Assembly (NCBI GenBank): GCA_021740105.1
Contig: JAIPAM010000002.1
Coordinates: 124,001-188,000 of the forward strand
Direction: 5' to 3'
Origin: Flavobacterium sp.
GTDB taxonomy: Bacteria > Bacteroidota > Bacteroidia > Flavobacteriales > Flavobacteriaceae
DNA: 64,000 nt
Position numbers and translations under genes: made by a program. This document shows positions 1 through 64,000 of this stretch, one piece after another. The notes below the pieces were generated by a model. The model had not been told where the DNA came from. It saw nothing but the letters and a program-made list of their open reading frames with translations, and searched no databases. Position 1 is the stretch's first letter, and each line of letters begins with the position of its first letter.

Positions 1-1
1 A

Positions 2-295
2 GATACCACTTTTGTTTTGAAAGAAGTTGAAGAATGCTCGGCCTCACTTTACAGTTCTAAAAATAATTTAAAAATGTTGGTTTATACAAATCAGCCGGCT
101 GTTCATATATATGTGGGAGGAAATTGTAATAATGAAATTAAAGGAAAGGAAAATACGGATTATCACAATTTGAGTGGGATTTGTTTTGAAACACAAAATT
201 TTCCTGATGCACCTAATCATGATAATTTCCCTAGCTCTATTTTAAGAAAAGAAGAAATGTACCATCATAAAACTAGATATAAATTTCAAAATTAG
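2..295 (+). CDS. galM: Aldose 1-epimerase, cytosolic type, C-terminal part (5' end outside window)
   Basis: The reading frame is open to the left edge, so only about the last 97 residues are present. They end in the typical GalM C-terminus: the GICFETQNFPDAPNH stretch carries the Glu that acts as catalytic base in this family, followed by the usual FPSSIL and a closing Y-K-F. The enzyme interconverts alpha- and beta-galactose so that galactokinase can use the alpha form. The stop lies 48 bases before galK, and galK, galT and a sugar symporter follow, which supports a galactose catabolic operon. A TTG codon at position 17 is not the real start because the frame continues upstream. A second, exported GalM lies at 25599-26747. 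Confidence 0.9.
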   Translation, partial: DTTFVLKEVEECSASLYSSKNNLKMLVYTNQPAVHIYVGGNCNNEIKGKENTDYHNLSGICFETQNFPDAPNHDNFPSSILRKEEMYHHKTRYKFQN

Positions 296-343
296 GCAAA
301 CCCTATTTAAAGAAATTAAATATAAACAATCAAGTAATAAATA

Positions 344-1510
344 ATGAATGAGATTTTAATAAAAGACACCACTGATTTTTTTAAAGATAAATTTGGAAAC
401 TTACCCGATAAAATTGTTCTTTCACCGGGAAGAATTAATATTATTGGTGAACACATTGATTATAATGATGGTTATGTTTTACCTGCAGCAATTAATAAAA
501 TAGTTTGTTTTGCATTTGAAAAAAACAATTCAAATACCGCAAAAATTCGTGCGATTGATCTGAATGAGTCAGTAGACATTGACGTTACAAAAGAAGAAAT
601 AGTAAGCGAGGTCGTTTGGACTAATTATTTACGGGGTGTTTTATTTCAATTAAAATTAAAAGGACACAAAATAGGCGGTTTTAACTGCGCCTTTAGTAGT
701 AATATTCCAATTGGTTCTGGTTTGTCTTCTTCGGCAGCCTTAGAATGTGGGTTTTTATTTGGGATAAATGAAATGTTTAATTTGGATATAAAACCAATCG
801 AAATGGCTTTAATGGGACAAAGTGCAGAGCACTGGGTTGGAATAAATTGTGGCATCATGGACCAGTTTTCTAGTATAATGGGATTGGAAAACAAAGTGAT
901 AAAAATTGATTGTCGTACTTTGGATTATACCTACCATGATGCAGATTTTGCCAATTATTCTTTACTGTTATTTGATAGCAACTTGCAACATTCCTTATTT
1001 ACATCCGAATATAATAATAGACGAATAGAATGTGACGAAGGATTAAGTATTATTAATGAAAATTATCCTGAAATTAATAGCTTTAGAGATTGTAATGAAG
1101 AAATATTAATTGGTTTAAAATCAAAAATGACGGACAATGTATTTAGAAGAAGTTTATATGCCGTAAAAGAAATAAAACGGGTCATTCAAGCTTGTACTGC
1201 GCTCGACAAAGGAGATATTGAAACGTTAGGTAAATTAATGTTTGAAACCCATAAAGGGTTGTCTGAAGATTATGAAGTAAGCTGCGCAGAATTAGACTAT
1301 CTGGTAGATTTGGCAAAAGCCGAAGAGGATGTAATTGGATCCCGATTAATGGGAGGTGGATTTGGAGGTTGCACGATCAATTTGGTAAAAAAGGGAAGTG
1401 AAAGTAAAATAAAAGAGAAGTTTACCAAATTATATGCTGAACATTTCAAAATAGATTTAATAACTTATGATGTGAAAGTTTCTAACGGCACATCACTATA
1501 TAAAAACTAA
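344..1510 (+). CDS. galK: Galactokinase
   Basis: 388 residues, the normal length for GalK. It phosphorylates alpha-D-galactose with ATP at O1, the first committed step of the Leloir pathway in the cytosol. All GHMP-kinase signatures are visible: the galactokinase signature GRINIIGEHIDYNDG at residues 29-43, the ATP-binding IPIGSGLSSSAALE at 121-134, the catalytic base Asp173 in NCGIMDQ, and the C-terminal GGGFGGC motif. It sits between galM and galT; the galT start is only 6 bases after its stop, so the two are almost certainly co-transcribed. Nothing looks damaged. Its place in the polysaccharide locus says the glycan yields D-galactose. Confidence 0.97.
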   Translation: MNEILIKDTTDFFKDKFGNLPDKIVLSPGRINIIGEHIDYNDGYVLPAAINKIVCFAFEKNNSNTAKIRAIDLNESVDIDVTKEEIVSEVVWTNYLRGVLFQLKLKGHKIGGFNCAFSSNIPIGSGLSSSAALECGFLFGINEMFNLDIKPIEMALMGQSAEHWVGINCGIMDQFSSIMGLENKVIKIDCRTLDYTYHDADFANYSLLLFDSNLQHSLFTSEYNNRRIECDEGLSIINENYPEINSFRDCNEEILIGLKSKMTDNVFRRSLYAVKEIKRVIQACTALDKGDIETLGKLMFETHKGLSEDYEVSCAELDYLVDLAKAEEDVIGSRLMGGGFGGCTINLVKKGSESKIKEKFTKLYAEHFKIDLITYDVKVSNGTSLYKN

Positions 1511-1516
1511 TTCATA

Positions 1517-2566
1517 ATGAAAAAATTTGAAATCTCCGAAGATCCGCACCGACGATTTAATCCTCTCATAAACGAATGGGTTTTGGTTTCTCCACACAGA
1601 GCAAAACGTCCTTGGCAAGGTCAAAAAGAAACTTTAGCAAATGATAAAAGACCAGAATATGATTCAACTTGCTATTTATGTCCAGGGAATGTTAGGGCTA
1701 ATGGAGAAGAAAATCTAAAATATATGAGTTCATTTGTTTTTGAAAATGATTTTGCAGCTTTAAAAAAAGAAGAAATTGAGTTTGAAGAAACTACGGATGC
1801 TACTTTCTTCAAAGTAAAACCAGAAAGAGGAATTTCAAGAGTGGTTTGTTTTTCACCAAAACACAATATCACTTTGCCAGAAATGGATTTGTCAACTATA
1901 GAAGAAATTATTCGAACTTGGCAACGGGAATATACGGATTTGGGAGATGTTGATTATATCAATTATGTTCAAATTTTTGAAAATAAAGGAAGTGTTATGG
2001 GATGTAGTAATCCACATCCTCATGGCCAAATATGGGCCCAATCCTCTTTGCCTACCCAAGTAGAAAAAACACAAAGTAGTTTAAAAACTTACTTTGACAA
2101 AAACGGTAGTAATTTACTTTTGGATTATTTGAATAAAGAATTAGAAGCTAAAGAACGTATTGTCATTGAGAATAAAAATTTCGTAGCATTAGTTCCTTTT
2201 TGGGCGATTTGGCCATTTGAGACAATGATTATTTGCAAAAGTCCTATCACAAAAATTACAGATTTTACTGATAATGAAATTGAAGATTACGCTCGTATTC
2301 TTAAGTTACTAACGATAAAATACGACAATCTTTTTGAGACTTCTTTCCCCTACTCTTCTGGTATTCATCAAGCGCCAACCGATGGGGAACTTCACCCAGA
2401 ATGGCAATTTCACATGCACTTTTATCCACCCTTGTTACGATCTGCTTCGGTTAAAAAATTTATGGTAGGATATGAAATGATGGGAGAATCTCAACGAGAC
2501 ATTACACCTGAAAAAAGTGCTCAAATGTTAAGAGATTTGTCTGACGTACATTATAAAAGTAAATAA
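1517..2566 (+). CDS. galT: Galactose-1-phosphate uridylyltransferase
   Basis: 349 residues, standard for GalT of the histidine-triad superfamily. It exchanges UMP between UDP-glucose and galactose-1-phosphate. The active-site His-Pro-His lies at residues 167-169 (SNPHPHGQIW), where the second His forms the covalent UMP intermediate in this family. The N-terminal RFNPL..W-V-L-V-S-P-H-R signature, the CYLCPGN metal-site cysteines and the C-terminal H-x-H-F-Y metal ligands are also present. It follows galK with 6 bases between them. The 127 bases to the next gene hold no clear terminator, so the symporter may be in the same transcript. Confidence 0.97.
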   Translation: MKKFEISEDPHRRFNPLINEWVLVSPHRAKRPWQGQKETLANDKRPEYDSTCYLCPGNVRANGEENLKYMSSFVFENDFAALKKEEIEFEETTDATFFKVKPERGISRVVCFSPKHNITLPEMDLSTIEEIIRTWQREYTDLGDVDYINYVQIFENKGSVMGCSNPHPHGQIWAQSSLPTQVEKTQSSLKTYFDKNGSNLLLDYLNKELEAKERIVIENKNFVALVPFWAIWPFETMIICKSPITKITDFTDNEIEDYARILKLLTIKYDNLFETSFPYSSGIHQAPTDGELHPEWQFHMHFYPPLLRSASVKKFMVGYEMMGESQRDITPEKSAQMLRDLSDVHYKSK

Positions 2567-2693
2567 GACATGGATATAGTAGAAACTGGCAATGGAAAGT
2601 TAGGAAGAAATAACTTTCAATAGAATCTTAATAATCAAAATACATTAAAATTTTTTTACACTAATAATTTAATTAACCTAAAAAACCAAAATT

Positions 2694-4382
2694 ATGAATA
2701 CATTACAATTTGCAGACTACATGGTCTTTCTTGTTTACTTTTTTATAGTAGCTGGATATGGCTATTGGATTTACAAACGAAAACAAACAGCCAAAAACTC
2801 TGCTTCGCATGATTATTTTTTAGCTGAAGGTTCTTTAACTTGGTGGGCTATTGGAACGTCCTTAATTGCTTCCAACATTTCGTCTGAGCAATTTATTGCC
2901 ATGTCAGGCAATGGGTTTAAAATGGGATTGGCTATTGCAAGCTATGAATGGCTGTCGGCATTGACGTTAATTATTGTAGCTGTGTTTTTTATTCCTGTTT
3001 ACCTAAAAAATAAGATCTATACAATGCCGCAGTTCCTTAATCAAAGATATAACGGTGATATTGCTATGATTATGGCTGTTTTCTGGTTGTTATTGTATGT
3101 AATTGTTAATTTAACTTCTATCCTATATCTTGGAGCCTTAGCAATTAATGGAATTTCAGGTATTAATCTTGATTTGTGCATGTACGGATTAGCCTTTTTT
3201 GCTATTATTATTTCTTTAGGAGGTATGAAAGTTATCGGTTATACCGATGTTATACAGGTAGTATTCCTAATTTTTGGAGGTTTAGTAACTACTTATTTAG
3301 CATTAGATAAAGTAGCTGAATTAAATGGACAACATGGAATGGTAAACGGATTCAATTATATGATGAATCAATCTGGCGACCATTTTCACATGATTTTCAA
3401 AAAAGATAGTCCTAATTTTCCTAGTTTACCCGGACTAACCGTTTTATTAGGAGGTATGTGGATTGTAAACTTGAATTATTGGGGTTGTAATCAATATATA
3501 ACTCAAAGAGCGTTAGGTGCTGATTTAAAAACAGCTAGAAGCGGAATTTTATTCGCTGCTTTCTTAAAATTATTAATGCCTGTAATTGTTGTTTTACCTG
3601 GTATTGCTGCTTATGTAATTTATACAAAAGGGGGGTTACAAACAGAATTACTAGGTCCTGATGGCGTTTTAAATCCAGATAGATCCTATCCTATATTATT
3701 AAACTTATTGCCAGTTGGATTAAAAGGTTTATCGTTTGCTGCATTGACTGCTGCAGTTGTTGCTTCATTAGCAGGAAAAGTAAATAGTATTGCTACCATT
3801 TTCACATTGGACATTTACAAGAAAAAAATTGATGTAGATTGTAGTGAACAGAAAATGGTTCAAGTAGGAAAATGGGCTGTGTTTATAGCCATGATGTTAG
3901 CGGTAATTATTGCGCCCCACTTAGGAATTGATAAAAAAGGGGGATTCGAATTTATTCAAGAATACACTGGATTTGTTAGCCCTGGAGTTTTCGCCATGTT
4001 TATTTTAGGATTCTTCTGGAAAAAAACAAGTTCAAATGCTGCCCTATTTGCAACCATTGGAGGTTTCATATTATCAGTAGTATTTAAATTTTTACCCAAT
4101 TGGATGAATTTAGAGTTTTTAAATTCAACAGGTTTCGCTGTATTAGTCCCTCAAGAGAATGGAACAAGTTTGTATGAAATTCCATTCATTGACCGAATGG
4201 GATTTGTATTTGTAATCTGTGTGGCTATAATGATAGTTATTAGTTTATTTGACCAAAAACGAGGTATAAAGTCTAAAGGATTAGAAATAGAAACTTCTAT
4301 GTTTAAAGTGAACAGTAGCTTTTTAGCCGGAAGTTTATTAGTAACTGGAATCTTGGTTGCTTTGTATTCTGTCTTCTGGTAG
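2694..4382 (+). CDS. Sodium/solute symporter (SSS family), probable galactose or galactoside importer
   Basis: 562 residues with about 13-14 hydrophobic segments, the size and layout of SGLT-type sodium:solute symporters in the inner membrane. The family's early motif is visible around SNISSEQFIAMSG, in the second membrane region, as are the long cytoplasmic loops typical of SGLT proteins. Substrate cannot be read from sequence. Its position directly behind galM-galK-galT makes galactose, or a short galactoside released in the periplasm, the most likely cargo. A strong hairpin terminator follows, so the uptake and Leloir block appears to be a transcription unit of its own. Confidence 0.9.
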   Translation: MNTLQFADYMVFLVYFFIVAGYGYWIYKRKQTAKNSASHDYFLAEGSLTWWAIGTSLIASNISSEQFIAMSGNGFKMGLAIASYEWLSALTLIIVAVFFIPVYLKNKIYTMPQFLNQRYNGDIAMIMAVFWLLLYVIVNLTSILYLGALAINGISGINLDLCMYGLAFFAIIISLGGMKVIGYTDVIQVVFLIFGGLVTTYLALDKVAELNGQHGMVNGFNYMMNQSGDHFHMIFKKDSPNFPSLPGLTVLLGGMWIVNLNYWGCNQYITQRALGADLKTARSGILFAAFLKLLMPVIVVLPGIAAYVIYTKGGLQTELLGPDGVLNPDRSYPILLNLLPVGLKGLSFAALTAAVVASLAGKVNSIATIFTLDIYKKKIDVDCSEQKMVQVGKWAVFIAMMLAVIIAPHLGIDKKGGFEFIQEYTGFVSPGVFAMFILGFFWKKTSSNAALFATIGGFILSVVFKFLPNWMNLEFLNSTGFAVLVPQENGTSLYEIPFIDRMGFVFVICVAIMIVISLFDQKRGIKSKGLEIETSMFKVNSSFLAGSLLVTGILVALYSVFW

Positions 4383-4403
4383 AAACAAGGTAATTTATAT
4401 TTT

Positions 4404-4434
4404 AAAGCCCCATTTTAAATTTAATGGGGCTTTT
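4404..4434 (+). terminator. Rho-independent terminator after the galK-galT-symporter block
   Basis: An 11-bp perfect stem (AAAGCCCCATT with AATGGGGCTTT) with a nine-base AT loop is followed by a T-rich run. It starts 21 bases after the symporter stop. Confidence 0.9.
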
Positions 4435-4568
4435 CTTTGGATAATATTGCATTGAAGAAATATTGAAGCTATTTGAAACTAAAACACCAATTGTATGAGA
4501 CTTTTTGAACAATCGAAAGTGGTCTAAAATGTTTTAATTTGTATTTACTATATTTTTATGAAACTAAA

Positions 4569-5945
4569 TTGAAAAAGTATACTTTACCAATTCTTCTGAC
4601 TTTTTGTTTGTTTGTTTCCTCTGGCTACAGTCAAAAATTGGTCTATGAAAAAGGACCATTGGTATTAAAATCTAATTCCTTAGAAGATGGATTAGGACAA
4701 TTTGTAACTGCCGATTTGCCAAATTTGAGCCCAAAAAATAATATTGCATTAAAACTAGAAGCCTCGCCCCTATTCAAAAAAATGTGGGCAATAGCTCTTA
4801 ATGATGTCGAGCTCAACTTAATTACCAACAATTATGGGACTTATTTTGCTGCGGGACGTCGGTACAGCGACCGAATTTATACACGGGATATATCTTATGC
4901 AGGTATTTTGGGACTAAATACTTTATATCCCAAAGAAATGATGACTTCACTCCGTGTAACGAGAAATGTAGTATCTAAAATGGGTTACAAAGTTTCTAAA
5001 GAAGAGGTAATTAAAGAAATTGACGCTCCCTGGGAAGCAATTACAGACGATAGAAAACAAATAATGGCTCAGTTCAAAAGTAATAGTATTACTCGTCGTA
5101 CTGATGATGTAGTTTGGATTTGGGCCGTAGATGATTTGTTTACATTTAATCATGAAGTTGCCGATTGGAATTGGTTTTACACCAATGGTAAAAGTAATTT
5201 TGATACCCTTTATGCGCCTTGGTATGATAAAGCAGATGGTTTATACAAAGGTCAAAACACATTTCAGGACTTACAATCCGATGGCTATCCAGAGGGTTAT
5301 TCTCAAGCTGATTGCGTATTATTAAAAAGTACCTCAACCAATTGTTTGTACTATAAAGCGATGCTGGCATTGGCTAATGCTGCAAAAAAATGCAATCTAC
5401 CCGAAGAATCTAAAGTATGGACCAAAAAAGCCGAGTCGCTCAAAAAGGCTATTCTAAGAGAATTACTAATGCCCGATGGCACTTTTACTTATTTTAAAGA
5501 CAGAAACGGAAAAGTATTACCCAACCAGCACAATGTAGGAACTGCTTTTGCAATTCTATTTGGGATTGTAAAAGGGGAAGCCGCCAAAAAAGCTATTGAT
5601 AATTATCCCTCAAATCAATACGGAACGCCTTTAATTCATCCGTTTTTAGACAAAGTAACAGGAGATCACAATGCTGCCGCCTGGCCCTTTTGTGATACTT
5701 TTTTCTTACAAGCCAAAGAAATTGCAGATGGTAAAGACTATACCGGTTATAATGCGGCATTACTTGCCCGAACAATGGGAACTAAATTATCAGAAAAAAG
5801 AGATAAGGAATGGGGAGGATTTGGTTCATTTCACGAAAAAGTTCGCTTGCCCTCCGGTTTAATTTCGGGTTCGGGATCTCAACTATGGACCTCGGCGGCT
5901 TTTATGAACGTATGTTTGAGAGCCAAACTTGTTGATTTAAAATAA
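4569..5945 (+). CDS. Exported six-hairpin glycosidase-like protein, family unassigned; start region doubtful
   Basis: About 459 residues from the TTG at 4569 (an earlier in-frame TTG lies at 4539). The first residues form a signal peptide ending near SSGYSQ. The rest has the alternating helical pattern of (alpha/alpha)6 barrel glycosidases, with conserved-looking acidic/aromatic patches such as RYSDRIYTRD, RRTDDVVWIW and a late GDHNAAAWPF. I cannot assign a CAZy family. No in-frame ATG fits. An ATG at 4558 opens out of frame and hits TGA at 4570; one extra T there would give a normal N-terminus beginning MKLNLKKYTLP. So this is either a genuine TTG start, a sequencing indel or a recent frameshift. 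It precedes a clan GH-D glycosidase by 41 bases, probably in one operon. Confidence 0.7.
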   Translation: MKKYTLPILLTFCLFVSSGYSQKLVYEKGPLVLKSNSLEDGLGQFVTADLPNLSPKNNIALKLEASPLFKKMWAIALNDVELNLITNNYGTYFAAGRRYSDRIYTRDISYAGILGLNTLYPKEMMTSLRVTRNVVSKMGYKVSKEEVIKEIDAPWEAITDDRKQIMAQFKSNSITRRTDDVVWIWAVDDLFTFNHEVADWNWFYTNGKSNFDTLYAPWYDKADGLYKGQNTFQDLQSDGYPEGYSQADCVLLKSTSTNCLYYKAMLALANAAKKCNLPEESKVWTKKAESLKKAILRELLMPDGTFTYFKDRNGKVLPNQHNVGTAFAILFGIVKGEAAKKAIDNYPSNQYGTPLIHPFLDKVTGDHNAAAWPFCDTFFLQAKEIADGKDYTGYNAALLARTMGTKLSEKRDKEWGGFGSFHEKVRLPSGLISGSGSQLWTSAAFMNVCLRAKLVDLK

Positions 5946-5986
5946 ATAAAAAGAAGTAAAACAGCATTAAAATAAATAATAAACAA

Positions 5987-8122
5987 ATGAATAGATTAAA
6001 AATAGTTTTCAGTTTAGTTCTTGTATTGGTATTACCAAAGCTCATGGCCCAACCCCTGATTAAATATTCCAATGGCAATCCAGAATACAGTATTCAATGG
6101 AACAAACAATTTGCACAAATTAATAACCTTACACCCGAAATTGAAATAAACGATAAATGGGTTTCGGTTAAAGAATTTAAAAACTTTCGTTGGGAGAAAA
6201 AAGAGGGTAATCGATTGAGTGAAGTAAACAATTATAATGGCAAAGTCGACTATTTGTATCTTATTTGCGAGAACCATCCCCTGATTTCCAATTTTACTAT
6301 TGTTTTTGAATTAATGGAAGGACGCCCTTATTTGGTAATGAGTTCATCATTAAAAGCTTCGGAGAAATTCAAATTGGGCGGAATCAAGTTGTTTAATTCT
6401 GCACAGGAAAATATAGTTTTGCCCGGAAATAGTAAAGATTGGTTGGTTTTTACTGAAAGTGCTTCTGCCCCACATACAGGCGGACTGATGTACCCGTACC
6501 AATTGAATACTAAAAAGGCAAAAGAAGGAACCTACTCAAAAGCGCACACCGGAGTTTGGTTGAGTATGTTGGTCAACGACAAAAAAAATTGTGCTTTTTC
6601 CTTTGCAAGTATAGCCAGTGAATTGTGGCCTAATAATTTCAAATGGGAATTGCCTGTTGCAGATGATTTCAATAAGCTAAAAGTTTCTGCACGAAGTGGT
6701 GCTATTTTCGAAAGAGAAAAAATTTGGGTTCCTGCTGGTAATACCATTACTACCGATGCCTTTTTGGTGGGCTACTGGGAAAACCAACGACCTACAAAAA
6801 CACTATTGGAAACTGGAAAAATTATGGGTAAAAATGTGCGAAAAGGTAAACCGATGCGCTTTCCAGAAGCAGGTTGGAGTTCTTGGCATTCCTATGATCG
6901 AAAGATCAGTGAAAAATCATTTTTGACTTCCGCTGATTTTATAAATACTAATTTGAAAGAGTACGGTTGGAAAACCATTCAAATTGATGGCGGGTGGTGG
7001 ACAGAACCTGGACTATATAGCGTGAATAATACCACTTTTCCTAATGGTATTCGATACCTGTCGGATTACGTAAATAAGTTGGGTCTTGACTTTGGTCTTC
7101 ATGTAAGTCCTTTACGAACCAATCCTAAAGATCCAATTATTTCAAAACATCCGAATTGGATTCTAAAACCACTAAATAATAAGAAAATTGCAAAAGGAGA
7201 TGATGAAATGGCGACAACTGTTGGAACAGTTTATGTTGATGGAAGCCACCCTGAAGTACCCGCTTTTTCAGCAGCAAGATACCAACAAATCGTTGAAGGA
7301 TATAGACCTTCGTTTATGAAATGGGACCACACTTATGGAGGTTTAGAAGAAGGGGTGCGATTTGATTCCACCATGACTTTTATGCAAGCTCACAATAAAA
7401 CGATACGTGCAGTTAGAAGTGCTTTACCTGATAATTTAATCGTGACACGCAGTATGGGTTATGTATTTGGAGCTTTAGAATGTTATGATGCCATTCGAAT
7501 AGGTAACGACATCAATCATCCTGGATATAAATCAGAAGCAGAACCCTACACCAACATTACCTATGGTAAAACCTTGGGGACTATTGAAGAGGAAAGAGTG
7601 GAAAAAGGCTTAATTCGATTCGCTCGTGCCGTGTCACAAAACTATTATATTCACAAAAATATAGCTATTGTAGATCCAGATGCTTTTTTTGTCTCTCCTC
7701 AATATACCATTGATGAAGCAAAATGCCACATGACTTTGGAAGCCATTATGGGAGGACTTTTCTTTTTTGGAGATAAAGTCGAATCATTACCCGCAGAACG
7801 TTTAGAGTTGTTAAAAAATAAGGAAATTATCGCAGTGAACAAACTTGGAGTTCATGCCATTCCTCTCGATTTATTTTCGGGTGTAGACATTCCTACCATT
7901 TGGAAATTAGAAACTAAAGACCGTCTGATTATTACCCTATACAACTGGTTGGACAAGGATGTTAGTAAAACATACCATCTGAAAACGGATTTCGAGTTAA
8001 ATAATTCAAAATACAAATTGACGGAATTATGGACTAATGAGAATTTCAAAATTGAATCCAATATGTTAACATTGGACCAACCTGCTCATTCAGTAAAAAT
8101 AATTGAGTTTGTGAAAAAATAA
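5987..8122 (+). CDS. Clan GH-D (GH36/GH27-like) glycosidase, putative exported alpha-galactosidase
   Basis: 711 residues with a clear signal peptide (cleavage after KLMAQ). A beta-rich N-terminal domain of about 290 residues is followed by a TIM barrel opening with AGWSSWHSYD and a C-terminal beta domain. Three clan GH-D hallmarks are visible: Asp334 in IQIDGGWW, the candidate nucleophile Asp447 in FMKWDHTYG, and the candidate acid/base Asp508 in RIGNDINHPG. GH36/GH27 enzymes with this arrangement remove alpha-linked galactose with retention. In this locus the likely job is cleaving alpha-1,3-galactose from oligosaccharides in the periplasm. A second, shorter homologue is at 12641-14491. Exact family and linkage are inferred, not shown. 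Confidence 0.82.
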   Translation: MNRLKIVFSLVLVLVLPKLMAQPLIKYSNGNPEYSIQWNKQFAQINNLTPEIEINDKWVSVKEFKNFRWEKKEGNRLSEVNNYNGKVDYLYLICENHPLISNFTIVFELMEGRPYLVMSSSLKASEKFKLGGIKLFNSAQENIVLPGNSKDWLVFTESASAPHTGGLMYPYQLNTKKAKEGTYSKAHTGVWLSMLVNDKKNCAFSFASIASELWPNNFKWELPVADDFNKLKVSARSGAIFEREKIWVPAGNTITTDAFLVGYWENQRPTKTLLETGKIMGKNVRKGKPMRFPEAGWSSWHSYDRKISEKSFLTSADFINTNLKEYGWKTIQIDGGWWTEPGLYSVNNTTFPNGIRYLSDYVNKLGLDFGLHVSPLRTNPKDPIISKHPNWILKPLNNKKIAKGDDEMATTVGTVYVDGSHPEVPAFSAARYQQIVEGYRPSFMKWDHTYGGLEEGVRFDSTMTFMQAHNKTIRAVRSALPDNLIVTRSMGYVFGALECYDAIRIGNDINHPGYKSEAEPYTNITYGKTLGTIEEERVEKGLIRFARAVSQNYYIHKNIAIVDPDAFFVSPQYTIDEAKCHMTLEAIMGGLFFFGDKVESLPAERLELLKNKEIIAVNKLGVHAIPLDLFSGVDIPTIWKLETKDRLIITLYNWLDKDVSKTYHLKTDFELNNSKYKLTELWTNENFKIESNMLTLDQPAHSVKIIEFVKK

Positions 8123-8174
8123 TTTCTTACTACCAATAGAAATTCTAACATAAAATAAATTTTTTAAAATTTAA

Positions 8175-8333
8175 TTATGCGCTATGAAAAAGGGTCAAAT
8201 TGAAACCAATGATCTGAGTACAATTCATTTAAATATTGCAAAGAAAATGAAAAAGCAGTGGTTAGTTTGGTAGAAAGATTGTAACAAAACTGAATGGACT
8301 GGGAAAGACCGAAAAGAATTCAAAATAGAGTAA
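8175..8333 (+). pseudogene. Relic of a sulfatase C-terminus
   Basis: The 315-base gap between two glycosidase genes contains a frame that reads like the tail of an S1 arylsulfatase. It has an 'LYDM..D..ETNDLS'-like start (seen as LCAMKKGQIETNDLS), then an 'A-K-K-M-K-K-Q-W-x-x-W' helix, and finally KDCNKTEWTGKDRKEFKIE before a TAA at 8331. An amber codon at 8271 interrupts it between W and KDC, and the frame is also closed upstream by TAA at 8172. No start, formylglycine site or catalytic domain is left. The rest of this gap has no other recognisable content. Confidence 0.6.
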
Positions 8334-8436
8334 ATAAATTAAATTTAGTCGCTATCAATAAAAAAATATAATACTGTTTTATATTTTAAACTATTATTAA
8401 ATATAACAGTCTTAAATCTAAATAATAAAAATAATT

Positions 8437-10392
8437 ATGAATAAATACAGTTTAGAAAGCTTTAATAGAAGAAGCAAAATTGTCATTATAGCACTAATTG
8501 CTTTCTCCAACACGGTTATAAGTCAAGTAGGTCCGCAACCTAGCTCTTTTGGTGTTTGGGATCGTGGAGAAGCAATGAATATAAGTGAGTATCCATTTTT
8601 AAAAGGAACGTCCTGCGATTTTTCCTGGGATGAAGTGGAGAAAACACCAGGAATATACGACTGGTCTGTATTAGATAATGCTGTTGAAAGAGCCTATAAA
8701 GAAAAGATTTCACTGTATATTTCTTTTGCTGCAGGTCCTAAAACACCAGAATGGGTTTATGAAAAAGGGGTGCCGAAAGTAATTACAAACGCCACTAAAA
8801 AACCCGGCGCGTTTGATCATTATCCTTATTATCTATCTCCAGACTACAAAAAGTATTATTACCGTTTTCTAACAGAAGTGGCTAAACATATTGGTGGATT
8901 TTCTAAAGATAAAATAAAAGCTATTTCATTTATTCAAGTTAAAACAGGTTGCACAGGAGATGAATGTGCCTATAAAGGGGAACCTTTAGATTCAAGTTAT
9001 TCTTTACCAGTTAAAAGCGCTCAATGGAGAGAATTCCGATTGGAAACATTTGCCTTACATGATAAACTATTTGGTAAACAATCAGGATTGAATATTAGTA
9101 TGCTTCTAAATAATGTTGTACCCCAAAGCAAAGAAGGTGGAAAAAATTTTGTTAAAGAATGGGATTGGGCTATTAAGAATCTTAAAGATGGTTTTGGAAT
9201 CAAAAATGGAGCACTTTCAAGAGGCCACCATTTAAGTGGTGAAATTGATGCGGCGAACACGTTTTTGCCTTACTTAATTGACCCAAAGGGAGTAACTCTT
9301 TTTCGTCGTTCCGAAATGGACCAAACTTGGACGCGTCCTTGGTATCAACTAAATGTGCAACTCAACTTTTATTGGGGAGCAATTAATGCCTTGAATGCGG
9401 GACAAAGTGTTTGGGATGTTACAAGCGGCGCATTAAAGGTTAGCAAAAAGCAAGGATTCGATTATTCATTTTACTTTTTTAACAAGTATGCCGGGCAAAT
9501 ATATCCTCAAACAGCAACCGATGCTTTCTGTGCATTACATAAAGGTTTAAATGCAGCCGATACAACTACTTATCCTGAAGACAAGTTTGGTAAAGCTTCG
9601 CATGGAAATATTGATCGTATGGAAAAAATTACTGCCGAATATGCGAAATATGGTGCAGCAAATGACGATAAAAATGCACTCAAAATGGGGCAAGTGAAAC
9701 AACGAGGGGACCAAGTTGGTTTCAATGATGCGGGCTGGGAAATTTGGCCCGATAACTACTCCAGACTATTGTATCAAATTGAACCGGATGCTACATCCAT
9801 TCCTTTATGGCGAGTGGGTGGTCCAATTACCTCTGAATCCTCAATTTATTCAAGGTTTGCAAGAGGATTCGAACACGCATCGGGAAAAAATGCACTATAC
9901 TTCAAACTTCATGAAGGTTTTTCTCAAGATAGTAAACCCAAAGTAATGTCGATAACTGTGGTTTGGTATGATGCCATTGAAGGTTCTAAATGGAAACTTG
10001 ATTACGATGCAGGAAACAAAACTATAAAGACAGCAATGACAGTAACTGGAAAAGGAGACAAAAAATGGCATCATGAAGTGATAACTATTAAAGATGCTGT
10101 TTTCAAAAATGGGGGAACTAAAGGGGCTGACTTTGTACTTTTGAATGCGGATGATAAAGATGATATATTTAGCCTTGTAGAAGTGCACCGTGGAGAACAA
10201 GAGCTTCCTTTATTAAGACCTCAACAAGAAAATCGTGCTTTCAAGGGAAGTGCTAAAGGAACCAAATATGGAAAAGGCGAAAACGCCGTTGAGGGTGATA
10301 AAGAGCAAAAAGAAGATAAAAAGGATAAAAAGGATAAAGAGGATAAAAAGGAAAAACGAGAAAAGAGAAAAAAAGATAAAAGTAATAATTAG
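8437..10392 (+). CDS. Exported GH42-like clan GH-A glycosidase, paralogue 1, with lysine-rich tail
   Basis: 651 residues; a signal peptide ends near NTVISQ. The barrel starts with GVWDRGE and the GH42-like run F-S-W-D-E-V-E-K-T-P-G-I-Y-D-W, so it is read as a TIM-barrel beta-galactosidase relative; the CAZy family is not certain. Candidate catalytic acids are Glu176 (in TGDE after strand FIQVKTG) and Glu293 (SEMDQTW), positions that recur in paralogues at 31355 and 34892. A beta-sandwich follows the barrel. The last 50 or so residues are a Lys/Asp/Glu tail built of KDK-like repeats with no T9SS domain. Likely role: exo- or endo-cleavage of beta-galactosidic bonds of the imported or surface glycan. 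The next paralogue starts 4 bases after its stop. Confidence 0.8.
   Translation: MNKYSLESFNRRSKIVIIALIAFSNTVISQVGPQPSSFGVWDRGEAMNISEYPFLKGTSCDFSWDEVEKTPGIYDWSVLDNAVERAYKEKISLYISFAAGPKTPEWVYEKGVPKVITNATKKPGAFDHYPYYLSPDYKKYYYRFLTEVAKHIGGFSKDKIKAISFIQVKTGCTGDECAYKGEPLDSSYSLPVKSAQWREFRLETFALHDKLFGKQSGLNISMLLNNVVPQSKEGGKNFVKEWDWAIKNLKDGFGIKNGALSRGHHLSGEIDAANTFLPYLIDPKGVTLFRRSEMDQTWTRPWYQLNVQLNFYWGAINALNAGQSVWDVTSGALKVSKKQGFDYSFYFFNKYAGQIYPQTATDAFCALHKGLNAADTTTYPEDKFGKASHGNIDRMEKITAEYAKYGAANDDKNALKMGQVKQRGDQVGFNDAGWEIWPDNYSRLLYQIEPDATSIPLWRVGGPITSESSIYSRFARGFEHASGKNALYFKLHEGFSQDSKPKVMSITVVWYDAIEGSKWKLDYDAGNKTIKTAMTVTGKGDKKWHHEVITIKDAVFKNGGTKGADFVLLNADDKDDIFSLVEVHRGEQELPLLRPQQENRAFKGSAKGTKYGKGENAVEGDKEQKEDKKDKKDKEDKKEKREKRKKDKSNN
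10308..10381 (+). repeat. A/G-rich short tandem repeats encoding the lysine-rich tail
   Basis: Imperfect copies of a nine-base unit close to AAAAAGGAT are repeated through the 3' end of the preceding gene. They encode K-D-K and K-E-K triplets. Such tracts are prone to slippage. Confidence 0.75.
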
Positions 10393-10396
10393 TTCT

Positions 10397-12172
10397 ATGA
10401 AACTTAAAAGAACTAAAAAAGGGATTATTCTATTATTGTCTATATTAGGACTTTCTCAATTGACATTTTCACAAATAAAGGGAAATGAAAAAAAAGATTA
10501 CGAACGCCCACTGTGGGCGGGATTCTTTACCAATTGCAAGAATGAAATAATTGATACAGACCGGTTTCCTTTCATTAAAGGGGCTGCAGATAGAGTTAAG
10601 TGGGCTGACATTGAGACAAGTCCGGAGAAATACGATTGGTCGAAAATGGATTCTCAAATCCGGAAAGCCTTGGAGGGTAAATATTTTTACTATTTCGTTT
10701 TATGGACGGGACCTCATTCTCCTGAATGGATTTATGAACAAGGGGTTCCTAAAGTGGCTGTAAAAGGCGGCAAGGGAAAAGATTTTTTCCCCTATTACCT
10801 AGATCAAAACTATATTAATTACTTCCATCGTTTTATCGGCAAACTAGCGGATCACATTGCGTCACTACCTGAGAAAGAGCGAAAAGTTTTTGCGTTTATA
10901 CAGCCGGCTTTTGGATCGACAGGTGACAGGCAACTTTACAAAGGTTCTCCTATTGACCAGAAGTATAAAATTAGTCCACAGCAATATTTAGAGTTTTGCA
11001 GCGGAGCAACAAAACGTTTCTACGAAGCCTTCGATAAGTCGGAACTCAAACACATCCGATTCCTGTTTAATGTAGATAATGAAAGTAATCCTGAAGTACT
11101 AAAGGGTACTAAAGGAACTAAAGCAGGTGAACTACTTTACGCGAATTGGCTTCGTAAAAATTATCCTATTGAACTCCGAAAACAGCAATTTACCATTGCC
11201 ATTGGTTATCAAACTAATGGAGAAATTGTACAAGATAATGAACTACGCCCCTCTTTTTTCGGCTTGAACGGCAAGAAACCAGAGTTTGTACGTGGCGAGT
11301 TTTCCAAATTCGGTCAGAGCGGGATATTCCTGGAAAATCCGATATGGAATTATTATTGGACCGCTATTTCCACTGTTGATAGAGGGCTTGATCTATGGGA
11401 GGTTGATTACAATACTGTAAAAACAGGACTACATGATGAAGGGTTTGCCTTCGCTAGTCGCTATTCCTATTACAAACAACCTCAAACTAGTCCTTATGCT
11501 TTTATCGCCCTACGAGATGTTCTAGATAGTTCTGACACCATACGTTTTCCTGAGGAAAAATATGGAAAGGCAGTACAGAGCAACGCTGAAAGGGTAAATA
11601 AAATTGAAAGTGAATTCAAAAAATATGGTGCAGAAGTTGGTGATTTGCGTGCAGCTACTTCCCTATCGGGATCCAATTATCTCTATGAAGCCAAGTCGAT
11701 GAATGATGTAGGATTCGAACTTATTGCTAGAAACTACAGCCGATTTATTAAACAGATCGATCCGAATGAAACCAGTGTCGGGTTATGGAGGGTTGGTCCC
11801 ACGAACCAGCCTTTTGGTCGCTATGCACGGGCATTTGAAAATTCAACTGGACGCAATAGGATTTATTTTGACCTGGATGACAATTTTCTATCGCTGAAAG
11901 CCAAAGAGTCAATCACTTTGAAAATCATTTATCTGGATAAAGGTACTGGGAAATTCTCTGTTCGTTATGATTCCTCATCCAATACAGATAAAACCGCAGT
12001 TACCATCACCAAAGCCAACAGTGGTAATTGGGTGAGCAAAAGTATCACTATCTCAGATGGAGCGTTTGCCAATAAAGGTCCCCGAAACAGCGATTTCTCT
12101 TTGATTAATGAGGATAATGAGAATGATATTTTTCACATGATTGAAATTATAAAAAGTAACACGAAAAATTAA
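10397..12172 (+). CDS. Exported GH42-like protein, paralogue 2, divergent active site
   Basis: 591 residues from ATG 10397, which gives a proper signal peptide (ends LTFSQ). The frame is open upstream to 10235, but those codons lie inside the tail of the previous gene. Overall layout matches paralogue 1: W-A-G-F-F opening, W-x-D-I-E-T-S-P-E-K-Y-D-W, barrel, then a C-terminal beta-sandwich. Where the other three copies read TGDE, this one reads TGDR (Arg178). The second candidate acid remains as Glu301 in RGEFSKF, but the motif around it has changed. It may be inactive or binding-only, or have another specificity. Tight coupling to paralogue 1 suggests they act together. Confidence 0.78.
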   Translation: MKLKRTKKGIILLLSILGLSQLTFSQIKGNEKKDYERPLWAGFFTNCKNEIIDTDRFPFIKGAADRVKWADIETSPEKYDWSKMDSQIRKALEGKYFYYFVLWTGPHSPEWIYEQGVPKVAVKGGKGKDFFPYYLDQNYINYFHRFIGKLADHIASLPEKERKVFAFIQPAFGSTGDRQLYKGSPIDQKYKISPQQYLEFCSGATKRFYEAFDKSELKHIRFLFNVDNESNPEVLKGTKGTKAGELLYANWLRKNYPIELRKQQFTIAIGYQTNGEIVQDNELRPSFFGLNGKKPEFVRGEFSKFGQSGIFLENPIWNYYWTAISTVDRGLDLWEVDYNTVKTGLHDEGFAFASRYSYYKQPQTSPYAFIALRDVLDSSDTIRFPEEKYGKAVQSNAERVNKIESEFKKYGAEVGDLRAATSLSGSNYLYEAKSMNDVGFELIARNYSRFIKQIDPNETSVGLWRVGPTNQPFGRYARAFENSTGRNRIYFDLDDNFLSLKAKESITLKIIYLDKGTGKFSVRYDSSSNTDKTAVTITKANSGNWVSKSITISDGAFANKGPRNSDFSLINEDNENDIFHMIEIIKSNTKN

Positions 12173-12274
12173 TTTTCAAAGAAGATGTCATATCTCAAAT
12201 CTGGATTCGACAATGAGAAACTCGTTTGGATTTTTCAGGCTTAAATTTGAGTATTATAAATCTCTAAAAATTAT

Positions 12275-12319
12275 AAAAGAGGCGGTTTCAATTTAATTTT
12301 GATGCGTCTCTTTTTTTTT
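12275..12319 (+). terminator. Terminator after the paired GH42-like genes
   Basis: A stem of about 10 bp (AAAAGAG-G-C-G with its complement, one G-U pair) and a 20-base AT-rich loop are followed by nine T. It separates the two GH42-like genes from the next glycosidase. Confidence 0.8.
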
Positions 12320-12473
12320 ATGAAAATCAATAATTGGAAACTAACAATATCAATTACTGTACAAAAAAATAAATAATTATTTTGATTATAAATTTAATTA
12401 ACTCAATCCTAAAATGAAACAAATCTATACTGAAAATGAGACTATTTGCCCCTATTTAAAAAAAAGTGAATAG

Positions 12474-12481
12474 TAAATTTG
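12474..12481 (+). promoter_or_regulatory. Bacteroidota-type -7 element upstream of the GH-D glycosidase
   Basis: TAAATTTG matches TANNTTTG. A TTTG lies 25 bases upstream at 12445, slightly farther than ideal. The implied leader is about 150 bases. Confidence 0.45.
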
Positions 12482-12640
12482 CGATGTAGATTAAGTTAAG
12501 ATAAAAATTTATGCTTAATATTTACAAAATAAGAATGGTTTTTAAAATTAAGTCTTACTGTGTAAAAAAGAATCAAAATTGTTAATTATAAACTTTGTCA
12601 AGCGCTAAAAAATAATATTCACAAATTAATAGTCCTAAAT

Positions 12641-14491
12641 ATGCCAAAGAAAATAATAAAAATAATTACTACATTTTCAATAGTGCTATTAACCATTTTT
12701 ATATCATATGCCGAAAAAACTCAGCAATGGAAGGGGATTAAGGTTAATGTTGATGCTAATGGAACAATATCGACTACCAATAGCTTCAAAAAAATTGAGA
12801 ATGGTTTTGAACAATTAACAATATCACTATCCAATAAAGGGAATAAAGCAATTACAATACAAAAAATTACTGTTAGTATTCCGATTGAAACACAGTTATC
12901 TGACAACCTTGATGTGGTTTTTGGAGGAAGTTGCATGGGGCGCACTCCTCTACTTAAACAAAAAATAGGCAGCCAAACCAATCGAAGTTCGAGTAACATG
13001 TATGAGATGTTACGATTATCAGACGGTGAATATTTATTTGCAGGTTCAACTTCTTGGAGAATATTTATGCCGAATTTCATCCTAAAAGAAGGTGCTTTCG
13101 AAGTATGGTCTGATGGAGAAGGCAAACAATTGAAACCAGGACAAACAATTCAATACGAACAAATCGTTCTCCGACGTTCAAAAAACTGGCTAGAATTACT
13201 TAATCAATTTGGTAAGGCCATTGCTGCTGAAAATAAAATTACTACACTCAAATCTGCCGATTTTAAAGGTTGGGCAACTTGGGATTATTATGGTAGAGTA
13301 TTCACTCCAAAAGATATTTATGGTAATATGGACCAATTGAATAAATTGGCTCCAGAGGCAAATATGATTCAAATTGATGGCGGATGGTGGACCGAACGAG
13401 GAGATTATAAATCTATAAACTCAGGTCTTTTACCTGGCGGAATAAATGAGATTGTTAGCAGAATTGTGGCAGAAGGTAAAACTCCAGGAATACATTTTGA
13501 TGGGTTTAGAGGTGATGAAGCATCTGAAATTTATAAAACTCATCCTGAGTACTTTCTTCACGATCAGGATGGTAAGTTGGTGGTCGAAGAGAATGAAAAA
13601 GCAGACAAAGTTATGCGTTATATTTACTTTGATTACTCCCATCCAGGTGCAAGAGCACACATAGCAGATTGTATAAAAAACATGAAGGACAATTGGGGAA
13701 TACGTTATTTCAAGGTAGATTTTATGCGTTATGGTCTCGAAAATGATATCAAACTTAAAAACAAACATGTCAAAAGTTTTAAAGCATACGATCCAACAAT
13801 CACAGGTGTAGAACGTTTTCGTTTGGGAATGAAAACCATGCGGGAAGCCATGGGGAATGATGTCTATTTCTTAGGCTGTTCCGCTGTTTTTGGTCCAACG
13901 ATTGGATTTGTAGACGGAATGCGAACAGGTGGCGACATCAATCCTATCTACCAGTCTTTTCCAGAGCGTTGTTTGGGTAATTTAAGTAACTTTTACCTGA
14001 GTGGTAAAGTTTTTAATGGCGATGCCGATTACCTCGTTTTCCGCGAAGCCATTGACGAAGATTCAACTGTGTCTCAAGAAGAAGTAAAACATGGACATAG
14101 TTTGACGATGGATGAAGCTCAAATGTGGGCCAATTTTAATAAACTATACGGTACTACTCGATTGCATAGTGACAATTTGATGACTCTTCGTTCTGAACGT
14201 AAAGCATTAGTGAAAGAAGTTTTTGAGTTTCCAGCAATGGAAGAGACTATACCTTTGGATTTATGGGAACATGGAACAAACAAGCAAGATGGGTTTGAAT
14301 TGATAATTGCCCGAAAAGACAAGGATATTTATTTAGGAATCTTTAATTGGAGTGATAAACCTAAAGAATATGAATTGAAAGCTTTTGGAAAAACTACCCC
14401 AGTTCAATTAGAAGGTCGTAATTCTAAAATTATAAAATACGAAGGGGAAAAATCATTTAATGAATTGTGCGAGAGCCTAAAGTCAAAATAA
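12641..14491 (+). CDS. Clan GH-D (GH36/GH27-like) glycosidase, second putative alpha-galactosidase
   Basis: 616 residues, about 95 shorter than the homologue at 5987, with a signal peptide ending near SYAEK. The N-terminal beta domain covers about 190 residues. The barrel begins at KGWATWDYYG and carries Asp246 in IQIDGGWW, the candidate nucleophile Asp360 in RYFKVDFMRYG, and the candidate acid/base Asp432 in RTGGDINP. A C-terminal beta domain follows from about residue 530. It is preceded by a terminator and has its own promoter-like element. Differences around the nucleophile (VDF against WDH) suggest a different alpha-galactoside or sulfation pattern from the first enzyme; this is inference. 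Confidence 0.82.
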   Translation: MPKKIIKIITTFSIVLLTIFISYAEKTQQWKGIKVNVDANGTISTTNSFKKIENGFEQLTISLSNKGNKAITIQKITVSIPIETQLSDNLDVVFGGSCMGRTPLLKQKIGSQTNRSSSNMYEMLRLSDGEYLFAGSTSWRIFMPNFILKEGAFEVWSDGEGKQLKPGQTIQYEQIVLRRSKNWLELLNQFGKAIAAENKITTLKSADFKGWATWDYYGRVFTPKDIYGNMDQLNKLAPEANMIQIDGGWWTERGDYKSINSGLLPGGINEIVSRIVAEGKTPGIHFDGFRGDEASEIYKTHPEYFLHDQDGKLVVEENEKADKVMRYIYFDYSHPGARAHIADCIKNMKDNWGIRYFKVDFMRYGLENDIKLKNKHVKSFKAYDPTITGVERFRLGMKTMREAMGNDVYFLGCSAVFGPTIGFVDGMRTGGDINPIYQSFPERCLGNLSNFYLSGKVFNGDADYLVFREAIDEDSTVSQEEVKHGHSLTMDEAQMWANFNKLYGTTRLHSDNLMTLRSERKALVKEVFEFPAMEETIPLDLWEHGTNKQDGFELIIARKDKDIYLGIFNWSDKPKEYELKAFGKTTPVQLEGRNSKIIKYEGEKSFNELCESLKSK

Positions 14492-14675
14492 GTGGTTTGA
14501 ATTGAATCAAATAATCACTACAAAGGAACTTTATAGATTAATGTAGTTTTATTTTATTAATAATTTTGAAAATAATAATTATAGGTTACATAAAAATGTA
14601 TTAGTTCTTAAACTCAATTAAACTTTTTTATATCATAAGTGTCTTAACATAATTAACTTTAAATAAAAATAAATA

Positions 14676-15014
14676 ATGAAAAAATTAATTTTGGTGGCTT
14701 TATTGGCTACAGGTTTAAATGGATTTGCTCAAGAAGCAGTTAAAAAAAGTGGTGCTGATAAAATGTTGCAAAAAATGACAACAGAATTATCTTTAACATC
14801 AGATCAACAAGCACTTTTAAAACCTATTGTGGAAGAACAATCGGCATTGCGAAAAGACAGCAAGGAAAATCCTGATCATGCTGAGAATAATAAAGTGAAA
14901 TTAAAAGAACTAAACAAAAAGATTAAAGAAGTATTAACCCCTGCTCAGTTAGAAATTCAGAAAGCAAATATGGAGAAAGCTAAAGCTGAAGGTAAAAAAG
15001 AAGGTAAAGAATAA
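14676..15014 (+). CDS. Small exported LTXXQ-type (Spy/CpxP-like) helical protein
   Basis: 112 residues with a signal peptide (MKKLILVALLATG.., cleavage after GFAQ). The mature part is charged and helical, and contains two LTxxQ-like motifs (LTSDQQ and LTPAQL), the signature of small Spy/CpxP-like periplasmic proteins; the C-terminus is Lys/Glu-rich. Function cannot be named. Relatives bind unfolded or membrane-stress partners in the periplasm. It is monocistronic, with a good terminator 20 bases after its stop. Its position between a glycosidase and the SusCD operon may be incidental. Confidence 0.65.
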   Translation: MKKLILVALLATGLNGFAQEAVKKSGADKMLQKMTTELSLTSDQQALLKPIVEEQSALRKDSKENPDHAENNKVKLKELNKKIKEVLTPAQLEIQKANMEKAKAEGKKEGKE

Positions 15015-15033
15015 ATCAAACCTTTAAATACTC

Positions 15034-15067
15034 AAAAAAACTTTCGGAATTCGAAAGTTTTTTTTTT
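15034..15067 (+). terminator. Terminator after the small exported protein
   Basis: A stem AAAAACTTTCG / CGAAAGTTTTT with a short loop is followed by more than eight T. Confidence 0.88.
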
Positions 15068-15227
15068 GGAGTAAAGTGAATATAAAAATAGCTGTTTCTG
15101 GAAGCAAATAAGTTAGTTTTAAGGTTTTATAATAGAAGTATTTTCTATTAAATTCGAGCAGTTATAATGAGACGAATTCACACCATAAAAGAGACTTTTT
15201 ATACTAGTTTAAATCACCACACTTGAC

Positions 15228-15235
15228 TATTTTTG
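15228..15235 (+). promoter_or_regulatory. Candidate -7 element for the SusCD operon
   Basis: TATTTTTG matches TANNTTTG and lies about 109 bases before the SusC start. There is no clear TTTG at the -33 distance, as may be expected for an activator-dependent promoter. Confidence 0.4.
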
Positions 15236-15336
15236 ATTGACATTTAATTGTGAAATGAGATAAAGTTTAATAGTGCCTTTAATAAACTATATGTTTTTAA
15301 GGCATTTATTCAAAATTGTCAAACAAAAAATTATTA

Positions 15337-18300
15337 ATGAACCAAAAAAAAATGAAATTTAAATTACTAACTATTTTTTTTTTCACCTCTTTCATAACTG
15401 CGTTTGCACAAACTACGATTGAAGGAGTTGTTAATGATACCAAAGGATTACCCTTGCCTGGTGCTAATGTAATTATAAAAGGATCTAAAAACGGAGTATT
15501 AACAGATTTAGACGGGGTTTTTAAAATTAATGGGAAAATCGGAGACGTTTTAATTATTTCAAGTTTGGGCTTTGACAAAAAAGAAGTAAAAATAAAGGGA
15601 AATTCAATTAAAATTGTTCTTGGTGAATTAAATGAGTCTCTTAATGAAGTTGTGGTAATTGGGTATGGTTCAGTTAAGAAAAAGGATTTGACAGGAGCTG
15701 TATCATCTGTAAGAGCAACTAGTATAGAGAAAGGAGATCCTGTAGATCTTCAAACTGCTTTTTCGGGTCGTGTAGCAGGTCTTCAAATAACACAAAATGA
15801 TAATGGTCTGGGATCTGGTGTAAGGGCAATTATCCGAGGTGGTAGCTCACTAACAAGCGGTAATCAGCCTTTATTTGTAATTGATGGATTTCCAATTATT
15901 CCAGATGATAATGTATCGTCTAATCCATTATCAGATTTGGATCCTGGTCAGATCAAGTCAATCGAAGTTTTAAAAGACGCATCTGCTACTGCCATTTATG
16001 GTGCAAGAGGATCTAATGGAGTAATTATTATTACAACAAAATTAGGAAAAGAAGGAAAGCCTGTAATAACTACAACATTAAGTTCAGGCACCTCTTTTGT
16101 ATCAAAATTTCCCAGAATACTAACTGATTTAGAATACCTCGACACACGAATAATTCAAGATAATATCAATTATTTAAATGGTACCTCTGACAATTTAAGC
16201 ACTTATTGGCAAAATTTAAAAGATACTAATGCACGCGGTGTAGATTGGGCCAAAGAGGCAACACAGCTTGCGTCAACTCGGAGAATGGATCTTAGCATGG
16301 GTGGCGGAACTAAAGAGGGATTAAATTATCAAATTTCAGGTAACTTTTTAGATCAAGAAGGTGTAGTTATTTATACCAATTTTAAGAGATATAATTTAAA
16401 TTCGAACTTAGTTCAATCTATCGGTAAGAACACTAAAATTGGAACAAATATTAAATTGGCTTTTTCTAAAAATATTGGAAGAAGTCTTGATAAAGATGCC
16501 GATGGTATTTTTAAAAAGGTTTTTTCTACAAATCCTTTTCAGCCTATTGATTTTCAACTCGGAGATATAGATATTGATCCAGAAACTAATACTGGAGACA
16601 ATGAAAATGTTATTACTTATCTAAAAGAGGTAAAAAATGAAACTCAAAGTACTAGAATTATAGGAAATCTATTTTATGAAACAAAATTGGATAGTAATTT
16701 GACTTTTTATACTAGTTATGGTTTTAATCGCGGGTATATTAATAACCAAATATTTTTACCCTCAACTGTATTGAAAGGATATCGGCAAAATGGAATAGCT
16801 GAATTTGAAAAAATTGAAACGATAAATCAAGTATTTGAAACTCGATTAAGTTATAAGAAAGTAATTGATAAGCACGATATTAATGCTACTGTAGTTGGAG
16901 AATTTTCAGATAATTTAAAAAGTATATTCACGTCTGGGGCAACTGGATTTAGTAATCAAACGAATGGCTTTAATAACTTATCAAGTGCAACTATTGCAAC
17001 TTTACCTAGAAATAATATAGCAAAAGATAACTTAATGTCTTTTTTAGGAAGAGTGGCTTATGGTTATAATAATAAATACCTTTTAACTACATCCATTCGA
17101 GCAGACGGATCGTCAAAATTTGGAAATGAAAATAAATGGGGATACTTTCCCTCTGTTGCTTTAGGATGGACACTTTCGGAAGAATCATTTATTAAAAATA
17201 TGGACATTTTTGATAATTTTAAATTGAGAGCCTCTTATGGCGTAACTGGTAACAATCAGATTCCAGCCTATAGCTCTATAGGTTTATTTGGACCGGCAAA
17301 TTATGTGTTTAATGATGTGTTTTATTCTGGAATAGCTCAAAACAATGTTTCTAATCCTGGATTGAAATGGGAAACCACAACCCAATCCAATTTAGGAGTT
17401 GATTTAGGGTTTTTTAAAGATCGTTTGAACATTACAGCTGAAGTATATTATAAAAATACAACTGATTTATTGTTAGAAGTTCAATTGCCTCTATCCTCAG
17501 GTTTTGAAACTGCATTAAAGAATATTGGTTCTTTTAGTAATAAAGGGTTTGAATTAACAATTAATTCCATCAATATTGATAATGGCGATTTTAAATGGAA
17601 ATCTGATTTTACTTTTTCAATTAATAGAAATAAGGTGCTGGATTTAGGGGATAAGTTTGAATTTTATTTTAATGCCAATATATTTCCAAGTAAATTCATG
17701 AATGAAATATTAATTCGTGTGGGTCAGTCAACAGGTATTTATTATGGATTTATTGAAGATCAAATAATTAACAATCAAACAGAAGCTGCAAATAGCCCTC
17801 TACAAATTGGGGTTGGAATTCCAGACATTAATAATAATGGACAAGTCAAAATTCATGATGTCAATGGAGATGGGATAATAAATAGTTATGATAAAGTGCC
17901 GATAGCTAATACAAATCCAGATTTTATTGGAGGATTTAATAATGAATTCACTTATAAAAATTTTGACTTCAGTTTCTTTTTACGTTTTTCATATGGTAAT
18001 GACGTAATAAATGGAAATATTGGAAATTTAGATAAGGGAGGTATTAATAATTGGAATACATTAAAATCTATGTCTGATTATTCTTATAGTGCTGCCTATA
18101 ATCCCAATGGTACTTTTCATGGTGAAAATGGAAATGGAGTTTATTCTTCTTTATTTCGAAGCGCTTATGTGGAAGATGGCTCTTTTTTAAAATGTGATTT
18201 CATAACATTAGGTTATGCAATTCCTAAATCAATTTCAAATAAATTTAATTTAAATAAATTTAGACTTTTTGCCAGGATAAATAATCCTTTTATGCTTACT

Positions 18301-18429
18301 AGATACTCTTGGTTTGATCCAGAAGTTAATGCAATTGGAGGAACAGCCGGTAGAGTTGGTGGTGGAGTAGACCTTGGTAGTTATCCACGAAGCACTTCCA
18401 TGACATTAGGACTTTCACTTAATTTTTAA
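15337..18429 (+). CDS. susC: SusC-like TonB-dependent outer membrane transporter
   Basis: About 1030 residues. The likely start is ATG 15337, or ATG 15352 which directly begins the signal peptide MKFKLLTIFFF...TAFAQ; a TTG further up (15316) is not needed. Order: signal peptide, carboxypeptidase-regulatory-like domain (about residues 25-105), plug domain with VIDGFPI and the SusC-type S-I-E-V-L-K-D-A-S-A-T-A-I-Y-G-A-R-G-S-N-G signature (near 205-230), then a 22-strand beta-barrel ending in aromatic L-S-L-N-F. It imports oligosaccharides across the outer membrane using TonB energy, capped by the SusD partner that starts 7 bases downstream. It has no N-terminal STN domain, so it is not an anti-sigma-coupled type. 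Confidence 0.95.
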   Translation: MNQKKMKFKLLTIFFFTSFITAFAQTTIEGVVNDTKGLPLPGANVIIKGSKNGVLTDLDGVFKINGKIGDVLIISSLGFDKKEVKIKGNSIKIVLGELNESLNEVVVIGYGSVKKKDLTGAVSSVRATSIEKGDPVDLQTAFSGRVAGLQITQNDNGLGSGVRAIIRGGSSLTSGNQPLFVIDGFPIIPDDNVSSNPLSDLDPGQIKSIEVLKDASATAIYGARGSNGVIIITTKLGKEGKPVITTTLSSGTSFVSKFPRILTDLEYLDTRIIQDNINYLNGTSDNLSTYWQNLKDTNARGVDWAKEATQLASTRRMDLSMGGGTKEGLNYQISGNFLDQEGVVIYTNFKRYNLNSNLVQSIGKNTKIGTNIKLAFSKNIGRSLDKDADGIFKKVFSTNPFQPIDFQLGDIDIDPETNTGDNENVITYLKEVKNETQSTRIIGNLFYETKLDSNLTFYTSYGFNRGYINNQIFLPSTVLKGYRQNGIAEFEKIETINQVFETRLSYKKVIDKHDINATVVGEFSDNLKSIFTSGATGFSNQTNGFNNLSSATIATLPRNNIAKDNLMSFLGRVAYGYNNKYLLTTSIRADGSSKFGNENKWGYFPSVALGWTLSEESFIKNMDIFDNFKLRASYGVTGNNQIPAYSSIGLFGPANYVFNDVFYSGIAQNNVSNPGLKWETTTQSNLGVDLGFFKDRLNITAEVYYKNTTDLLLEVQLPLSSGFETALKNIGSFSNKGFELTINSINIDNGDFKWKSDFTFSINRNKVLDLGDKFEFYFNANIFPSKFMNEILIRVGQSTGIYYGFIEDQIINNQTEAANSPLQIGVGIPDINNNGQVKIHDVNGDGIINSYDKVPIANTNPDFIGGFNNEFTYKNFDFSFFLRFSYGNDVINGNIGNLDKGGINNWNTLKSMSDYSYSAAYNPNGTFHGENGNGVYSSLFRSAYVEDGSFLKCDFITLGYAIPKSISNKFNLNKFRLFARINNPFMLTRYSWFDPEVNAIGGTAGRVGGGVDLGSYPRSTSMTLGLSLNF

Positions 18430-18436
18430 TTTAAAA

Positions 18437-20149
18437 ATGAAAAAAATGATTAATAAAATCAAATATTTATTTCTTGTTGTATTTTTTACGAGTTTTCTGG
18501 GCTGTAGTGACATATTAGAAGAAGTTCCAGTTTCAGATCTTTCAGTTGAAAATTCATTTAATACAGAGGCTGATGCCAAAGCTGCAATTGTAGGTGTATA
18601 TAATTCGTTGCAACTTGAAGGTGTTTATGGAAAAAGTCAAACTCTTTTTTCTACAGATGAACATAATGCTGGATCAAAAGTTCCGCTTTCTGGATTTAAC
18701 TTATACTCTTTCACAGCAGACAATGTTGAAGTAATTTTACCAATCTGGAGAGATCATTATGTGGGAATAAATCGAGCAAATCTAGCTATATCCAAAATTC
18801 CAAGTATTAATATGAATGTTGAGGAAAGAAATACTTTAGTAGCAGAGGCAAAATTTATTAAAGCTTTATTGTACTTCAATTTAATACGATATTATGGTGA
18901 TGTGCCTTATAAATATTCCGAAACTGCTTCTTTGAATGATCTAAATATCCCTAGAACACCAGTTGCTACTATATATGAAAATATGATTAGAGATCTTGAA
19001 TATTGTGTGGAGCATTTAGATGTTAAAGCTGCTGGATTAGCAGGACATGCCACACAAGATGCCGCTAAAACTTTATTGGCTAGTATTTACCTAACAAGAG
19101 GTAGTATGGCTAGAAGGGATAATACCGGTAATGGTATAGCCGATTTTACACTAGCTACTAGATATTCTAAAGAAGTAATAGATGCAAATAGATATAGGTT
19201 GTGTCCTTATTTTCCGGATGCGTTTATAGTGCAAAATAAAAATAACGATGAGATTGTTTTTGATGTACAATTTAAATCACCAGGTTTAGGAGTTGGAAAT
19301 ACCATTGGTATAAATATGGGTATACCTTCAACTGCTTCTGGGGTAGATAATTTAACCGCAGGTGGATCACAAGGAGCTATAAGAGCTAATCCTTATCATC
19401 AATTCTACTATGAGGTAGCTGATAGTATACGAATGAAATGGACTAATGCAAGAATTTTAATAAATGCTACTACCGGAGGGTATTCTATTGTTAGTGCTGT
19501 AAGTAATAATCCACCTGTATCAGCAGCAAAATTTAGGAGATATCCAGTTAGGAGTCCTGGTTTCGTGCTTCAAACCAATGATTACGATGTAAACTGGCCA
19601 ATATTTAGGTATGCAGAAGTATTATTAATTTATGCTGAGGCTTCAAACGAAATAAATGGCCCAAATCAACTAGCAATAAATGCATTAAATTTACTTAGAA
19701 GTAGAGCTAGAAATACAAACATAGGTGGAGTTCACAGAGATATACTACCACGTTCTTTATCTATACAAAGATCAATTGGTTTAGTCGATTTAACTCTTAC
19801 AAATTCATTGGTTTCTTCACAATCTGCATTTAGAAATTATATATTATTGGAGCGAAGTAGAGAATTAAGTCAAGAAGGCAAAAGATGGTTTGATTTAGTT
19901 CGATGGGGTATTTTAAAGAGTACCTTGCGTGGACTAAATGCAAAATGTATTGCAAAAATTTCAGAAACACCTCCCGTTGAAGTTCCTGTAATAACAAATA
20001 CTAAATGGACTAATTATTGGAATGGAAGGGTTGATGAATGGAATTTAATTACAGGATCAATTCAAGATTTTCATATGTTACTTCCAATACCAACTAATGA
20101 GAGAATGGCAAATTCATCCATAGGACCTAACAATCCTGGATATAATTAA
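18437..20149 (+). CDS. susD: SusD/RagB-like surface glycan-binding lipoprotein
   Basis: 570 residues. A lipoprotein signal ends at L-G-C with Cys23 as the lipidation site, followed by S-D-I-L-E-E, an acidic stretch of the kind that directs lipoproteins to the Flavobacteria surface. The SusD TPR-like helices are visible, as is the late family signature L-L-E-R-S-R-E-L-S-Q-E-G-K-R-W-F-D-L-V-R-W followed by L-L-P-I-P. It forms the lid of the SusC pore and binds the oligosaccharide. The 7-base gap to SusC and 15-base gap to the next lipoprotein indicate one operon. Confidence 0.95.
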   Translation: MKKMINKIKYLFLVVFFTSFLGCSDILEEVPVSDLSVENSFNTEADAKAAIVGVYNSLQLEGVYGKSQTLFSTDEHNAGSKVPLSGFNLYSFTADNVEVILPIWRDHYVGINRANLAISKIPSINMNVEERNTLVAEAKFIKALLYFNLIRYYGDVPYKYSETASLNDLNIPRTPVATIYENMIRDLEYCVEHLDVKAAGLAGHATQDAAKTLLASIYLTRGSMARRDNTGNGIADFTLATRYSKEVIDANRYRLCPYFPDAFIVQNKNNDEIVFDVQFKSPGLGVGNTIGINMGIPSTASGVDNLTAGGSQGAIRANPYHQFYYEVADSIRMKWTNARILINATTGGYSIVSAVSNNPPVSAAKFRRYPVRSPGFVLQTNDYDVNWPIFRYAEVLLIYAEASNEINGPNQLAINALNLLRSRARNTNIGGVHRDILPRSLSIQRSIGLVDLTLTNSLVSSQSAFRNYILLERSRELSQEGKRWFDLVRWGILKSTLRGLNAKCIAKISETPPVEVPVITNTKWTNYWNGRVDEWNLITGSIQDFHMLLPIPTNERMANSSIGPNNPGYN

Positions 20150-20164
20150 TTAAAATAAAATAGT

Positions 20165-20896
20165 ATGAAAACCAAATATTCAATAAGTATTTTAAATCTT
20201 TTATCGATTTTATTTTTATTCGCATCATGTGAAAAAGATGATTTAGACACATGGGTTAGCATAGAAGCTAATAAAACAACAGTAGCTGTTAATGAAACTG
20301 TATCATTTAAAATGTCTGGTAATGCCGAAACTTATGTTGTTTACACAGGAGATGCCGGACACGATTTTACAAAAAGTTATTTAGTAATTACAGGAGGTAG
20401 AACAATTGATAATGAAGATTATGTTTTAAAACAATCCGGTTTAGACACTTGGATTCCTATTTTGACAAATGAAATTGCAGCTTATAATATTTTAAATCCC
20501 AATTCGCCACTTGATACCAATACAGTGATTGCTGGTTTAAGAAGGCTATTAGATAAATCGTATTATAAAGATACTGCTGCAATTAAAATTAGAGAATTAA
20601 TGCCTACACTAAAAACATTTACTGATTGCCAAAACCTTGTAGGAACTTATTTTACAAATTTAAGTGTATTATTAACCCCTGTGGGAGGATTTTCTACTGG
20701 TGTAGCTATAAATAGATATGATTTAAATTATTCCTATAAATTCACTGCCCCTGGAACCTATGTAGTAACTTTATTAGGAACCAGAATAGGCGATAAAATT
20801 TACTCCGGTTCTGGTTATATTTATAATAGCACTGCATCAGCTAGTGAATATAATTTTGGAAGAAATACAGCTAGTGTAACTATTGTCGTTCAATAA
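20165..20896 (+). CDS. Surface lipoprotein of the SusCD operon, unassigned
   Basis: 243 residues. The lipobox is F-A-S-C (Cys22), followed by E-K-D-D-L-D, a typical surface-export signal. Residues about 30-90 and 180-243 look like beta-sandwich halves (V-S-F-K-M-S-G-N-A, F-T-A-P-G-T-Y-V-V-T-L-L-G) resembling PKD/Ig-type folds, with a helical insertion between. It is third in the SusCD operon, where a surface glycan-binding protein or SusE-like partner usually sits, so glycan binding is the best guess. No named family could be recognised. A strong terminator lies just downstream. Confidence 0.75.
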   Translation: MKTKYSISILNLLSILFLFASCEKDDLDTWVSIEANKTTVAVNETVSFKMSGNAETYVVYTGDAGHDFTKSYLVITGGRTIDNEDYVLKQSGLDTWIPILTNEIAAYNILNPNSPLDTNTVIAGLRRLLDKSYYKDTAAIKIRELMPTLKTFTDCQNLVGTYFTNLSVLLTPVGGFSTGVAINRYDLNYSYKFTAPGTYVVTLLGTRIGDKIYSGSGYIYNSTASASEYNFGRNTASVTIVVQ

Positions 20897-20918
20897 AATT
20901 TATAATAAAGATAATATC

Positions 20919-20949
20919 AAAAAAAACCTGTCAATGACAGGTTTTTTTT
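20919..20949 (+). terminator. Terminator between convergent SusCD operon and regulator gene
   Basis: A stem AAAACCTGTCA / TGACAGGTTTT is flanked by A and T runs, so it can work in both directions. Confidence 0.92.
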
Positions 20950-21120
20950 ATAAATGGAATTATTATAAAAGAAAATTCTCTACAATATATACATAAAAAA
21001 ATATAGGACAAACAATAAAGGAAGACTGAGTTAATAGAAATAAAATCGGGTTAACGCTACTATATTAATCACATTAAAAGCAAAGTTATTTTTCTTCTCC
21101 TTTTACCCTAAAAATACTAA

Positions 21121-24100
21121 CTAATTATTTCCAATATTTTTGTATTTTAATATATATTCTGAAGGCGACATTTTGTAATGGGATTTAAACCACTTAGAAA
21201 AATACTGTGGGTTTGAATGACCTACAGCATAAGCAATCTCAGATATATTTAAATCAGATTCAAGTAAAAGTTTGGTAGCTCTTTTCAATCGCACCGAGTC
21301 AATAAATTCTTTCCCAGTAGTACCCGTAATTATTTTAACTTTTCTAAAAAAAGTCGAACGACTCATAGAAAATTCATCTGCTATATTTATAATATTTAAA
21401 TTATCCTCCTCAATGTTATCATTAACGTATTTGAGTAGTTTTTCAATAAATTCTTTGTCCTTACTATTTGTAGTTAAATCACCTGCATCATCGTATTTGT
21501 TACTCAAAAAGAGATTTTTAAATTTGTTTCTAGAGTCGATTATATTTTTAATAGTAAGATTTAAAATTTTAATATTAAAAGGCTTAGGGACAAAATAATC
21601 CGCTCCAGATTTTACACCCTCAAATTGAGAATTCATATCGCCTTGAGCCGTCAAAAGAATAATCGGGATATGCGACGTTTTTATATCGCTTTTTAGCGCC
21701 TCACAAAGCTCAATACCATTCATTATAGGCATAACCAGGTCACTTATAATTAAATCAGGTTGCAATTTATTTGCCATTTCAACACCTATTTGCCCATTAT
21801 AAGCTGTATAAATATTGTAATTTTCCATGAAGTATTCGGCCATATTTTCTATTAGATCTTTATTGTCATCTACAAATAAAATGGTAGGCTTTTCATCATT
21901 AAAATCTACATTTTTAATAACTAATTCATTATTGACAACTTCATTTTCTTGATTATTATCAGCAATACTAAGAGCTTTGGGTGTGTCATTGTCCCAAAGG
22001 AATCTATCGGATTTTTCATCATCAGAGTATGCATTTTCATCAAAAGGTAAATGCAATGTAAAAGTAGTTCCAATATTCATTTCACTTCTGACTGAAATTG
22101 TTCCTTTATGAAGTTCAATCATTGATTTTGTCAAAGACAAACCTATTCCAAATCCATTAACATAGCGGTCCATATTCCCCCCGTGATGGTAAAATCTATT
22201 GAATATTTTAGAAATATAATTTGGATCAATTCCTGAGCCGTTATCGATGACATCAATTATTAAAAATCCTTCATCAGCTGAAGGGAATGCTTTAATAATA
22301 ATACTACCCCCATTATTGGTATGCTTAATGGCATTGGAAACTAAATTATACATTATTTTACCAAGAGCATTTTTATCAAACCAAATAAATAATTCAGGTT
22401 CTAAGGAATCAATTGAAATTTTAATTTCTTTAGACTTCGCTAAAGACTTGAAAATAACTTTAATATTTTTTAAAAACGAAATCACATCATTTTTTTGAAC
22501 TTTTAGTTGGTAATTCCCCGTTTCCATTTTGTGAATCGCCAATAATTCATTAGTCAATTCCAATAGATTATTTACATGTTTATCAATAGTTAATGCTTCT
22601 TTTTCTTGTTTTGGATTGAGCTTAAAATTAGAAATCAATTTTTCAATTGAACATAAAATTAGGGTTAGTGGCGTTCTGATTTCATGAGAAATGTTAATAA
22701 AGAATTCCAATTTAGATTTATTAATTCTCTCCATCTGCTGTTGATATTGTTTTTCTAATTGGTCTTTATTTTTTTTGTCAAGTCGTTTTTTTGTAATTGA
22801 TGAAATTAATTTAATTAAAAAATAAAGAAGAATTAAATAAAGACAAAATGCCGGAAATGTTAACCAAAATAAAGGTTTAATTTCAATTAATAAAGAGGTG
22901 TATTTAGATTCCCATCTCCCATCTTCATTGGACACTTTAATTTTAAAGGTATAACTTCCGGGCGGTAAATTTTTATAATTCACTTCATGAGTGTTTGGAG
23001 ACGCTGTCAACCAAGTTTCATCAAATCCCTCCAGAACATAGGCGTATTTACAATTTTTTTGATTGTAATAATTTGGAGAAAGAAAATTAATATTTAGATT
23101 ATTTTCGAAATGATTAAGTGTAAGTATATATGAATTATTTTTAAGAAGTCTATCGTTTACATTTATACCATTAATAATTAACTCACTAATATTTACAGGT
23201 TCGTTGTAATTAACTTGATTTGAATTATCTGGAAAAAAAGTTGAAATTCCATCAATACCCCCAAAATATAATAATCCATTGGAATCGGAATAAGACGAAT
23301 GTTCTGTAAATTCATAATTCTGAATACCGTCATTTACATCGTAGATTGTTGTATTGTATGCTTGATTTAATTTAACTAACCCCCTATTTGTCCCTATCCA
23401 TATATTTCCTTTTTTGTCGGTTTCGATAGATTGAATTAAATTACTAGGAAGTCCTTCTCGAATGGTGATTTTTTTTATTCTTGAAGCAACTCCATCTTTA
23501 TTTAACTTAATTTGAAACAACCCATTTTTTGTACCCACCCAAGAATTGTTTTTGTTATCCAAAAGTATGTCACATATATAGTCATTATTATCCAAACTAT
23601 TTTGGTTTTGATTATAATGGGAAAAATTATTTATAGAATAATCATAATTTAATTTGGCAACAACGAGTCCTTTAGTTTGTGTTCCAATCCACAATAAATT
23701 GTGAATGGAATCATATTCAACAATCCGAACAAAATTTATAGAATTTAGAGACGATGGGATCAAATTTTTATAGTTAACAACGTTCACTAGATTAAAATCA
23801 TTTGTTAGTGAAAAACTGATTAGATTATTGTCAGTTCCTATCCAATAATGATTATTAACATGAGCAATTGAAAAAACAATTGGATTAATATTATTAATCG
23901 TATTAAGCTTTTTAGTGGTATAATTATTTTTTGTAAATGTGACCAGATACAACCCGTCTGAAGCACCTATTAGTGTGTGTTGGTTGTCGATTTTGGATAA
24001 TGCAAAAATCGATTTTCCATTCAGTATTGATTTAATAATTTTATTATTGGTTGTGTCATATATAAAAAGTCCTTCAAATAGAGTTCCCAACCACAAATTA

Positions 24101-25245
24101 TTATAGTCATCTTTAATAATTGATCTTGTATTACTAATGATTGAGTTGTTTTTATTCTCTTTAATATGATAGTTTTTAAACTTTAGTCCAGAATTATTTT
24201 GAAAAAAAACACCGTTACCCAATGATCCTATCCAAAGGGTTTTATCTCTAGATATATAAATACTTTTTATTTTTTTAGTAGGTAAATCAAAAGCGGTAAT
24301 TGTTGAAGAGTTAAAAACATTATTTCTAAGGGCTTCTTTATTTATTTTAATAGCACCGTTAGCACGGGAAGTCACTATTAGATTGCTTTGATGATCTTGA
24401 ATAATATTAGCTATTCTTGAAAAATTGATTTCAGAATCTATTTTTGGATAAATTTTAGATGCTAAATAGTTTCCATTTACTGATTTTAAATGAAATAAAC
24501 CATTTTTTTGAGTACCTATCCAGATATTTGAAAAATTATCTTGAAAAAAAGCAGAAATTGAAATATCAGAAGTGGGTCCAATTTGAATTTTAGCTATAAT
24601 GATTAATTCATTACTACTTATTTTCGTTAAAATAACTTGGTTTTTATTTGTTAACCAATAATTTCCATTTTTATCTTTCTCATGAATTTTTAAAGATTCA
24701 AGGTCTAAACTATTTGAAATTTTATATCGAATACTCTTCTCGCAAATTGATTTTGTATTTTCCTCCTTAAAAAGTTCTTTTCCTGAATCGATACTCCAAA
24801 GTCCATTTTGACTCGTAAACATTATTTTTCCGTCAATGAGTTTAATGGATTGTATATTTTGACCGAAAAGACTATTTTTTGGATTGTATTTTTTTAAATT
24901 ATATAGTTTATGTGTAATGGGGTTGTAAACAGTAAGACCTTGTTCTGTAGCAATCCAAATATTACCCGCAAGATCTTGTACAATTGAATTTATAGTATTG
25001 TCTGATAGATCGTTGAAAGAATTTGAAGCATAAAACGATCTAATATTCATTCCGTCATAGCGGTTTAATCCATAGTGGGTTCCAAACCACATATATCCAT
25101 CTCTATCTTGAAATATTGCTGTTATGCCATTTTGCGACAACCCTTGATTATTATCTATATTTTTAAAATTAACATTGTCTCTCTGTATACTATATGAACA
25201 TACATAAAAAAGTAATGTAACTAATAATGTTAGAATTCTTTGCAT
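21121..25245 (-). CDS. Hybrid two-component system regulator (HTCS)
   Basis: 1374 residues in one chain. Order: signal peptide; a periplasmic double beta-propeller of Reg_prop repeats (repeated 'W-I-G-T' motifs, residues about 30-690); a Y_Y_Y domain (about 700-785); one membrane helix near 790-815; a HisKA domain with phospho-accepting His854 (ISHEIRTP); a HATPase (N box NLVSNAIKHT, G boxes DNGSGI and GFGIGLSL); a receiver with Asp1169 (ISDLVMP); and a C-terminal AraC-type DNA-binding domain. It senses an oligosaccharide in the periplasm and activates PUL genes directly. It lies tail to tail with the SusCD operon and upstream of the sulfatase operon, so it is the obvious regulator of both. 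Confidence 0.96.
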   Translation of the reverse strand: MQRILTLLVTLLFYVCSYSIQRDNVNFKNIDNNQGLSQNGITAIFQDRDGYMWFGTHYGLNRYDGMNIRSFYASNSFNDLSDNTINSIVQDLAGNIWIATEQGLTVYNPITHKLYNLKKYNPKNSLFGQNIQSIKLIDGKIMFTSQNGLWSIDSGKELFKEENTKSICEKSIRYKISNSLDLESLKIHEKDKNGNYWLTNKNQVILTKISSNELIIIAKIQIGPTSDISISAFFQDNFSNIWIGTQKNGLFHLKSVNGNYLASKIYPKIDSEINFSRIANIIQDHQSNLIVTSRANGAIKINKEALRNNVFNSSTITAFDLPTKKIKSIYISRDKTLWIGSLGNGVFFQNNSGLKFKNYHIKENKNNSIISNTRSIIKDDYNNLWLGTLFEGLFIYDTTNNKIIKSILNGKSIFALSKIDNQHTLIGASDGLYLVTFTKNNYTTKKLNTINNINPIVFSIAHVNNHYWIGTDNNLISFSLTNDFNLVNVVNYKNLIPSSLNSINFVRIVEYDSIHNLLWIGTQTKGLVVAKLNYDYSINNFSHYNQNQNSLDNNDYICDILLDNKNNSWVGTKNGLFQIKLNKDGVASRIKKITIREGLPSNLIQSIETDKKGNIWIGTNRGLVKLNQAYNTTIYDVNDGIQNYEFTEHSSYSDSNGLLYFGGIDGISTFFPDNSNQVNYNEPVNISELIINGINVNDRLLKNNSYILTLNHFENNLNINFLSPNYYNQKNCKYAYVLEGFDETWLTASPNTHEVNYKNLPPGSYTFKIKVSNEDGRWESKYTSLLIEIKPLFWLTFPAFCLYLILLYFLIKLISSITKKRLDKKNKDQLEKQYQQQMERINKSKLEFFINISHEIRTPLTLILCSIEKLISNFKLNPKQEKEALTIDKHVNNLLELTNELLAIHKMETGNYQLKVQKNDVISFLKNIKVIFKSLAKSKEIKISIDSLEPELFIWFDKNALGKIMYNLVSNAIKHTNNGGSIIIKAFPSADEGFLIIDVIDNGSGIDPNYISKIFNRFYHHGGNMDRYVNGFGIGLSLTKSMIELHKGTISVRSEMNIGTTFTLHLPFDENAYSDDEKSDRFLWDNDTPKALSIADNNQENEVVNNELVIKNVDFNDEKPTILFVDDNKDLIENMAEYFMENYNIYTAYNGQIGVEMANKLQPDLIISDLVMPIMNGIELCEALKSDIKTSHIPIILLTAQGDMNSQFEGVKSGADYFVPKPFNIKILNLTIKNIIDSRNKFKNLFLSNKYDDAGDLTTNSKDKEFIEKLLKYVNDNIEEDNLNIINIADEFSMSRSTFFRKVKIITGTTGKEFIDSVRLKRATKLLLESDLNISEIAYAVGHSNPQYFSKWFKSHYKMSPSEYILKYKNIGNN

Positions 25246-25598
25246 TAATTGTTTATGTTAGTTTTATAATATATTAAAAAAATTAACTGAAGTCCTAAAT
25301 CTAGAACATTTAGTTATTATTTCAAAGATAATTTTTTTTTTGATTTATTGTTAATATTACAACTTTGTTACTCATTTTTTCCTAAAGTTAAGGAGCTTAA
25401 AAATTTGATTTGGTAGTTCTTCTATATTGATATTTGTCTCGAATAACTTTATTATGGAATTTTTAATTTCTTATTCATAAGTGTTTATATTTTTGAAATT
25501 AAAAGCAGTACTAATATTTATCTTTAAACTAAAAACGAAAGGAAGATTTATTTATAATATTAATTGTAGCTAAGAAAATTAGAATTAGCCCTATCTTA
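25246..25598. other. 353-base gap upstream of the regulator gene
   Basis: AT-rich and without a gene. It contains one promoter-like element for the regulator. It also lies directly downstream of the sulfatase operon; no clear terminator was found there. Confidence 0.6.
25323..25330 (-). promoter_or_regulatory. Candidate -7 element for the HTCS gene
   Basis: The minus strand reads TATCTTTG, matching TANNTTTG, about 78 bases before the start codon. The upstream TTG is 29 bases away, which is too far to count as strong support. Confidence 0.4.
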
Positions 25599-26747
25599 TT
25601 ATTTAAGGCAGGAAAAACGGTAAATAGTATAGCTCTCATATTTTTCATTAGGATTAAGCACAATTGTTGAAAATGATTTTTGATTTGGGGAATTATAGTC
25701 CTGGGTTTCTAGAGCAAACGATTCTCTAAAGTGAAAAGGTTTACCCATTTTTCCAATATCGACTCCTTTAAAAAAATTAGCACTAAAAAAATGTACACCC
25801 AAATTATTGGTAAAAACTTCTAATTTACGACCGCTTTTAGGATCGACAACCGTTGCCGCTAATACAATCTTATTACTTTGCTTTTTCTTTAAGACATAAC
25901 TTTGGTCATACCCTGTGGCAATTTTCATTTGTTCGTTAGTCGTTTCTAAAACGATATCCTTACCAATAGCTTTTCCTTCTCTAAAATCAAATGGGGTTCC
26001 AGAGACTTTAAGCAATTCCCCTGTTTTAATTTTGTCTGGATTTACCGCACAAAAATAATTGGATGGAATCGTTAAGATATGATCTAAAATAGACCCATTC
26101 CCCTCCCCTGCAAGATTAAAAAAAGCGTGGTTGGTCATATTTACAATAGTTGTTTTATCGGTTGTAGCCAAATACTTTAAGGTCAATTCATTATTTGAAG
26201 TCAACTGATAAGTTGCTTCTACATTTAAAGTTCCTGGATATCCCATTTCTCCATCAACAGAATTATAAGACAATACTATTGAACTATCTGTTACCGTCTT
26301 CACATTCCAAACTTGATTATGAAATCCTTTTAATCCTCCGTGCTGGTGATTGGCTCCACTATTTATTGTAAGAGATTGCATTTTTCCATCTAATTCAAAA
26401 GTCCCTTTAGCAATTCTCCCGATTACCCTTCCAACGATAGCCCCATGATACACGCCAGTTGCCTTTAAATAATCTTCAATACTTTTGAAGCCTAAAACTA
26501 CATCGCCTTTTTGACCGTTTTTATCTGGAGTGCATAAACTAACAATACGGCCACCATAATTAGTTATGGCGGCCGTTATATTTCCATTTTTTAGAAAAAA
26601 CAAACCCACTTGTTTTCCATCAATTACTTTATTAAAGTTATCTGGATTAAGTGGGGCTGATTGCACATAGTTTGAGGTTGTTTGACAACTCACTCTTGAA
26701 CAAAAAAATAGTACAATTATTAGAATATAAAAGGATGACCTATTCAT
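25599..26747 (-). CDS. galM: Exported aldose 1-epimerase
   Basis: 382 residues with an N-terminal hydrophobic signal (MNRSSFYILIIVLFFCSR); a Cys at residue 21 could make it a lipoprotein, but the lipobox is poor. GalM landmarks: N-H-Q-H-G-G near residue 135, N-H-A-F-F-N-L-A-G near 205 with the catalytic His, and A-L-E-T-Q-D-Y near 350 with the catalytic Glu. It equilibrates galactose anomers in the periplasm before import, complementing the cytosolic copy at the left edge. It is the last gene of a minus-strand operon; the preceding sulfatase stop is only 2 bases away, so translation is probably coupled. Confidence 0.92.
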   Translation of the reverse strand: MNRSSFYILIIVLFFCSRVSCQTTSNYVQSAPLNPDNFNKVIDGKQVGLFFLKNGNITAAITNYGGRIVSLCTPDKNGQKGDVVLGFKSIEDYLKATGVYHGAIVGRVIGRIAKGTFELDGKMQSLTINSGANHQHGGLKGFHNQVWNVKTVTDSSIVLSYNSVDGEMGYPGTLNVEATYQLTSNNELTLKYLATTDKTTIVNMTNHAFFNLAGEGNGSILDHILTIPSNYFCAVNPDKIKTGELLKVSGTPFDFREGKAIGKDIVLETTNEQMKIATGYDQSYVLKKKQSNKIVLAATVVDPKSGRKLEVFTNNLGVHFFSANFFKGVDIGKMGKPFHFRESFALETQDYNSPNQKSFSTIVLNPNEKYESYTIYRFSCLK

Positions 26748-26749
26748 TA

Positions 26750-28288
26750 TTATTTCAACTCAATTTTTTCCACATTATTATAACTGTTCCCACGAATCAA
26801 TTCGAAATTTTTCATCATTTCTTTCAATTTTTTGGGTTGGGCTTTGGCTAGATTGTTTTTTTGACCAATGTCCATTTTTAAATTATACAATTGAAACTCT
26901 TTGTCATTTCCCATTTCAATATTAACTTCTTCCAGAATTGAATCGCCAGAATAAGGCGGAATCATTATCCAATCTCCTTGACGAAAAGCAGTTTTAGTGT
27001 TGGCTTCAATAACCAAATTCGTTCTTCCTTTAGCACTTTTACCAGTAAAAACATCTATAAGTTCCTGACTGTCTGTCTTTTTAACATCAATATTGACCAA
27101 CTTTGCAATGGATTCCAATAAATCGATTTGACACACCAATGCATCTGAAACTTGAGGCTTAATTTGTTCTTTCCAATAGGTAAAAAACGGCACTCGTGTA
27201 CCTGCTTCCAACAAACTGTATTTTCCTCCCCTCAATGGACCGTTTGGTTTATGATTGCCTAGTTTCTCCACAGCATCATCATAATAACCATCATTCAATA
27301 CAGGACCATTATCGCTAGAAAATACAATGAAGGTATTGTCTAAAACTCCTTCTTCTCTTAAGGTTTTTATTATTTCGCCTACGCAATAATCCGCTTCCAA
27401 AATAACATCTCCACGGGGTCCCATGCCTGATTTGCCTATAAATCTAGGGTTAGGGGTCCGAGGGACATGGGGCTGATTTAAAGCATAATATAAGAAAAAT
27501 GGATTTTCTTTATGGCTTTTTACATACGTTTGAGCTTTGGCTAAAAAATGATCTGCTAAATCAATATCACTCCAATTGGCACTTGCTCCACCAGACACAT
27601 AACCAATTCGAGGAATACCGTTTACAATGGAACTATTATGACCATGATGCCATTTCATTGAGAGCAATTCAGGATTTTCTTTTCCTGTAGGTTGACCGGG
27701 AAAATTTTTGTCGTAATTTACAGCAATAGGATCCTTGCTATCTAGATTAACTACTTTACCATTATCGATGTAAATTGTAGGGACTCTATCTTGTGTGGCG
27801 GCCATAATATAAGAATAATCGAAACCTACATCATTAGGTCCTGCATCTAATTGTTGATTCCAATCAACAATTCCAGTACCTAAACCCAAATGCCACTTAC
27901 CCACAACAGCAGTTTGGTATCCTTTCTCTTTTAACATTTTTGGAATGGTTAGTTGTTCTTTGCCAATCAATAACGGGGCTGAACCAGGAAGTATTTTTGC
28001 ATCTTTATTTCTCCAAGGATAAACCCCTGTGAGCAGACCATACCGACTTGGTGTACACGTTGCCGAGGTAGCATATCCATTTGTAAATCGAACTCCTCCA
28101 TTGGCTAAAGAATCAATATTGGGAGTTTTAATTGAGGTTGCTCCATAACAACTTAAATCTCCATATCCTAAATCATCTAAATAGATGAAAACAATATTAG
28201 GCTTTACTGTTTTATTTTTTGTTTGACTGTTGCTTTTTAAACTAACAGTAAAAGCTAAAATACTTAAAACTATATATTTGATTTTCAT
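26750..28288 (-). CDS. Formylglycine-dependent sulfatase A (S1 family)
   Basis: 512 residues with a signal peptide ending near SNSQ. Metal ligands Asp38-Asp39 lie in YLDDLGYGD. The formylglycine precursor is Cys78 in the C-T-P-S-R motif, followed by LLTG. K-W-H-L-G (near 130) and S-S-D-N-G-P (near 325) complete the S1 active site. It hydrolyses sulfate esters of oligosaccharides in the periplasm after import. The operon order is GH42-like, sulfatase C, sulfatase B, this gene, galM, with gaps of 30, 21, 3 and 2 bases. Position of sulfate removed (galactose C2, C4 or C6) cannot be told from sequence alone. No maturation enzyme is encoded in this window. Confidence 0.93.
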   Translation of the reverse strand: MKIKYIVLSILAFTVSLKSNSQTKNKTVKPNIVFIYLDDLGYGDLSCYGATSIKTPNIDSLANGGVRFTNGYATSATCTPSRYGLLTGVYPWRNKDAKILPGSAPLLIGKEQLTIPKMLKEKGYQTAVVGKWHLGLGTGIVDWNQQLDAGPNDVGFDYSYIMAATQDRVPTIYIDNGKVVNLDSKDPIAVNYDKNFPGQPTGKENPELLSMKWHHGHNSSIVNGIPRIGYVSGGASANWSDIDLADHFLAKAQTYVKSHKENPFFLYYALNQPHVPRTPNPRFIGKSGMGPRGDVILEADYCVGEIIKTLREEGVLDNTFIVFSSDNGPVLNDGYYDDAVEKLGNHKPNGPLRGGKYSLLEAGTRVPFFTYWKEQIKPQVSDALVCQIDLLESIAKLVNIDVKKTDSQELIDVFTGKSAKGRTNLVIEANTKTAFRQGDWIMIPPYSGDSILEEVNIEMGNDKEFQLYNLKMDIGQKNNLAKAQPKKLKEMMKNFELIRGNSYNNVEKIELK

Positions 28289-28291
28289 TGA

Positions 28292-29710
28292 TTAATGAAT
28301 TTTTACTTTTGCTTTTTTTGCTTTTTTTACTAAAGGAAAAATTTCTGACTCAATTCTGGCAGTTTGAGCTAATTTTATAAACTCTGCTTTAAGCTCTGGC
28401 ATTGTTTCAGCTAAATTATTTTTCTCAAAAGGATCTTGGACTAGATTGTAAATTTCAATATTTTGTTTTTGGGTTGTCTTATCGTAAACAAAATTTACCT
28501 TCATATCCCCTTTTCTAATGGCTTGACTTTGGCTACGTTCCCAATAGAGATAATCGTGTTGTTTTTGCTTGTCAGTTTTTCCTAATAGTGTAGGTAAATA
28601 AGAAATTCCATCGATATTCTCTGGTGTTTTTGCCTTTACAATCTCAGCACAAGTTGGCAAGAAATCCCAAAAAGCGGAGATGTGATTACTAGAGCTTCCA
28701 GGAATAATTTTTCCTTTCCAAAAAGCAATCAAGGGGCTTTTTATACCACCTTCATAAACTTCAGATTTTCTTCCTCTTAAATCTCCACCAGTACGAAGGT
28801 AACTATCTTGTTCCTTAGTAAGTGCCGATCCATTATCACTTGCAAAAATTATTAAAGTATCATCCAATAGATTCAGTTCTTTTAATTTTGAAACAATTTC
28901 ACCTACTTCTTGATCTAATCTCGACGTTAATGCCGCATATTTAGGTACACTGAAATCTTCTGAGTGAGCATCTCCTATAGGAAATCCTGTTTTTTTAGCA
29001 TAGTACTCTAAGGTTTTATCATCGGGTTGATGATACGGATTATGAGGTAAAGTAGGACAAAAATATAGAAAGAAAGGGTTGTTTTTGTTGGCTTCAACAA
29101 ACTCTAATGCTCTATCTTTAATAATATCTGCGCTGTAAACAGAATAGGGAGCGTCTACATTTGCATTTAATTCTACAAGGTCATTTTTACGCAAATAGGA
29201 AGTGAAATAATTATGAGCATGAATCTGACCATTAAAACCATAAAACTGGTCAAAACCTTGGTTGTTTGGAGATCCTTCTGAAGCTGGATAACCAAGTCCC
29301 CATTTACCAAAAGCACCTGTGTTGTATCCTGCAGTCTTCAGAATTTCGGCAACGGTAATTTCAGCAGCTGGAATAGGCTCATTCCCTTCATAAGGAAGTG
29401 CCCTATTGTCTCTAATATAAGCATGGCCAGTGTGTTTGCCCGTCATTAAAGTCCCTCTAGAAGGAGCGCAAATATTTGAACCACAGTAATGATTGGAAAA
29501 TTTCATTCCTTCTTTAGCAAGTTGATCAATGTTTGGAGTTTCTATTATTTTACCACCATAACTACCCAACTCATTGTACCCCATATCATCTGCTAGAATG
29601 AAAACTATATTAGGTCTTTTAACGTTTTTTGAATTGTTTTTTGCTTCTTGGGCCTGTATTCCAAATGCAGAAAGCAGGATTGCAAAAGCCAGTATCTTTT
29701 TTGTATTCAT
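28292..29710 (-). CDS. Formylglycine-dependent sulfatase B (S1 family)
   Basis: 472 residues, signal peptide ending AFGIQAQ. The active site reads: Asp41-Asp42 (ILADDMGYNELG), formylglycine Cys81 in C-A-P-S-R followed by TLMTG, then F-G-K-W-G-L-G, where a Gly replaces the His of the usual K-W-H-L, and F-A-S-D-N-G-S. The K-W-G-L form is found in some S1 subfamilies, so activity is expected but with a different substrate pocket from sulfatase A. It sits in the middle of the five-gene operon, 3 bases from sulfatase A and 21 bases from sulfatase C. The C-terminus is rich in lysine. Confidence 0.93.
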   Translation of the reverse strand: MNTKKILAFAILLSAFGIQAQEAKNNSKNVKRPNIVFILADDMGYNELGSYGGKIIETPNIDQLAKEGMKFSNHYCGSNICAPSRGTLMTGKHTGHAYIRDNRALPYEGNEPIPAAEITVAEILKTAGYNTGAFGKWGLGYPASEGSPNNQGFDQFYGFNGQIHAHNYFTSYLRKNDLVELNANVDAPYSVYSADIIKDRALEFVEANKNNPFFLYFCPTLPHNPYHQPDDKTLEYYAKKTGFPIGDAHSEDFSVPKYAALTSRLDQEVGEIVSKLKELNLLDDTLIIFASDNGSALTKEQDSYLRTGGDLRGRKSEVYEGGIKSPLIAFWKGKIIPGSSSNHISAFWDFLPTCAEIVKAKTPENIDGISYLPTLLGKTDKQKQHDYLYWERSQSQAIRKGDMKVNFVYDKTTQKQNIEIYNLVQDPFEKNNLAETMPELKAEFIKLAQTARIESEIFPLVKKAKKAKVKIH

Positions 29711-29731
29711 TGTTGTTGTAATATATTTAAA

Positions 29732-31324
29732 TTAATTTTCACCGTCTTTTTCAACAAACCCTGAAGGTATTGGAACTGTTTTTTTTCCGAATTTTTCGAA
29801 AAACTTATCAAACATACTATAATACTTTTCTTTATATAGTTTTTTGATTTTTTCCTCCCGAATCTGTGGATAGTAATCAAAAACATCTCCCTTACCAAGT
29901 ACTCTAGGATCCTTTTGTTTTTTTAAATCGGATTCCATCTTCGTTTTTAATTCTTTTATTAAGGAAGCATATTGAGGGTCGGATGCAATATTATTGACGC
30001 AATCAGGATCTTTTTCTAAATCAAATAGTTCATCAGCAGGTCGTTTACCAAAAGATAGCTTAAAATAATTATAATCTTTATCTCCTTCTTTTAAACCTGT
30101 CAAATAGTTTTTTGTTGGTGAATCGTCGCAATTGTTATAGTTAAATTCTGGATCTCCAACAGGCCATCTGTTCGGTTTATAATTGTGGGAGTATAGATAT
30201 TTATCAGTTCTAATTGCTCTAACTGGATAACTAACAGCAATTTGATCCCCATCTGAAGTACCATTATCGTGACGTTCTTTTCCAATTAGTGAATACGATC
30301 TTTTAGAATCAATGCGCCCCGATTTTTCAGATACTAATGCATCTAGAAAACTCTTTCCAGTCATTTGCTTGTCTGGTTTTAGCCCAGCTGCTTCCATTAG
30401 GGTTGGAGCCACATCGGGAAAGTTAATAAAGTCGGTAACTACTCTTCCTGGAATTATTTTGTCGCCCCATCTTACTACAAAAGCTTCATGAAAATCTTCA
30501 TCATAAATTTGTCCTTTCACATAAGGGAAAGGCATTCCTTGATCTGAGGTAGCAATAATAATGGTATTATCAAGTAAACCTCGCTTTTCTAAAGATGCCA
30601 ATGCTAAACCAATTTGACGATCATGGTATTCCACTTCTACTCCATAATCAGCCAAATCACCTCGAACTAATTCATTGTCAGGAAAAAAGCCTTGAACCGT
30701 AACTTTACTCAAATCTTTATTCTCCTTTTTATAAGAATCTTTTTCATATTTACGGTGCGCCTCATGAGTTCCAAACCAAAAACAGAATGGCTTTTCATTG
30801 TCTCTTTTGGTTAAAAACACCTCGAAATTAGCCGCATAATCTTTTTTACTTATCCCTTTATAAGGCGGAACAAGAGATATCTCATTGTATTCCCAACCAG
30901 CCGGATTGTGCTCTCCGTAATACACTCCAGGTCCCCAACCTTTTCCAGTATATCCTATTGTATATCCACTTTCCTCTAATAAGTTAGGATAAAATTTCCA
31001 TTTTGGAGGTATAACGGGAATGTGGTTAGCAGCTTCTTCTAATTGCCAAGAGTACCTTCCAGTTAAGAAACAAGCCCTAGATGGTGAACATTTTGGATTG
31101 CAAACATAGGCATTAGTAAAAAGTGCTCCTTCATTTGCAATTCGATCAAAATTGGGAGTTTTTATATATTTAGAACCATACACCCCCATACTATTTCGTG
31201 AGATGTCGTCACCCATAATAACAAGAATGTTTGGTCGCTTATTTTGGGCTACCCCTTTAATGGAATACAAAAAACTTAATGCTAACAATAAAGTAGTGGT
31301 TAATAAACTAAGACTTTTTTTCAT
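29732..31324 (-). CDS. Formylglycine-dependent sulfatase C (S1 family, sulfamidase-like type)
   Basis: 530 residues, signal peptide ending KGVAQ. Asp39-Asp40 bind metal (VIMGDDISRN). The formylglycine Cys79 lies in C-S-P-S-R followed by ACFLTG. The later motif is T-S-D-Q-G-M-P-F-P rather than S-D-N-G, which resembles the branch of S1 containing heparan N-sulfatases and several algal galactan sulfatases; this subfamily placing is a judgement by eye. Three sulfatases of visibly different type in one operon argue for a glycan sulfated at more than one position. It begins 30 bases after the GH42-like gene stop. Confidence 0.92.
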   Translation of the reverse strand: MKKSLSLLTTTLLLALSFLYSIKGVAQNKRPNILVIMGDDISRNSMGVYGSKYIKTPNFDRIANEGALFTNAYVCNPKCSPSRACFLTGRYSWQLEEAANHIPVIPPKWKFYPNLLEESGYTIGYTGKGWGPGVYYGEHNPAGWEYNEISLVPPYKGISKKDYAANFEVFLTKRDNEKPFCFWFGTHEAHRKYEKDSYKKENKDLSKVTVQGFFPDNELVRGDLADYGVEVEYHDRQIGLALASLEKRGLLDNTIIIATSDQGMPFPYVKGQIYDEDFHEAFVVRWGDKIIPGRVVTDFINFPDVAPTLMEAAGLKPDKQMTGKSFLDALVSEKSGRIDSKRSYSLIGKERHDNGTSDGDQIAVSYPVRAIRTDKYLYSHNYKPNRWPVGDPEFNYNNCDDSPTKNYLTGLKEGDKDYNYFKLSFGKRPADELFDLEKDPDCVNNIASDPQYASLIKELKTKMESDLKKQKDPRVLGKGDVFDYYPQIREEKIKKLYKEKYYSMFDKFFEKFGKKTVPIPSGFVEKDGEN

Positions 31325-31354
31325 TTTTATTTAGATTTATAGTAGTATATTAAT

Positions 31355-33118
31355 TTATTTTCGTTGAATATTTACTTCAATTCCGTTAAAAATATCATCG
31401 ATTGAATCTGTATTTACCAACACGAAGTCAGACTCCATTTTTCCACTTTGGTTTAACTGCATATCGGCAACATCAACTGTCACTGATTTCCACTCATTAT
31501 TGCCCTTCCCTTTTACCTGTAGAGCAGTTTTTAATTCTTTTCCATTGCTGTATTGTAATGCCCAAGTTGACCCTAGGTTTTTATCCAACCAAGTGATCGT
31601 AAATTTTAAACTTTTTGGTTTTGAAGTGGTAAACACCTCATCGTCAAACTTAAAATACATAGTATTTTTTCCTGTCGAATTTTCAAAAGAACGAGCAAAA
31701 CGGTCGTATTTAGAAGAGTTTTTGTCTATCTCACCTCTAATTCTGAAAAGACCAATAGAAGTTTCGTCGGGTTTAATTTGATATAAAAATCGTTCATAAT
31801 TTCCTTCAGCAATATCCCATCCGGCATCATTATATCCCTTTTGTCTCTCTCGTTGGTCTACTTGACCTATAGCAGCTAATGCTAAATCATCCATTTTCGC
31901 CCCTCTTGCTTCATAAGCATTACAAATGTTTGTATAGCGATCCAAGTTTTTGATATTTGCTTTTCCGAATTTTTTCTCTGGGAATTTTATCGTATCAGCT
32001 GCATTTAGACCTTCATGAAAAACAGAAAAGACTGTCTTAGAAGAAGCTGGATAGACTTGTTGAGCATATTTGTTGTACATTTTAAAAATGTCTCTAATTT
32101 CTTTATGTTCCAAGGCATATTTAATGGCGCTTTTTGAACAATTGTAAGAAGATAACCCCGTATTAATTCCGCTTAGTGCAGACCAATAAAAAGCCAATTC
32201 TGTATTAATAGTAAATATTTCTTTTTTCCATGACTCATCCATTTCAGAAGCTGAGAAAAGTTTCATCCCTTTAGGATTAATTAAATACTGATTCCATTGT
32301 TTTTTGAATGATTGTTCACCTGTTAAATGGTGTCCCCTATTGTAAGCTCCTCCTTTAATTCCAAAACCAATTTTAGGGTCAATAGTCGTCATTACCCAAT
32401 TGTTAGCAACGGGAGTTTTTATAGGGTCAACATTATTAAATGTTAATACAATTTGACGATCCGACACATCATTAAAATATTTCTTAAATTGTTCGAATGC
32501 TTCTATCCGATATTTCTCCCATACTGTTTTTTTATCAATGGCAAATTTTTCATCTATAGGCTCTCCTTTGTATGGTTCTTCGTCACCAGTAGCTCCTGTT
32601 TTAACTTGAACAAAAGCAATACAATCAAATTTTTCTTTCGGCTGACTTCTTAAAAAATGTGAGAATTGTTTAATTAATTCAAAATAATATATCTTATGAT
32701 TTTCATTTAAATAATAAGGGTAATTACCGAATTTTTTAGCGTGCTTTTCAGGCTTATGACTTTTTACTTTGACCAATGGAACTCCATTATCATAGAGCCA
32801 TAAAGGGGAATTTGGCCCAACATTAATGCTTATTTTTACTATTTTATGGTATTTGGCTGCTTTATCTAAAACCTCTTGAAACATAGAAAAATCAAACTTA
32901 CCCGGCCCCATGGATTGTACTTCTGCCCAAGTGGCTGAAACTTCAATGCCCATGACAAAGTCTGCCTTTGGATCAGAATAATCATCAACTCCTCCTCCAC
33001 GATCCCAAACACCATAAGAACTTATAGGAACCGCTATTTTTTGTGCTTGTGATTCTGTTATTAAAAAAAGAACAAAGGAAAGAAAGGCAATGTATTTATA
33101 AAGAGCTTGCATAATCAT
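31355..33118 (-). CDS. Exported GH42-like clan GH-A glycosidase, paralogue 3
   Basis: 587 residues, signal peptide ending ESQAQ. It is the simplest member of the family: barrel plus one C-terminal beta-sandwich and no extra tail. It shares S-Y-G-V-W-D-R-G at the start, I-N-V-G-P-N-S-P-L-W-L, Q-V-K-T-G-A-T-G-D-E (candidate Glu180) and F-S-A-S-E-M-D-E-S-W (candidate nucleophile Glu292) with the copy at 34892. Without a T9SS domain it should stay in the periplasm, where it would work with the three sulfatases of the same operon, of which it is the first gene. GH42-like beta-galactosidase activity is inferred from fold and context. Confidence 0.82.
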   Translation of the reverse strand: MIMQALYKYIAFLSFVLFLITESQAQKIAVPISSYGVWDRGGGVDDYSDPKADFVMGIEVSATWAEVQSMGPGKFDFSMFQEVLDKAAKYHKIVKISINVGPNSPLWLYDNGVPLVKVKSHKPEKHAKKFGNYPYYLNENHKIYYFELIKQFSHFLRSQPKEKFDCIAFVQVKTGATGDEEPYKGEPIDEKFAIDKKTVWEKYRIEAFEQFKKYFNDVSDRQIVLTFNNVDPIKTPVANNWVMTTIDPKIGFGIKGGAYNRGHHLTGEQSFKKQWNQYLINPKGMKLFSASEMDESWKKEIFTINTELAFYWSALSGINTGLSSYNCSKSAIKYALEHKEIRDIFKMYNKYAQQVYPASSKTVFSVFHEGLNAADTIKFPEKKFGKANIKNLDRYTNICNAYEARGAKMDDLALAAIGQVDQRERQKGYNDAGWDIAEGNYERFLYQIKPDETSIGLFRIRGEIDKNSSKYDRFARSFENSTGKNTMYFKFDDEVFTTSKPKSLKFTITWLDKNLGSTWALQYSNGKELKTALQVKGKGNNEWKSVTVDVADMQLNQSGKMESDFVLVNTDSIDDIFNGIEVNIQRK

Positions 33119-33215
33119 TTTTAAATTTTAAATTGAATGAAAGTTACATTAAATAACTTAAATTAAACAAGACATTAGTTAAGAATTTGAATAGAAAATT
33201 AGAGGTTTACTAATT

Positions 33216-33260
33216 AAAAGAGAACATCCTTGTTTTAAATAAACTTGAATGCTCTCTTTA
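33216..33260 (-). terminator. Imperfect hairpin downstream of the T9SS module protein
   Basis: AAAGAGAACAT pairs with ATGCTCTCTTT with a mismatch inside, closing an AT-rich loop. It lies between the minus-strand T9SS gene and the sulfatase operon, so it probably separates the two transcripts. Confidence 0.55.
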
Positions 33261-33302
33261 AAAATTATATGTTACTATTTCAAAAATATTAAAAAAAAAA
33301 AT

Positions 33303-34727
33303 TTATTCTTTAATAAATTGTTTTGAAACAATATTACCGTTTTCTTGCACTACTTTAACTATGTAAGCCCCTTTTCCTATAGCTGCAATATTCACATTTG
33401 TAGAATTGTTATTGGAAACTACGTTTCTACCTTGCATATCATATACTTCAATTTTAGTAATGTTATTAGATGAACTTATATTCAAAACCTCTTTTGCAGG
33501 ATTTGGATATAATGAAATTGTATTGTTTGTATTTCCAAAGTCTGCAGTAGCTAAAGGAACAATATTATCAAAAACAATTGAATCAACATATACAGAATTA
33601 GTTAAAGGATTTATATTCAATGCACCTCCCAGAATTGCACCAGCAGCAGGAGCAACTGCACCTGTTGCATCACATACTACCCAATTAGTAGTATCCGTTT
33701 GAGGTACTGCAGGTGATATACTGTTTGCACCAGATATGTTTTTACAGTAGGTATTTCCTGAAATTACGATGTTACCTATTTCATAAGTCGCTGTTGCCAA
33801 CCAAGTAGTTTTAACCCCAAAGTTTAATTCAGGAAATTGAGATCCATTATCCCAAGTAGTTAAATCAAAATCATATGTTTTATAATTAGCATCAGAAGTA
33901 GTATAGTTTTGTACTGGATTAAAAGCAGTTAAAACACTTGCTACTTTTCCATTTAATTGAAATAAAGTGTTGTTTGAAGTGTTTTTTAAAGTAATGTGTG
34001 CATACCTATTTGTACCTTCAACACGAAAAACGATAGGTGATAAAGATACTTTACCATTATTAACACTTGCAGTATTACAGTTAACCATTAAAGTACCCCT
34101 TGAAGATTCAGATGCTTGAACAGCAGTTGCTCTTGTAAGTGTAGTAAATCCCTCCGTTGTTGAATCAAAATTATATGTGTTTTGTATAGGTGCAACAAAA
34201 TTTCTAGGTCTAACATAATCAATACTTATTACCGTACCGACAGTGCTTGGTGCAGTTTGTGGAACATAATTATTACCACTCGTAGTACCATCATTAAGTT
34301 TAAATTCTAAAGAAAGAGCACTTACAGTACCAGATGATGTCAAAGTAAAAGTATAAATTCTATAATCGGCATCAGCTGTAGTAATAACACAATTATAAGT
34401 ATTTAAAACGGTCCCAATTGTTGTAGTTAGTCTCAAATAAGATGCGGCAGAACCGTTTTTTATCCTAACCTCTATTTGGTTGTTAGCATTAGCATCTATA
34501 TTTGCAGATGTTTTAGTGAATGTTGGATTTCTTGAAGTTGCAGAAGACCCAGTTATAGTTGTATATTCAATAGCTGTTCCTGTTGCATTAAGGATACCAG
34601 CAGCACCAGCTGATCCTTGAGAAACAGTCCATCCCTCCGAATTAGAAGCAGTGTTAAATTCCCACGGACCTTGAGCAAAGGTCAAGAAAGGTAAGATTAA
34701 AAATAAATAGGTAATTTTTGTTTTCAT
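33303..34727 (-). CDS. Secreted T9SS protein with two tandem beta-sandwich modules
   Basis: 474 residues. A signal peptide ends LTFAQ. Two similar modules follow, at about residues 20-180 and 185-330: each opens with an 'F-x-x-x-x-x-S/T-E-G-W/F-T' motif and has a later 'D-A-D/N-Y-R/K-x-Y-x-F/D' element, so the second looks like a duplication of the first. They read like jelly-roll carbohydrate-binding domains. The last 75 residues are a type A T9SS sorting domain (L-Y-P-N-P-A-K-E ... K-G-A-Y-I-V-K-V ... K-Q-F-I-K-E). There is no catalytic domain visible, so it is probably a surface-anchored or released glycan-binding protein. It lies directly downstream of the large T9SS enzyme. Confidence 0.8.
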   Translation of the reverse strand: MKTKITYLFLILPFLTFAQGPWEFNTASNSEGWTVSQGSAGAAGILNATGTAIEYTTITGSSATSRNPTFTKTSANIDANANNQIEVRIKNGSAASYLRLTTTIGTVLNTYNCVITTADADYRIYTFTLTSSGTVSALSLEFKLNDGTTSGNNYVPQTAPSTVGTVISIDYVRPRNFVAPIQNTYNFDSTTEGFTTLTRATAVQASESSRGTLMVNCNTASVNNGKVSLSPIVFRVEGTNRYAHITLKNTSNNTLFQLNGKVASVLTAFNPVQNYTTSDANYKTYDFDLTTWDNGSQFPELNFGVKTTWLATATYEIGNIVISGNTYCKNISGANSISPAVPQTDTTNWVVCDATGAVAPAAGAILGGALNINPLTNSVYVDSIVFDNIVPLATADFGNTNNTISLYPNPAKEVLNISSSNNITKIEVYDMQGRNVVSNNNSTNVNIAAIGKGAYIVKVVQENGNIVSKQFIKE

Positions 34728-34891
34728 ATTGTTATTAATTAAAAGTGAAGTTTTTTGTAAACTTAGCTGTAAAATTCATGCTGTTCTTGGCGAAAAAGTG
34801 TCATTCATAAAGCTAATTTGTTTCAACTGAAACTTAAATCTCAAAGAAATTATTAATAAATCCTTAATAGTTCTGACAATCTTCATCTTTT

Positions 34892-37800
34892 TTAATTCAC
34901 TGTTTTTTTAATTACTACTTTACCATTCTGGTCTTTAACTTTAACAATCAATACTTGTTTGGTTGTATTCAAATTATTGATTGTAGCTGTAGTAGCTTTT
35001 ACTGCTTTTTGATGTGCAATTAATCTTCCCTGAATATCGTAAACTTCAATGGTATCAATAACACTTGTTCCAGAATTGACATATAAAGTTTCATTGTTCA
35101 AATAAATTCTTACATTGTTCTCATTAAATTCTGGCGCATCTACGTTCAATGTTCTTTGGTATTTCAATAAAAATCTCGCGTTGTCTATTCCGGCTGGTGC
35201 ATTGAAAGTATAAGAACCTACTTTCAAATCTATTTCATTACCAGTAATGTTATCTTTAAGATAAATAGCTTGTTGCCCAGTAAACAATCCGTCTACATGG
35301 TCTAGGGCAATGGTGTAATTTCCTGCAACATTGGTTTTGAAACCCAACTGTACCGTATCTGAAGTAGTAAAAGGTAGTGCTCGACCTTGTATGGTATATT
35401 CCCCAGCGCTTATAATAGAGGTTAAAGCAATTGGAGCATCGTTGATGTATTTTCCATCCAATGAATCTACTCCTTGCGTTGCTTCTGCCATATAACTTAC
35501 AAGCATTTGGCTGAAAACTCCTGAAGTATTAGTCAAATTCAACCAAATACGGTTTCTTTCCACTGTAGTTGTTCTTAGAAAAACAGTTGAAGTACTTAGC
35601 GTGGCTCTCATTGTATTGGTAAATTTCAAATCCATATTAGCACTAGGAGAAACGAAAAATCCTTGTCCAACTGCAATATCTGTTGAGGGTACTAATCCAT
35701 CAATAGTAGATGCAACTCCACCAGCATTAGTTCTTGTTGCATAGGCTGTCCCACCGACTCCATTTGTTTTTCTCCAGAAATATAACGTTCCAGCGTTTGG
35801 GTTTTCGGTATAAAAAGCAGCTACATTTATAGTTGATGGATAGGGATTTCCAACTGCGTAATATTTTCCAGAAAGAAGTCCTGGAATTTCTACAGTACCA
35901 TTATTTGGAACCCCTGTGAAAATTCCTCTGAAAGTAGTTGAAGTATTAGCAGTCCAATTATTTGGAGCACGTATTAAATATCCTGTTGCAGTGGCAAAAG
36001 GAGTAGTTGTTGGGTTTGGGTTAGTAACTGCATTATATTGATTAGTGCTAGAATTGTAGGTGTAAAAACGAGAATCTAGAGTTTCTGGCGAAAATGCCTT
36101 TAAATTTTGTCCTGCCACAGGCGAACTCCATAACGTATAATCATATAATTTCATATTGTCACTGTCTCTTTTTACGATGACGTTTCCAGAATTGATATTG
36201 GTAGTTCCCCCCTGAATTAAGTTGGCATTATTAGAAACCGTAAATGTACCATTATTAGTAACTGCACCTGCAACTGTGATGTTGTGACCAGTATTGATTG
36301 TGAATGTTTTATTTGCATTAACGGTTAATATTCTTGTGGAAAATCCTGCTGTATCGCCATTATCCGTTGTTAAAAAATTATCATTAATTATTGCAACATC
36401 AGATGCTGTTGGAGTTCCGTTAGACCAAGCTCCGCCATCCCAAGTGGTAATTTTATATGGAGTTACTGAATTTGATGCGGCACTTTCGGCGCTTTGTCCT
36501 ATACTATTTGTTGCCCTTAATGTAAAGGTATAAGCCGTTCCACTAGTCAATCCAGTCATTATTATGGTACCACTTCCTGACTGACTTAAAGTTCCAGTAA
36601 ATCCTCCAGGAGAAGATGTTGCTGTATAGGAAGTAATTGTTGAATTACCATTGAATACAGGAGCTGTAAATGAGATTGAAGCCTGCCCACTGACTCCCGA
36701 AACTGTTGCTGTTCCTATAGTAGGAGCGTTTGGCACACCAACTGAGGTAATAATAATTTGCCCATTTCCTCCTGCGGCTCCCTTATTACTTCCAGAAGTC
36801 GCACCATAAGCACCTCCGCCACCGCCACCCGGAGAAGTTCCTGCAATTCCATTACCCACAGATGTTTTACTTGCTCCTCCGGCACCACCCATGGCTCCAG
36901 CTCCTGAACCTCCGGCTCCACCTGATCCACTAGTTCCAGATGCACCAGGTAATCCTATAGCTACTGTGCCACCTGAACCACCTGAGTTTGTACCCCCTGC
37001 TCCCAATTGTCCTGTTGCAGTTGTTCCGCTTCCTCCAATACCACCATTTGCAATAACAGGAGTCGTTGATCCAAATGTTGTATTAATTCCGTTATTTCCA
37101 TTAGCCCCACCATTACCACTTTGTTCTCCTCCAGCACCCACTGTCACATTATAACTTGTTTCAGGAACAACGCTAACGTTTTCATTTATCACATAGGAAC
37201 CACCTGCGCCACCACCCCCAAAACCAGCTAAAGAGGTTCCACCGCCGCCACCGCCACCGCCCCAAGCTTCGACTTTTATTTTATTTATTCCTGCTGGGCA
37301 TATCCAAGTATTGTTTCCAACAGTAGAAATAGTAGTTTGATGATATACTGTTAATTCCTGGACAACTGATGTTGCTGGATTATAGCCGTTATTACCCGCT
37401 TGTGAAGCTGTAATTGTGGTTGATCCTAGACCAACGATGTGAATCATATTGTTAACAATGGTTGCCACATTAAGATTAGAACTCGTATAGGTAATCGCTA
37501 AGCCAGAACTGGCTGTTGCCCCCGGATTAAAGTCTGCATCTCCTATTTTTTTAAATGGCAATGGGTTGAAATTTATAGTTTGAGGTTGTATACCGACACC
37601 GATAATATTCATTTCAATTCCATTAAATATGTCATTATCTGCATCAGTGTTGACCAACATAAAATCGGAACCATTTAAACCACCTTGATTCATAGTGCCA
37701 TCAATGATATTAAAAATTTCTGTTTTCCATTGATTAGTTCCAGTTCCCGTAAAAGGGATGGTCTGAAGACCTAAGGAATTTCTGTATTTAAATGCCCAAG

Positions 37801-39340
37801 AAGAACCCGGATATTTATCCAACCAAATAATGGTAAATTTTAAGTTTTTATTAGTTGCAGGTAATTCATTATGCAATTGGAAATACATCGTATTTTTACC
37901 AGTACTATTCTCGAAAGAACGAGCAAAACGATCGTACTTAGAAGAAGTTGAAGTTATAGTTCCTCGCACCCTGAACAATCCTATGGAGGTAGCATCAGGA
38001 TTTATTTGAGTCATAAATCGCTCAATATTTCCTTCGCAAATTTCCCATCCTACATCATTGTAAAACTGTTGATTTTCACGTTGATTTACTTGTCCAGATG
38101 TTACAAAAGATAAATCATCTAAACGCGCTCCTCTATTGACATATGCTTCACATATATTCTGATAGCGAGCTATATTGCTCCTGTTAGCGGTACCATAAGT
38201 CGCTACTGGGAATTTAACTGTATCTGCCGAATTGAGTCCTTCATGAAAAACAGAAAAAGCAGTTGTGGCACTTGCCGGATAAACCTGTTGGGCATATCTG
38301 TTATACATTTTGAAAATGTCAATAATCCCAGGATTTGCTAAAGCATATGTCATGGCACTTTCTGTAATGTTGGTACAAGAAAGCCCTGTATTAATTCCCC
38401 CGAGGGCAGACCAATAAAAACCTATTTCATAGTTCAAAGCAAAAAAACCTCTGGACCAAGATTGATCCATTTCTGAAGCTGAAAATAATTTTCTACCAGT
38501 TGGATTAATTAAAAATGGATTCCATTGCTCTTTGTAGGTTTGCTCATCTGACAAATGATGTCCACGGTTATACGCTCCCCCTTTAATACCAAATCCAAGT
38601 ACTGGATCTAATTGGTTCATTACATAGTTATATGCATCTGGTTCATCTAAAGGATCTACATTATTGAACGTTAAAACAATTTTGCGCTCAGAAACATCAT
38701 TGAAATATTCTTTAAATTTTGCGAAAGCTTCTAAACGAAATGCTTCCCATTGTGAAGAAGTTATGGTATAACTAGGATTAATTACATCTCCTTTGTATGG
38801 CGCTTCGTCACCCGTAGCACCTGTTTTTACTTGCACGAAAGCTATATGATCGAATTTTTCTTGAGGTTGATTTCTCAAAAATAAGGCAAATCGTCTAATC
38901 AATTCAAAATAGTATGCTTTATAATCTGGATCTAAATAATGAGGATGTCTATTAGCGTAATTTTGATTTGAATTAGGGGCAATAGTTACATATACTAATG
39001 GAACACCATTACTAAAAAGCCAAGAAGGGCAATCAGGTCCAACATTAATACTAAATCGAATCTTCTTATCGTGGGTAACAGCAAGATCTAATTTTTGTTG
39101 AAATAAACTAAAGTCAAAACTAGTTAATCCGGTAGGTTGAATTTCATCCCAATTAGCGGAAATTTCAATACCTTTAATAAAGTCGGAATTTGGATTGGAA
39201 TAGTCCACAACTCCTGCCCCACGATCCCAGACCCCATAAGAGGTAATTGGTAGGGATTGTGATTGTGAATGTGATTTTGTAACAAATAAAAGTACTAAAC
39301 CAAGTATGGCGGAGTATTTATATAGAGCTTTCTTAATCAT
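34892..39340 (-). CDS. Large secreted GH42-like enzyme with Ig-like, glycine-rich and FN3 modules and T9SS signal, paralogue 4
   Basis: 1482 residues, signal peptide ending KSHSQ. Residues about 28-590 are a full GH42-like enzyme nearly parallel to paralogue 3 (candidate Glu179 in TGDE, Glu290 in SEMDQSW). Then come an Ig-like repeat of the 'A-T-I-V-N-N' type (about 600-675), a glycine-rich domain opening W-I-C-P-A-G and running in G-G-G tracts (about 685-875), a fibronectin type III domain (about 880-965), a beta-helix-like part (about 970-1080), a longer region of unknown fold, and a T9SS type A sorting domain (about 1405-1482). It should act on the cell surface as the first enzyme to meet the polymer. 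It is the first gene at the PUL's right edge. Confidence 0.85.
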   Translation of the reverse strand: MIKKALYKYSAILGLVLLFVTKSHSQSQSLPITSYGVWDRGAGVVDYSNPNSDFIKGIEISANWDEIQPTGLTSFDFSLFQQKLDLAVTHDKKIRFSINVGPDCPSWLFSNGVPLVYVTIAPNSNQNYANRHPHYLDPDYKAYYFELIRRFALFLRNQPQEKFDHIAFVQVKTGATGDEAPYKGDVINPSYTITSSQWEAFRLEAFAKFKEYFNDVSERKIVLTFNNVDPLDEPDAYNYVMNQLDPVLGFGIKGGAYNRGHHLSDEQTYKEQWNPFLINPTGRKLFSASEMDQSWSRGFFALNYEIGFYWSALGGINTGLSCTNITESAMTYALANPGIIDIFKMYNRYAQQVYPASATTAFSVFHEGLNSADTVKFPVATYGTANRSNIARYQNICEAYVNRGARLDDLSFVTSGQVNQRENQQFYNDVGWEICEGNIERFMTQINPDATSIGLFRVRGTITSTSSKYDRFARSFENSTGKNTMYFQLHNELPATNKNLKFTIIWLDKYPGSSWAFKYRNSLGLQTIPFTGTGTNQWKTEIFNIIDGTMNQGGLNGSDFMLVNTDADNDIFNGIEMNIIGVGIQPQTINFNPLPFKKIGDADFNPGATASSGLAITYTSSNLNVATIVNNMIHIVGLGSTTITASQAGNNGYNPATSVVQELTVYHQTTISTVGNNTWICPAGINKIKVEAWGGGGGGGGTSLAGFGGGGAGGSYVINENVSVVPETSYNVTVGAGGEQSGNGGANGNNGINTTFGSTTPVIANGGIGGSGTTATGQLGAGGTNSGGSGGTVAIGLPGASGTSGSGGAGGSGAGAMGGAGGASKTSVGNGIAGTSPGGGGGGAYGATSGSNKGAAGGNGQIIITSVGVPNAPTIGTATVSGVSGQASISFTAPVFNGNSTITSYTATSSPGGFTGTLSQSGSGTIIMTGLTSGTAYTFTLRATNSIGQSAESAASNSVTPYKITTWDGGAWSNGTPTASDVAIINDNFLTTDNGDTAGFSTRILTVNANKTFTINTGHNITVAGAVTNNGTFTVSNNANLIQGGTTNINSGNVIVKRDSDNMKLYDYTLWSSPVAGQNLKAFSPETLDSRFYTYNSSTNQYNAVTNPNPTTTPFATATGYLIRAPNNWTANTSTTFRGIFTGVPNNGTVEIPGLLSGKYYAVGNPYPSTINVAAFYTENPNAGTLYFWRKTNGVGGTAYATRTNAGGVASTIDGLVPSTDIAVGQGFFVSPSANMDLKFTNTMRATLSTSTVFLRTTTVERNRIWLNLTNTSGVFSQMLVSYMAEATQGVDSLDGKYINDAPIALTSIISAGEYTIQGRALPFTTSDTVQLGFKTNVAGNYTIALDHVDGLFTGQQAIYLKDNITGNEIDLKVGSYTFNAPAGIDNARFLLKYQRTLNVDAPEFNENNVRIYLNNETLYVNSGTSVIDTIEVYDIQGRLIAHQKAVKATTATINNLNTTKQVLIVKVKDQNGKVVIKKTVN
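36740..37300 (-). repeat. Glycine-codon-rich tract inside the large T9SS enzyme
   Basis: About 560 bases made largely of GGN codons on the minus strand. The GC content is far above the surrounding DNA, and long spurious proline- and leucine-rich open frames appear in other frames. It encodes the glycine-rich domain. Confidence 0.8.
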
Positions 39341-39403
39341 TTATATTTTTTGTAAAAAATGTAAAACACCAATATTAGATAAGGATTTAATAATTTATTA
39401 ATA

Positions 39404-39411
39404 CAAAATTA
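39404..39411 (-). promoter_or_regulatory. Candidate -7 element for the large T9SS enzyme
   Basis: The minus strand reads TAATTTTG, a TANNTTTG match 64 bases before the start codon. TTG triplets occur upstream but at poor spacing. Confidence 0.45.
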
Positions 39412-39486
39412 AGCCCTGTTAGAACCAAATTAAGTGTCAATATTACTCAATAAGTATGCGATTTTGTTTCAAACTAGATATATTAG

Positions 39487-39685
39487 AAAACAGAAAAATA
39501 TGAAGTAATTATTATTAAAAGATATAGATTATCACAAAATACTTCAGAATCATTTCAAGTGATTAAAGATTTTTGATAAGTTGTCCAATCAGGTAAATAC
39601 AATCGAACAAACTTTGGATTCAACTGATCCAGAACAAGATTTAATGTTTTTAGGAATATTTAACAGTATCGCAAGAAAAAAATAA
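39487..39685 (+). pseudogene. Decayed, frameshifted reading frame next to the tRNA operon
   Basis: Between the PUL and the tRNA genes, one frame reads KYEVIIIKRYRLSQ.. up to ..FQVIKDF and ends at TGA (39574). The next frame continues DKLSNQVNTIEQ.. to ..FNSIARKK and ends at TAA (39683). Deleting one T from the run at 39571-39574 joins them into a protein-like stretch of about 65 residues. There is no start codon. The family is not recognised. The rest of the 39341-39741 gap has no other gene. Confidence 0.4.
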
Positions 39686-39700
39686 TAGGATTAAAAGTAA

Positions 39701-39733
39701 AAAAGCCTCTAGATTTCTCTGGAGGCTTTTGGT
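39701..39733 (-). terminator. Strong terminator of the tRNA operon
   Basis: A 13-bp stem (AAAAGCCTCTAGA with TCTGGAGGCTTTT, one G-U pair) with a four-base loop. On the minus strand it ends in a T run right after the tRNA-Arg gene. Confidence 0.9.
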
Positions 39734-39741
39734 TCAACTTG

Positions 39742-39815
<74 letters not shown>

Positions 39816-39820
39816 ATTTG

Positions 39821-39895
39821 TCGGGGTGGCAGGATTCGAACCTGCGGCCTCCTGCTCCCAAAGCAGGCGCGATAACCGAGCTACGCTACACCCCG
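39821..39895 (-). tRNA. tRNA-Pro (anticodon TGG)
   Basis: 75 bases. The acceptor stem CGGGGTG/CACCCCG has the C1-G72 typical of tRNA-Pro, discriminator A, anticodon loop TTTGGGA, and T-arm GGTTCGAATCC. CCA is not encoded. Five bases separate it from tRNA-Arg. Confidence 0.96.
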
Positions 39896-39909
39896 AATAA
39901 TAATTTTTG

Positions 39910-39996
39910 CGGAGAGTAAGGGATTCGAACCCTTGGTACAGTTTCCCATACGCATGTTTAGCAAACATGTCCTTTCGGCCACTCAGGCAACTCTCC
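39910..39996 (-). tRNA. tRNA-Ser (anticodon GCT)
   Basis: 87 bases, with the long variable arm of class II tRNAs (GCGTATGGGAAACTGTACC). The acceptor stem is GGAGAGT paired with ACTCTCC, with discriminator G; the anticodon loop contains TTTGCTAA. It is the first gene of the operon, and the tRNA-Pro gene follows after 14 bases. Confidence 0.96.
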
Positions 39997-40027
39997 TTCG
40001 AAGATTTCTCTTCTCTTAAAGCGGATG

Positions 40028-40059
40028 CAAATGTAACGTTCTAATCTATATTTTACAAA
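40028..40059 (-). promoter_or_regulatory. Promoter of the tRNA Ser-Pro-Arg operon
   Basis: On the minus strand, TTTG (40059-40056) and TACATTTG (40035-40028) are separated by 20 bases. This is an excellent match to the Bacteroidota promoter and lies about 32 bases before tRNA-Ser. Confidence 0.75.
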
Positions 40060-40275
40060 TTATTGCTCGGATTTTTTAAATGTTTTTTATAGGTGATATT
40101 AAAATCATTAACAATCAAGTTAATAGCCCAAATTTATTATACCAATAGCAATGAATTTACGATGTATTATCAATAAAAGAATTTGAATTAATTATAAAAG
40201 TGTTTATAATATTCCAATAAATGTAATTTACTATTAACCCAAAATGATTAAATTCGCAGTCTAAAACTTACAGTA

Positions 40276-41457
40276 ATGACACATAAAAAAGTAGTAATTG
40301 TTTCCGCAGTAAGAACTCCAATTGGTAGTTTTATGGGCGGATTATCAACAGTAACCGCATCGCAACTTGGAGCAGCAGCTATTAAAGGTGCCTTAAATAA
40401 AATAAATTTAAACCCTGAATTAATTGATGAGGTGATTATGGGGAATGTTGTTCAAGCCGGTGTAGGTCAAGCACCAGCGCGTCAAGCAGCTTTATTGGCT
40501 GGACTTCCAAATAAAACTATAGCGACGACTATAAATAAAGTTTGCGCATCAGGGATGAAAGCAGTTATGCAAGGAGCTCAAGCGATTATGGCTGGCGATG
40601 CCGAAGTTGTAATTGCTGGAGGTATGGAAAATATGAGTTTGATTCCACATTATTTACATTTAAGAAATGGATATAAATTTGGTCCTGCCGCCATGATTGA
40701 CGGAATGCAAAAAGATGGTTTATCTGATGCCTACGACAATTCTGCAATGGGAGTTTCTGCCGATTTATGTGCAACCGAATATAAAATTTCTCGCGAAGAA
40801 CAAGATGCTTTTGCGATTCAATCGTATGAGCGTTCAGCAAAAGCTTGGGAAGCCGGTAAATTTGATTCTGAAATAGTTCCTGTATCTGTCCCTCAAAGAC
40901 GTGGAGAACCAATAATTATTGACAAAGACGAAGAATATACCAATGTAAAATTGGATAAAATTCCAACATTAGCTCCTGCATTTACTAAAGAAGGAACCGT
41001 TACTGCTGCAAACGCTTCAACAATTAATGATGGTGCTGCAGCACTTATTTTAATGAGTGAAGAAAAAGCAATCGAATTAGGACTAAAGCCATTGGCCTTT
41101 ATTAAAAGCTACGCCGATGCTGCTCAAGAACCAAAATGGTTTACCACTACCCCTTCTGTTGCTTTACCAAAAGCATTGGAAAAAGTAGGTTTATCAGTTA
41201 AAGATGTTAACTTTTTTGAATTTAATGAAGCATTTTCAGTTGTTGGTTTAGCCAATTCAAAAATTCTAGGATTGGAGGATTCCAAAGTAAATGTGAATGG
41301 TGGAGCAGTTTCTTTAGGACACCCTCTGGGTTGTTCAGGAGCAAGGATAATTGTTACCTTAATCAATGTTTTAGAACAAAATAACGCCAAAATTGGTGCC
41401 GCAGCAATTTGCAATGGCGGTGGTGGTGCTTCTGCTATTGTAATTGAAAGAGAATAA
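40276..41457 (+). CDS. Acetyl-CoA acetyltransferase (thiolase)
   Basis: 393 residues, standard thiolase length. It condenses two acetyl-CoA or cleaves beta-ketoacyl-CoA in the cytosol. Catalytic residues are visible: acyl-accepting Cys90 in INKVCASGMKA, His349 in LGHPLGCSGAR, and Cys379 in CNGGGGASA. The full-length frame is undamaged. Whether it is biosynthetic (acetoacetyl-CoA forming) or degradative cannot be decided; the A-S-G-M-K-A loop and the absence of a partnered fadB gene favour the short-chain acetoacetyl-CoA type. The NlpC/P60 gene starts 6 bases after its stop, so both are probably on one transcript. The gene starts the ordinary chromosomal region right of the tRNA operon. Confidence 0.94.
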   Translation: MTHKKVVIVSAVRTPIGSFMGGLSTVTASQLGAAAIKGALNKINLNPELIDEVIMGNVVQAGVGQAPARQAALLAGLPNKTIATTINKVCASGMKAVMQGAQAIMAGDAEVVIAGGMENMSLIPHYLHLRNGYKFGPAAMIDGMQKDGLSDAYDNSAMGVSADLCATEYKISREEQDAFAIQSYERSAKAWEAGKFDSEIVPVSVPQRRGEPIIIDKDEEYTNVKLDKIPTLAPAFTKEGTVTAANASTINDGAAALILMSEEKAIELGLKPLAFIKSYADAAQEPKWFTTTPSVALPKALEKVGLSVKDVNFFEFNEAFSVVGLANSKILGLEDSKVNVNGGAVSLGHPLGCSGARIIVTLINVLEQNNAKIGAAAICNGGGGASAIVIERE

Positions 41458-41463
41458 TTAAGT

Positions 41464-42225
41464 ATGTTTGGTATTTGTAATTTAGCGATTATCCCTTTAA
41501 GAATAGAACCTAACGACCGAAGCGAAATAGTTTCGCAAGTGTTGTTTGGCGAACATTTTGAAGTAATTGAAACGCTAAAACAATGGTCCAAAATCAAATT
41601 ACAATTTGATAATTATGAAGGTTGGATTGACACCAAACAATTTCAGCCAATTTCAAAAGAGGAATACAAAACTATATCTAATTTGCCTATAATTTTAAAC
41701 GGAGATTTAATTGATTACATCACCGGTGATAATAATTTTCTAATGCCTGTTCCACTTGGAGCGTCATTGTCATTTTTGGAGGACTCCAATATTAACAAGT
41801 CCAATTATGACTTTGAAGGAGCGAAAATTAAGGGCATAAAACCCAAATCTGAATTGATAAAAACCGCATTCATGTATTTGAACGCCCCGTATCTATGGGG
41901 AGGGAAAACACCCTTTGGAATTGATTGTTCTGGTTTTACACAAATGGTTTATAAATTGAATGGCTACCCTCTTTTACGTGATGCCTCCCAGCAAGCGACT
42001 CAAGGAGAGCCATTAAGCTTTATTGAAGAAAGCGAACCTGGAGATTTGGCCTTTTTTGATAATGAGGAAGGTAATATCATTCATGTGGGAATTATAATGG
42101 AAAACAACTACATTATTCACGCTAGCGGAAAAGTTCGTATTGATCGCATTGATCATTTGGGGATTTATAACGCCGAGACCAATAGACATACTCACAAATT
42201 AAGAGTCATAAAAAAAATTATATAA
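41464..42225 (+). CDS. NlpC/P60 family cysteine peptidase with N-terminal SH3-like domain
   Basis: 253 residues. The first 60 or so form a bacterial SH3-like domain (L-R-I-E-P-N-D-R-S-E ... W-S-K-I-K). The second half is the papain-like NlpC/P60 domain with Cys155 in FGIDCSGF, His207 in IIHVGII and a further His219 in IIHASG. Enzymes of this build cut peptide stems of peptidoglycan, usually between D-Glu and the diamino acid. No clear signal peptide is visible, as in several Bacteroidota members acting on turnover peptides. A strong terminator directly follows. Confidence 0.9.
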   Translation: MFGICNLAIIPLRIEPNDRSEIVSQVLFGEHFEVIETLKQWSKIKLQFDNYEGWIDTKQFQPISKEEYKTISNLPIILNGDLIDYITGDNNFLMPVPLGASLSFLEDSNINKSNYDFEGAKIKGIKPKSELIKTAFMYLNAPYLWGGKTPFGIDCSGFTQMVYKLNGYPLLRDASQQATQGEPLSFIEESEPGDLAFFDNEEGNIIHVGIIMENNYIIHASGKVRIDRIDHLGIYNAETNRHTHKLRVIKKII

Positions 42226-42259
42226 AAAAATCCCGACCATTTAGTCGGGATTTTTTTTT
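42224..42259 (+). terminator. Terminator between convergent NlpC/P60 and TPR genes
   Basis: A perfect stem (ATCCCGAC with GTCGGGAT) is flanked by A and T runs, so it can serve both strands. Confidence 0.92.
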
Positions 42260-42274
42260 GCGTTGTTTAGAATA

Positions 42275-43609
42275 TTATTTCTTTAACTGAGCTTTTAAAA
42301 CTTTAGCTTCATCAAACATTTCAATTGCATTATAAACTCCAATCAATGTTCTGATCGCTTCAACATTTTGAGGATCTAATTCTACCACCTTTTTTAAATA
42401 AGGAATAGCGCTTTTATATACGTCTTCTCGTTGTTTTTTCAAGACATCATATTTCTTCATTTCAGCAGTAGAAGTTCCTAATTTATTCATTTTGTCAATT
42501 AAAATCTTTTCAGAATCTAATTTTAAAATAGCTAAATTTAGGTAAGCATTTCCGTACTTTGGATCTAACTCTACCGCTTTTAAATAATATTTTTCCGCTT
42601 CTAGTAATTCTTTATTATTATAACTAATTACTCCTAAATTGAAAACTAAATCCGCATTGTTGGGATTTTTTTCTAATGCTGCCGAAATCAATTTTTTGTA
42701 TGAAACCATATCATTCTCTTTCAAATAAATATTTGATTCAGAAATGATTAAAGATACATCGTCTGGATTCTCAACACGCGCTTCTTGAATAGCAGACTTT
42801 GCTTCGATAGATTTCCCAAGTTCAAGATAAATTAACGCAATGTTTTTATAAATTTCAGGTCTCTTAGAAGGTAATTTTTCATCGCGAGGTTTTTCATGGG
42901 TACCTGCTTTTATATAAATATCTCTCTCCGTTTTGGTATTGAAAATTTCCTCTTTTTGACTTTTGATATTAATAGCATACAATCCTTCTCCTTCACCAGA
43001 ATATTTTTTTTCTTTAAGAAGTAAATAATATGCCAATGACATGTTATAATCTTTAGAATTTACGGCGTAGTTGGCAGCAAAATATAATTTTTCTAAATCA
43101 GTGTTGTCTAAATAATAAATAGCTGCTAATACTATTGCAGCATCTTTATAATTAGGTACATTGGATAAAAAAACCGCATAACTAACCAAAATTGGTTTTA
43201 GTGTTGTAATTTTTTGATTAATATCATTGGTGTAAACTTGTTTGCCCGATTTTTTCTCATAGTCCTTAGTTGCATTTGCAACAGCAACAAATTGATTTAC
43301 TTTATCAACAGATAAAATCTTAGAAGCCAACGATGGATCAGTGCTTTTAGCAGGATTCATTAATGCCGAAGTCATTTCTAAGATTGGGGCAACTGCTTTA
43401 TAATAAGCGAAATAAACTTTTTCATCCTCGGTAGATCCGGCAACTAAAGATTCACCTTTTACTAATGTAGTTTTGTAAAGTTCCATATCGGAATCAGAAA
43501 TTTTTTCTTTTCCGTATATTTTCTTTAACGTTTTTAATTCATCCTTTTGTGCAAATGAAGTAGTTGAAAGGATGATTGATGATACAAGTAATAGAACTTT
43601 ACTTTTCAT
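42275..43609 (-). CDS. Exported TPR-repeat protein
   Basis: 444 residues with a signal peptide ending TTSFAQ. Helical repeats run throughout, and clear TPR units lie at about residues 255-440 (for example the unit with A-E-K-Y-Y-L-K-A-V-E-L-D-P-K-Y-G-N-A-Y). TPR proteins serve as protein-binding scaffolds; the partner here is unknown. It starts 20 bases after the gyrA stop on the same strand, so it is probably expressed from the gyrA promoter, an arrangement I can only describe. Nothing suggests a catalytic function. Confidence 0.85.
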   Translation of the reverse strand: MKSKVLLLVSSIILSTTSFAQKDELKTLKKIYGKEKISDSDMELYKTTLVKGESLVAGSTEDEKVYFAYYKAVAPILEMTSALMNPAKSTDPSLASKILSVDKVNQFVAVANATKDYEKKSGKQVYTNDINQKITTLKPILVSYAVFLSNVPNYKDAAIVLAAIYYLDNTDLEKLYFAANYAVNSKDYNMSLAYYLLLKEKKYSGEGEGLYAINIKSQKEEIFNTKTERDIYIKAGTHEKPRDEKLPSKRPEIYKNIALIYLELGKSIEAKSAIQEARVENPDDVSLIISESNIYLKENDMVSYKKLISAALEKNPNNADLVFNLGVISYNNKELLEAEKYYLKAVELDPKYGNAYLNLAILKLDSEKILIDKMNKLGTSTAEMKKYDVLKKQREDVYKSAIPYLKKVVELDPQNVEAIRTLIGVYNAIEMFDEAKVLKAQLKK

Positions 43610-43629
43610 ATTTATAAATTTAAAATTAA

Positions 43630-46257
43630 TTAATCTTCGTTTTCGTCGTCTGAATCCTCATCAGAATCTTCCTCTTCATCTTCAACAACTTCATCGTCAT
43701 CGTCGTCATCGTCATCAGCAACTCCGTCGTCTTCAAGGATTTCCAAAACAGGTTTCACTCTTTCAATTACAGCAGCTTCAATAACATTACCCTCTTCATC
43801 CACTACTACTTCTTCGACATCGTCTTTCATAACTTTTGTCACGGCGGCAATTGAATCGTTTTCTTTAATATTAATAAGTTTAACTCCTTGAGTCGCACGA
43901 CCCATTACTCTTAAATCCTCAACAGCCATTCTGATAGTCAATCCTGATTTGTTGATAATCATTAAATCATCTGCATCAGTAACCGAATTAATAGAAATTA
44001 ATTTACCTGTTTTTTCAGTAATGTTAAGGGTTTTAACTCCTTTACCTCCACGATTTGTAATTCTATATTCCTCTATGCTTGAACGTTTTCCGTAACCATT
44101 TTCAGCAACCACAAGAATTTCACTTTCCATATCATTTACAGATACCATTCCGATTACTTCATCCGCTTCGTCTTTTAAAGTAATTCCGCGAACTCCAGAA
44201 GCTGTTCTTCCCATTGGACGGGTTTTACTTTCCTCAAAACGAACCATTTTACCTGATTTCACAGCAATCATAATTTGGCTAGTTCCATCCGTAAGTTGAG
44301 CTGCTAATAATTCATCGCCTTCTTTAATAGTAATTGCAGCCACACCGTTCACACGAGGTTTTGAATATTTGTCTAAAGATGTTTTCTTAACTTGGCCTTT
44401 CTTAGTGACCATAATTAAGTTATGACTAGTGGTGTAATCTTTGTCTTTAAGATCTTGTGTACAAATGAATGCTTTTACTTTATCGTCACTTTCAATGTTG
44501 ATTAAGTTTTGCAACGCACGACCTTTAGCCGTTTTACTTCCTTCCGGAATTTCATAGACTCTCATCCAGAAACATTTTCCTTTTTGAGTAAAGAACATCA
44601 TGTATTGGTGATTGGTTGCCACAAATAAGTGTTCTAAGAAATCTTGATCTCTAGTTCCAGCGCTTTTCTGTCCAACTCCACCTCTATTCTGTGTTTTGTA
44701 TTCTGTTAAGTTGGTTCGCTTGATGTAACCCGCATGAGAAATGGTAATTACCACATTTTCATCGGCAATTAAATCTTCAATACTTACGTCACCTCCAGAA
44801 TATTCTATTGTAGAACGACGAGCATCACCGTATTTATCACGAATTTCAATCAATTCTTCTTTGATAACTTCTGTTCTCAAATTAACATCAGCTAATAAGG
44901 CTTTTAAGTGCTCTATTAATTTCATTAATTCTTCAAATTCAGCTCTCAATTTGTCTTGCTCTAATCCTGTCAATTGACGCAAACGCATTTCAACAATGGC
45001 ACGAGATTGAATATCAGATAATTTAAATCTTTCTACTAATTTTTCTCTTGCTTCATCCGTATTTTTTGAACCACGAATTAAAGCTATTACCTCGTCAATA
45101 TTATCAGATGCAATGATTAATCCCTCTAAAATATGAGCTCTCTCTTCCGCTTTTCTTAATTCAAATTGAGTTCTACGAACCACAACATCATGACGGTGCT
45201 CGATGAAATAATGAATCATATCCTTCAAATTTAACATTTGAGGACGACCTTTTACTAAAGCGATATTGTTTACACTGAACGAAGCTTGTAATTGGGTGAA
45301 TTTGTACAACGTATTCAACACTACGTTTGGCGTAGCATCTCTCTTTAATATATATACGATACGCATCCCATTTCTATCCGATTCATCACGAATATTAGCT
45401 ATACCTTCAATTTTTTTGTCATTAACTAAATCGGCTGTTTTTTTAATCATTTCAGCCTTATTTACTTGGTATGGAATTTCAGTAATAATAATTGATTCTC
45501 TTCCGTCAACTTCTTCAAAGTTAACTTTAGCTCTCATTACAATTCTACCTCTACCTGTTTTGAATGCTTCGCGAACCCCTTCATAACCATAAATAATACC
45601 TCCAGTTGGAAAATCAGGAGCTTTAATATGATTCATCAATTCGTCAATTTCAATGTCTTCATTGTCTAAGTAGGCAAGAGTACCATTGATCACTTCCGTT
45701 AAATTGTGCGGAGGCATATTGGTTGCCATACCCACAGCAATACCTGTGGCGCCATTAATTAATAACGTAGGTACTTTGGTTGGCATTACTTTTGGCTCAT
45801 ATAAAGTATCGTCAAAATTCAATTGAAAATCAACCGTTTCTTTTTCGATATCGGCCATTATTTCTTCCGAAATTTTTCGCATTCTAGCCTCGGTATAACG
45901 CATTGCAGCTGGGCTATCACCATCAACAGATCCAAAGTTACCTTGACCGTCAATTAATAAATAACGCATGCTCCATTCTTGAGCCATACGAACCATTGCA
46001 TCATATACTGAAGTATCTCCGTGTGGATGATACTTTCCTAAAACTTCTCCAACAATTCTTGCGGATTTTTTATGGGCTTTATTTGAAAAAACTCCTAAAT
46101 CATACATTCCATAAAGTACTCTTCGATGTACTGGTTTCAAACCGTCTCTAACATCTGGAAGCGCTCTTGATACAATTACCGACATTGAATAATCGATGTA
46201 GGCTGATTTCATTTCTTCTTCAATGTTAATAGGGATTAACTTTTCTCCGTCAGACAT
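43630..46257 (-). CDS. gyrA: DNA gyrase subunit A
   Basis: 875 residues. It is the breakage-reunion subunit of DNA gyrase, which introduces negative supercoils with GyrB. Catalytic Tyr121 lies in AAMRYTE. The quinolone-determining region [10 protein letters not shown] has Thr82 and Asp86 at the places of E. coli Ser83 and Asp87, so no common resistance substitution is seen. The six-bladed C-terminal domain with a GyrA box (Q-N-R-G-G-V-G) follows; this separates it from ParC. The tail ends in about 50 very acidic residues, including a run of eight Asp, encoded by GAT/GAC triplet repeats. It is divergent from clpC. Confidence 0.97.
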
Positions 46258-46520
46258 ATTATATAGTTAAATTAAAAATTAAATTGTATTAAAAATCTTG
46301 CTAATATAGTTCTTTTAAACTATTTTTTTTAGTTATTAAAGCAATAATTTGGACGATTTATTAACAAAATATACCTGTCATTTAGTTAATAAATTAATTT
46401 AGCATTATTCTTTTTAAATTAGATATTTTTTTGTCAATTAGCTAAATACTTTCATAGTAGGTATGGTTTTTGATTTTATGAAAAAAATTTATAAATTTAC
46501 AAGTAAGTAATATACAATAT

Positions 46521-49073
46521 ATGGATGATAATTTTTCACCAAGAGTTAAAGATGTAATAACCTACAGCAAAGAAGAAGCGTTTCGTTTAGGACACGATTT
46601 TATTGGTACTGAGCATCTTATGTTAGGGATTTTGAGAGATGGTAACGGTACAGCGATTGATATTTTAAATAATTTATCCGTTGATTTGGATTTTTTACGA
46701 AGGAAAGTAGAAATTTTAAGTCCTGCCAATCCTAATCTTGAAATTGGTATAGATAAGAAGAATTTACATCTAACACGTCAAGCAGAACGTGCTCTAAAGA
46801 CTACATTTCTTGAAGCTAAAGTATTTCAAAGTACTACAATTAGTACTGCTCACCTACTTTTATGCATTTTAAGAAACGAAAATGATCCCACAACTAAACT
46901 ACTCAACAAATTAAAAATCGACTACGATACCGCCAAAGAACAATATTTAAACATGACACCTAACAACACCGAAGGCGAATTTTTAGAAAATTTACCAACA
47001 GCAGAATCTTATAATGATGATTCAGGACAAGATGACAGCCTTAAAGGTGACAATTTTAATAACCCTACTAATAAGTCGAATAAAAAGTCTAAAACGCCTG
47101 TTTTAGATAATTTTGGACGCGATTTAACAGAGCTTGCCGAAGAAGGTAAATTAGATCCTGTAGTAGGTCGTGAAAAAGAAATTGAAAGAGTTTCTCAAAT
47201 ATTAAGTCGCCGTAAAAAGAACAATCCCTTATTAATTGGTGAGCCAGGTGTTGGAAAATCAGCTATTGCCGAAGGATTAGCATTACGAATAATCCAAAAG
47301 AAAGTTTCTCGAATATTGTTTAATAAACGAGTGGTAACTCTTGATTTAGCTAGTTTGGTAGCAGGTACAAAATACCGTGGACAATTCGAAGAGCGCATGA
47401 AAGCAGTAATGAATGAATTGGAAAAAAATAACGATATCATACTTTTTATTGATGAAATTCACACTATAGTTGGTGCCGGAGGAGCAACTGGCTCATTGGA
47501 TGCATCCAATATGTTTAAACCTGCATTAGCTCGTGGTGAAATACAGTGTATCGGTGCCACAACATTAGACGAGTACCGACAATACATAGAAAAAGATGGG
47601 GCGTTAGAAAGACGTTTCCAAAAAATAATCGTTGAACCTACTTCCGTTGATGAAACGATTATAATATTGAATAATATCAAAAACAAATACGAAGACCACC
47701 ATAACGTGACTTATACGCCTGAGGCGATTGAGGCATGTGTAAAGTTAACCAACCGATACATGTCGGAACGATTCCTTCCAGACAAAGCAATTGACGCCTT
47801 AGACGAAGCAGGCTCAAGAGTCCATATTACCAATATTGAAGTTCCAAAACAGATATTGGATTTTGAACGACAATTAGAAGAAGTTCGTGAACTTAAAAAC
47901 TCTGTAGTAAAAAGACAGAAATACGAGGAAGCCGCAAAACTTCGTGACGATGAAAAACGAATCGAAAAAGATTTGGCAGTAGCTCAAGAAGAATGGGAAG
48001 AAGATGCTAAAAACAATCGTATTTTAGTTACTGAAGACAACGTTGCTGATGTAGTTTCTATGATGACAGGAATACCTGTAAATCGTATTGCACAAACTGA
48101 AAGTAATAAATTAGCTATCTTACCTGAACTCATTCAAAATAAAGTAGTTGGACAAAATGAAGCGGTATTAAAAATCGCTCGTTCTATTCAAAGAAATCGT
48201 GCTGGATTGAAAGATCCTAATCGTCCAATTGGTTCTTTTATTTTCTTAGGCCAAACTGGGGTGGGAAAAACTCAATTAGCGAAAGTTTTAGCAAAAGAAT
48301 TATTCGATTCTGAAGATGCTTTAATCAGAATTGATATGAGTGAATACATGGAGAAATTTGCAATTTCAAGATTAGTTGGTGCGCCTCCGGGATATGTAGG
48401 GTATGAAGAAGGTGGTCAGTTAACTGAAAAAGTTAGAAGAAAGCCTTACAGTGTGGTTTTATTAGATGAAATTGAAAAAGCACATCCTGATATTTTTAAT
48501 ATGATGTTGCAAGTATTGGACGATGGTTACTTAACCGATAGCTTAGGTCGTAAAATTGATTTCAAAAATACTATTATCATTATGACTTCCAATATTGGCG
48601 CACGCCAATTGAAAGATTTTGGTCAAGGAGTTGGTTTTGGAACTTCAGCAAAAATTTCTCAAGCAGACGAAAATTCAAAGAGCATCATTGAAAACGCACT
48701 TAAAAAAGCGTTTTCCCCAGAATTCTTAAATAGAATTGACGATGTAATTGTTTTCAATGCTTTAGAAAAACACGATATCGATTTGATTATTGAAATTGAA
48801 TTAAAGAAATTATATGCGAGAATAAAAGATTTGGGTTACGAATTGAATCTATCTAACACTGCCAAGGCTTTTATTGCAGACAAAGGTTTCGATAAGCAAT
48901 TTGGCGCTAGACCATTAAAAAGAGCCATTCAAAAGTATGTGGAAGATGCACTAGCTGAAGAAATTATTACCAGTAAAATAGGTAATGGCGATGAAATATT
49001 CATGGATCTTGACGAAGCAACTCAGGAATTAGTCGTAAAAGTAACTAAAACTACTGAGCCAAAAAATCAATAA
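46521..49073 (+). CDS. clpC: ATP-dependent Clp protease ATP-binding subunit
   Basis: 850 residues, typical ClpC. Two N-terminal Clp repeats (about 1-145, [12 protein letters not shown]), a first AAA+ module with Walker A G-E-P-G-V-G-K-S, a UVR-type middle domain ([10 protein letters not shown], about residue 480), a second AAA+ module with G-Q-T-G-V-G-K-T, and the C-terminal D2-small domain. It unfolds proteins and feeds them to ClpP. The start is supported by the conserved M-D-D-N-F-S-P-R-V. It is transcribed away from gyrA; the 263-base divergent region should contain both promoters. Confidence 0.97.
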
Positions 49074-49095
49074 ATACAATAAATAACAAGAATTT

Positions 49096-49128
49096 AAACC
49101 CATCTTTTCCTCAATATCAGATGGGTTT
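49096..49128 (+). terminator. Terminator after clpC
   Basis: The stem AAACCCATCT / AGATGGGTTT has a 13-base loop and ends in T-rich DNA. Confidence 0.85.
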
Positions 49129-49170
49129 ATTATTTAATATAATTCTACATTTTAATTAAAACAAAATATA

Positions 49171-49178
49171 TACTTTTG
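49171..49178 (+). promoter_or_regulatory. Promoter -7 element of the zinc-protease/RimK gene
   Basis: TACTTTTG matches TANNTTTG, 35 bases before the start codon. Confidence 0.5.
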
Positions 49179-49212
49179 GCAAATATTATTTTATCAATTT
49201 ACAATCAATAAT

Positions 49213-50586
49213 ATGTTTAAAGAAAAAGTTATAGTTGGTAGTGAAGAATGGTGTTCCTTCCCTATTTTAGGAATTCCAACCATTAAAGCAAGAGTGGATT
49301 CAGGTGCCAAAACATCTGCATTACACGCTATCAATATTGCACCATTTATAAAGGATGGTGAAAATTGGGTAAAATTTGATATAAACCCAATTCAAAATAA
49401 TGTTAAAACTATCATTCATTGTGAATCAAAATTAATTGATAAAAGAATTGTAAAAAGTTCTAGCGGTTTCAGGGAACAACGCTACGTTATAGGCTCTGAA
49501 TTAGAAATAGGAGGTAAAAAATGGTCAATTGAAATTACCTTAACCAATAGAGATTCCATGGGATTCCGAATGCTTTTAGGACGTGAAGCTATGAGTGGAC
49601 GAGTTCTTGTAGATCCAGAACAAAAATATTTGTTGGGCGAACCAACTGCAGAAATTTTGACTGAGTTGTATAAATCTTCAGAAAAAGCGACAACAGGACT
49701 TCGAATAGGTTTGTTAGCAAGTAATAAAGAATTGTATAGCAATAAGAGAATCATGGAAGCAGGAGAAATGCGTGGTCATGAAATGCATTTCTTAAATATC
49801 AAAGAATGTTATATGAAACTGGACGCTACTACACCTGAAATCCATTATCGAGGAGGTAGAATATTAGATAATTTTGATGCTATTATCCCTAGAATTCGAC
49901 CAAGTATTACTTTTTATGGCTGTGCATTAACTCGTCAATTTGAAGCACTGAAAGTGTATTGTTTAAATTCAGCAGCAGCTATAACTCAATCACGTGATAA
50001 ATTGTATTCTTTACAATTGTTATTAAACAATGGTGTTGATATTCCTACAACCGGTTTTGCCAACTCTCCTCTGGATACCAACGATTTGATTAAAATGGTT
50101 GGTGGACCTCCATTAATAGTTAAATTATTAGAAGGGACTCAAGGAAAAGGGGTGGTAATGGCAGAGACTAAAAAAGCGGCAGAAAGTGTTATTAATGCTT
50201 TCAAAAGTTTGAATGCCAATATATTAGTTCAAGAATTTATTAAAGAAGCCAATGGAAAAGACATTCGTTGTTTTGTAATTGATGGAAAAGTGGTTGCGGC
50301 AATTCAACGTGAGGCAATGCCGGGAGAATTTAGAGCCAACATCCATTTAGGTGGAACCGCATCGATAATAAAAGTTACTGCTGAAGAAAAAAGAATTGCA
50401 ATTAAAGCCGCCAAAGCGATGGATTTAAAAGTGGCTGGAGTGGATATTATCCGTTCTTCAAAAGGACCTTTATTGTTGGAAGTAAACTCATCACCTGGTT
50501 TAGAAGGTATTGAAGGAGCAACCAACAAAGACATTGCGGGAGAAATGATCAAGGCAATTGAGAAAAATTTTAAACATAAAATGTAA
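49213..50586 (+). CDS. rimK: Fusion of RimB-type ATP-dependent zinc protease domain and RimK-type ATP-grasp ligase
   Basis: 457 residues. The first 140 are the retropepsin-like 'ATP-dependent zinc protease' domain (Asp29-Ser-Gly-Ala-Lys-Thr-Ser and a later L-L-G-R-E-A-M motif). Residues about 165-457 are RimK-type ATP-grasp (L-E-G-T-Q-G-K-G-V near 310, V-D-I-I-R and L-E-V-N-S-S-P-G-L near 425). In gamma-proteobacteria the separate proteins RimB and RimK act on poly-glutamate tails of ribosomal protein S6. Here both are in one chain, which suggests a coupled glutamate-adding and -trimming activity. The substrate in Flavobacteria is not established by this sequence. Confidence 0.88.
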
Positions 50587-50588
50587 TC

Positions 50589-50635
50589 CTCTTTCAATGA
50601 ATCTAATTCATATAAAAATAAGAAAGAGTCTATAA
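50589..50635. terminator. Possible shared hairpin between convergent genes
   Basis: CTCTTTC pairs with GAAAGAG around an AT-rich loop that itself contains ATGAA/TTCAT. It is in the right place for a bidirectional terminator but weaker than the others in the window. Confidence 0.4.
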
Positions 50636-50645
50636 AGTAACTTTT

Positions 50646-52148
50646 TTATACTTCTATATCAATCGCAAAGCTGTTTAAAAACGCAACTGATTTTTGAATG
50701 TCATAATGCAAAATGCGATCTTCTTTTACCAAAGGCACTTCTTCACGATAGGATTTTAAGAACATTTCAATAAAATCACTAGATTGTAATGGACGTCTGA
50801 ACTCAATAGCTTGAGAGGCGTTCATTAATTCAATAGCAAGAATTCGCTCTAAATTATCCATGATTCGTAACGCTTTCGTAGCTGCATTAGCACCCATACT
50901 CACATGATCTTCTTGCCCATTTGAAGAAACAATACTATCCACACTTGCAGGAGTTGCCAATTGTTTATTTTGACTTGCTATACTTGCTGCGGTATATTGC
51001 GGAATCATAAATCCTGAATTTAAACCCGGATTATCAATTAAAAATGGAGGCAGATTTCTTAATCCAGAAATTAATTGATACGTTCTTCTTTCCGAAATAC
51101 TTCCTAATTCTGATAAGGCAATAGCCAAAAAATCTAAGGCTAAAGCCAATGGTTGCCCGTGAAAATTGCCACCCGAAATGATCTGATCGCTTTCAATGAA
51201 TACATTTGGATTATCAGTTACTGAGTTGATTTCAGTTTTAAATACTTTTTTTACATAATCAATCGCATCTTTAGAAGCACCATGAACTTGCGGAATACAA
51301 CGGAAGGAATACGGATCTTGAACGTGTTCTTTAGGTTGAGAAATTATTTCACTTCCTTCTAAAAATTCATTCACTCGATTGGCGGTTGTAATTTGCCCTT
51401 TGTGAGGTCTGATAAAATGAATTAATTCGTTAAATGATTCTTGACGACCATCAAATCCCTCTAATGAAATAGTTCCAATTAAATCGGCTAAATAAGAATA
51501 TTTAATGGATTTCAATAAAATATGAGTCCCATAGGCACTCATAAACTGGGTTCCGTTTAGCAAAGCCAACCCTTCTTTGGATTGAAGTACAATAGGACTC
51601 CAATTAAACTCTTTCATTACTAAAGAAGTGGGTACTTTAGCACCTTTAAAAACCACTTCCCCCTCACCTAACAATGGCAACGATAAATGAGCTAAAGGAG
51701 CCAAATCACCAGATGCTCCAAGAGAGCCTTGTGTGTAAATTACTGGTAAAACATCATTATTATAAAAATCAACAAGTCTCAAAACGGTACTTAATTGCAC
51801 CCCCGAATAACCATAACTTAAGGATTGAATCTTCAGAAGTAACATCAACTTAACGATTTCTGAGGGAACTTCTTCACCAGTTCCACAAGCATGTGATTTT
51901 ACTAAATTTTCTTGAAGTTTGGAAAGATTTTCATTTGAAATTTTCACATTACAAAGCGATCCAAAACCGGTATTAATACCATATATTGGAGTAGCATTGG
52001 CTTCCATTTTGGCATCTAAATAAGCCCTACATTTTTGAATATTAACCTTCGCCTCCTCAGACAATTCAAGTGTTTTACTTTGATAAATAATTTCTTGAAC
52101 GCTTTCTAAAGAAAGAATGTTGGTACTTATATAATGGATGTTACTCAT
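50646..52148 (-). CDS. hutH: Histidine ammonia-lyase (aromatic amino acid lyase family)
   Basis: 500 residues, normal for HutH. It eliminates ammonia from L-histidine to give urocanate. The MIO prosthetic group forms from Ala145-Ser146-Gly147 in GSLGASGDLAPLAHLSLP. The catalytic Tyr lies in Y-G-I-N-T-G-F-G (near 56-63). G-Q-P-L-A-L-A-L-D and a Q-E-D-H-V-S-M motif (near 415) are as in HutH; the latter sits close to the substrate. No hutU, hutI or hutG is next to it, so it is separated from the usual histidine operon here; a related lyase specificity (for example tyrosine) is possible but less likely. Confidence 0.9.
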   Translation of the reverse strand: MSNIHYISTNILSLESVQEIIYQSKTLELSEEAKVNIQKCRAYLDAKMEANATPIYGINTGFGSLCNVKISNENLSKLQENLVKSHACGTGEEVPSEIVKLMLLLKIQSLSYGYSGVQLSTVLRLVDFYNNDVLPVIYTQGSLGASGDLAPLAHLSLPLLGEGEVVFKGAKVPTSLVMKEFNWSPIVLQSKEGLALLNGTQFMSAYGTHILLKSIKYSYLADLIGTISLEGFDGRQESFNELIHFIRPHKGQITTANRVNEFLEGSEIISQPKEHVQDPYSFRCIPQVHGASKDAIDYVKKVFKTEINSVTDNPNVFIESDQIISGGNFHGQPLALALDFLAIALSELGSISERRTYQLISGLRNLPPFLIDNPGLNSGFMIPQYTAASIASQNKQLATPASVDSIVSSNGQEDHVSMGANAATKALRIMDNLERILAIELMNASQAIEFRRPLQSSDFIEMFLKSYREEVPLVKEDRILHYDIQKSVAFLNSFAIDIEV

Positions 52149-52232
52149 GATTATAATTTTAATTGAACTACAAAAATCACGATTTACTATTTATAAAGCA
52201 AGGTTTATTCACATATTTTACGTTTGTAATAA

Positions 52233-53090
52233 TTAGGATATTGATTCAATGTAAGCATTTCCAATATTCTCAATAATATCGGATGCTATAAAAGCTTGAT
52301 AACTCATTTTGGGAGTACCAATATCAGCTGTCAGCCCATGCAAATAAACGCCCATAATTGCAGCATCTAATGGCGCATAGGATTGAGCAACTAAACTTGT
52401 AATAATTCCCGACAATACATCTCCGCTTCCGGCAGTTGCCAATCCTTGATTTCCAGTAGTATTTTCATGGATTTTATCTTTATAAACTACTAATGTTGGC
52501 GCACCTTTAACTACAATTACAAGGTTGTGTTTATGAGACAATTGAAGCACTCGGTTCATTTTATCCTCTAGAGATTCCCATTTTCCGATAAGGAGTTCCA
52601 ATTCTTTAAAATGGGGGGTTATTATGGTATTATCAGGTAATAAATTCAACCATTCTATATTCTGAGATAGAATATTTATTCCGTCAGCATCAATAATTAA
52701 AGGGACTTTATTGCTTTTCAAGAAATTATGAAAAGTACTTTGAGTTTGCTTATCCTGTCCCATTCCCATACCTATTCCAATGGCTTGAAAATTATTTTCA
52801 ATATTTAAATTGGAAATATGATCTAAATTATCATCGGTAAGAACCATAACCTCAGGATTTGAAATTTGAACAATTTCATAGCCACATTTTGGAACAAAAG
52901 CTGTAACTAAACCACAACCCGTTTTCAAACAGGCTTTTGAAGCCAATACAATTGAACCTATTTTTCCATAACTCCCTCCAATTATTAAAGCATGTCCCTG
53001 AATTCCCTTGTGAGTATTTTGATCCATGGGACAATATCTTTTTAGAAATTCACTTTTATTAATGATCATATCCGTTGGTTTTAATTTCAT
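52233..53090 (-). CDS. nnrD: ADP/ATP-dependent NAD(P)H-hydrate dehydratase
   Basis: 285 residues, ribokinase-like fold. It repairs damaged (hydrated) NADH and NADPH using ADP or ATP. Motifs: [13 protein letters not shown] near 30-45 at the nucleotide site, V-V-K-G-A-P-T near 195, and the anion-hole/catalytic [11 protein letters not shown] near 222. Only the dehydratase half of the usual bifunctional NnrED protein is here; the epimerase half is absent from this chain and not seen nearby. It ends 84 bases upstream of the hutH start on the same strand. Confidence 0.9.
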
Positions 53091-53180
53091 TTAAATTTAC
53101 GGAAAAATTGAATGAAAGTCGTTTTGTCACTCCATAAAAAATGAATAAATTAGCCCCTGTAAATAAAAGCAAACAAAACA

Positions 53181-54263
53181 ATGAAAAATACAGCGTTAAT
53201 AAGCATTCACGAAAATTTAGGTGCTAAAATTCTTCCATTTGCAGGTTACAATATGCCTATTTTATACGAAGGAGTCAATGCAGAACATGAAACCGTTAGA
53301 AATAGCGTGGGCGTTTTTGATGTCTCTCATATGGGTGAATTTTTTCTAAAAGGACCTGAAGCCTTAGATTTAATTCAAAAAGTAACTTCCAATGACGCTT
53401 CCACTCTAACTATTGGAAGAGCTCAATATTCTTGTTTACCAAATAATGAAGGAGGAATTGTAGATGATTTAATTGTCTATAAAATGGCTGAAGAAGAATA
53501 TTTATTGGTAGTTAACGCCTCAAATATTGATAAAGATTGGGACTGGATTTCTTCCCACAACAATTTAGGTGTTACTATGGAAAACCGATCAGATGACTAC
53601 TCTCTTTTGGCAATTCAAGGACCTAAAGCAGTTGAAGCAATGCAATCATTATCTTCAATCGACTTATCACAAATAGCTTATTATCATTTTGAAGTTGGAG
53701 ATTTTGCTGGCTTTAACGATGTAATTATCTCTGCAACAGGTTACACCGGATCTGGAGGATTTGAAATTTATTGCAAAAACGATCAAGTAGAAGCCATTTG
53801 GAATAAAGTATTTGAAGCAGGCGCAGCATTTGGGATTAAACCAATTGGATTAGCAGCACGTGATACTTTACGTTTGGAAATGGGATTTTGCTTGTATGGA
53901 AACGATATAAACGATACGACTTCTCCATTAGAAGCTGGATTAGGATGGATAACTAAATTCACAAAAGAGTTTACCAATTCTGAAAATCTTAAAAAACAAA
54001 AAGAAAATGGTGTCTCTAGAAAATTAATTGCTTTTGAAATGCAAGAGCGTTCAGTTCCGCGACATGACTATGAAATAGTAGATGCAAATGGAACTGTAAT
54101 TGGAGTGGTTACCTCCGGAACAATGTCGCCATCTATGAATGTTGGTATCGGATTAGGATATGTTCCAACTTCATTTTCAGCAGTAGATAGCGATATTTAT
54201 ATTAGAATTAGAAAAAATGATGTACCAGCTAAGGTAGTAAAACTGCCATTTTATAAGAAATAA
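53181..54263 (+). CDS. gcvT: Aminomethyltransferase, glycine cleavage system T protein
   Basis: 360 residues, the usual length. It transfers the methylene carbon from the aminomethyl group on H protein to tetrahydrofolate. N-terminal [14 protein letters not shown] and V-F-D-V-S-H-M-G-E signatures are present, as are the mid-domain [11 protein letters not shown] and the late [15 protein letters not shown], which holds the folate-site residues of the family. The glycine dehydrogenase and H protein genes are not nearby, as is common in Flavobacteria. The YebC-family gene starts 30 bases later on the same strand, so the two may form an operon. Confidence 0.95.
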
Positions 54264-54293
54264 AATAATTGGATTAGATTAAAATAATTAGAA

Positions 54294-55004
54294 ATGGGAA
54301 GAGCTTTTGAATTCCGAAAAGGTAGAAAAATGAAACGCTGGTCAGCAATGGCCAAAGCATTTACCAGAATTGGTAAAGATATTGTTATGGCCGTTAAGGA
54401 AGGTGGTCCAAATCCTGAAGCCAATTCAAGATTAAGAGCCGTTATACAAAACTCCAAGGCAGTAAATATGCCAAAAGAAAATGTAGAACGTGCCATCAAA
54501 AAAGCAACTGACAAAGATACTGCCAACTACAAAGAAGTACTATTTGAAGGGTATGCTCCTCATGGAATAGCAATTCTAGTAGAAACTGCAACCGATAACA
54601 ATAATAGAACGGTGGCTAATGTTAGAAGTTATTTTAACAAATGCAATGGTACCCTTGGAACTCAAGGATCAGTTGAATTCATGTTTGATCATACCTGTAA
54701 TTTCAGAATTCCTGCTAATGGCTTGGATCCTGAAGAATTAGAATTGGAATTCATTGATTTTGGTGCTGAAGAAGTATTTGAAGACGAAGACGGTATTTTA
54801 ATTTATGCTCCTTTCGGAAGTTTCGGAACCATTCAAAAAGAATTGGAGAACAGAGGGATCGAAATATTGTCCTCTGGATTTGAACGTATACCTCAAATAA
54901 CTAAAAAACTTTCAGAAGCTGAAATGGCCGATGTGGAAAAACTTATTGAGAAAATTGAAGAAGATGATGACGTAATGAACGTTTATCATACGATGGAAGA
55001 ATAA
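54294..55004 (+). CDS. YebC/PmpR family protein
   Basis: 236 residues, full length, beginning with the invariant M-G-R-A-F-E-F-R-K-G-R-K-M-K-R-W. Typical blocks follow: G-G-P-N-P-E-A-N-S-R-L-R near 42-53, N-M-P-K-E-N-V-E-R-A-I near 60-70 and an acidic middle with E-D-E-D-G. Members are described either as DNA-binding transcription regulators (PmpR-like) or as translation factors that relieve stalling at proline runs (YeeI/TACO1-like); this protein cannot be assigned between the two from sequence. The gene is closed by a strong terminator 27 bases after its stop. Confidence 0.93.
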   Translation: MGRAFEFRKGRKMKRWSAMAKAFTRIGKDIVMAVKEGGPNPEANSRLRAVIQNSKAVNMPKENVERAIKKATDKDTANYKEVLFEGYAPHGIAILVETATDNNNRTVANVRSYFNKCNGTLGTQGSVEFMFDHTCNFRIPANGLDPEELELEFIDFGAEEVFEDEDGILIYAPFGSFGTIQKELENRGIEILSSGFERIPQITKKLSEAEMADVEKLIEKIEEDDDVMNVYHTMEE

Positions 55005-55031
55005 TGATATTCCAAATTGAAAGATTGAAAT

Positions 55032-55064
55032 AAAAAAACTCCAGATTACTCTGGAGTTTTTTTT
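55032..55064 (+). terminator. Terminator between convergent YebC-family and cysteine synthase-like genes
   Basis: AAAACTCCAG / CTGGAGTTTT with a six-base loop is flanked by A and T runs, usable from both strands. Confidence 0.93.
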
Positions 55065-55080
55065 ATGCTATCAATTTATA

Positions 55081-56121
55081 TTATTTAATAAATTCTATTT
55101 TTTGAGCTTCTTCTAAATTTACACTATCAAAGAAACCTTGCTCATTCATCCAATCGTCACTAAAAACCTTACTCATGTAACGAGAACCATGGTCTGGGAA
55201 AATAGCAATTACATTACTGTTTTTATTAAATTCTCCTTCTAGTGCATATTGTCTAATCGCCTGAAGAACAGCACCTGAAGTATATCCAACGAACAATCCT
55301 TCTCTTTTTGCTAATTCACGTGTGGCATGCGCACTTTCCTCATCAGTAACTTTCATAAAATGATCAATAGAATCAAAATCAGTTGCCGATGGAATTAAGT
55401 TTTTTCCTAGACCTTCAATACGGTAAGGATATATTTCTTCGTTGTCAAACTCTCTTGTTTCGTGGTACTTTTTTAATACCGATCCAAAAGCGTCAACACC
55501 TAAAATTTTAATATTTGGATTTTTTTCTTTCAAGTACTTTGCAATTCCTGAAATAGTACCCCCTGTTCCACTACAAGCAACTAAATGGGTGATTTTACCT
55601 TTGGTTTGTTCCCAAATTTCAGGACCAGTAGTTTTATAATGTGCGTCAATATTCAATTGGTTGAAATATTGATTTATGTAAACGGAACCTTTTGTCTCTT
55701 CATGTAAGCGTTTTGCTACAGAATAATAGGAACGCTCATCATCAGCAGAAACATTGGCAGGGCAAACATAAACTTTTGCACCCATGCTTCGTAACATATC
55801 TATTTTATCTAGGGAAGATTTTGAACTTACTGCTAAAATACAGTTATAGCCTTTAATAATACTTACCATCGCTAAACTAAAACCGGTATTACCGGAAGTA
55901 GTTTCTATAATTGTATCACCAGGATATAATATGCCTTTTTTTTCAGCTTCCTCAATAATATATAGAGCAATTCTATCTTTTGAGGAATGGCCTGGATTGA
56001 AAGCTTCTACTTTAGCATAGAAATTTCCATCTAGGTTCTCAGTAACTTTATTTAATTTAATTAAAGGAGTATTCCCAATTAAATCTAGCACGCTTTCGAA
56101 GGCATTTATTTTTTCGTTCAT
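55081..56121 (-). CDS. PLP-dependent cysteine synthase / cystathionine beta-synthase-like enzyme
   Basis: 346 residues, fold type II PLP enzyme. The lysine that would bind PLP is Lys48 in H-S-S-K-D-R. The substrate loop T-S-G-N-T-G lies at about 79-84 and the phosphate-binding G-T-G-G-T near 185. It is longer than typical CysK (about 310), and the section E-G-L-G-K-N-L-I-P with a later [13 protein letters not shown] is closer to the catalytic core of cystathionine beta-synthases, but there are no C-terminal CBS domains. It makes cysteine from O-acetylserine and sulfide, or cystathionine from serine and homocysteine; the choice is open. Its promoter lies about 55 bases upstream. Confidence 0.85.
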
Positions 56122-56175
56122 AAAAAGTAGTCAATTAAGATTAAAAAAATCAATCTATGATAACCTCATTTAATG

Positions 56176-56209
56176 CAAATTTAACAATAAATTTCTAATT
56201 ATTTTTCAA
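56176..56209 (-). promoter_or_regulatory. Promoter of the cysteine synthase-like gene
   Basis: On the minus strand TTG (56209-56207) is followed after 23 bases by TAAATTTG (56183-56176), 55 bases before the start. It overlaps the 3' end of the upstream peptidase gene. Confidence 0.55.
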
Positions 56210-58256
56210 TTTTTTCTAAATCTAGTAAAAAAGAAAATTCTTTAGCTAATTCTTTTAACGCTTCAAACCTTCCAGAAGCTCCCCCATGCCCAGCATTCAT
56301 ATTGGTATCCAGATAGATAGCATTATTATCAGTTTTTAAAACACGTAATTTTGCTACCCATTTTGCTGGTTCCCAATACTGAACCTGTGAATCATGTAAG
56401 CCAGTTGATACATAAATTGAAGGATAATCTTGACATTTTACATTATCGTATGGAGAATATGACTTAATGTAATTGTAATATTTTTTAACGTTTGGATTCC
56501 CCCATTCATCGTATTCACCGGTGGTTAAAGGAATTGTATCGTCAAGCATCGTAGTAACCACGTCTACAAATGGGACTTGTGCGATTATTCCGTTATACAA
56601 TTCAGGGGCACTATTTGCAATCACCCCCATCAATAGTCCACCTGCAGATCCTCCTTCCGCATATAAATGGGAGGGTGAGGTATATTTTTCCGCGATTAAA
56701 AAATTTGAGCAATCGATAAAATCGGTGAAAGTATTTTTCTTTTTTAACAATTTTCCATCTTCATACCATTGACGTCCTAAATCCTCACCCCCTCGAATGT
56801 GCGCTATTGCAAATATAAATCCGCGGTCCAACAAACTCAATCGTGTAGATGAAAATGTAGCATCCATAGAATAACCGTAGGATCCATAAGCATATTGTAG
56901 CAACGGATTATTTCCATCTTTTTTCAATTCTTTTCTATAAACCATTGAAATTGGAACTTTTGTACCATCCTGAGCGGTTGCCCAAACTCGTTCTTCAGTG
57001 TATTTGTTTTTATCAAATTTTCCTCCTAAAACTTCTTGTTCTTTCATGATTTGCTTTTCCAATGTTTTCATGTTGAAATCAATTATTGAAGCAGGAGTAG
57101 CCAATGATTGGTAACCGTATCTCAAAATATCAGTATCAAAATCGACATTAGTTGAAGTGTAGGCTGTATACGTTTCGCTTTCGAAAGGCAAATAATATTC
57201 CCCATCTCCACTCCATGGCATAATTCGAATCGTATTCAATCCATTGAATCTTTCGGTAACTACTAAAAAATTGCTAAAAATATCAATATCTTCAATTAAT
57301 ACCTCTTCACGATGTGCAATTAAATCAACCCAATTTTCTTTAGCTGTAGCCGTTTCAGGTGTTTTCATCAATTTGAAATTGGTTGCATTATCTTTATTGG
57401 TTAAAACGTAAAAATTATCGCCAAAATGAGCAATATCATATTCTAAACCACGAACTCTTTTTTGAAATACCTTAAATTCTCCATCGGGCTGATCCGCTGG
57501 CAAAGTTCGAAACTCTGTTGTCATCGTACTTGACGAACTAATTACAATGTACTTCTTAGATTTTTCTTTAGTAACCTCTACTGAAAAAGTATCGTCTTTT
57601 TCAAAATAAACTAAGGTATCATCAGCCGAATCAGAATTTAATTTATGCTTGAAAACTTTGTCTGAACGCAACGTTTGCTCATCTTGTCGGGTGTAAAAAA
57701 GGGTTGAATTATCATTTGCCCAGGTACTATCGCCAGAAGTGTTTTCAATTTTATCGTTGAAAAGTTCACCAGTAGTTAAGTTTTTAATTTGTACTGTATA
57801 AATTCGTCTTCCAACCGTATCAACTGAAAATGCAATATATCTATTATCAGAACTCACACTTAAGCCACCTAATTTAAAATACTTATGCCCTTTTGCTAAT
57901 TCATTGCAATTGAACAAAATTTCCTCATTTGCCGAAAGGCTTCCTTTTTTTCTTGAGTAAATAGGATAATCACTTCCTGTTTCAAATCGGGTGATGTAAT
58001 AATAACCATTGTATAAATAAGGAACCGATTGGTCGTCTTCCTTAATTCTAGATTTCATTTCTTCAAATAATTCTTTTTGTAAATTATTGGTATGAGCTGT
58101 CATTTCTTGATAATACTGATTTTCTTTATTTAGATAATCAATAACTTCAGGATTTTCTCTATCATTAAGCCAAAAATAATTATCAATTCTAATATCATTA
58201 AATTTCTCTAATGTGGATGGAATTATCTTGGCTAAAGGGGGTTTTATTTCAGACAT
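56199..58256 (-). CDS. S9A family oligopeptidase (oligopeptidase B-like)
   Basis: 685 residues. A seven-bladed propeller (about 70-400) is followed by an alpha/beta hydrolase domain. The catalytic triad is visible: Ser537 in EGGSAGG, Asp622 in LHDSQVQYWEP and His657 in NAGHGGASG. The G-G-S-A-G-G elbow and W-E-P-A-K-W are characteristic of oligopeptidase B, which cuts short peptides after Arg/Lys. There is no signal peptide, so it is probably cytosolic. A -7-like element lies 33 bases before the start (58289-58296, minus strand). Confidence 0.93.
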   Translation of the reverse strand: MSEIKPPLAKIIPSTLEKFNDIRIDNYFWLNDRENPEVIDYLNKENQYYQEMTAHTNNLQKELFEEMKSRIKEDDQSVPYLYNGYYYITRFETGSDYPIYSRKKGSLSANEEILFNCNELAKGHKYFKLGGLSVSSDNRYIAFSVDTVGRRIYTVQIKNLTTGELFNDKIENTSGDSTWANDNSTLFYTRQDEQTLRSDKVFKHKLNSDSADDTLVYFEKDDTFSVEVTKEKSKKYIVISSSSTMTTEFRTLPADQPDGEFKVFQKRVRGLEYDIAHFGDNFYVLTNKDNATNFKLMKTPETATAKENWVDLIAHREEVLIEDIDIFSNFLVVTERFNGLNTIRIMPWSGDGEYYLPFESETYTAYTSTNVDFDTDILRYGYQSLATPASIIDFNMKTLEKQIMKEQEVLGGKFDKNKYTEERVWATAQDGTKVPISMVYRKELKKDGNNPLLQYAYGSYGYSMDATFSSTRLSLLDRGFIFAIAHIRGGEDLGRQWYEDGKLLKKKNTFTDFIDCSNFLIAEKYTSPSHLYAEGGSAGGLLMGVIANSAPELYNGIIAQVPFVDVVTTMLDDTIPLTTGEYDEWGNPNVKKYYNYIKSYSPYDNVKCQDYPSIYVSTGLHDSQVQYWEPAKWVAKLRVLKTDNNAIYLDTNMNAGHGGASGRFEALKELAKEFSFLLDLEKIEK

Positions 58257-58356
58257 TAATTTGTGTTTATCGTGTTTTTATATTGGTGCAAAAATAAGAC
58301 AAAGCAATTTAAGAAAGTAGCGCAAATTGGAAATTTCTTATTACTATATTTTTCTG

Positions 58357-58364
58357 TAAATTTG
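58357..58364 (+). promoter_or_regulatory. Promoter -7 element of the YbaB-family gene
   Basis: TAAATTTG followed by C, matching TANNTTTG, lies 23 bases before the start codon. A TTG is 27 bases further upstream. Confidence 0.5.
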
Positions 58365-58386
58365 CGTCAAACTAAAATAAAATATC

Positions 58387-58707
58387 ATGGATTTAATGGG
58401 AATGATGGGTAAATTAAAAGCTACCCAACAAAGAATTGAAGAAACTAAAATAAGATTGGATACCATCTTAATAGATGAACAAAGCAACGATGGACAATTA
58501 AAAGTAACTTTAACTGCTAATAGCAAAGTGAAATCTATGGAAATTTCCGATGGTTTATTGGAAGATAAAGACAAACTAGAAGACTACTTAATTGTTGTTA
58601 TGAATAAAGCACTTGAAAAAGCAGTAAAAGTAAACCAAACGGAATTAGACGCTGTCACAAAAGTTGATATGCCAATGATTCCGGGTATGGAAGACATGTT
58701 TAAATAG
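58387..58707 (+). CDS. YbaB/EbfC family nucleoid-associated protein
   Basis: 106 residues, the normal size. Layout is as in the family: N-terminal helix with M-G-M-M-G-K-L-K, central strands with V-T-L-T-A-N-S-K-V-K-S-M-E-I and a C-terminal helix with A-V-K-V-N-Q. The protein forms dimers that bind DNA without strong sequence preference. In many bacteria the gene is next to dnaX and recR, but not here. It is monocistronic with its own promoter-like element and terminator. Confidence 0.9.
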   Translation: MDLMGMMGKLKATQQRIEETKIRLDTILIDEQSNDGQLKVTLTANSKVKSMEISDGLLEDKDKLEDYLIVVMNKALEKAVKVNQTELDAVTKVDMPMIPGMEDMFK

Positions 58708-58716
58708 ATATAAGAC

Positions 58717-58753
58717 AAAAAAAAAGACTGCTAATAATAGCAGTCTTTTTTTT
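58717..58753 (+). terminator. Terminator between convergent YbaB-family and M3 peptidase genes
   Basis: AAAAAGACTGCTA / TAGCAGTCTTTTT with a short AT loop; A and T runs on both sides make it bidirectional. Confidence 0.94.
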
Positions 58754-58764
58754 ATGAATAAATA

Positions 58765-60888
58765 TTATTCTAGTCCCGCATTTTTTAAATACGGTTCTAC
58801 TTTCATTTCGTGTCCAACAAAGTCTTTAAAAGCTTGATTTAAGTCAACGCTATTTCCAACCGATAATATATATTTTCTCAAACGCTCCCCATTTTCTCGA
58901 GTCATACCTCCATTGGCCTGCATCCAATCGTAAGCATTATAATCAAGGGTTTTCGACCAAGTATAAGCATAATATCCTGAAGAATACCCGCCGCTCCAAA
59001 TGTGTGCAAAATAAGGGGAATGGTATCTAGTTGGAACTTCATTTACCAATAAACCGTACTTTGATAAAGCTTCTTTTTCGAATGCCAAAGCTGGTTTAAA
59101 ATCCGATTCTTTTTCGACACTGTGCCAAGCCATATCTAAAGTAGCTGCTGCCAATAATTCAGTTACATCAAACCCTTTGTTAAAGGTATCCGCTTTTTTA
59201 ATTTTATCAATTAATTCTTGAGGAATTGGTTCTTTGGTTTGAAAATGAATTGCGTAATTTTTCAAAACTGTTGGGTCTAAAGCGGCGTGTTCATTAATTT
59301 GAGAAGGAAATTCTACATAATCACGTGGTACTGAAGTTCCTGAAAGAGTCACATATTGCTGGTTGGCAAACAATCCATGGAGGGTATGTCCAAATTCATG
59401 AAATAAAGTGGTAACATCGTCAAAACTTATTAATGAAGGATTGCCATTAGCTGGTTTTGAGAAATTATAAACATTAACAATAACCGGTTTTTGATCTAAA
59501 TAATGCGATTGATTTACAAAATTATTCATCCATGCTCCCCCATTTTTATTGTCTCTAGTATAAAAATCCAAGTAATAAATAGCCATCGATTTTCCATCGT
59601 TGTCAAAAACTTCATAAGCAACTACATCCGGATTGTAAACTGGTAAATCTTTACGTTCTTTAAAGGAGATTCCAAACATTTGTTGAGCTGCAAAAAAGAC
59701 ACCATTTTCTAAAACTGTTGTTAATTCAAAGTAAGGCTTAATCTGACTTTCATCTAAATCATATTTAGCTTTGCGAACTTGCTCTGAATAAAAGCTCCAA
59801 TCCCATGGTTCCAATTTAAAATCACCTTTTTGAGAACTTATTATTTCTTGAATTTCTTTGGCTTCAATTTTTGCCTTTGCTACAGCAGGCTTGGCAATTT
59901 GAGCTAATAAGTTCATAGCATTTGCTGGTGTTTTTGCCATTTGATCTTGTAAACGCCATTCAGCATAGCTTTTCTTACCCATCAATTTGGCTTTTTGCAA
60001 ACGCAATTTGGCCATTTTTAATAAAATTTCTCTAGTATCACCATCATCATTTTTTTCTGCTCTGGTCCACGAAGACTTAAATATTCTCTCTCTTGTGACT
60101 CTGTTTTTAAGACTTGACAATAAAGGCTGTTGCGTAGTATTTAATAAACCTATTAAGAATTTTCCAGGATGACCTGCATCGGAAGCTCTAATTTTAGCTG
60201 CTGTAAGTTCGTCTGCGCTCAAACCTTCCAGATCAGATTCTTTATCAAAAAGTAAAGCGCCATTTTTTCTAGCGGTCAATAATTTATTTCCAAATGAGGT
60301 GCCTAATGTTGCCAATTCACTATTTATTTTTTTCATCTTCTCCTTATTAGAAGCAGATAAATTAGCTCCTGCCAACTCAAATTGTTGTAAATAATATTCA
60401 GTCAATTTCTTATCTTCACCTTGTAAAGCATCTAAATCGATAGCCTTAATTCTCTTGTACAACTTACTATTAAGGTAAATTTTATCGTTATGTCCTGAGA
60501 AAATAGATGCATATTCTTCATCGATAGCTTGTAAAGTTGGATTTGTATTGGAACCTGTTAAATTGGAAAAAATCCCAACAGCTCTGTATAAATCTACTCC
60601 ACTTGTTTCTAGAGCTAATACCGTATTTTCGAAAGTTGGTTTTTCCAAATTATTAGCGATCACATCAACTTCTTTATCATGAACTTTTAAACCATATTCA
60701 AATGCAGGTTTAAAATGTTCATCGGTAATTTTGTCAAAAGGTGGAGCTTGATATTGCAAAGTACTTCTTTGCAACAAAGGATTTTCCATATTACTTTTCA
60801 TTTTTTCAACACTATCTGATTGTGATTGCGCCGTAATCGCAATTAAAAATAAGGCACTAGAAGCGATAATTTTTTTACATATTTCCAT
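58765..60888 (-). CDS. M3 family metallopeptidase (peptidyl-dipeptidase Dcp-like), exported
   Basis: 707 residues with a signal peptide ending ITAQS. The zinc site is His497-Glu498-Phe-Gly-His501 in LFHEFGHTLHG, the M3 signature; the third ligand Glu lies about 25 residues later. Family blocks such as the N-P-L-L near the mature N-terminus, P-P-F-D-K-I and the C-terminal G-Y-S-S-G-Y-Y-A-Y are present. Dcp-type enzymes release dipeptides from the C-terminus of peptides. The signal peptide says it works in the periplasm, unlike E. coli Dcp, which is cytosolic. Confidence 0.93.
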   Translation of the reverse strand: MEICKKIIASSALFLIAITAQSQSDSVEKMKSNMENPLLQRSTLQYQAPPFDKITDEHFKPAFEYGLKVHDKEVDVIANNLEKPTFENTVLALETSGVDLYRAVGIFSNLTGSNTNPTLQAIDEEYASIFSGHNDKIYLNSKLYKRIKAIDLDALQGEDKKLTEYYLQQFELAGANLSASNKEKMKKINSELATLGTSFGNKLLTARKNGALLFDKESDLEGLSADELTAAKIRASDAGHPGKFLIGLLNTTQQPLLSSLKNRVTRERIFKSSWTRAEKNDDGDTREILLKMAKLRLQKAKLMGKKSYAEWRLQDQMAKTPANAMNLLAQIAKPAVAKAKIEAKEIQEIISSQKGDFKLEPWDWSFYSEQVRKAKYDLDESQIKPYFELTTVLENGVFFAAQQMFGISFKERKDLPVYNPDVVAYEVFDNDGKSMAIYYLDFYTRDNKNGGAWMNNFVNQSHYLDQKPVIVNVYNFSKPANGNPSLISFDDVTTLFHEFGHTLHGLFANQQYVTLSGTSVPRDYVEFPSQINEHAALDPTVLKNYAIHFQTKEPIPQELIDKIKKADTFNKGFDVTELLAAATLDMAWHSVEKESDFKPALAFEKEALSKYGLLVNEVPTRYHSPYFAHIWSGGYSSGYYAYTWSKTLDYNAYDWMQANGGMTRENGERLRKYILSVGNSVDLNQAFKDFVGHEMKVEPYLKNAGLE

Positions 60889-61003
60889 ATTAATTATTTT
60901 TTTTAGAGGTATAAAAGTAATAGAAAAATGTTGACTATAATATTGAATTGAATAAATTTATTCAAATTAATAAGTCTCGATTTTAAATCCTACAAAAACA
61001 TTG

Positions 61004-61011
61004 TACCTTTG
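61004..61011 (+). promoter_or_regulatory. Promoter -7 element of trmD
   Basis: TACCTTTG matches TANNTTTG. It lies 37 bases before ATG 61048 and overlaps the upstream TTG at 61009, which argues that TTG is not the trmD start. Confidence 0.55.
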
Positions 61012-61047
61012 AGCCTTTGCAACTTTAAATTTTGTACTAATTACAAC

Positions 61048-61728
61048 ATGCGAATAGATATTATTACTCTTCTACCTGATTTATTAAGAAGTCCATTTGA
61101 GGCATCAATAATGAAGCGTGCTATCGATAAAGGACTTGTAGAAGTTCACATTCACAATTTGCGAGATTATACTACTAATAAACAGAAATCCGTTGATGAT
61201 TACCCTTTTGGTGGCGGCGCTGGAATGGTAATGACCATTCAACCTATCGATGATTGTATTTCCAATTTAAAAACTCAAAGAAATTACGATGAGATTATTT
61301 ACATGTCTCCAGACGGTGAAACTTTGAATCAAAAAATGGCCAATACAATGTCAATGTATGAAAATTTAATTATCCTTTGTGGACATTATAAAGGAGTTGA
61401 CCAACGGGTGCGTGATCATTTTATTACCAAAGAAATATCAATTGGTGATTATGTTTTATCAGGAGGAGAATTAGGAGCTTTAGTATTATCAGATGCTTTA
61501 ATTCGTTTGATCCCGGGTGTTTTAAGCGATGAAACTTCTGCTTTAACCGATAGCTTTCAGGACGGATTATTATCCGGACCCATCTATACTCGACCTGCCG
61601 ATTACAAAGGCTGGAAAGTTCCTGAAGTTTTAACCAGTGGCAACTTTGCTAAAATTGAAAAATGGCAAGAAGATAAAGCCTTTGAACATACCAAAAACAG
61701 AAGGCCTGATTTACTTGAGGAAAAATAA
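61048..61728 (+). CDS. trmD: tRNA (guanine37-N1)-methyltransferase
   Basis: 226 residues from ATG 61048, giving the conserved start [10 protein letters not shown]. TrmD methylates G37 next to the anticodon with S-adenosylmethionine, preventing +1 frameshifts. It is a knotted SPOUT enzyme: [10 protein letters not shown] near 53-62, [11 protein letters not shown] near 110-120 and the [12 protein letters not shown] trefoil-knot SAM loop near 132-143. A longer frame from TTG 61009 would begin inside the promoter and add 13 unconserved residues. rplS follows after 116 bases, a classical pairing. Confidence 0.95.
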
Positions 61729-61763
61729 TTTATAATTTTAATTCATAATTAATAATTATTTTT

Positions 61764-61771
61764 TACTTTTG
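61764..61771 (+). promoter_or_regulatory. Promoter -7 element of rplS
   Basis: TACTTTTG followed by C, matching TANNTTTG, placed so that transcription begins near 61778. Confidence 0.55.
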
Positions 61772-61777
61772 CACCCA

Positions 61778-61844
61778 CTTTGATCAACCTCTGGCGAAAT
61801 CCGTGAATGTTGCTCAGATTTAAAACCATAATTAAAAAATTATC
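61778..61844 (+). ncRNA. Probable ribosomal protein L19 leader RNA
   Basis: The stretch between promoter and rplS can fold: CAAC (61785) pairs with GTTG (61809), enclosing a small GG-CGAAAT-CC hairpin, with a single-stranded A-rich region before the start codon. Conserved leaders of L19 mRNA that bind L19 have been described for Flavobacteria. Identity is inferred from position and fold, not from a covariance search. Confidence 0.45.
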
Positions 61845-62195
61845 ATGGCAGATTTATTGAAATTCGTTAAAGACGAATTCGGAACTAAAAAAGAATTCCC
61901 TGAATTCGGAGCTGGAGATACAATTACAGTTTACTACGAAATTAAAGAGGGTGAAAAAACAAGAACTCAGTTTTTTAAAGGAGTTGTTATTCAAAGAAGA
62001 GGTTCAGGAAATACTGAAACTTTTACAATTCGTAAAATGTCAGGTTCAATTGGTGTTGAACGTATTTTCCCTGTTAACTTACCTGCTTTACAAAAAGTAG
62101 AAATTAACAAAAAAGGTTCTGTTCGTAGAGCTCGTATTTTTTACTTCAGAGAACTTACTGGTAAAAAAGCAAAAATTAAAGATAAAAGAAGATAA
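61845..62195 (+). CDS. rplS: 50S ribosomal protein L19 (bL19)
   Basis: 116 residues, standard size. The family signature is visible in G-D-T-I-T-V-Y-Y-E-I-K-E-G near 24-36 and the central F-K-G-V-V-I-Q-R-R-G-S-G, then R-K-M-S-G-S-I-G-V-E-R-I-F-P with the basic C-terminus A-R-I-F-Y-F-R-E-L-T-G-K-K-A-K-I. L19 sits at the interface of the 30S and 50S subunits. It has its own promoter behind trmD and a candidate leader RNA for feedback control. A strong terminator follows 21 bases after its stop. Confidence 0.97.
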   Translation: MADLLKFVKDEFGTKKEFPEFGAGDTITVYYEIKEGEKTRTQFFKGVVIQRRGSGNTETFTIRKMSGSIGVERIFPVNLPALQKVEINKKGSVRRARIFYFRELTGKKAKIKDKRR

Positions 62196-62216
62196 GCATT
62201 TATCTTATTATATTAT

Positions 62217-62251
62217 AAAAACCCGTTTCTATTCGAATCGGGTTTTTTTTT
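62217..62251 (+). terminator. Terminator after rplS
   Basis: AAAAACCCG / CGGGTTTTT hairpin with an internal ATTCGAAT-like loop, followed by a long T run. Confidence 0.92.
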
Positions 62252-62278
62252 GTGCATATTTATTTTGATATGCTATAG

Positions 62279-64000
<1,722 letters not shown>

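Follow-up and report, generated by a model that had tools for sequence, protein, structure and literature searches.

The degradation of sulfated galactans is known from seas and guts. Among described systems, the closest to the locus analysed here is the lambda-carrageenan pathway of Pseudoalteromonas distincta U2A, which combines GH150, GH110 and GH2 enzymes with S1_8 and S1_15 sulfatases, acts on a sulfated alpha/beta-galactan without anhydrogalactose by exo trimming after desulfation, and yields galactose as its end product (PMC12549532). The same account places GH167 as the exo-acting enzyme of the kappa- and iota-carrageenan pathways (PMC12549532). In lake Verrucomicrobia genomes, sulfatases adjoin glycoside hydrolase (GH) genes, and a role in sulfated polysaccharide degradation has been proposed for them (PMC5615132). 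The window considered here is a stretch of 64,000 nucleotides from Flavobacterium sp. (GCA_021740105.1, contig JAIPAM010000002.1, positions 124,001 to 188,000). Its locus resembles the lambda-carrageenan polysaccharide-utilization locus (PUL) of P. distincta in its S1_15-type sulfatase and, as we read it, in substrate type, exo trimming and end product, and it shares galK and a related symporter with the P. carrageenovora plasmid that matches that PUL. In place of the GH150, GH110, GH2 and S1_8 enzymes named there (PMC12549532), however, it carries a GH42-like family, a pair of clan GH-D enzymes, an S1_16-like sulfatase, a SusCD/HTCS system and T9SS export. Like the freshwater Verrucomicrobia clusters, it joins sulfatases to GH genes, whereas the available portion of that report describes neither a galactan PUL nor a GH42-like family (PMC5615132).

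Positions 1 to 39340 of the window, together with the start of a galM gene and a GntR gene just to the left, constitute a Bacteroidota PUL, in which open reading frames (ORFs) and Pfam domains identify a SusC/SusD pair, degradative enzymes and a sensor regulator. The forward strand opens with the 3' end of galM, an aldose 1-epimerase (1..295; PF01263, 4.4e-58), whose gene starts 0.74 kb left of the window and adjoins the divergent GntR regulator of the left flank (Pfam GntR, 7.9e-11), and continues with galK (galactokinase, 344..1510; PF10509, 5.7e-18; GHMP), galT (galactose-1-phosphate uridylyltransferase, 1517..2566; PF01087, 8.3e-69) and a Na+/sugar symporter of the sodium:solute symporter (SSF) type (2694..4382; Pfam). 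Further along the same strand lie a SusC-type TonB-dependent transporter (15316..18429; Pfam) and a predicted SusD-type glycan-binding lipoprotein (18437..20149; Pfam), and the reverse strand begins with a hybrid two-component regulator (HTCS, 21121..25245; Pfam) and a second galM (aldose 1-epimerase, 25599..26747; 7.8e-78), with an N-terminus that by eye resembles a signal peptide. The inventory drawn up in the earlier note (two GH-D enzymes, three sulfatases, SusCD, HTCS, galK-galT, two galM and a symporter) was recovered in full from ORFs and Pfam.

It is modestly probable, in our judgement, that this SusCD/HTCS PUL serves an alpha/beta-galactan from inland waters that is free of 3,6-anhydrogalactose and carries sulfate at C6 and probably, going by the kinship of its sulfatases, at C4. 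From the order and class of the genes we infer a sequence of steps, with the cut sites, sulfate positions and enzyme locations that it entails, including those of GH42-like enzymes a and c. An oligosaccharide would be sensed by the HTCS, inducing the locus; the chain would be cut at the cell surface by the T9SS-secreted GH42-like enzyme d; and the resulting oligosaccharides would be imported via SusC/SusD. O-sulfates would then be removed in the periplasm, at C6 by the S1_15-like sulfatase, probably at C4 by the S1_16-like sulfatase and at some position by the third, after which the GH-D enzymes would release alpha-galactose and GH42-like a and c beta-galactose. Lastly, galM, the symporter, galK and galT would deliver galactose into the Leloir pathway.

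The three sulfatases are encoded on the reverse strand. The S1_15-like enzyme (26750..28288; C-x-P-S-R at residue 78), predicted to act on galactose 6-O-sulfate, is close kin of S1_15A and S1_15B, a subfamily placement made by similarity alone: its PDB matches are 7ozc at 645 bits, S1_15A at 484 and S1_15B at 482, and it is 46% identical to two sulfatases of the P. carrageenovora plasmid. The S1_16-like enzyme (28292..29710; C-x-P-S-R at residue 81), predicted to act on galactose 4-O-sulfate, matches 7ana and 7an1, which we take to be S1_16 sulfatases, better than 9fo1, named 'k-carrageenan sulfatase S1_16'; 9fo1 in turn reaches 216 bits, against 199 for an exo-4S-kappa carrageenan sulfatase. 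The nearest solved relatives of the third sulfatase (29732..31324; C-x-P-S-R at residue 79) are 7p24 (132 bits) and S1_8A (130 bits), both weak, and it is 27% identical to one plasmid sulfatase. The fGly motif, C-x-P-x-R, is kept in 8/8, 9/11 and 14/16 sequences, respectively, the window's own included, and a gene for FGE is found in the genome, where the background amounts to 10 sulfatase matches in 2.19 Mb. Sulfatases of S1_15 and S1_16 act on GalNAc as well, and several of the best PDB kin of the S1_15-like and S1_16-like enzymes are named N-acetylgalactosamine sulfatases. A sulfated glycan of animal type, such as a mucin, keratan or chondroitin-like one from fish or zooplankton, would accommodate these names, as it would the kin of the S1_15-like sulfatase that adjoin GH88/kduI on a Flammeovirga plasmid; set against the lack of recognised GH20, GH29, GH33, GH84, GH88 or amino-sugar catabolic genes in the locus, and against a separate chondroitinase B-like/KduI sulfatase cluster in the genome, such a substrate appears distinctly improbable.

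The earlier note had recognised neither an anhydrogalactose pathway nor a carrageenan endo-enzyme in the locus, and this holds against a yardstick of 22 proteins of the P. carrageenovora (Pseudoalteromonas) carrageenan plasmid compared with 19 window proteins at E<=1e-3. The yardstick comprised two GH16 proteins and others that we take to be GH150, GH110, GH167, GH2, an alpha-galactosidase, anhydrogalactose enzymes and sulfatases, with no GH82, GH50, GH86 or GH117 among them. Matches were obtained only for galK, the symporter, which is 45% identical to a sodium/sugar symporter adjoining sulfatases on the plasmid, and the three sulfatases; the anhydrogalactose-type enzymes found no match in the locus. 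Nor does the locus contain GH150 or GH110, as judged against the P. carrageenovora proteins, or GH2, as judged by Pfam. GH150 and GH110 queries returned nothing from the whole genome either, in a search run without a positive-control genome, whose empty answer alone shows nothing, and the cycloisomerase-like query, the only anhydrogalactose query run genome-wide, gave one partial match at 24%. The search left of the window that had been called for revealed no recognisable anhydrogalactose pathway or agarase within 60 kb, on inspection by eye of the first 60-70 residues of ORFs and Pfam analysis of ten selected ORFs. It did find a GH127-like gene (C10:101628-103544) 20 kb to the left, which lies in a PhyH/isomerase/MFS/GH92 cluster and is separated from the locus by some 19 kb of other genes. 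The three GH16 genes (PF00722) of the genome are confined to a different contig, where two share a stretch with GH3 and SusCD-like ORFs. Because GH150, GH110 and GH2 are missing from the locus, its membership of the lambda-carrageenan PULs was rejected.

Both clan GH-D enzymes lie on the forward strand, and both present, at the level of the clan, a melibiase barrel with two candidate catalytic Asp. In the first, which is alpha-galactosidase-like (5987..8122; Melibiase, E 1.6e-11), the candidate pair is Asp447 and Asp508 (kept in 11/11 sequences), and in the second, which is GH36-like (12641..14491; Melibiase, E 1.3e-8), Asp360 and Asp432 (13/13), these pairs having been picked out by motif and presumed catalytic. 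Clan GH-D also includes alpha-GalNAcases and beta-L-arabinopyranosidases, and GH42 also includes alpha-L-arabinopyranosidases. The substrate could be a sulfated arabinogalactan, for instance from a green alga, from which some of the GH-D or GH42-like enzymes would remove L-arabinopyranose. The weak kinship of both GH-D enzymes to a GH27 beta-L-arabinopyranosidase would fit such a substrate, as would the presence in GH42 of the alpha-L-arabinopyranosidase 5xb7 and a related locus (L093) in which GH127 adjoins four GH42-like genes. The best PDB matches of the GH-D enzymes are nonetheless alpha-galactosidases, and the locus holds a complete set of galactose genes but no recognised arabinose catabolic genes, so that we regard the arabinogalactan as unlikely and retain the alpha/beta-galactan.

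The four GH42-like proteins of the earlier note are all present and homologous, with d, a and b being 60%, 41% and 28% identical to c. Protein a (8437..10392, forward) is of the T174/E180 type with a Lys-rich tail; b (10397..12172, forward; start codon picked by eye within ORF 10235-12172) is of the F174/R180 type; c (31355..33118, reverse) is modelled as a TIM barrel and a beta domain; and d (34892..39340, reverse) joins a catalytic domain to a Gly-rich domain, an fn3 domain and a T9SS C-terminal signal. Over most of their length they are unlike GH42. PF02449, the Pfam GH42 domain, is reached by only one of the four (2.9e-7, residues 61-153 only), with weak matches in 20/34 family members. 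In a profile comparison with twelve congener proteins representing GH42 (10/10 of those scanned being full GH42), the similarity (96% probability, 100 columns) ends at residue 158, before strand 4, short of the full length expected of a GH42 member. The defining feature of GH42 and clan GH-A is an Asn-Glu acid/base motif after strand 4; within residues 167-189 it occurs in 0/118 GH42-like sequences. The likeness to GH42 beta-galactosidases is confined to a half-barrel, beyond which the family has an invariant G-x-T-G-D after strand 4 (118/118). A Glu ending strand 7 is found in 117/118 sequences and corresponds in the model to E292, the putative nucleophile, at the end of strand 287-292. These 118 sequences (117 different) comprise the four from the window and 114 kept, at >88% coverage and without X, from 130 ORFs. 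Modelling of protein c reached a pLDDT of 94 from 101 sequences, the alignment rows left after removal of near-copies, compared with 46 from four. Among the matches listed, the nearest solved folds are TIM barrels, including GH35/GH42 beta-galactosidases and GH5, and also GH14, at low Foldseek TM-scores (0.29-0.40 by query length).

GH167 was formerly called GH42-like. A P. carrageenovora plasmid protein annotated as GH42, which we take to be GH167, showed no profile similarity to the window family (hhalign probability 0.3%, no HMM match), and membership of GH167 was dismissed; that GH167 is not among the matches listed by VIA-align for the model is no evidence of absence. On these sequence comparisons the GH42-like proteins are a family of their own, neither GH42 nor GH167, which would be new and unusual in its layout of acid residues. 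Three layouts surround the invariant GxTGD: T174/E180, E174/G180 and F174/[K,R,Q]180. The first is over-sampled and the other two under-sampled, because the sequences were gathered by scanning for S[YF]GVWDRG and F[VI]QVKTG[AC]. The third forms an orthologous group in Bacteroidota and Verrucomicrobiota with no Glu at 174 or 180, as in b, which keeps E292. The idea that b is simply dead was abandoned: b and its orthologues all retain D179 and E292, so that an altered mechanism appears as likely as a dead enzyme. The earlier suggestion that GH42-like proteins open the chain is kept as a putative one, with d the proposed extracellular opener.

GH42-like relatives often adjoin sulfatase and GH-D genes, and the set as a whole is conserved in part. 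Among 78 related loci, many of them short contigs or non-Bacteroidota, and with matches <=60 bits left out, 46 carry one or more sulfatase-like ORFs (some of these kin only ~25% identical), 21 a GH-D gene and 32 at least two GH42-like genes, the corresponding figures for the 51 loci of at least 10 kb being 35, 19 and 26. Conversely, 32 of the 78 are without a sulfatase-like ORF, 57 without GH-D, 70 without kin of the window's SusC/SusD and 67 without gal gene kin; the three window sulfatases have kin at >=60% identity in 9, 11 and 15 of 80 loci examined. Titles give an inland-water name or code for 23 of the 78, a code read as a lake for 19 and Baltic isolates for four, with 32 not placeable; none of the 78 names a seaweed or open-sea source. 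Because the GH42-like family occurs mainly in lake bacteria, an inland-water polysaccharide is more likely than a seaweed gel. Lambda-carrageenan or another red-seaweed galactan would suit the S1_15 and weakly S1_8-like sulfatases, types found in the lambda pathway too, as well as the plasmid-like symporter and the kin in Polaribacter BAL334, a Baltic isolate, and BAL38, presumably of Baltic origin. With GH150 and GH110 unmatched in the genome, GH2 absent from the locus, an S1_16-like sulfatase for which lambda-carrageenan gives no need, and legible titles that place the relatives mainly in lakes, we nevertheless consider this substrate very improbable. Of the substrate first proposed, the galactose-rich, sulfated and anhydrogalactose-poor character stands, on the Leloir genes, the GH-D enzymes, the S1_15/S1_16 kin and the lack of an anhydrogalactose pathway in the locus, while the lambda-carrageenan-like or seaweed identity does not.

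Within the window's genus, strong matches occur in 12 of 398 genomes, all of 1.7-2.4 Mb, out of 118 with any match, the other 106 being too weak to count (no E better than 3.8e-14). One named strain, Flavobacterium luteum NBRC 112527, carries the greater part of the gene set. Tentatively, and with more doubt than confidence, the GH42-like proteins may be a new GH family, with three natural catalytic layouts, by which a sulfated galactan from inland-water phytoplankton is both opened and trimmed; the small-genome lake Flavobacterium that carry the locus would then form a galactan-eating guild, and the 4S/6S(/2S) pattern of the polymer may resemble mu/nu-carrageenan. A recurring lake and brackish locus would mean that an inland-water sulfated galactan is abundant enough to support bacteria dedicated to it, and would supply enzymes for finding that polymer.

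Three genes had been missing from the earlier list: a lipoprotein-like protein with a DUF5017 N-terminus in a SusE/F-like position (20165..20896, forward), a protein with a predicted T9SS export tail that is possibly a surface glycan-binding protein (33303..34727, reverse), and an (alpha/alpha)6-like protein, aa6 (4539..5945, forward). The window's aa6 falls below both Pfam cut-offs for GH78/GH63-type (alpha/alpha)6 enzymes, and a PDB profile search yielded chance matches only; PF17389 is weakly matched in 10/12 members of its family, which in both Bacteroidota and Verrucomicrobiota recurs in the neighbourhood of GH42-like genes.

The window spans C10:124001-188000 of a host genome of 2.19 Mb that is 97.9% complete. 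The locus begins with a galM gene and a divergent GntR gene just left of the window and ends at 39340 with a T9SS-tailed GH42-like protein. Its plus-strand arm, comprising the Leloir genes, the symporter, the hydrolases and SusCD, and its minus-strand arm, comprising two GH42-like genes, three sulfatases, galM and the HTCS, converge at the HTCS. Three tRNA genes (39741-39996) stand to its right. Farther on, a scan of ten ORFs gave proteins of a general type: a thiolase, NlpC/P60 and TPR proteins, gyrase A, Clp, an aromatic amino acid lyase, GcvT, a PLP enzyme and two peptidases. As a polysaccharide-utilization locus (PUL) it is of a known kind; what is new is its combination of enzymes, its families without assignment and its habitat. 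A search of open PMC papers returned no report of a freshwater sulfated-galactan PUL, and sulfatase and glycoside hydrolase neighbourhoods of lake Verrucomicrobia are treated in general in PMC5615132.

A Pfam scan of the ORFs recovered every gene class that the earlier note had listed. The accompanying claim, that recognised anhydrogalactose and classical endo-enzyme genes are absent, was tested with a yardstick of 22 proteins from the P. carrageenovora plasmid NZ_CP027525.1, which among 19 window proteins matched galK, the symporter and the sulfatases only. The putative GH150 and GH110 proteins of the plasmid, whose roles, like that of GH167, were assigned from position, length and annotation, had zero matches genome-wide, and the cycloisomerase-like protein of a Microscilla plasmid had one partial match (24%) genome-wide. 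Three GH16 genes are present in the genome, all on another contig, where two share a stretch with GH3 and SusCD-like ORFs. Some 20 kb to the left of the window, a divergent GH127-like gene belongs to a cluster with PhyH, isomerase-like, MFS sugar transporter and GH92 genes (L004:12449-19544, equal to C10:96449-103544); about 19 kb of other genes, their ORFs read by eye, separate it from the locus, and it was not counted as a member. On contig C11, GH53 and GH2 genes come after a galM-like ORF (L007:9464-13998), a set that perhaps targets plant beta-1,4-galactan; this stretch shares 72% DNA identity over 250 bases with the galM that crosses the left edge of the window.

The first of the three sulfatases (26750-28288) is close to structures named S1_15A and S1_15B, and S1_15 enzymes of the lambda-carrageenan pathway are described as 6-O-sulfatases (PMC12549532). 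The second (28292-29710) is nearest to 7ana, 7an1 and a 'k-carrageenan sulfatase S1_16', and the third (29732-31324) could be assigned to no subfamily by similarity. The sulfation pattern of the polymer may resemble that of mu- and nu-carrageenan, which carry 4S with 6S or 2,6S. Because S1_15-like genes also occur elsewhere in a uronate-type context, the sulfatases by themselves are no proof of galactose, and it is the Leloir genes and the GH-D pair (5987-8122 and 12641-14491) that would point to this sugar. A second sulfatase cluster in the same genome (G000:C10:262001-302000; L095 and L096) holds five of its ten sulfatase matches, together with KduI, a chondroitinase B-like protein, FGE, SusCD-like genes and HTCS, and by its gene content looks like a locus for a uronate-containing sulfated polysaccharide.

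The gene set, the fGly motifs of the sulfatases, the presence of FGE in the genome and the T9SS signal on GH42-like d (34892-39340, minus strand) are the sequence-level facts behind the proposed mechanism. In this scheme, d would open the chain outside the cell, SusCD would import the oligosaccharides, desulfation would precede exo cleavage, by analogy with the lambda-carrageenan cascade, and galactose would enter the Leloir pathway. Cryptophyte EPS contains galactose, and one species has a sulfated fucose-rich polymer, according to PMC7884888; these data go no further than showing that algae of this kind have sulfated EPS.

Protein d and the other three GH42-like proteins of the window, a (8437-10392) and b (10397-12172) on the plus strand and c (31355-33118) on the minus strand, are mutually homologous. 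The Lys/Glu/Asp-rich tail of a (10200-10392) overlaps the long ORF of b in a different frame. The model of c (pLDDT 94, pTM 0.91) consists of a barrel and a beta domain, with strand 287-292 ending at E292 and D179/E180 in the loop after strand 167-171 (numbering as in c). Its top Foldseek matches are GH35 beta-galactosidases (E 4e-9), at a TM-score of only 0.40 by query length, and VIA-align ranks beta-amylase first (Z 15.0), followed by GH5 (14.8) and GH42 (13.5) chains. A profile of twelve GH42-type congener proteins (ten scanned, 10/10 full GH42) gave a 96% probable match over residues 56-158 only, short of strand 4. There was no profile match between the family and the GH167 yardstick, a plasmid protein with a role assigned as described. 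Taken together, these comparisons put the GH42-like family on a remote branch close to GH42 but outside it; the family may already have a CAZy number.

Two exact peptide patterns, run against a collection of 84,980 species genomes, yielded at least 78 loci, with 85 stretches confirmed, and 118 GH42-like sequences were compared from the 78 loci, the congener locus L015 and the window. G175, T177, G178 and D179 are invariant (118/118), E292 is kept in 117 of the 118, and none has Asn-Glu within residues 167-189. Position 180 is E in 99 sequences, G in 11 and R, K or Q in 8, in a search that favoured T174-type members because one pattern spans residues 169-176. Ten of the eleven G180 sequences have Glu at 174 (in L027, L033, L034, L035, L044, L046, L062, L067 and L083), as if the acid residue had shifted six positions, and the eleventh (L057) has Thr174. 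The R/K/Q180 group has Phe at 174 and retains D179 and E292; its members, window b and the orthologues in L042, L076, L077, L080, L081, L083 and L093, extend across Bacteroidota and Verrucomicrobiota. Within the window, a, c and d are T174/E180 and b is F174/R180. A FastTree tree, which carries local support values only, was drawn with a midpoint root and has long branches flagged by the program, separates the 11 G180 and 8 R/K/Q180 sequences as a group from the remaining 99; inside that group the 8 R/K/Q180 sequences form a single supported set.

Three related loci (L019, L021 and L022) share the order of the window, with GH42-like c, the third, second and first sulfatases, galM and HTCS at 81-96% identity. 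In F. luteum, four stretches on two contigs together contain the three sulfatases (82-92%), both GH-D proteins, a fragment of the (alpha/alpha)6-like protein (4539-5945 in the window) and SusCD (75, 68%). The sulfatases are also retained, at 65-84%, in bins with the titles Chitinophagaceae, Cytophagales or Bacteroidia/Bacteroidales, and the Verrucomicrobiota-type L047, L059 and L093 combine GH42-like genes with the second GH-D protein, at 70-71%, and with the (alpha/alpha)6-like protein, at 52-54%. In L093, from a bin titled Akkermansiaceae, a clear GH127 gene (17690-19354) comes after four GH42-like genes, the GH-D gene and the (alpha/alpha)6-like gene. Among the 78 loci listed, many of them short contigs, 46 have at least one sulfatase-like ORF, 32 at least two GH42-like genes, 21 a GH-D gene, 11 gal gene kin, 10 an (alpha/alpha)6-like gene and 8 SusC/SusD kin; 24 are without any of sulfatase, GH-D and (alpha/alpha)6.

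Some bin titles mislead: L019, L022, L030, L036 and L081, titled Chryseobacterium gleum, uncultured Bacteroidetes, Flavobacterium, Bacteroidetes and Chitinophaga pinensis, fall in the window's genus. Of 398 genomes in that genus, 12, counting the one that holds the window, have a strong GH42-like match (E <= 5.5e-210), and all 12 are of 1.7-2.4 Mb, a size found in 5 of a sample of 36 congeners; these sizes are rough owing to incomplete bins, and F. luteum also carries the genes. The sugar-polymer locus appears to be kept in small-genome lineages of the genus.

An inland-water name or code appears in 23 of the 78 listed titles (Erken 7, Loc 5, Pavin, Baikal, pond, groundwater and Fresh 2 each, La Plata 1). 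Erken, Loclat and La Plata are sampling sites in PMC8121793, and the Loc codes read as Loclat samples of 2008-2009. The codes of 19 further titles (RE/RH 6, ZE 4, Jr 2, Mi/Mo/Ma/Tr 7) fit, by our own reading, the lakes of PMC9166423, which names Rimov, Zurich, Jiricka, Milada and Most. Matching by exact peptide patterns could overlook more distant marine kin. Another 32 of the 78 titles could not be assigned a habitat. The remaining four titles are BAL38 and BAL334, both of Baltic origin. For BAL334 the source is Baltic water at 6.4-7.6 PSU (PMC9671461). Among the 32, the code CSMAG of L043 could indicate a cold seep origin.
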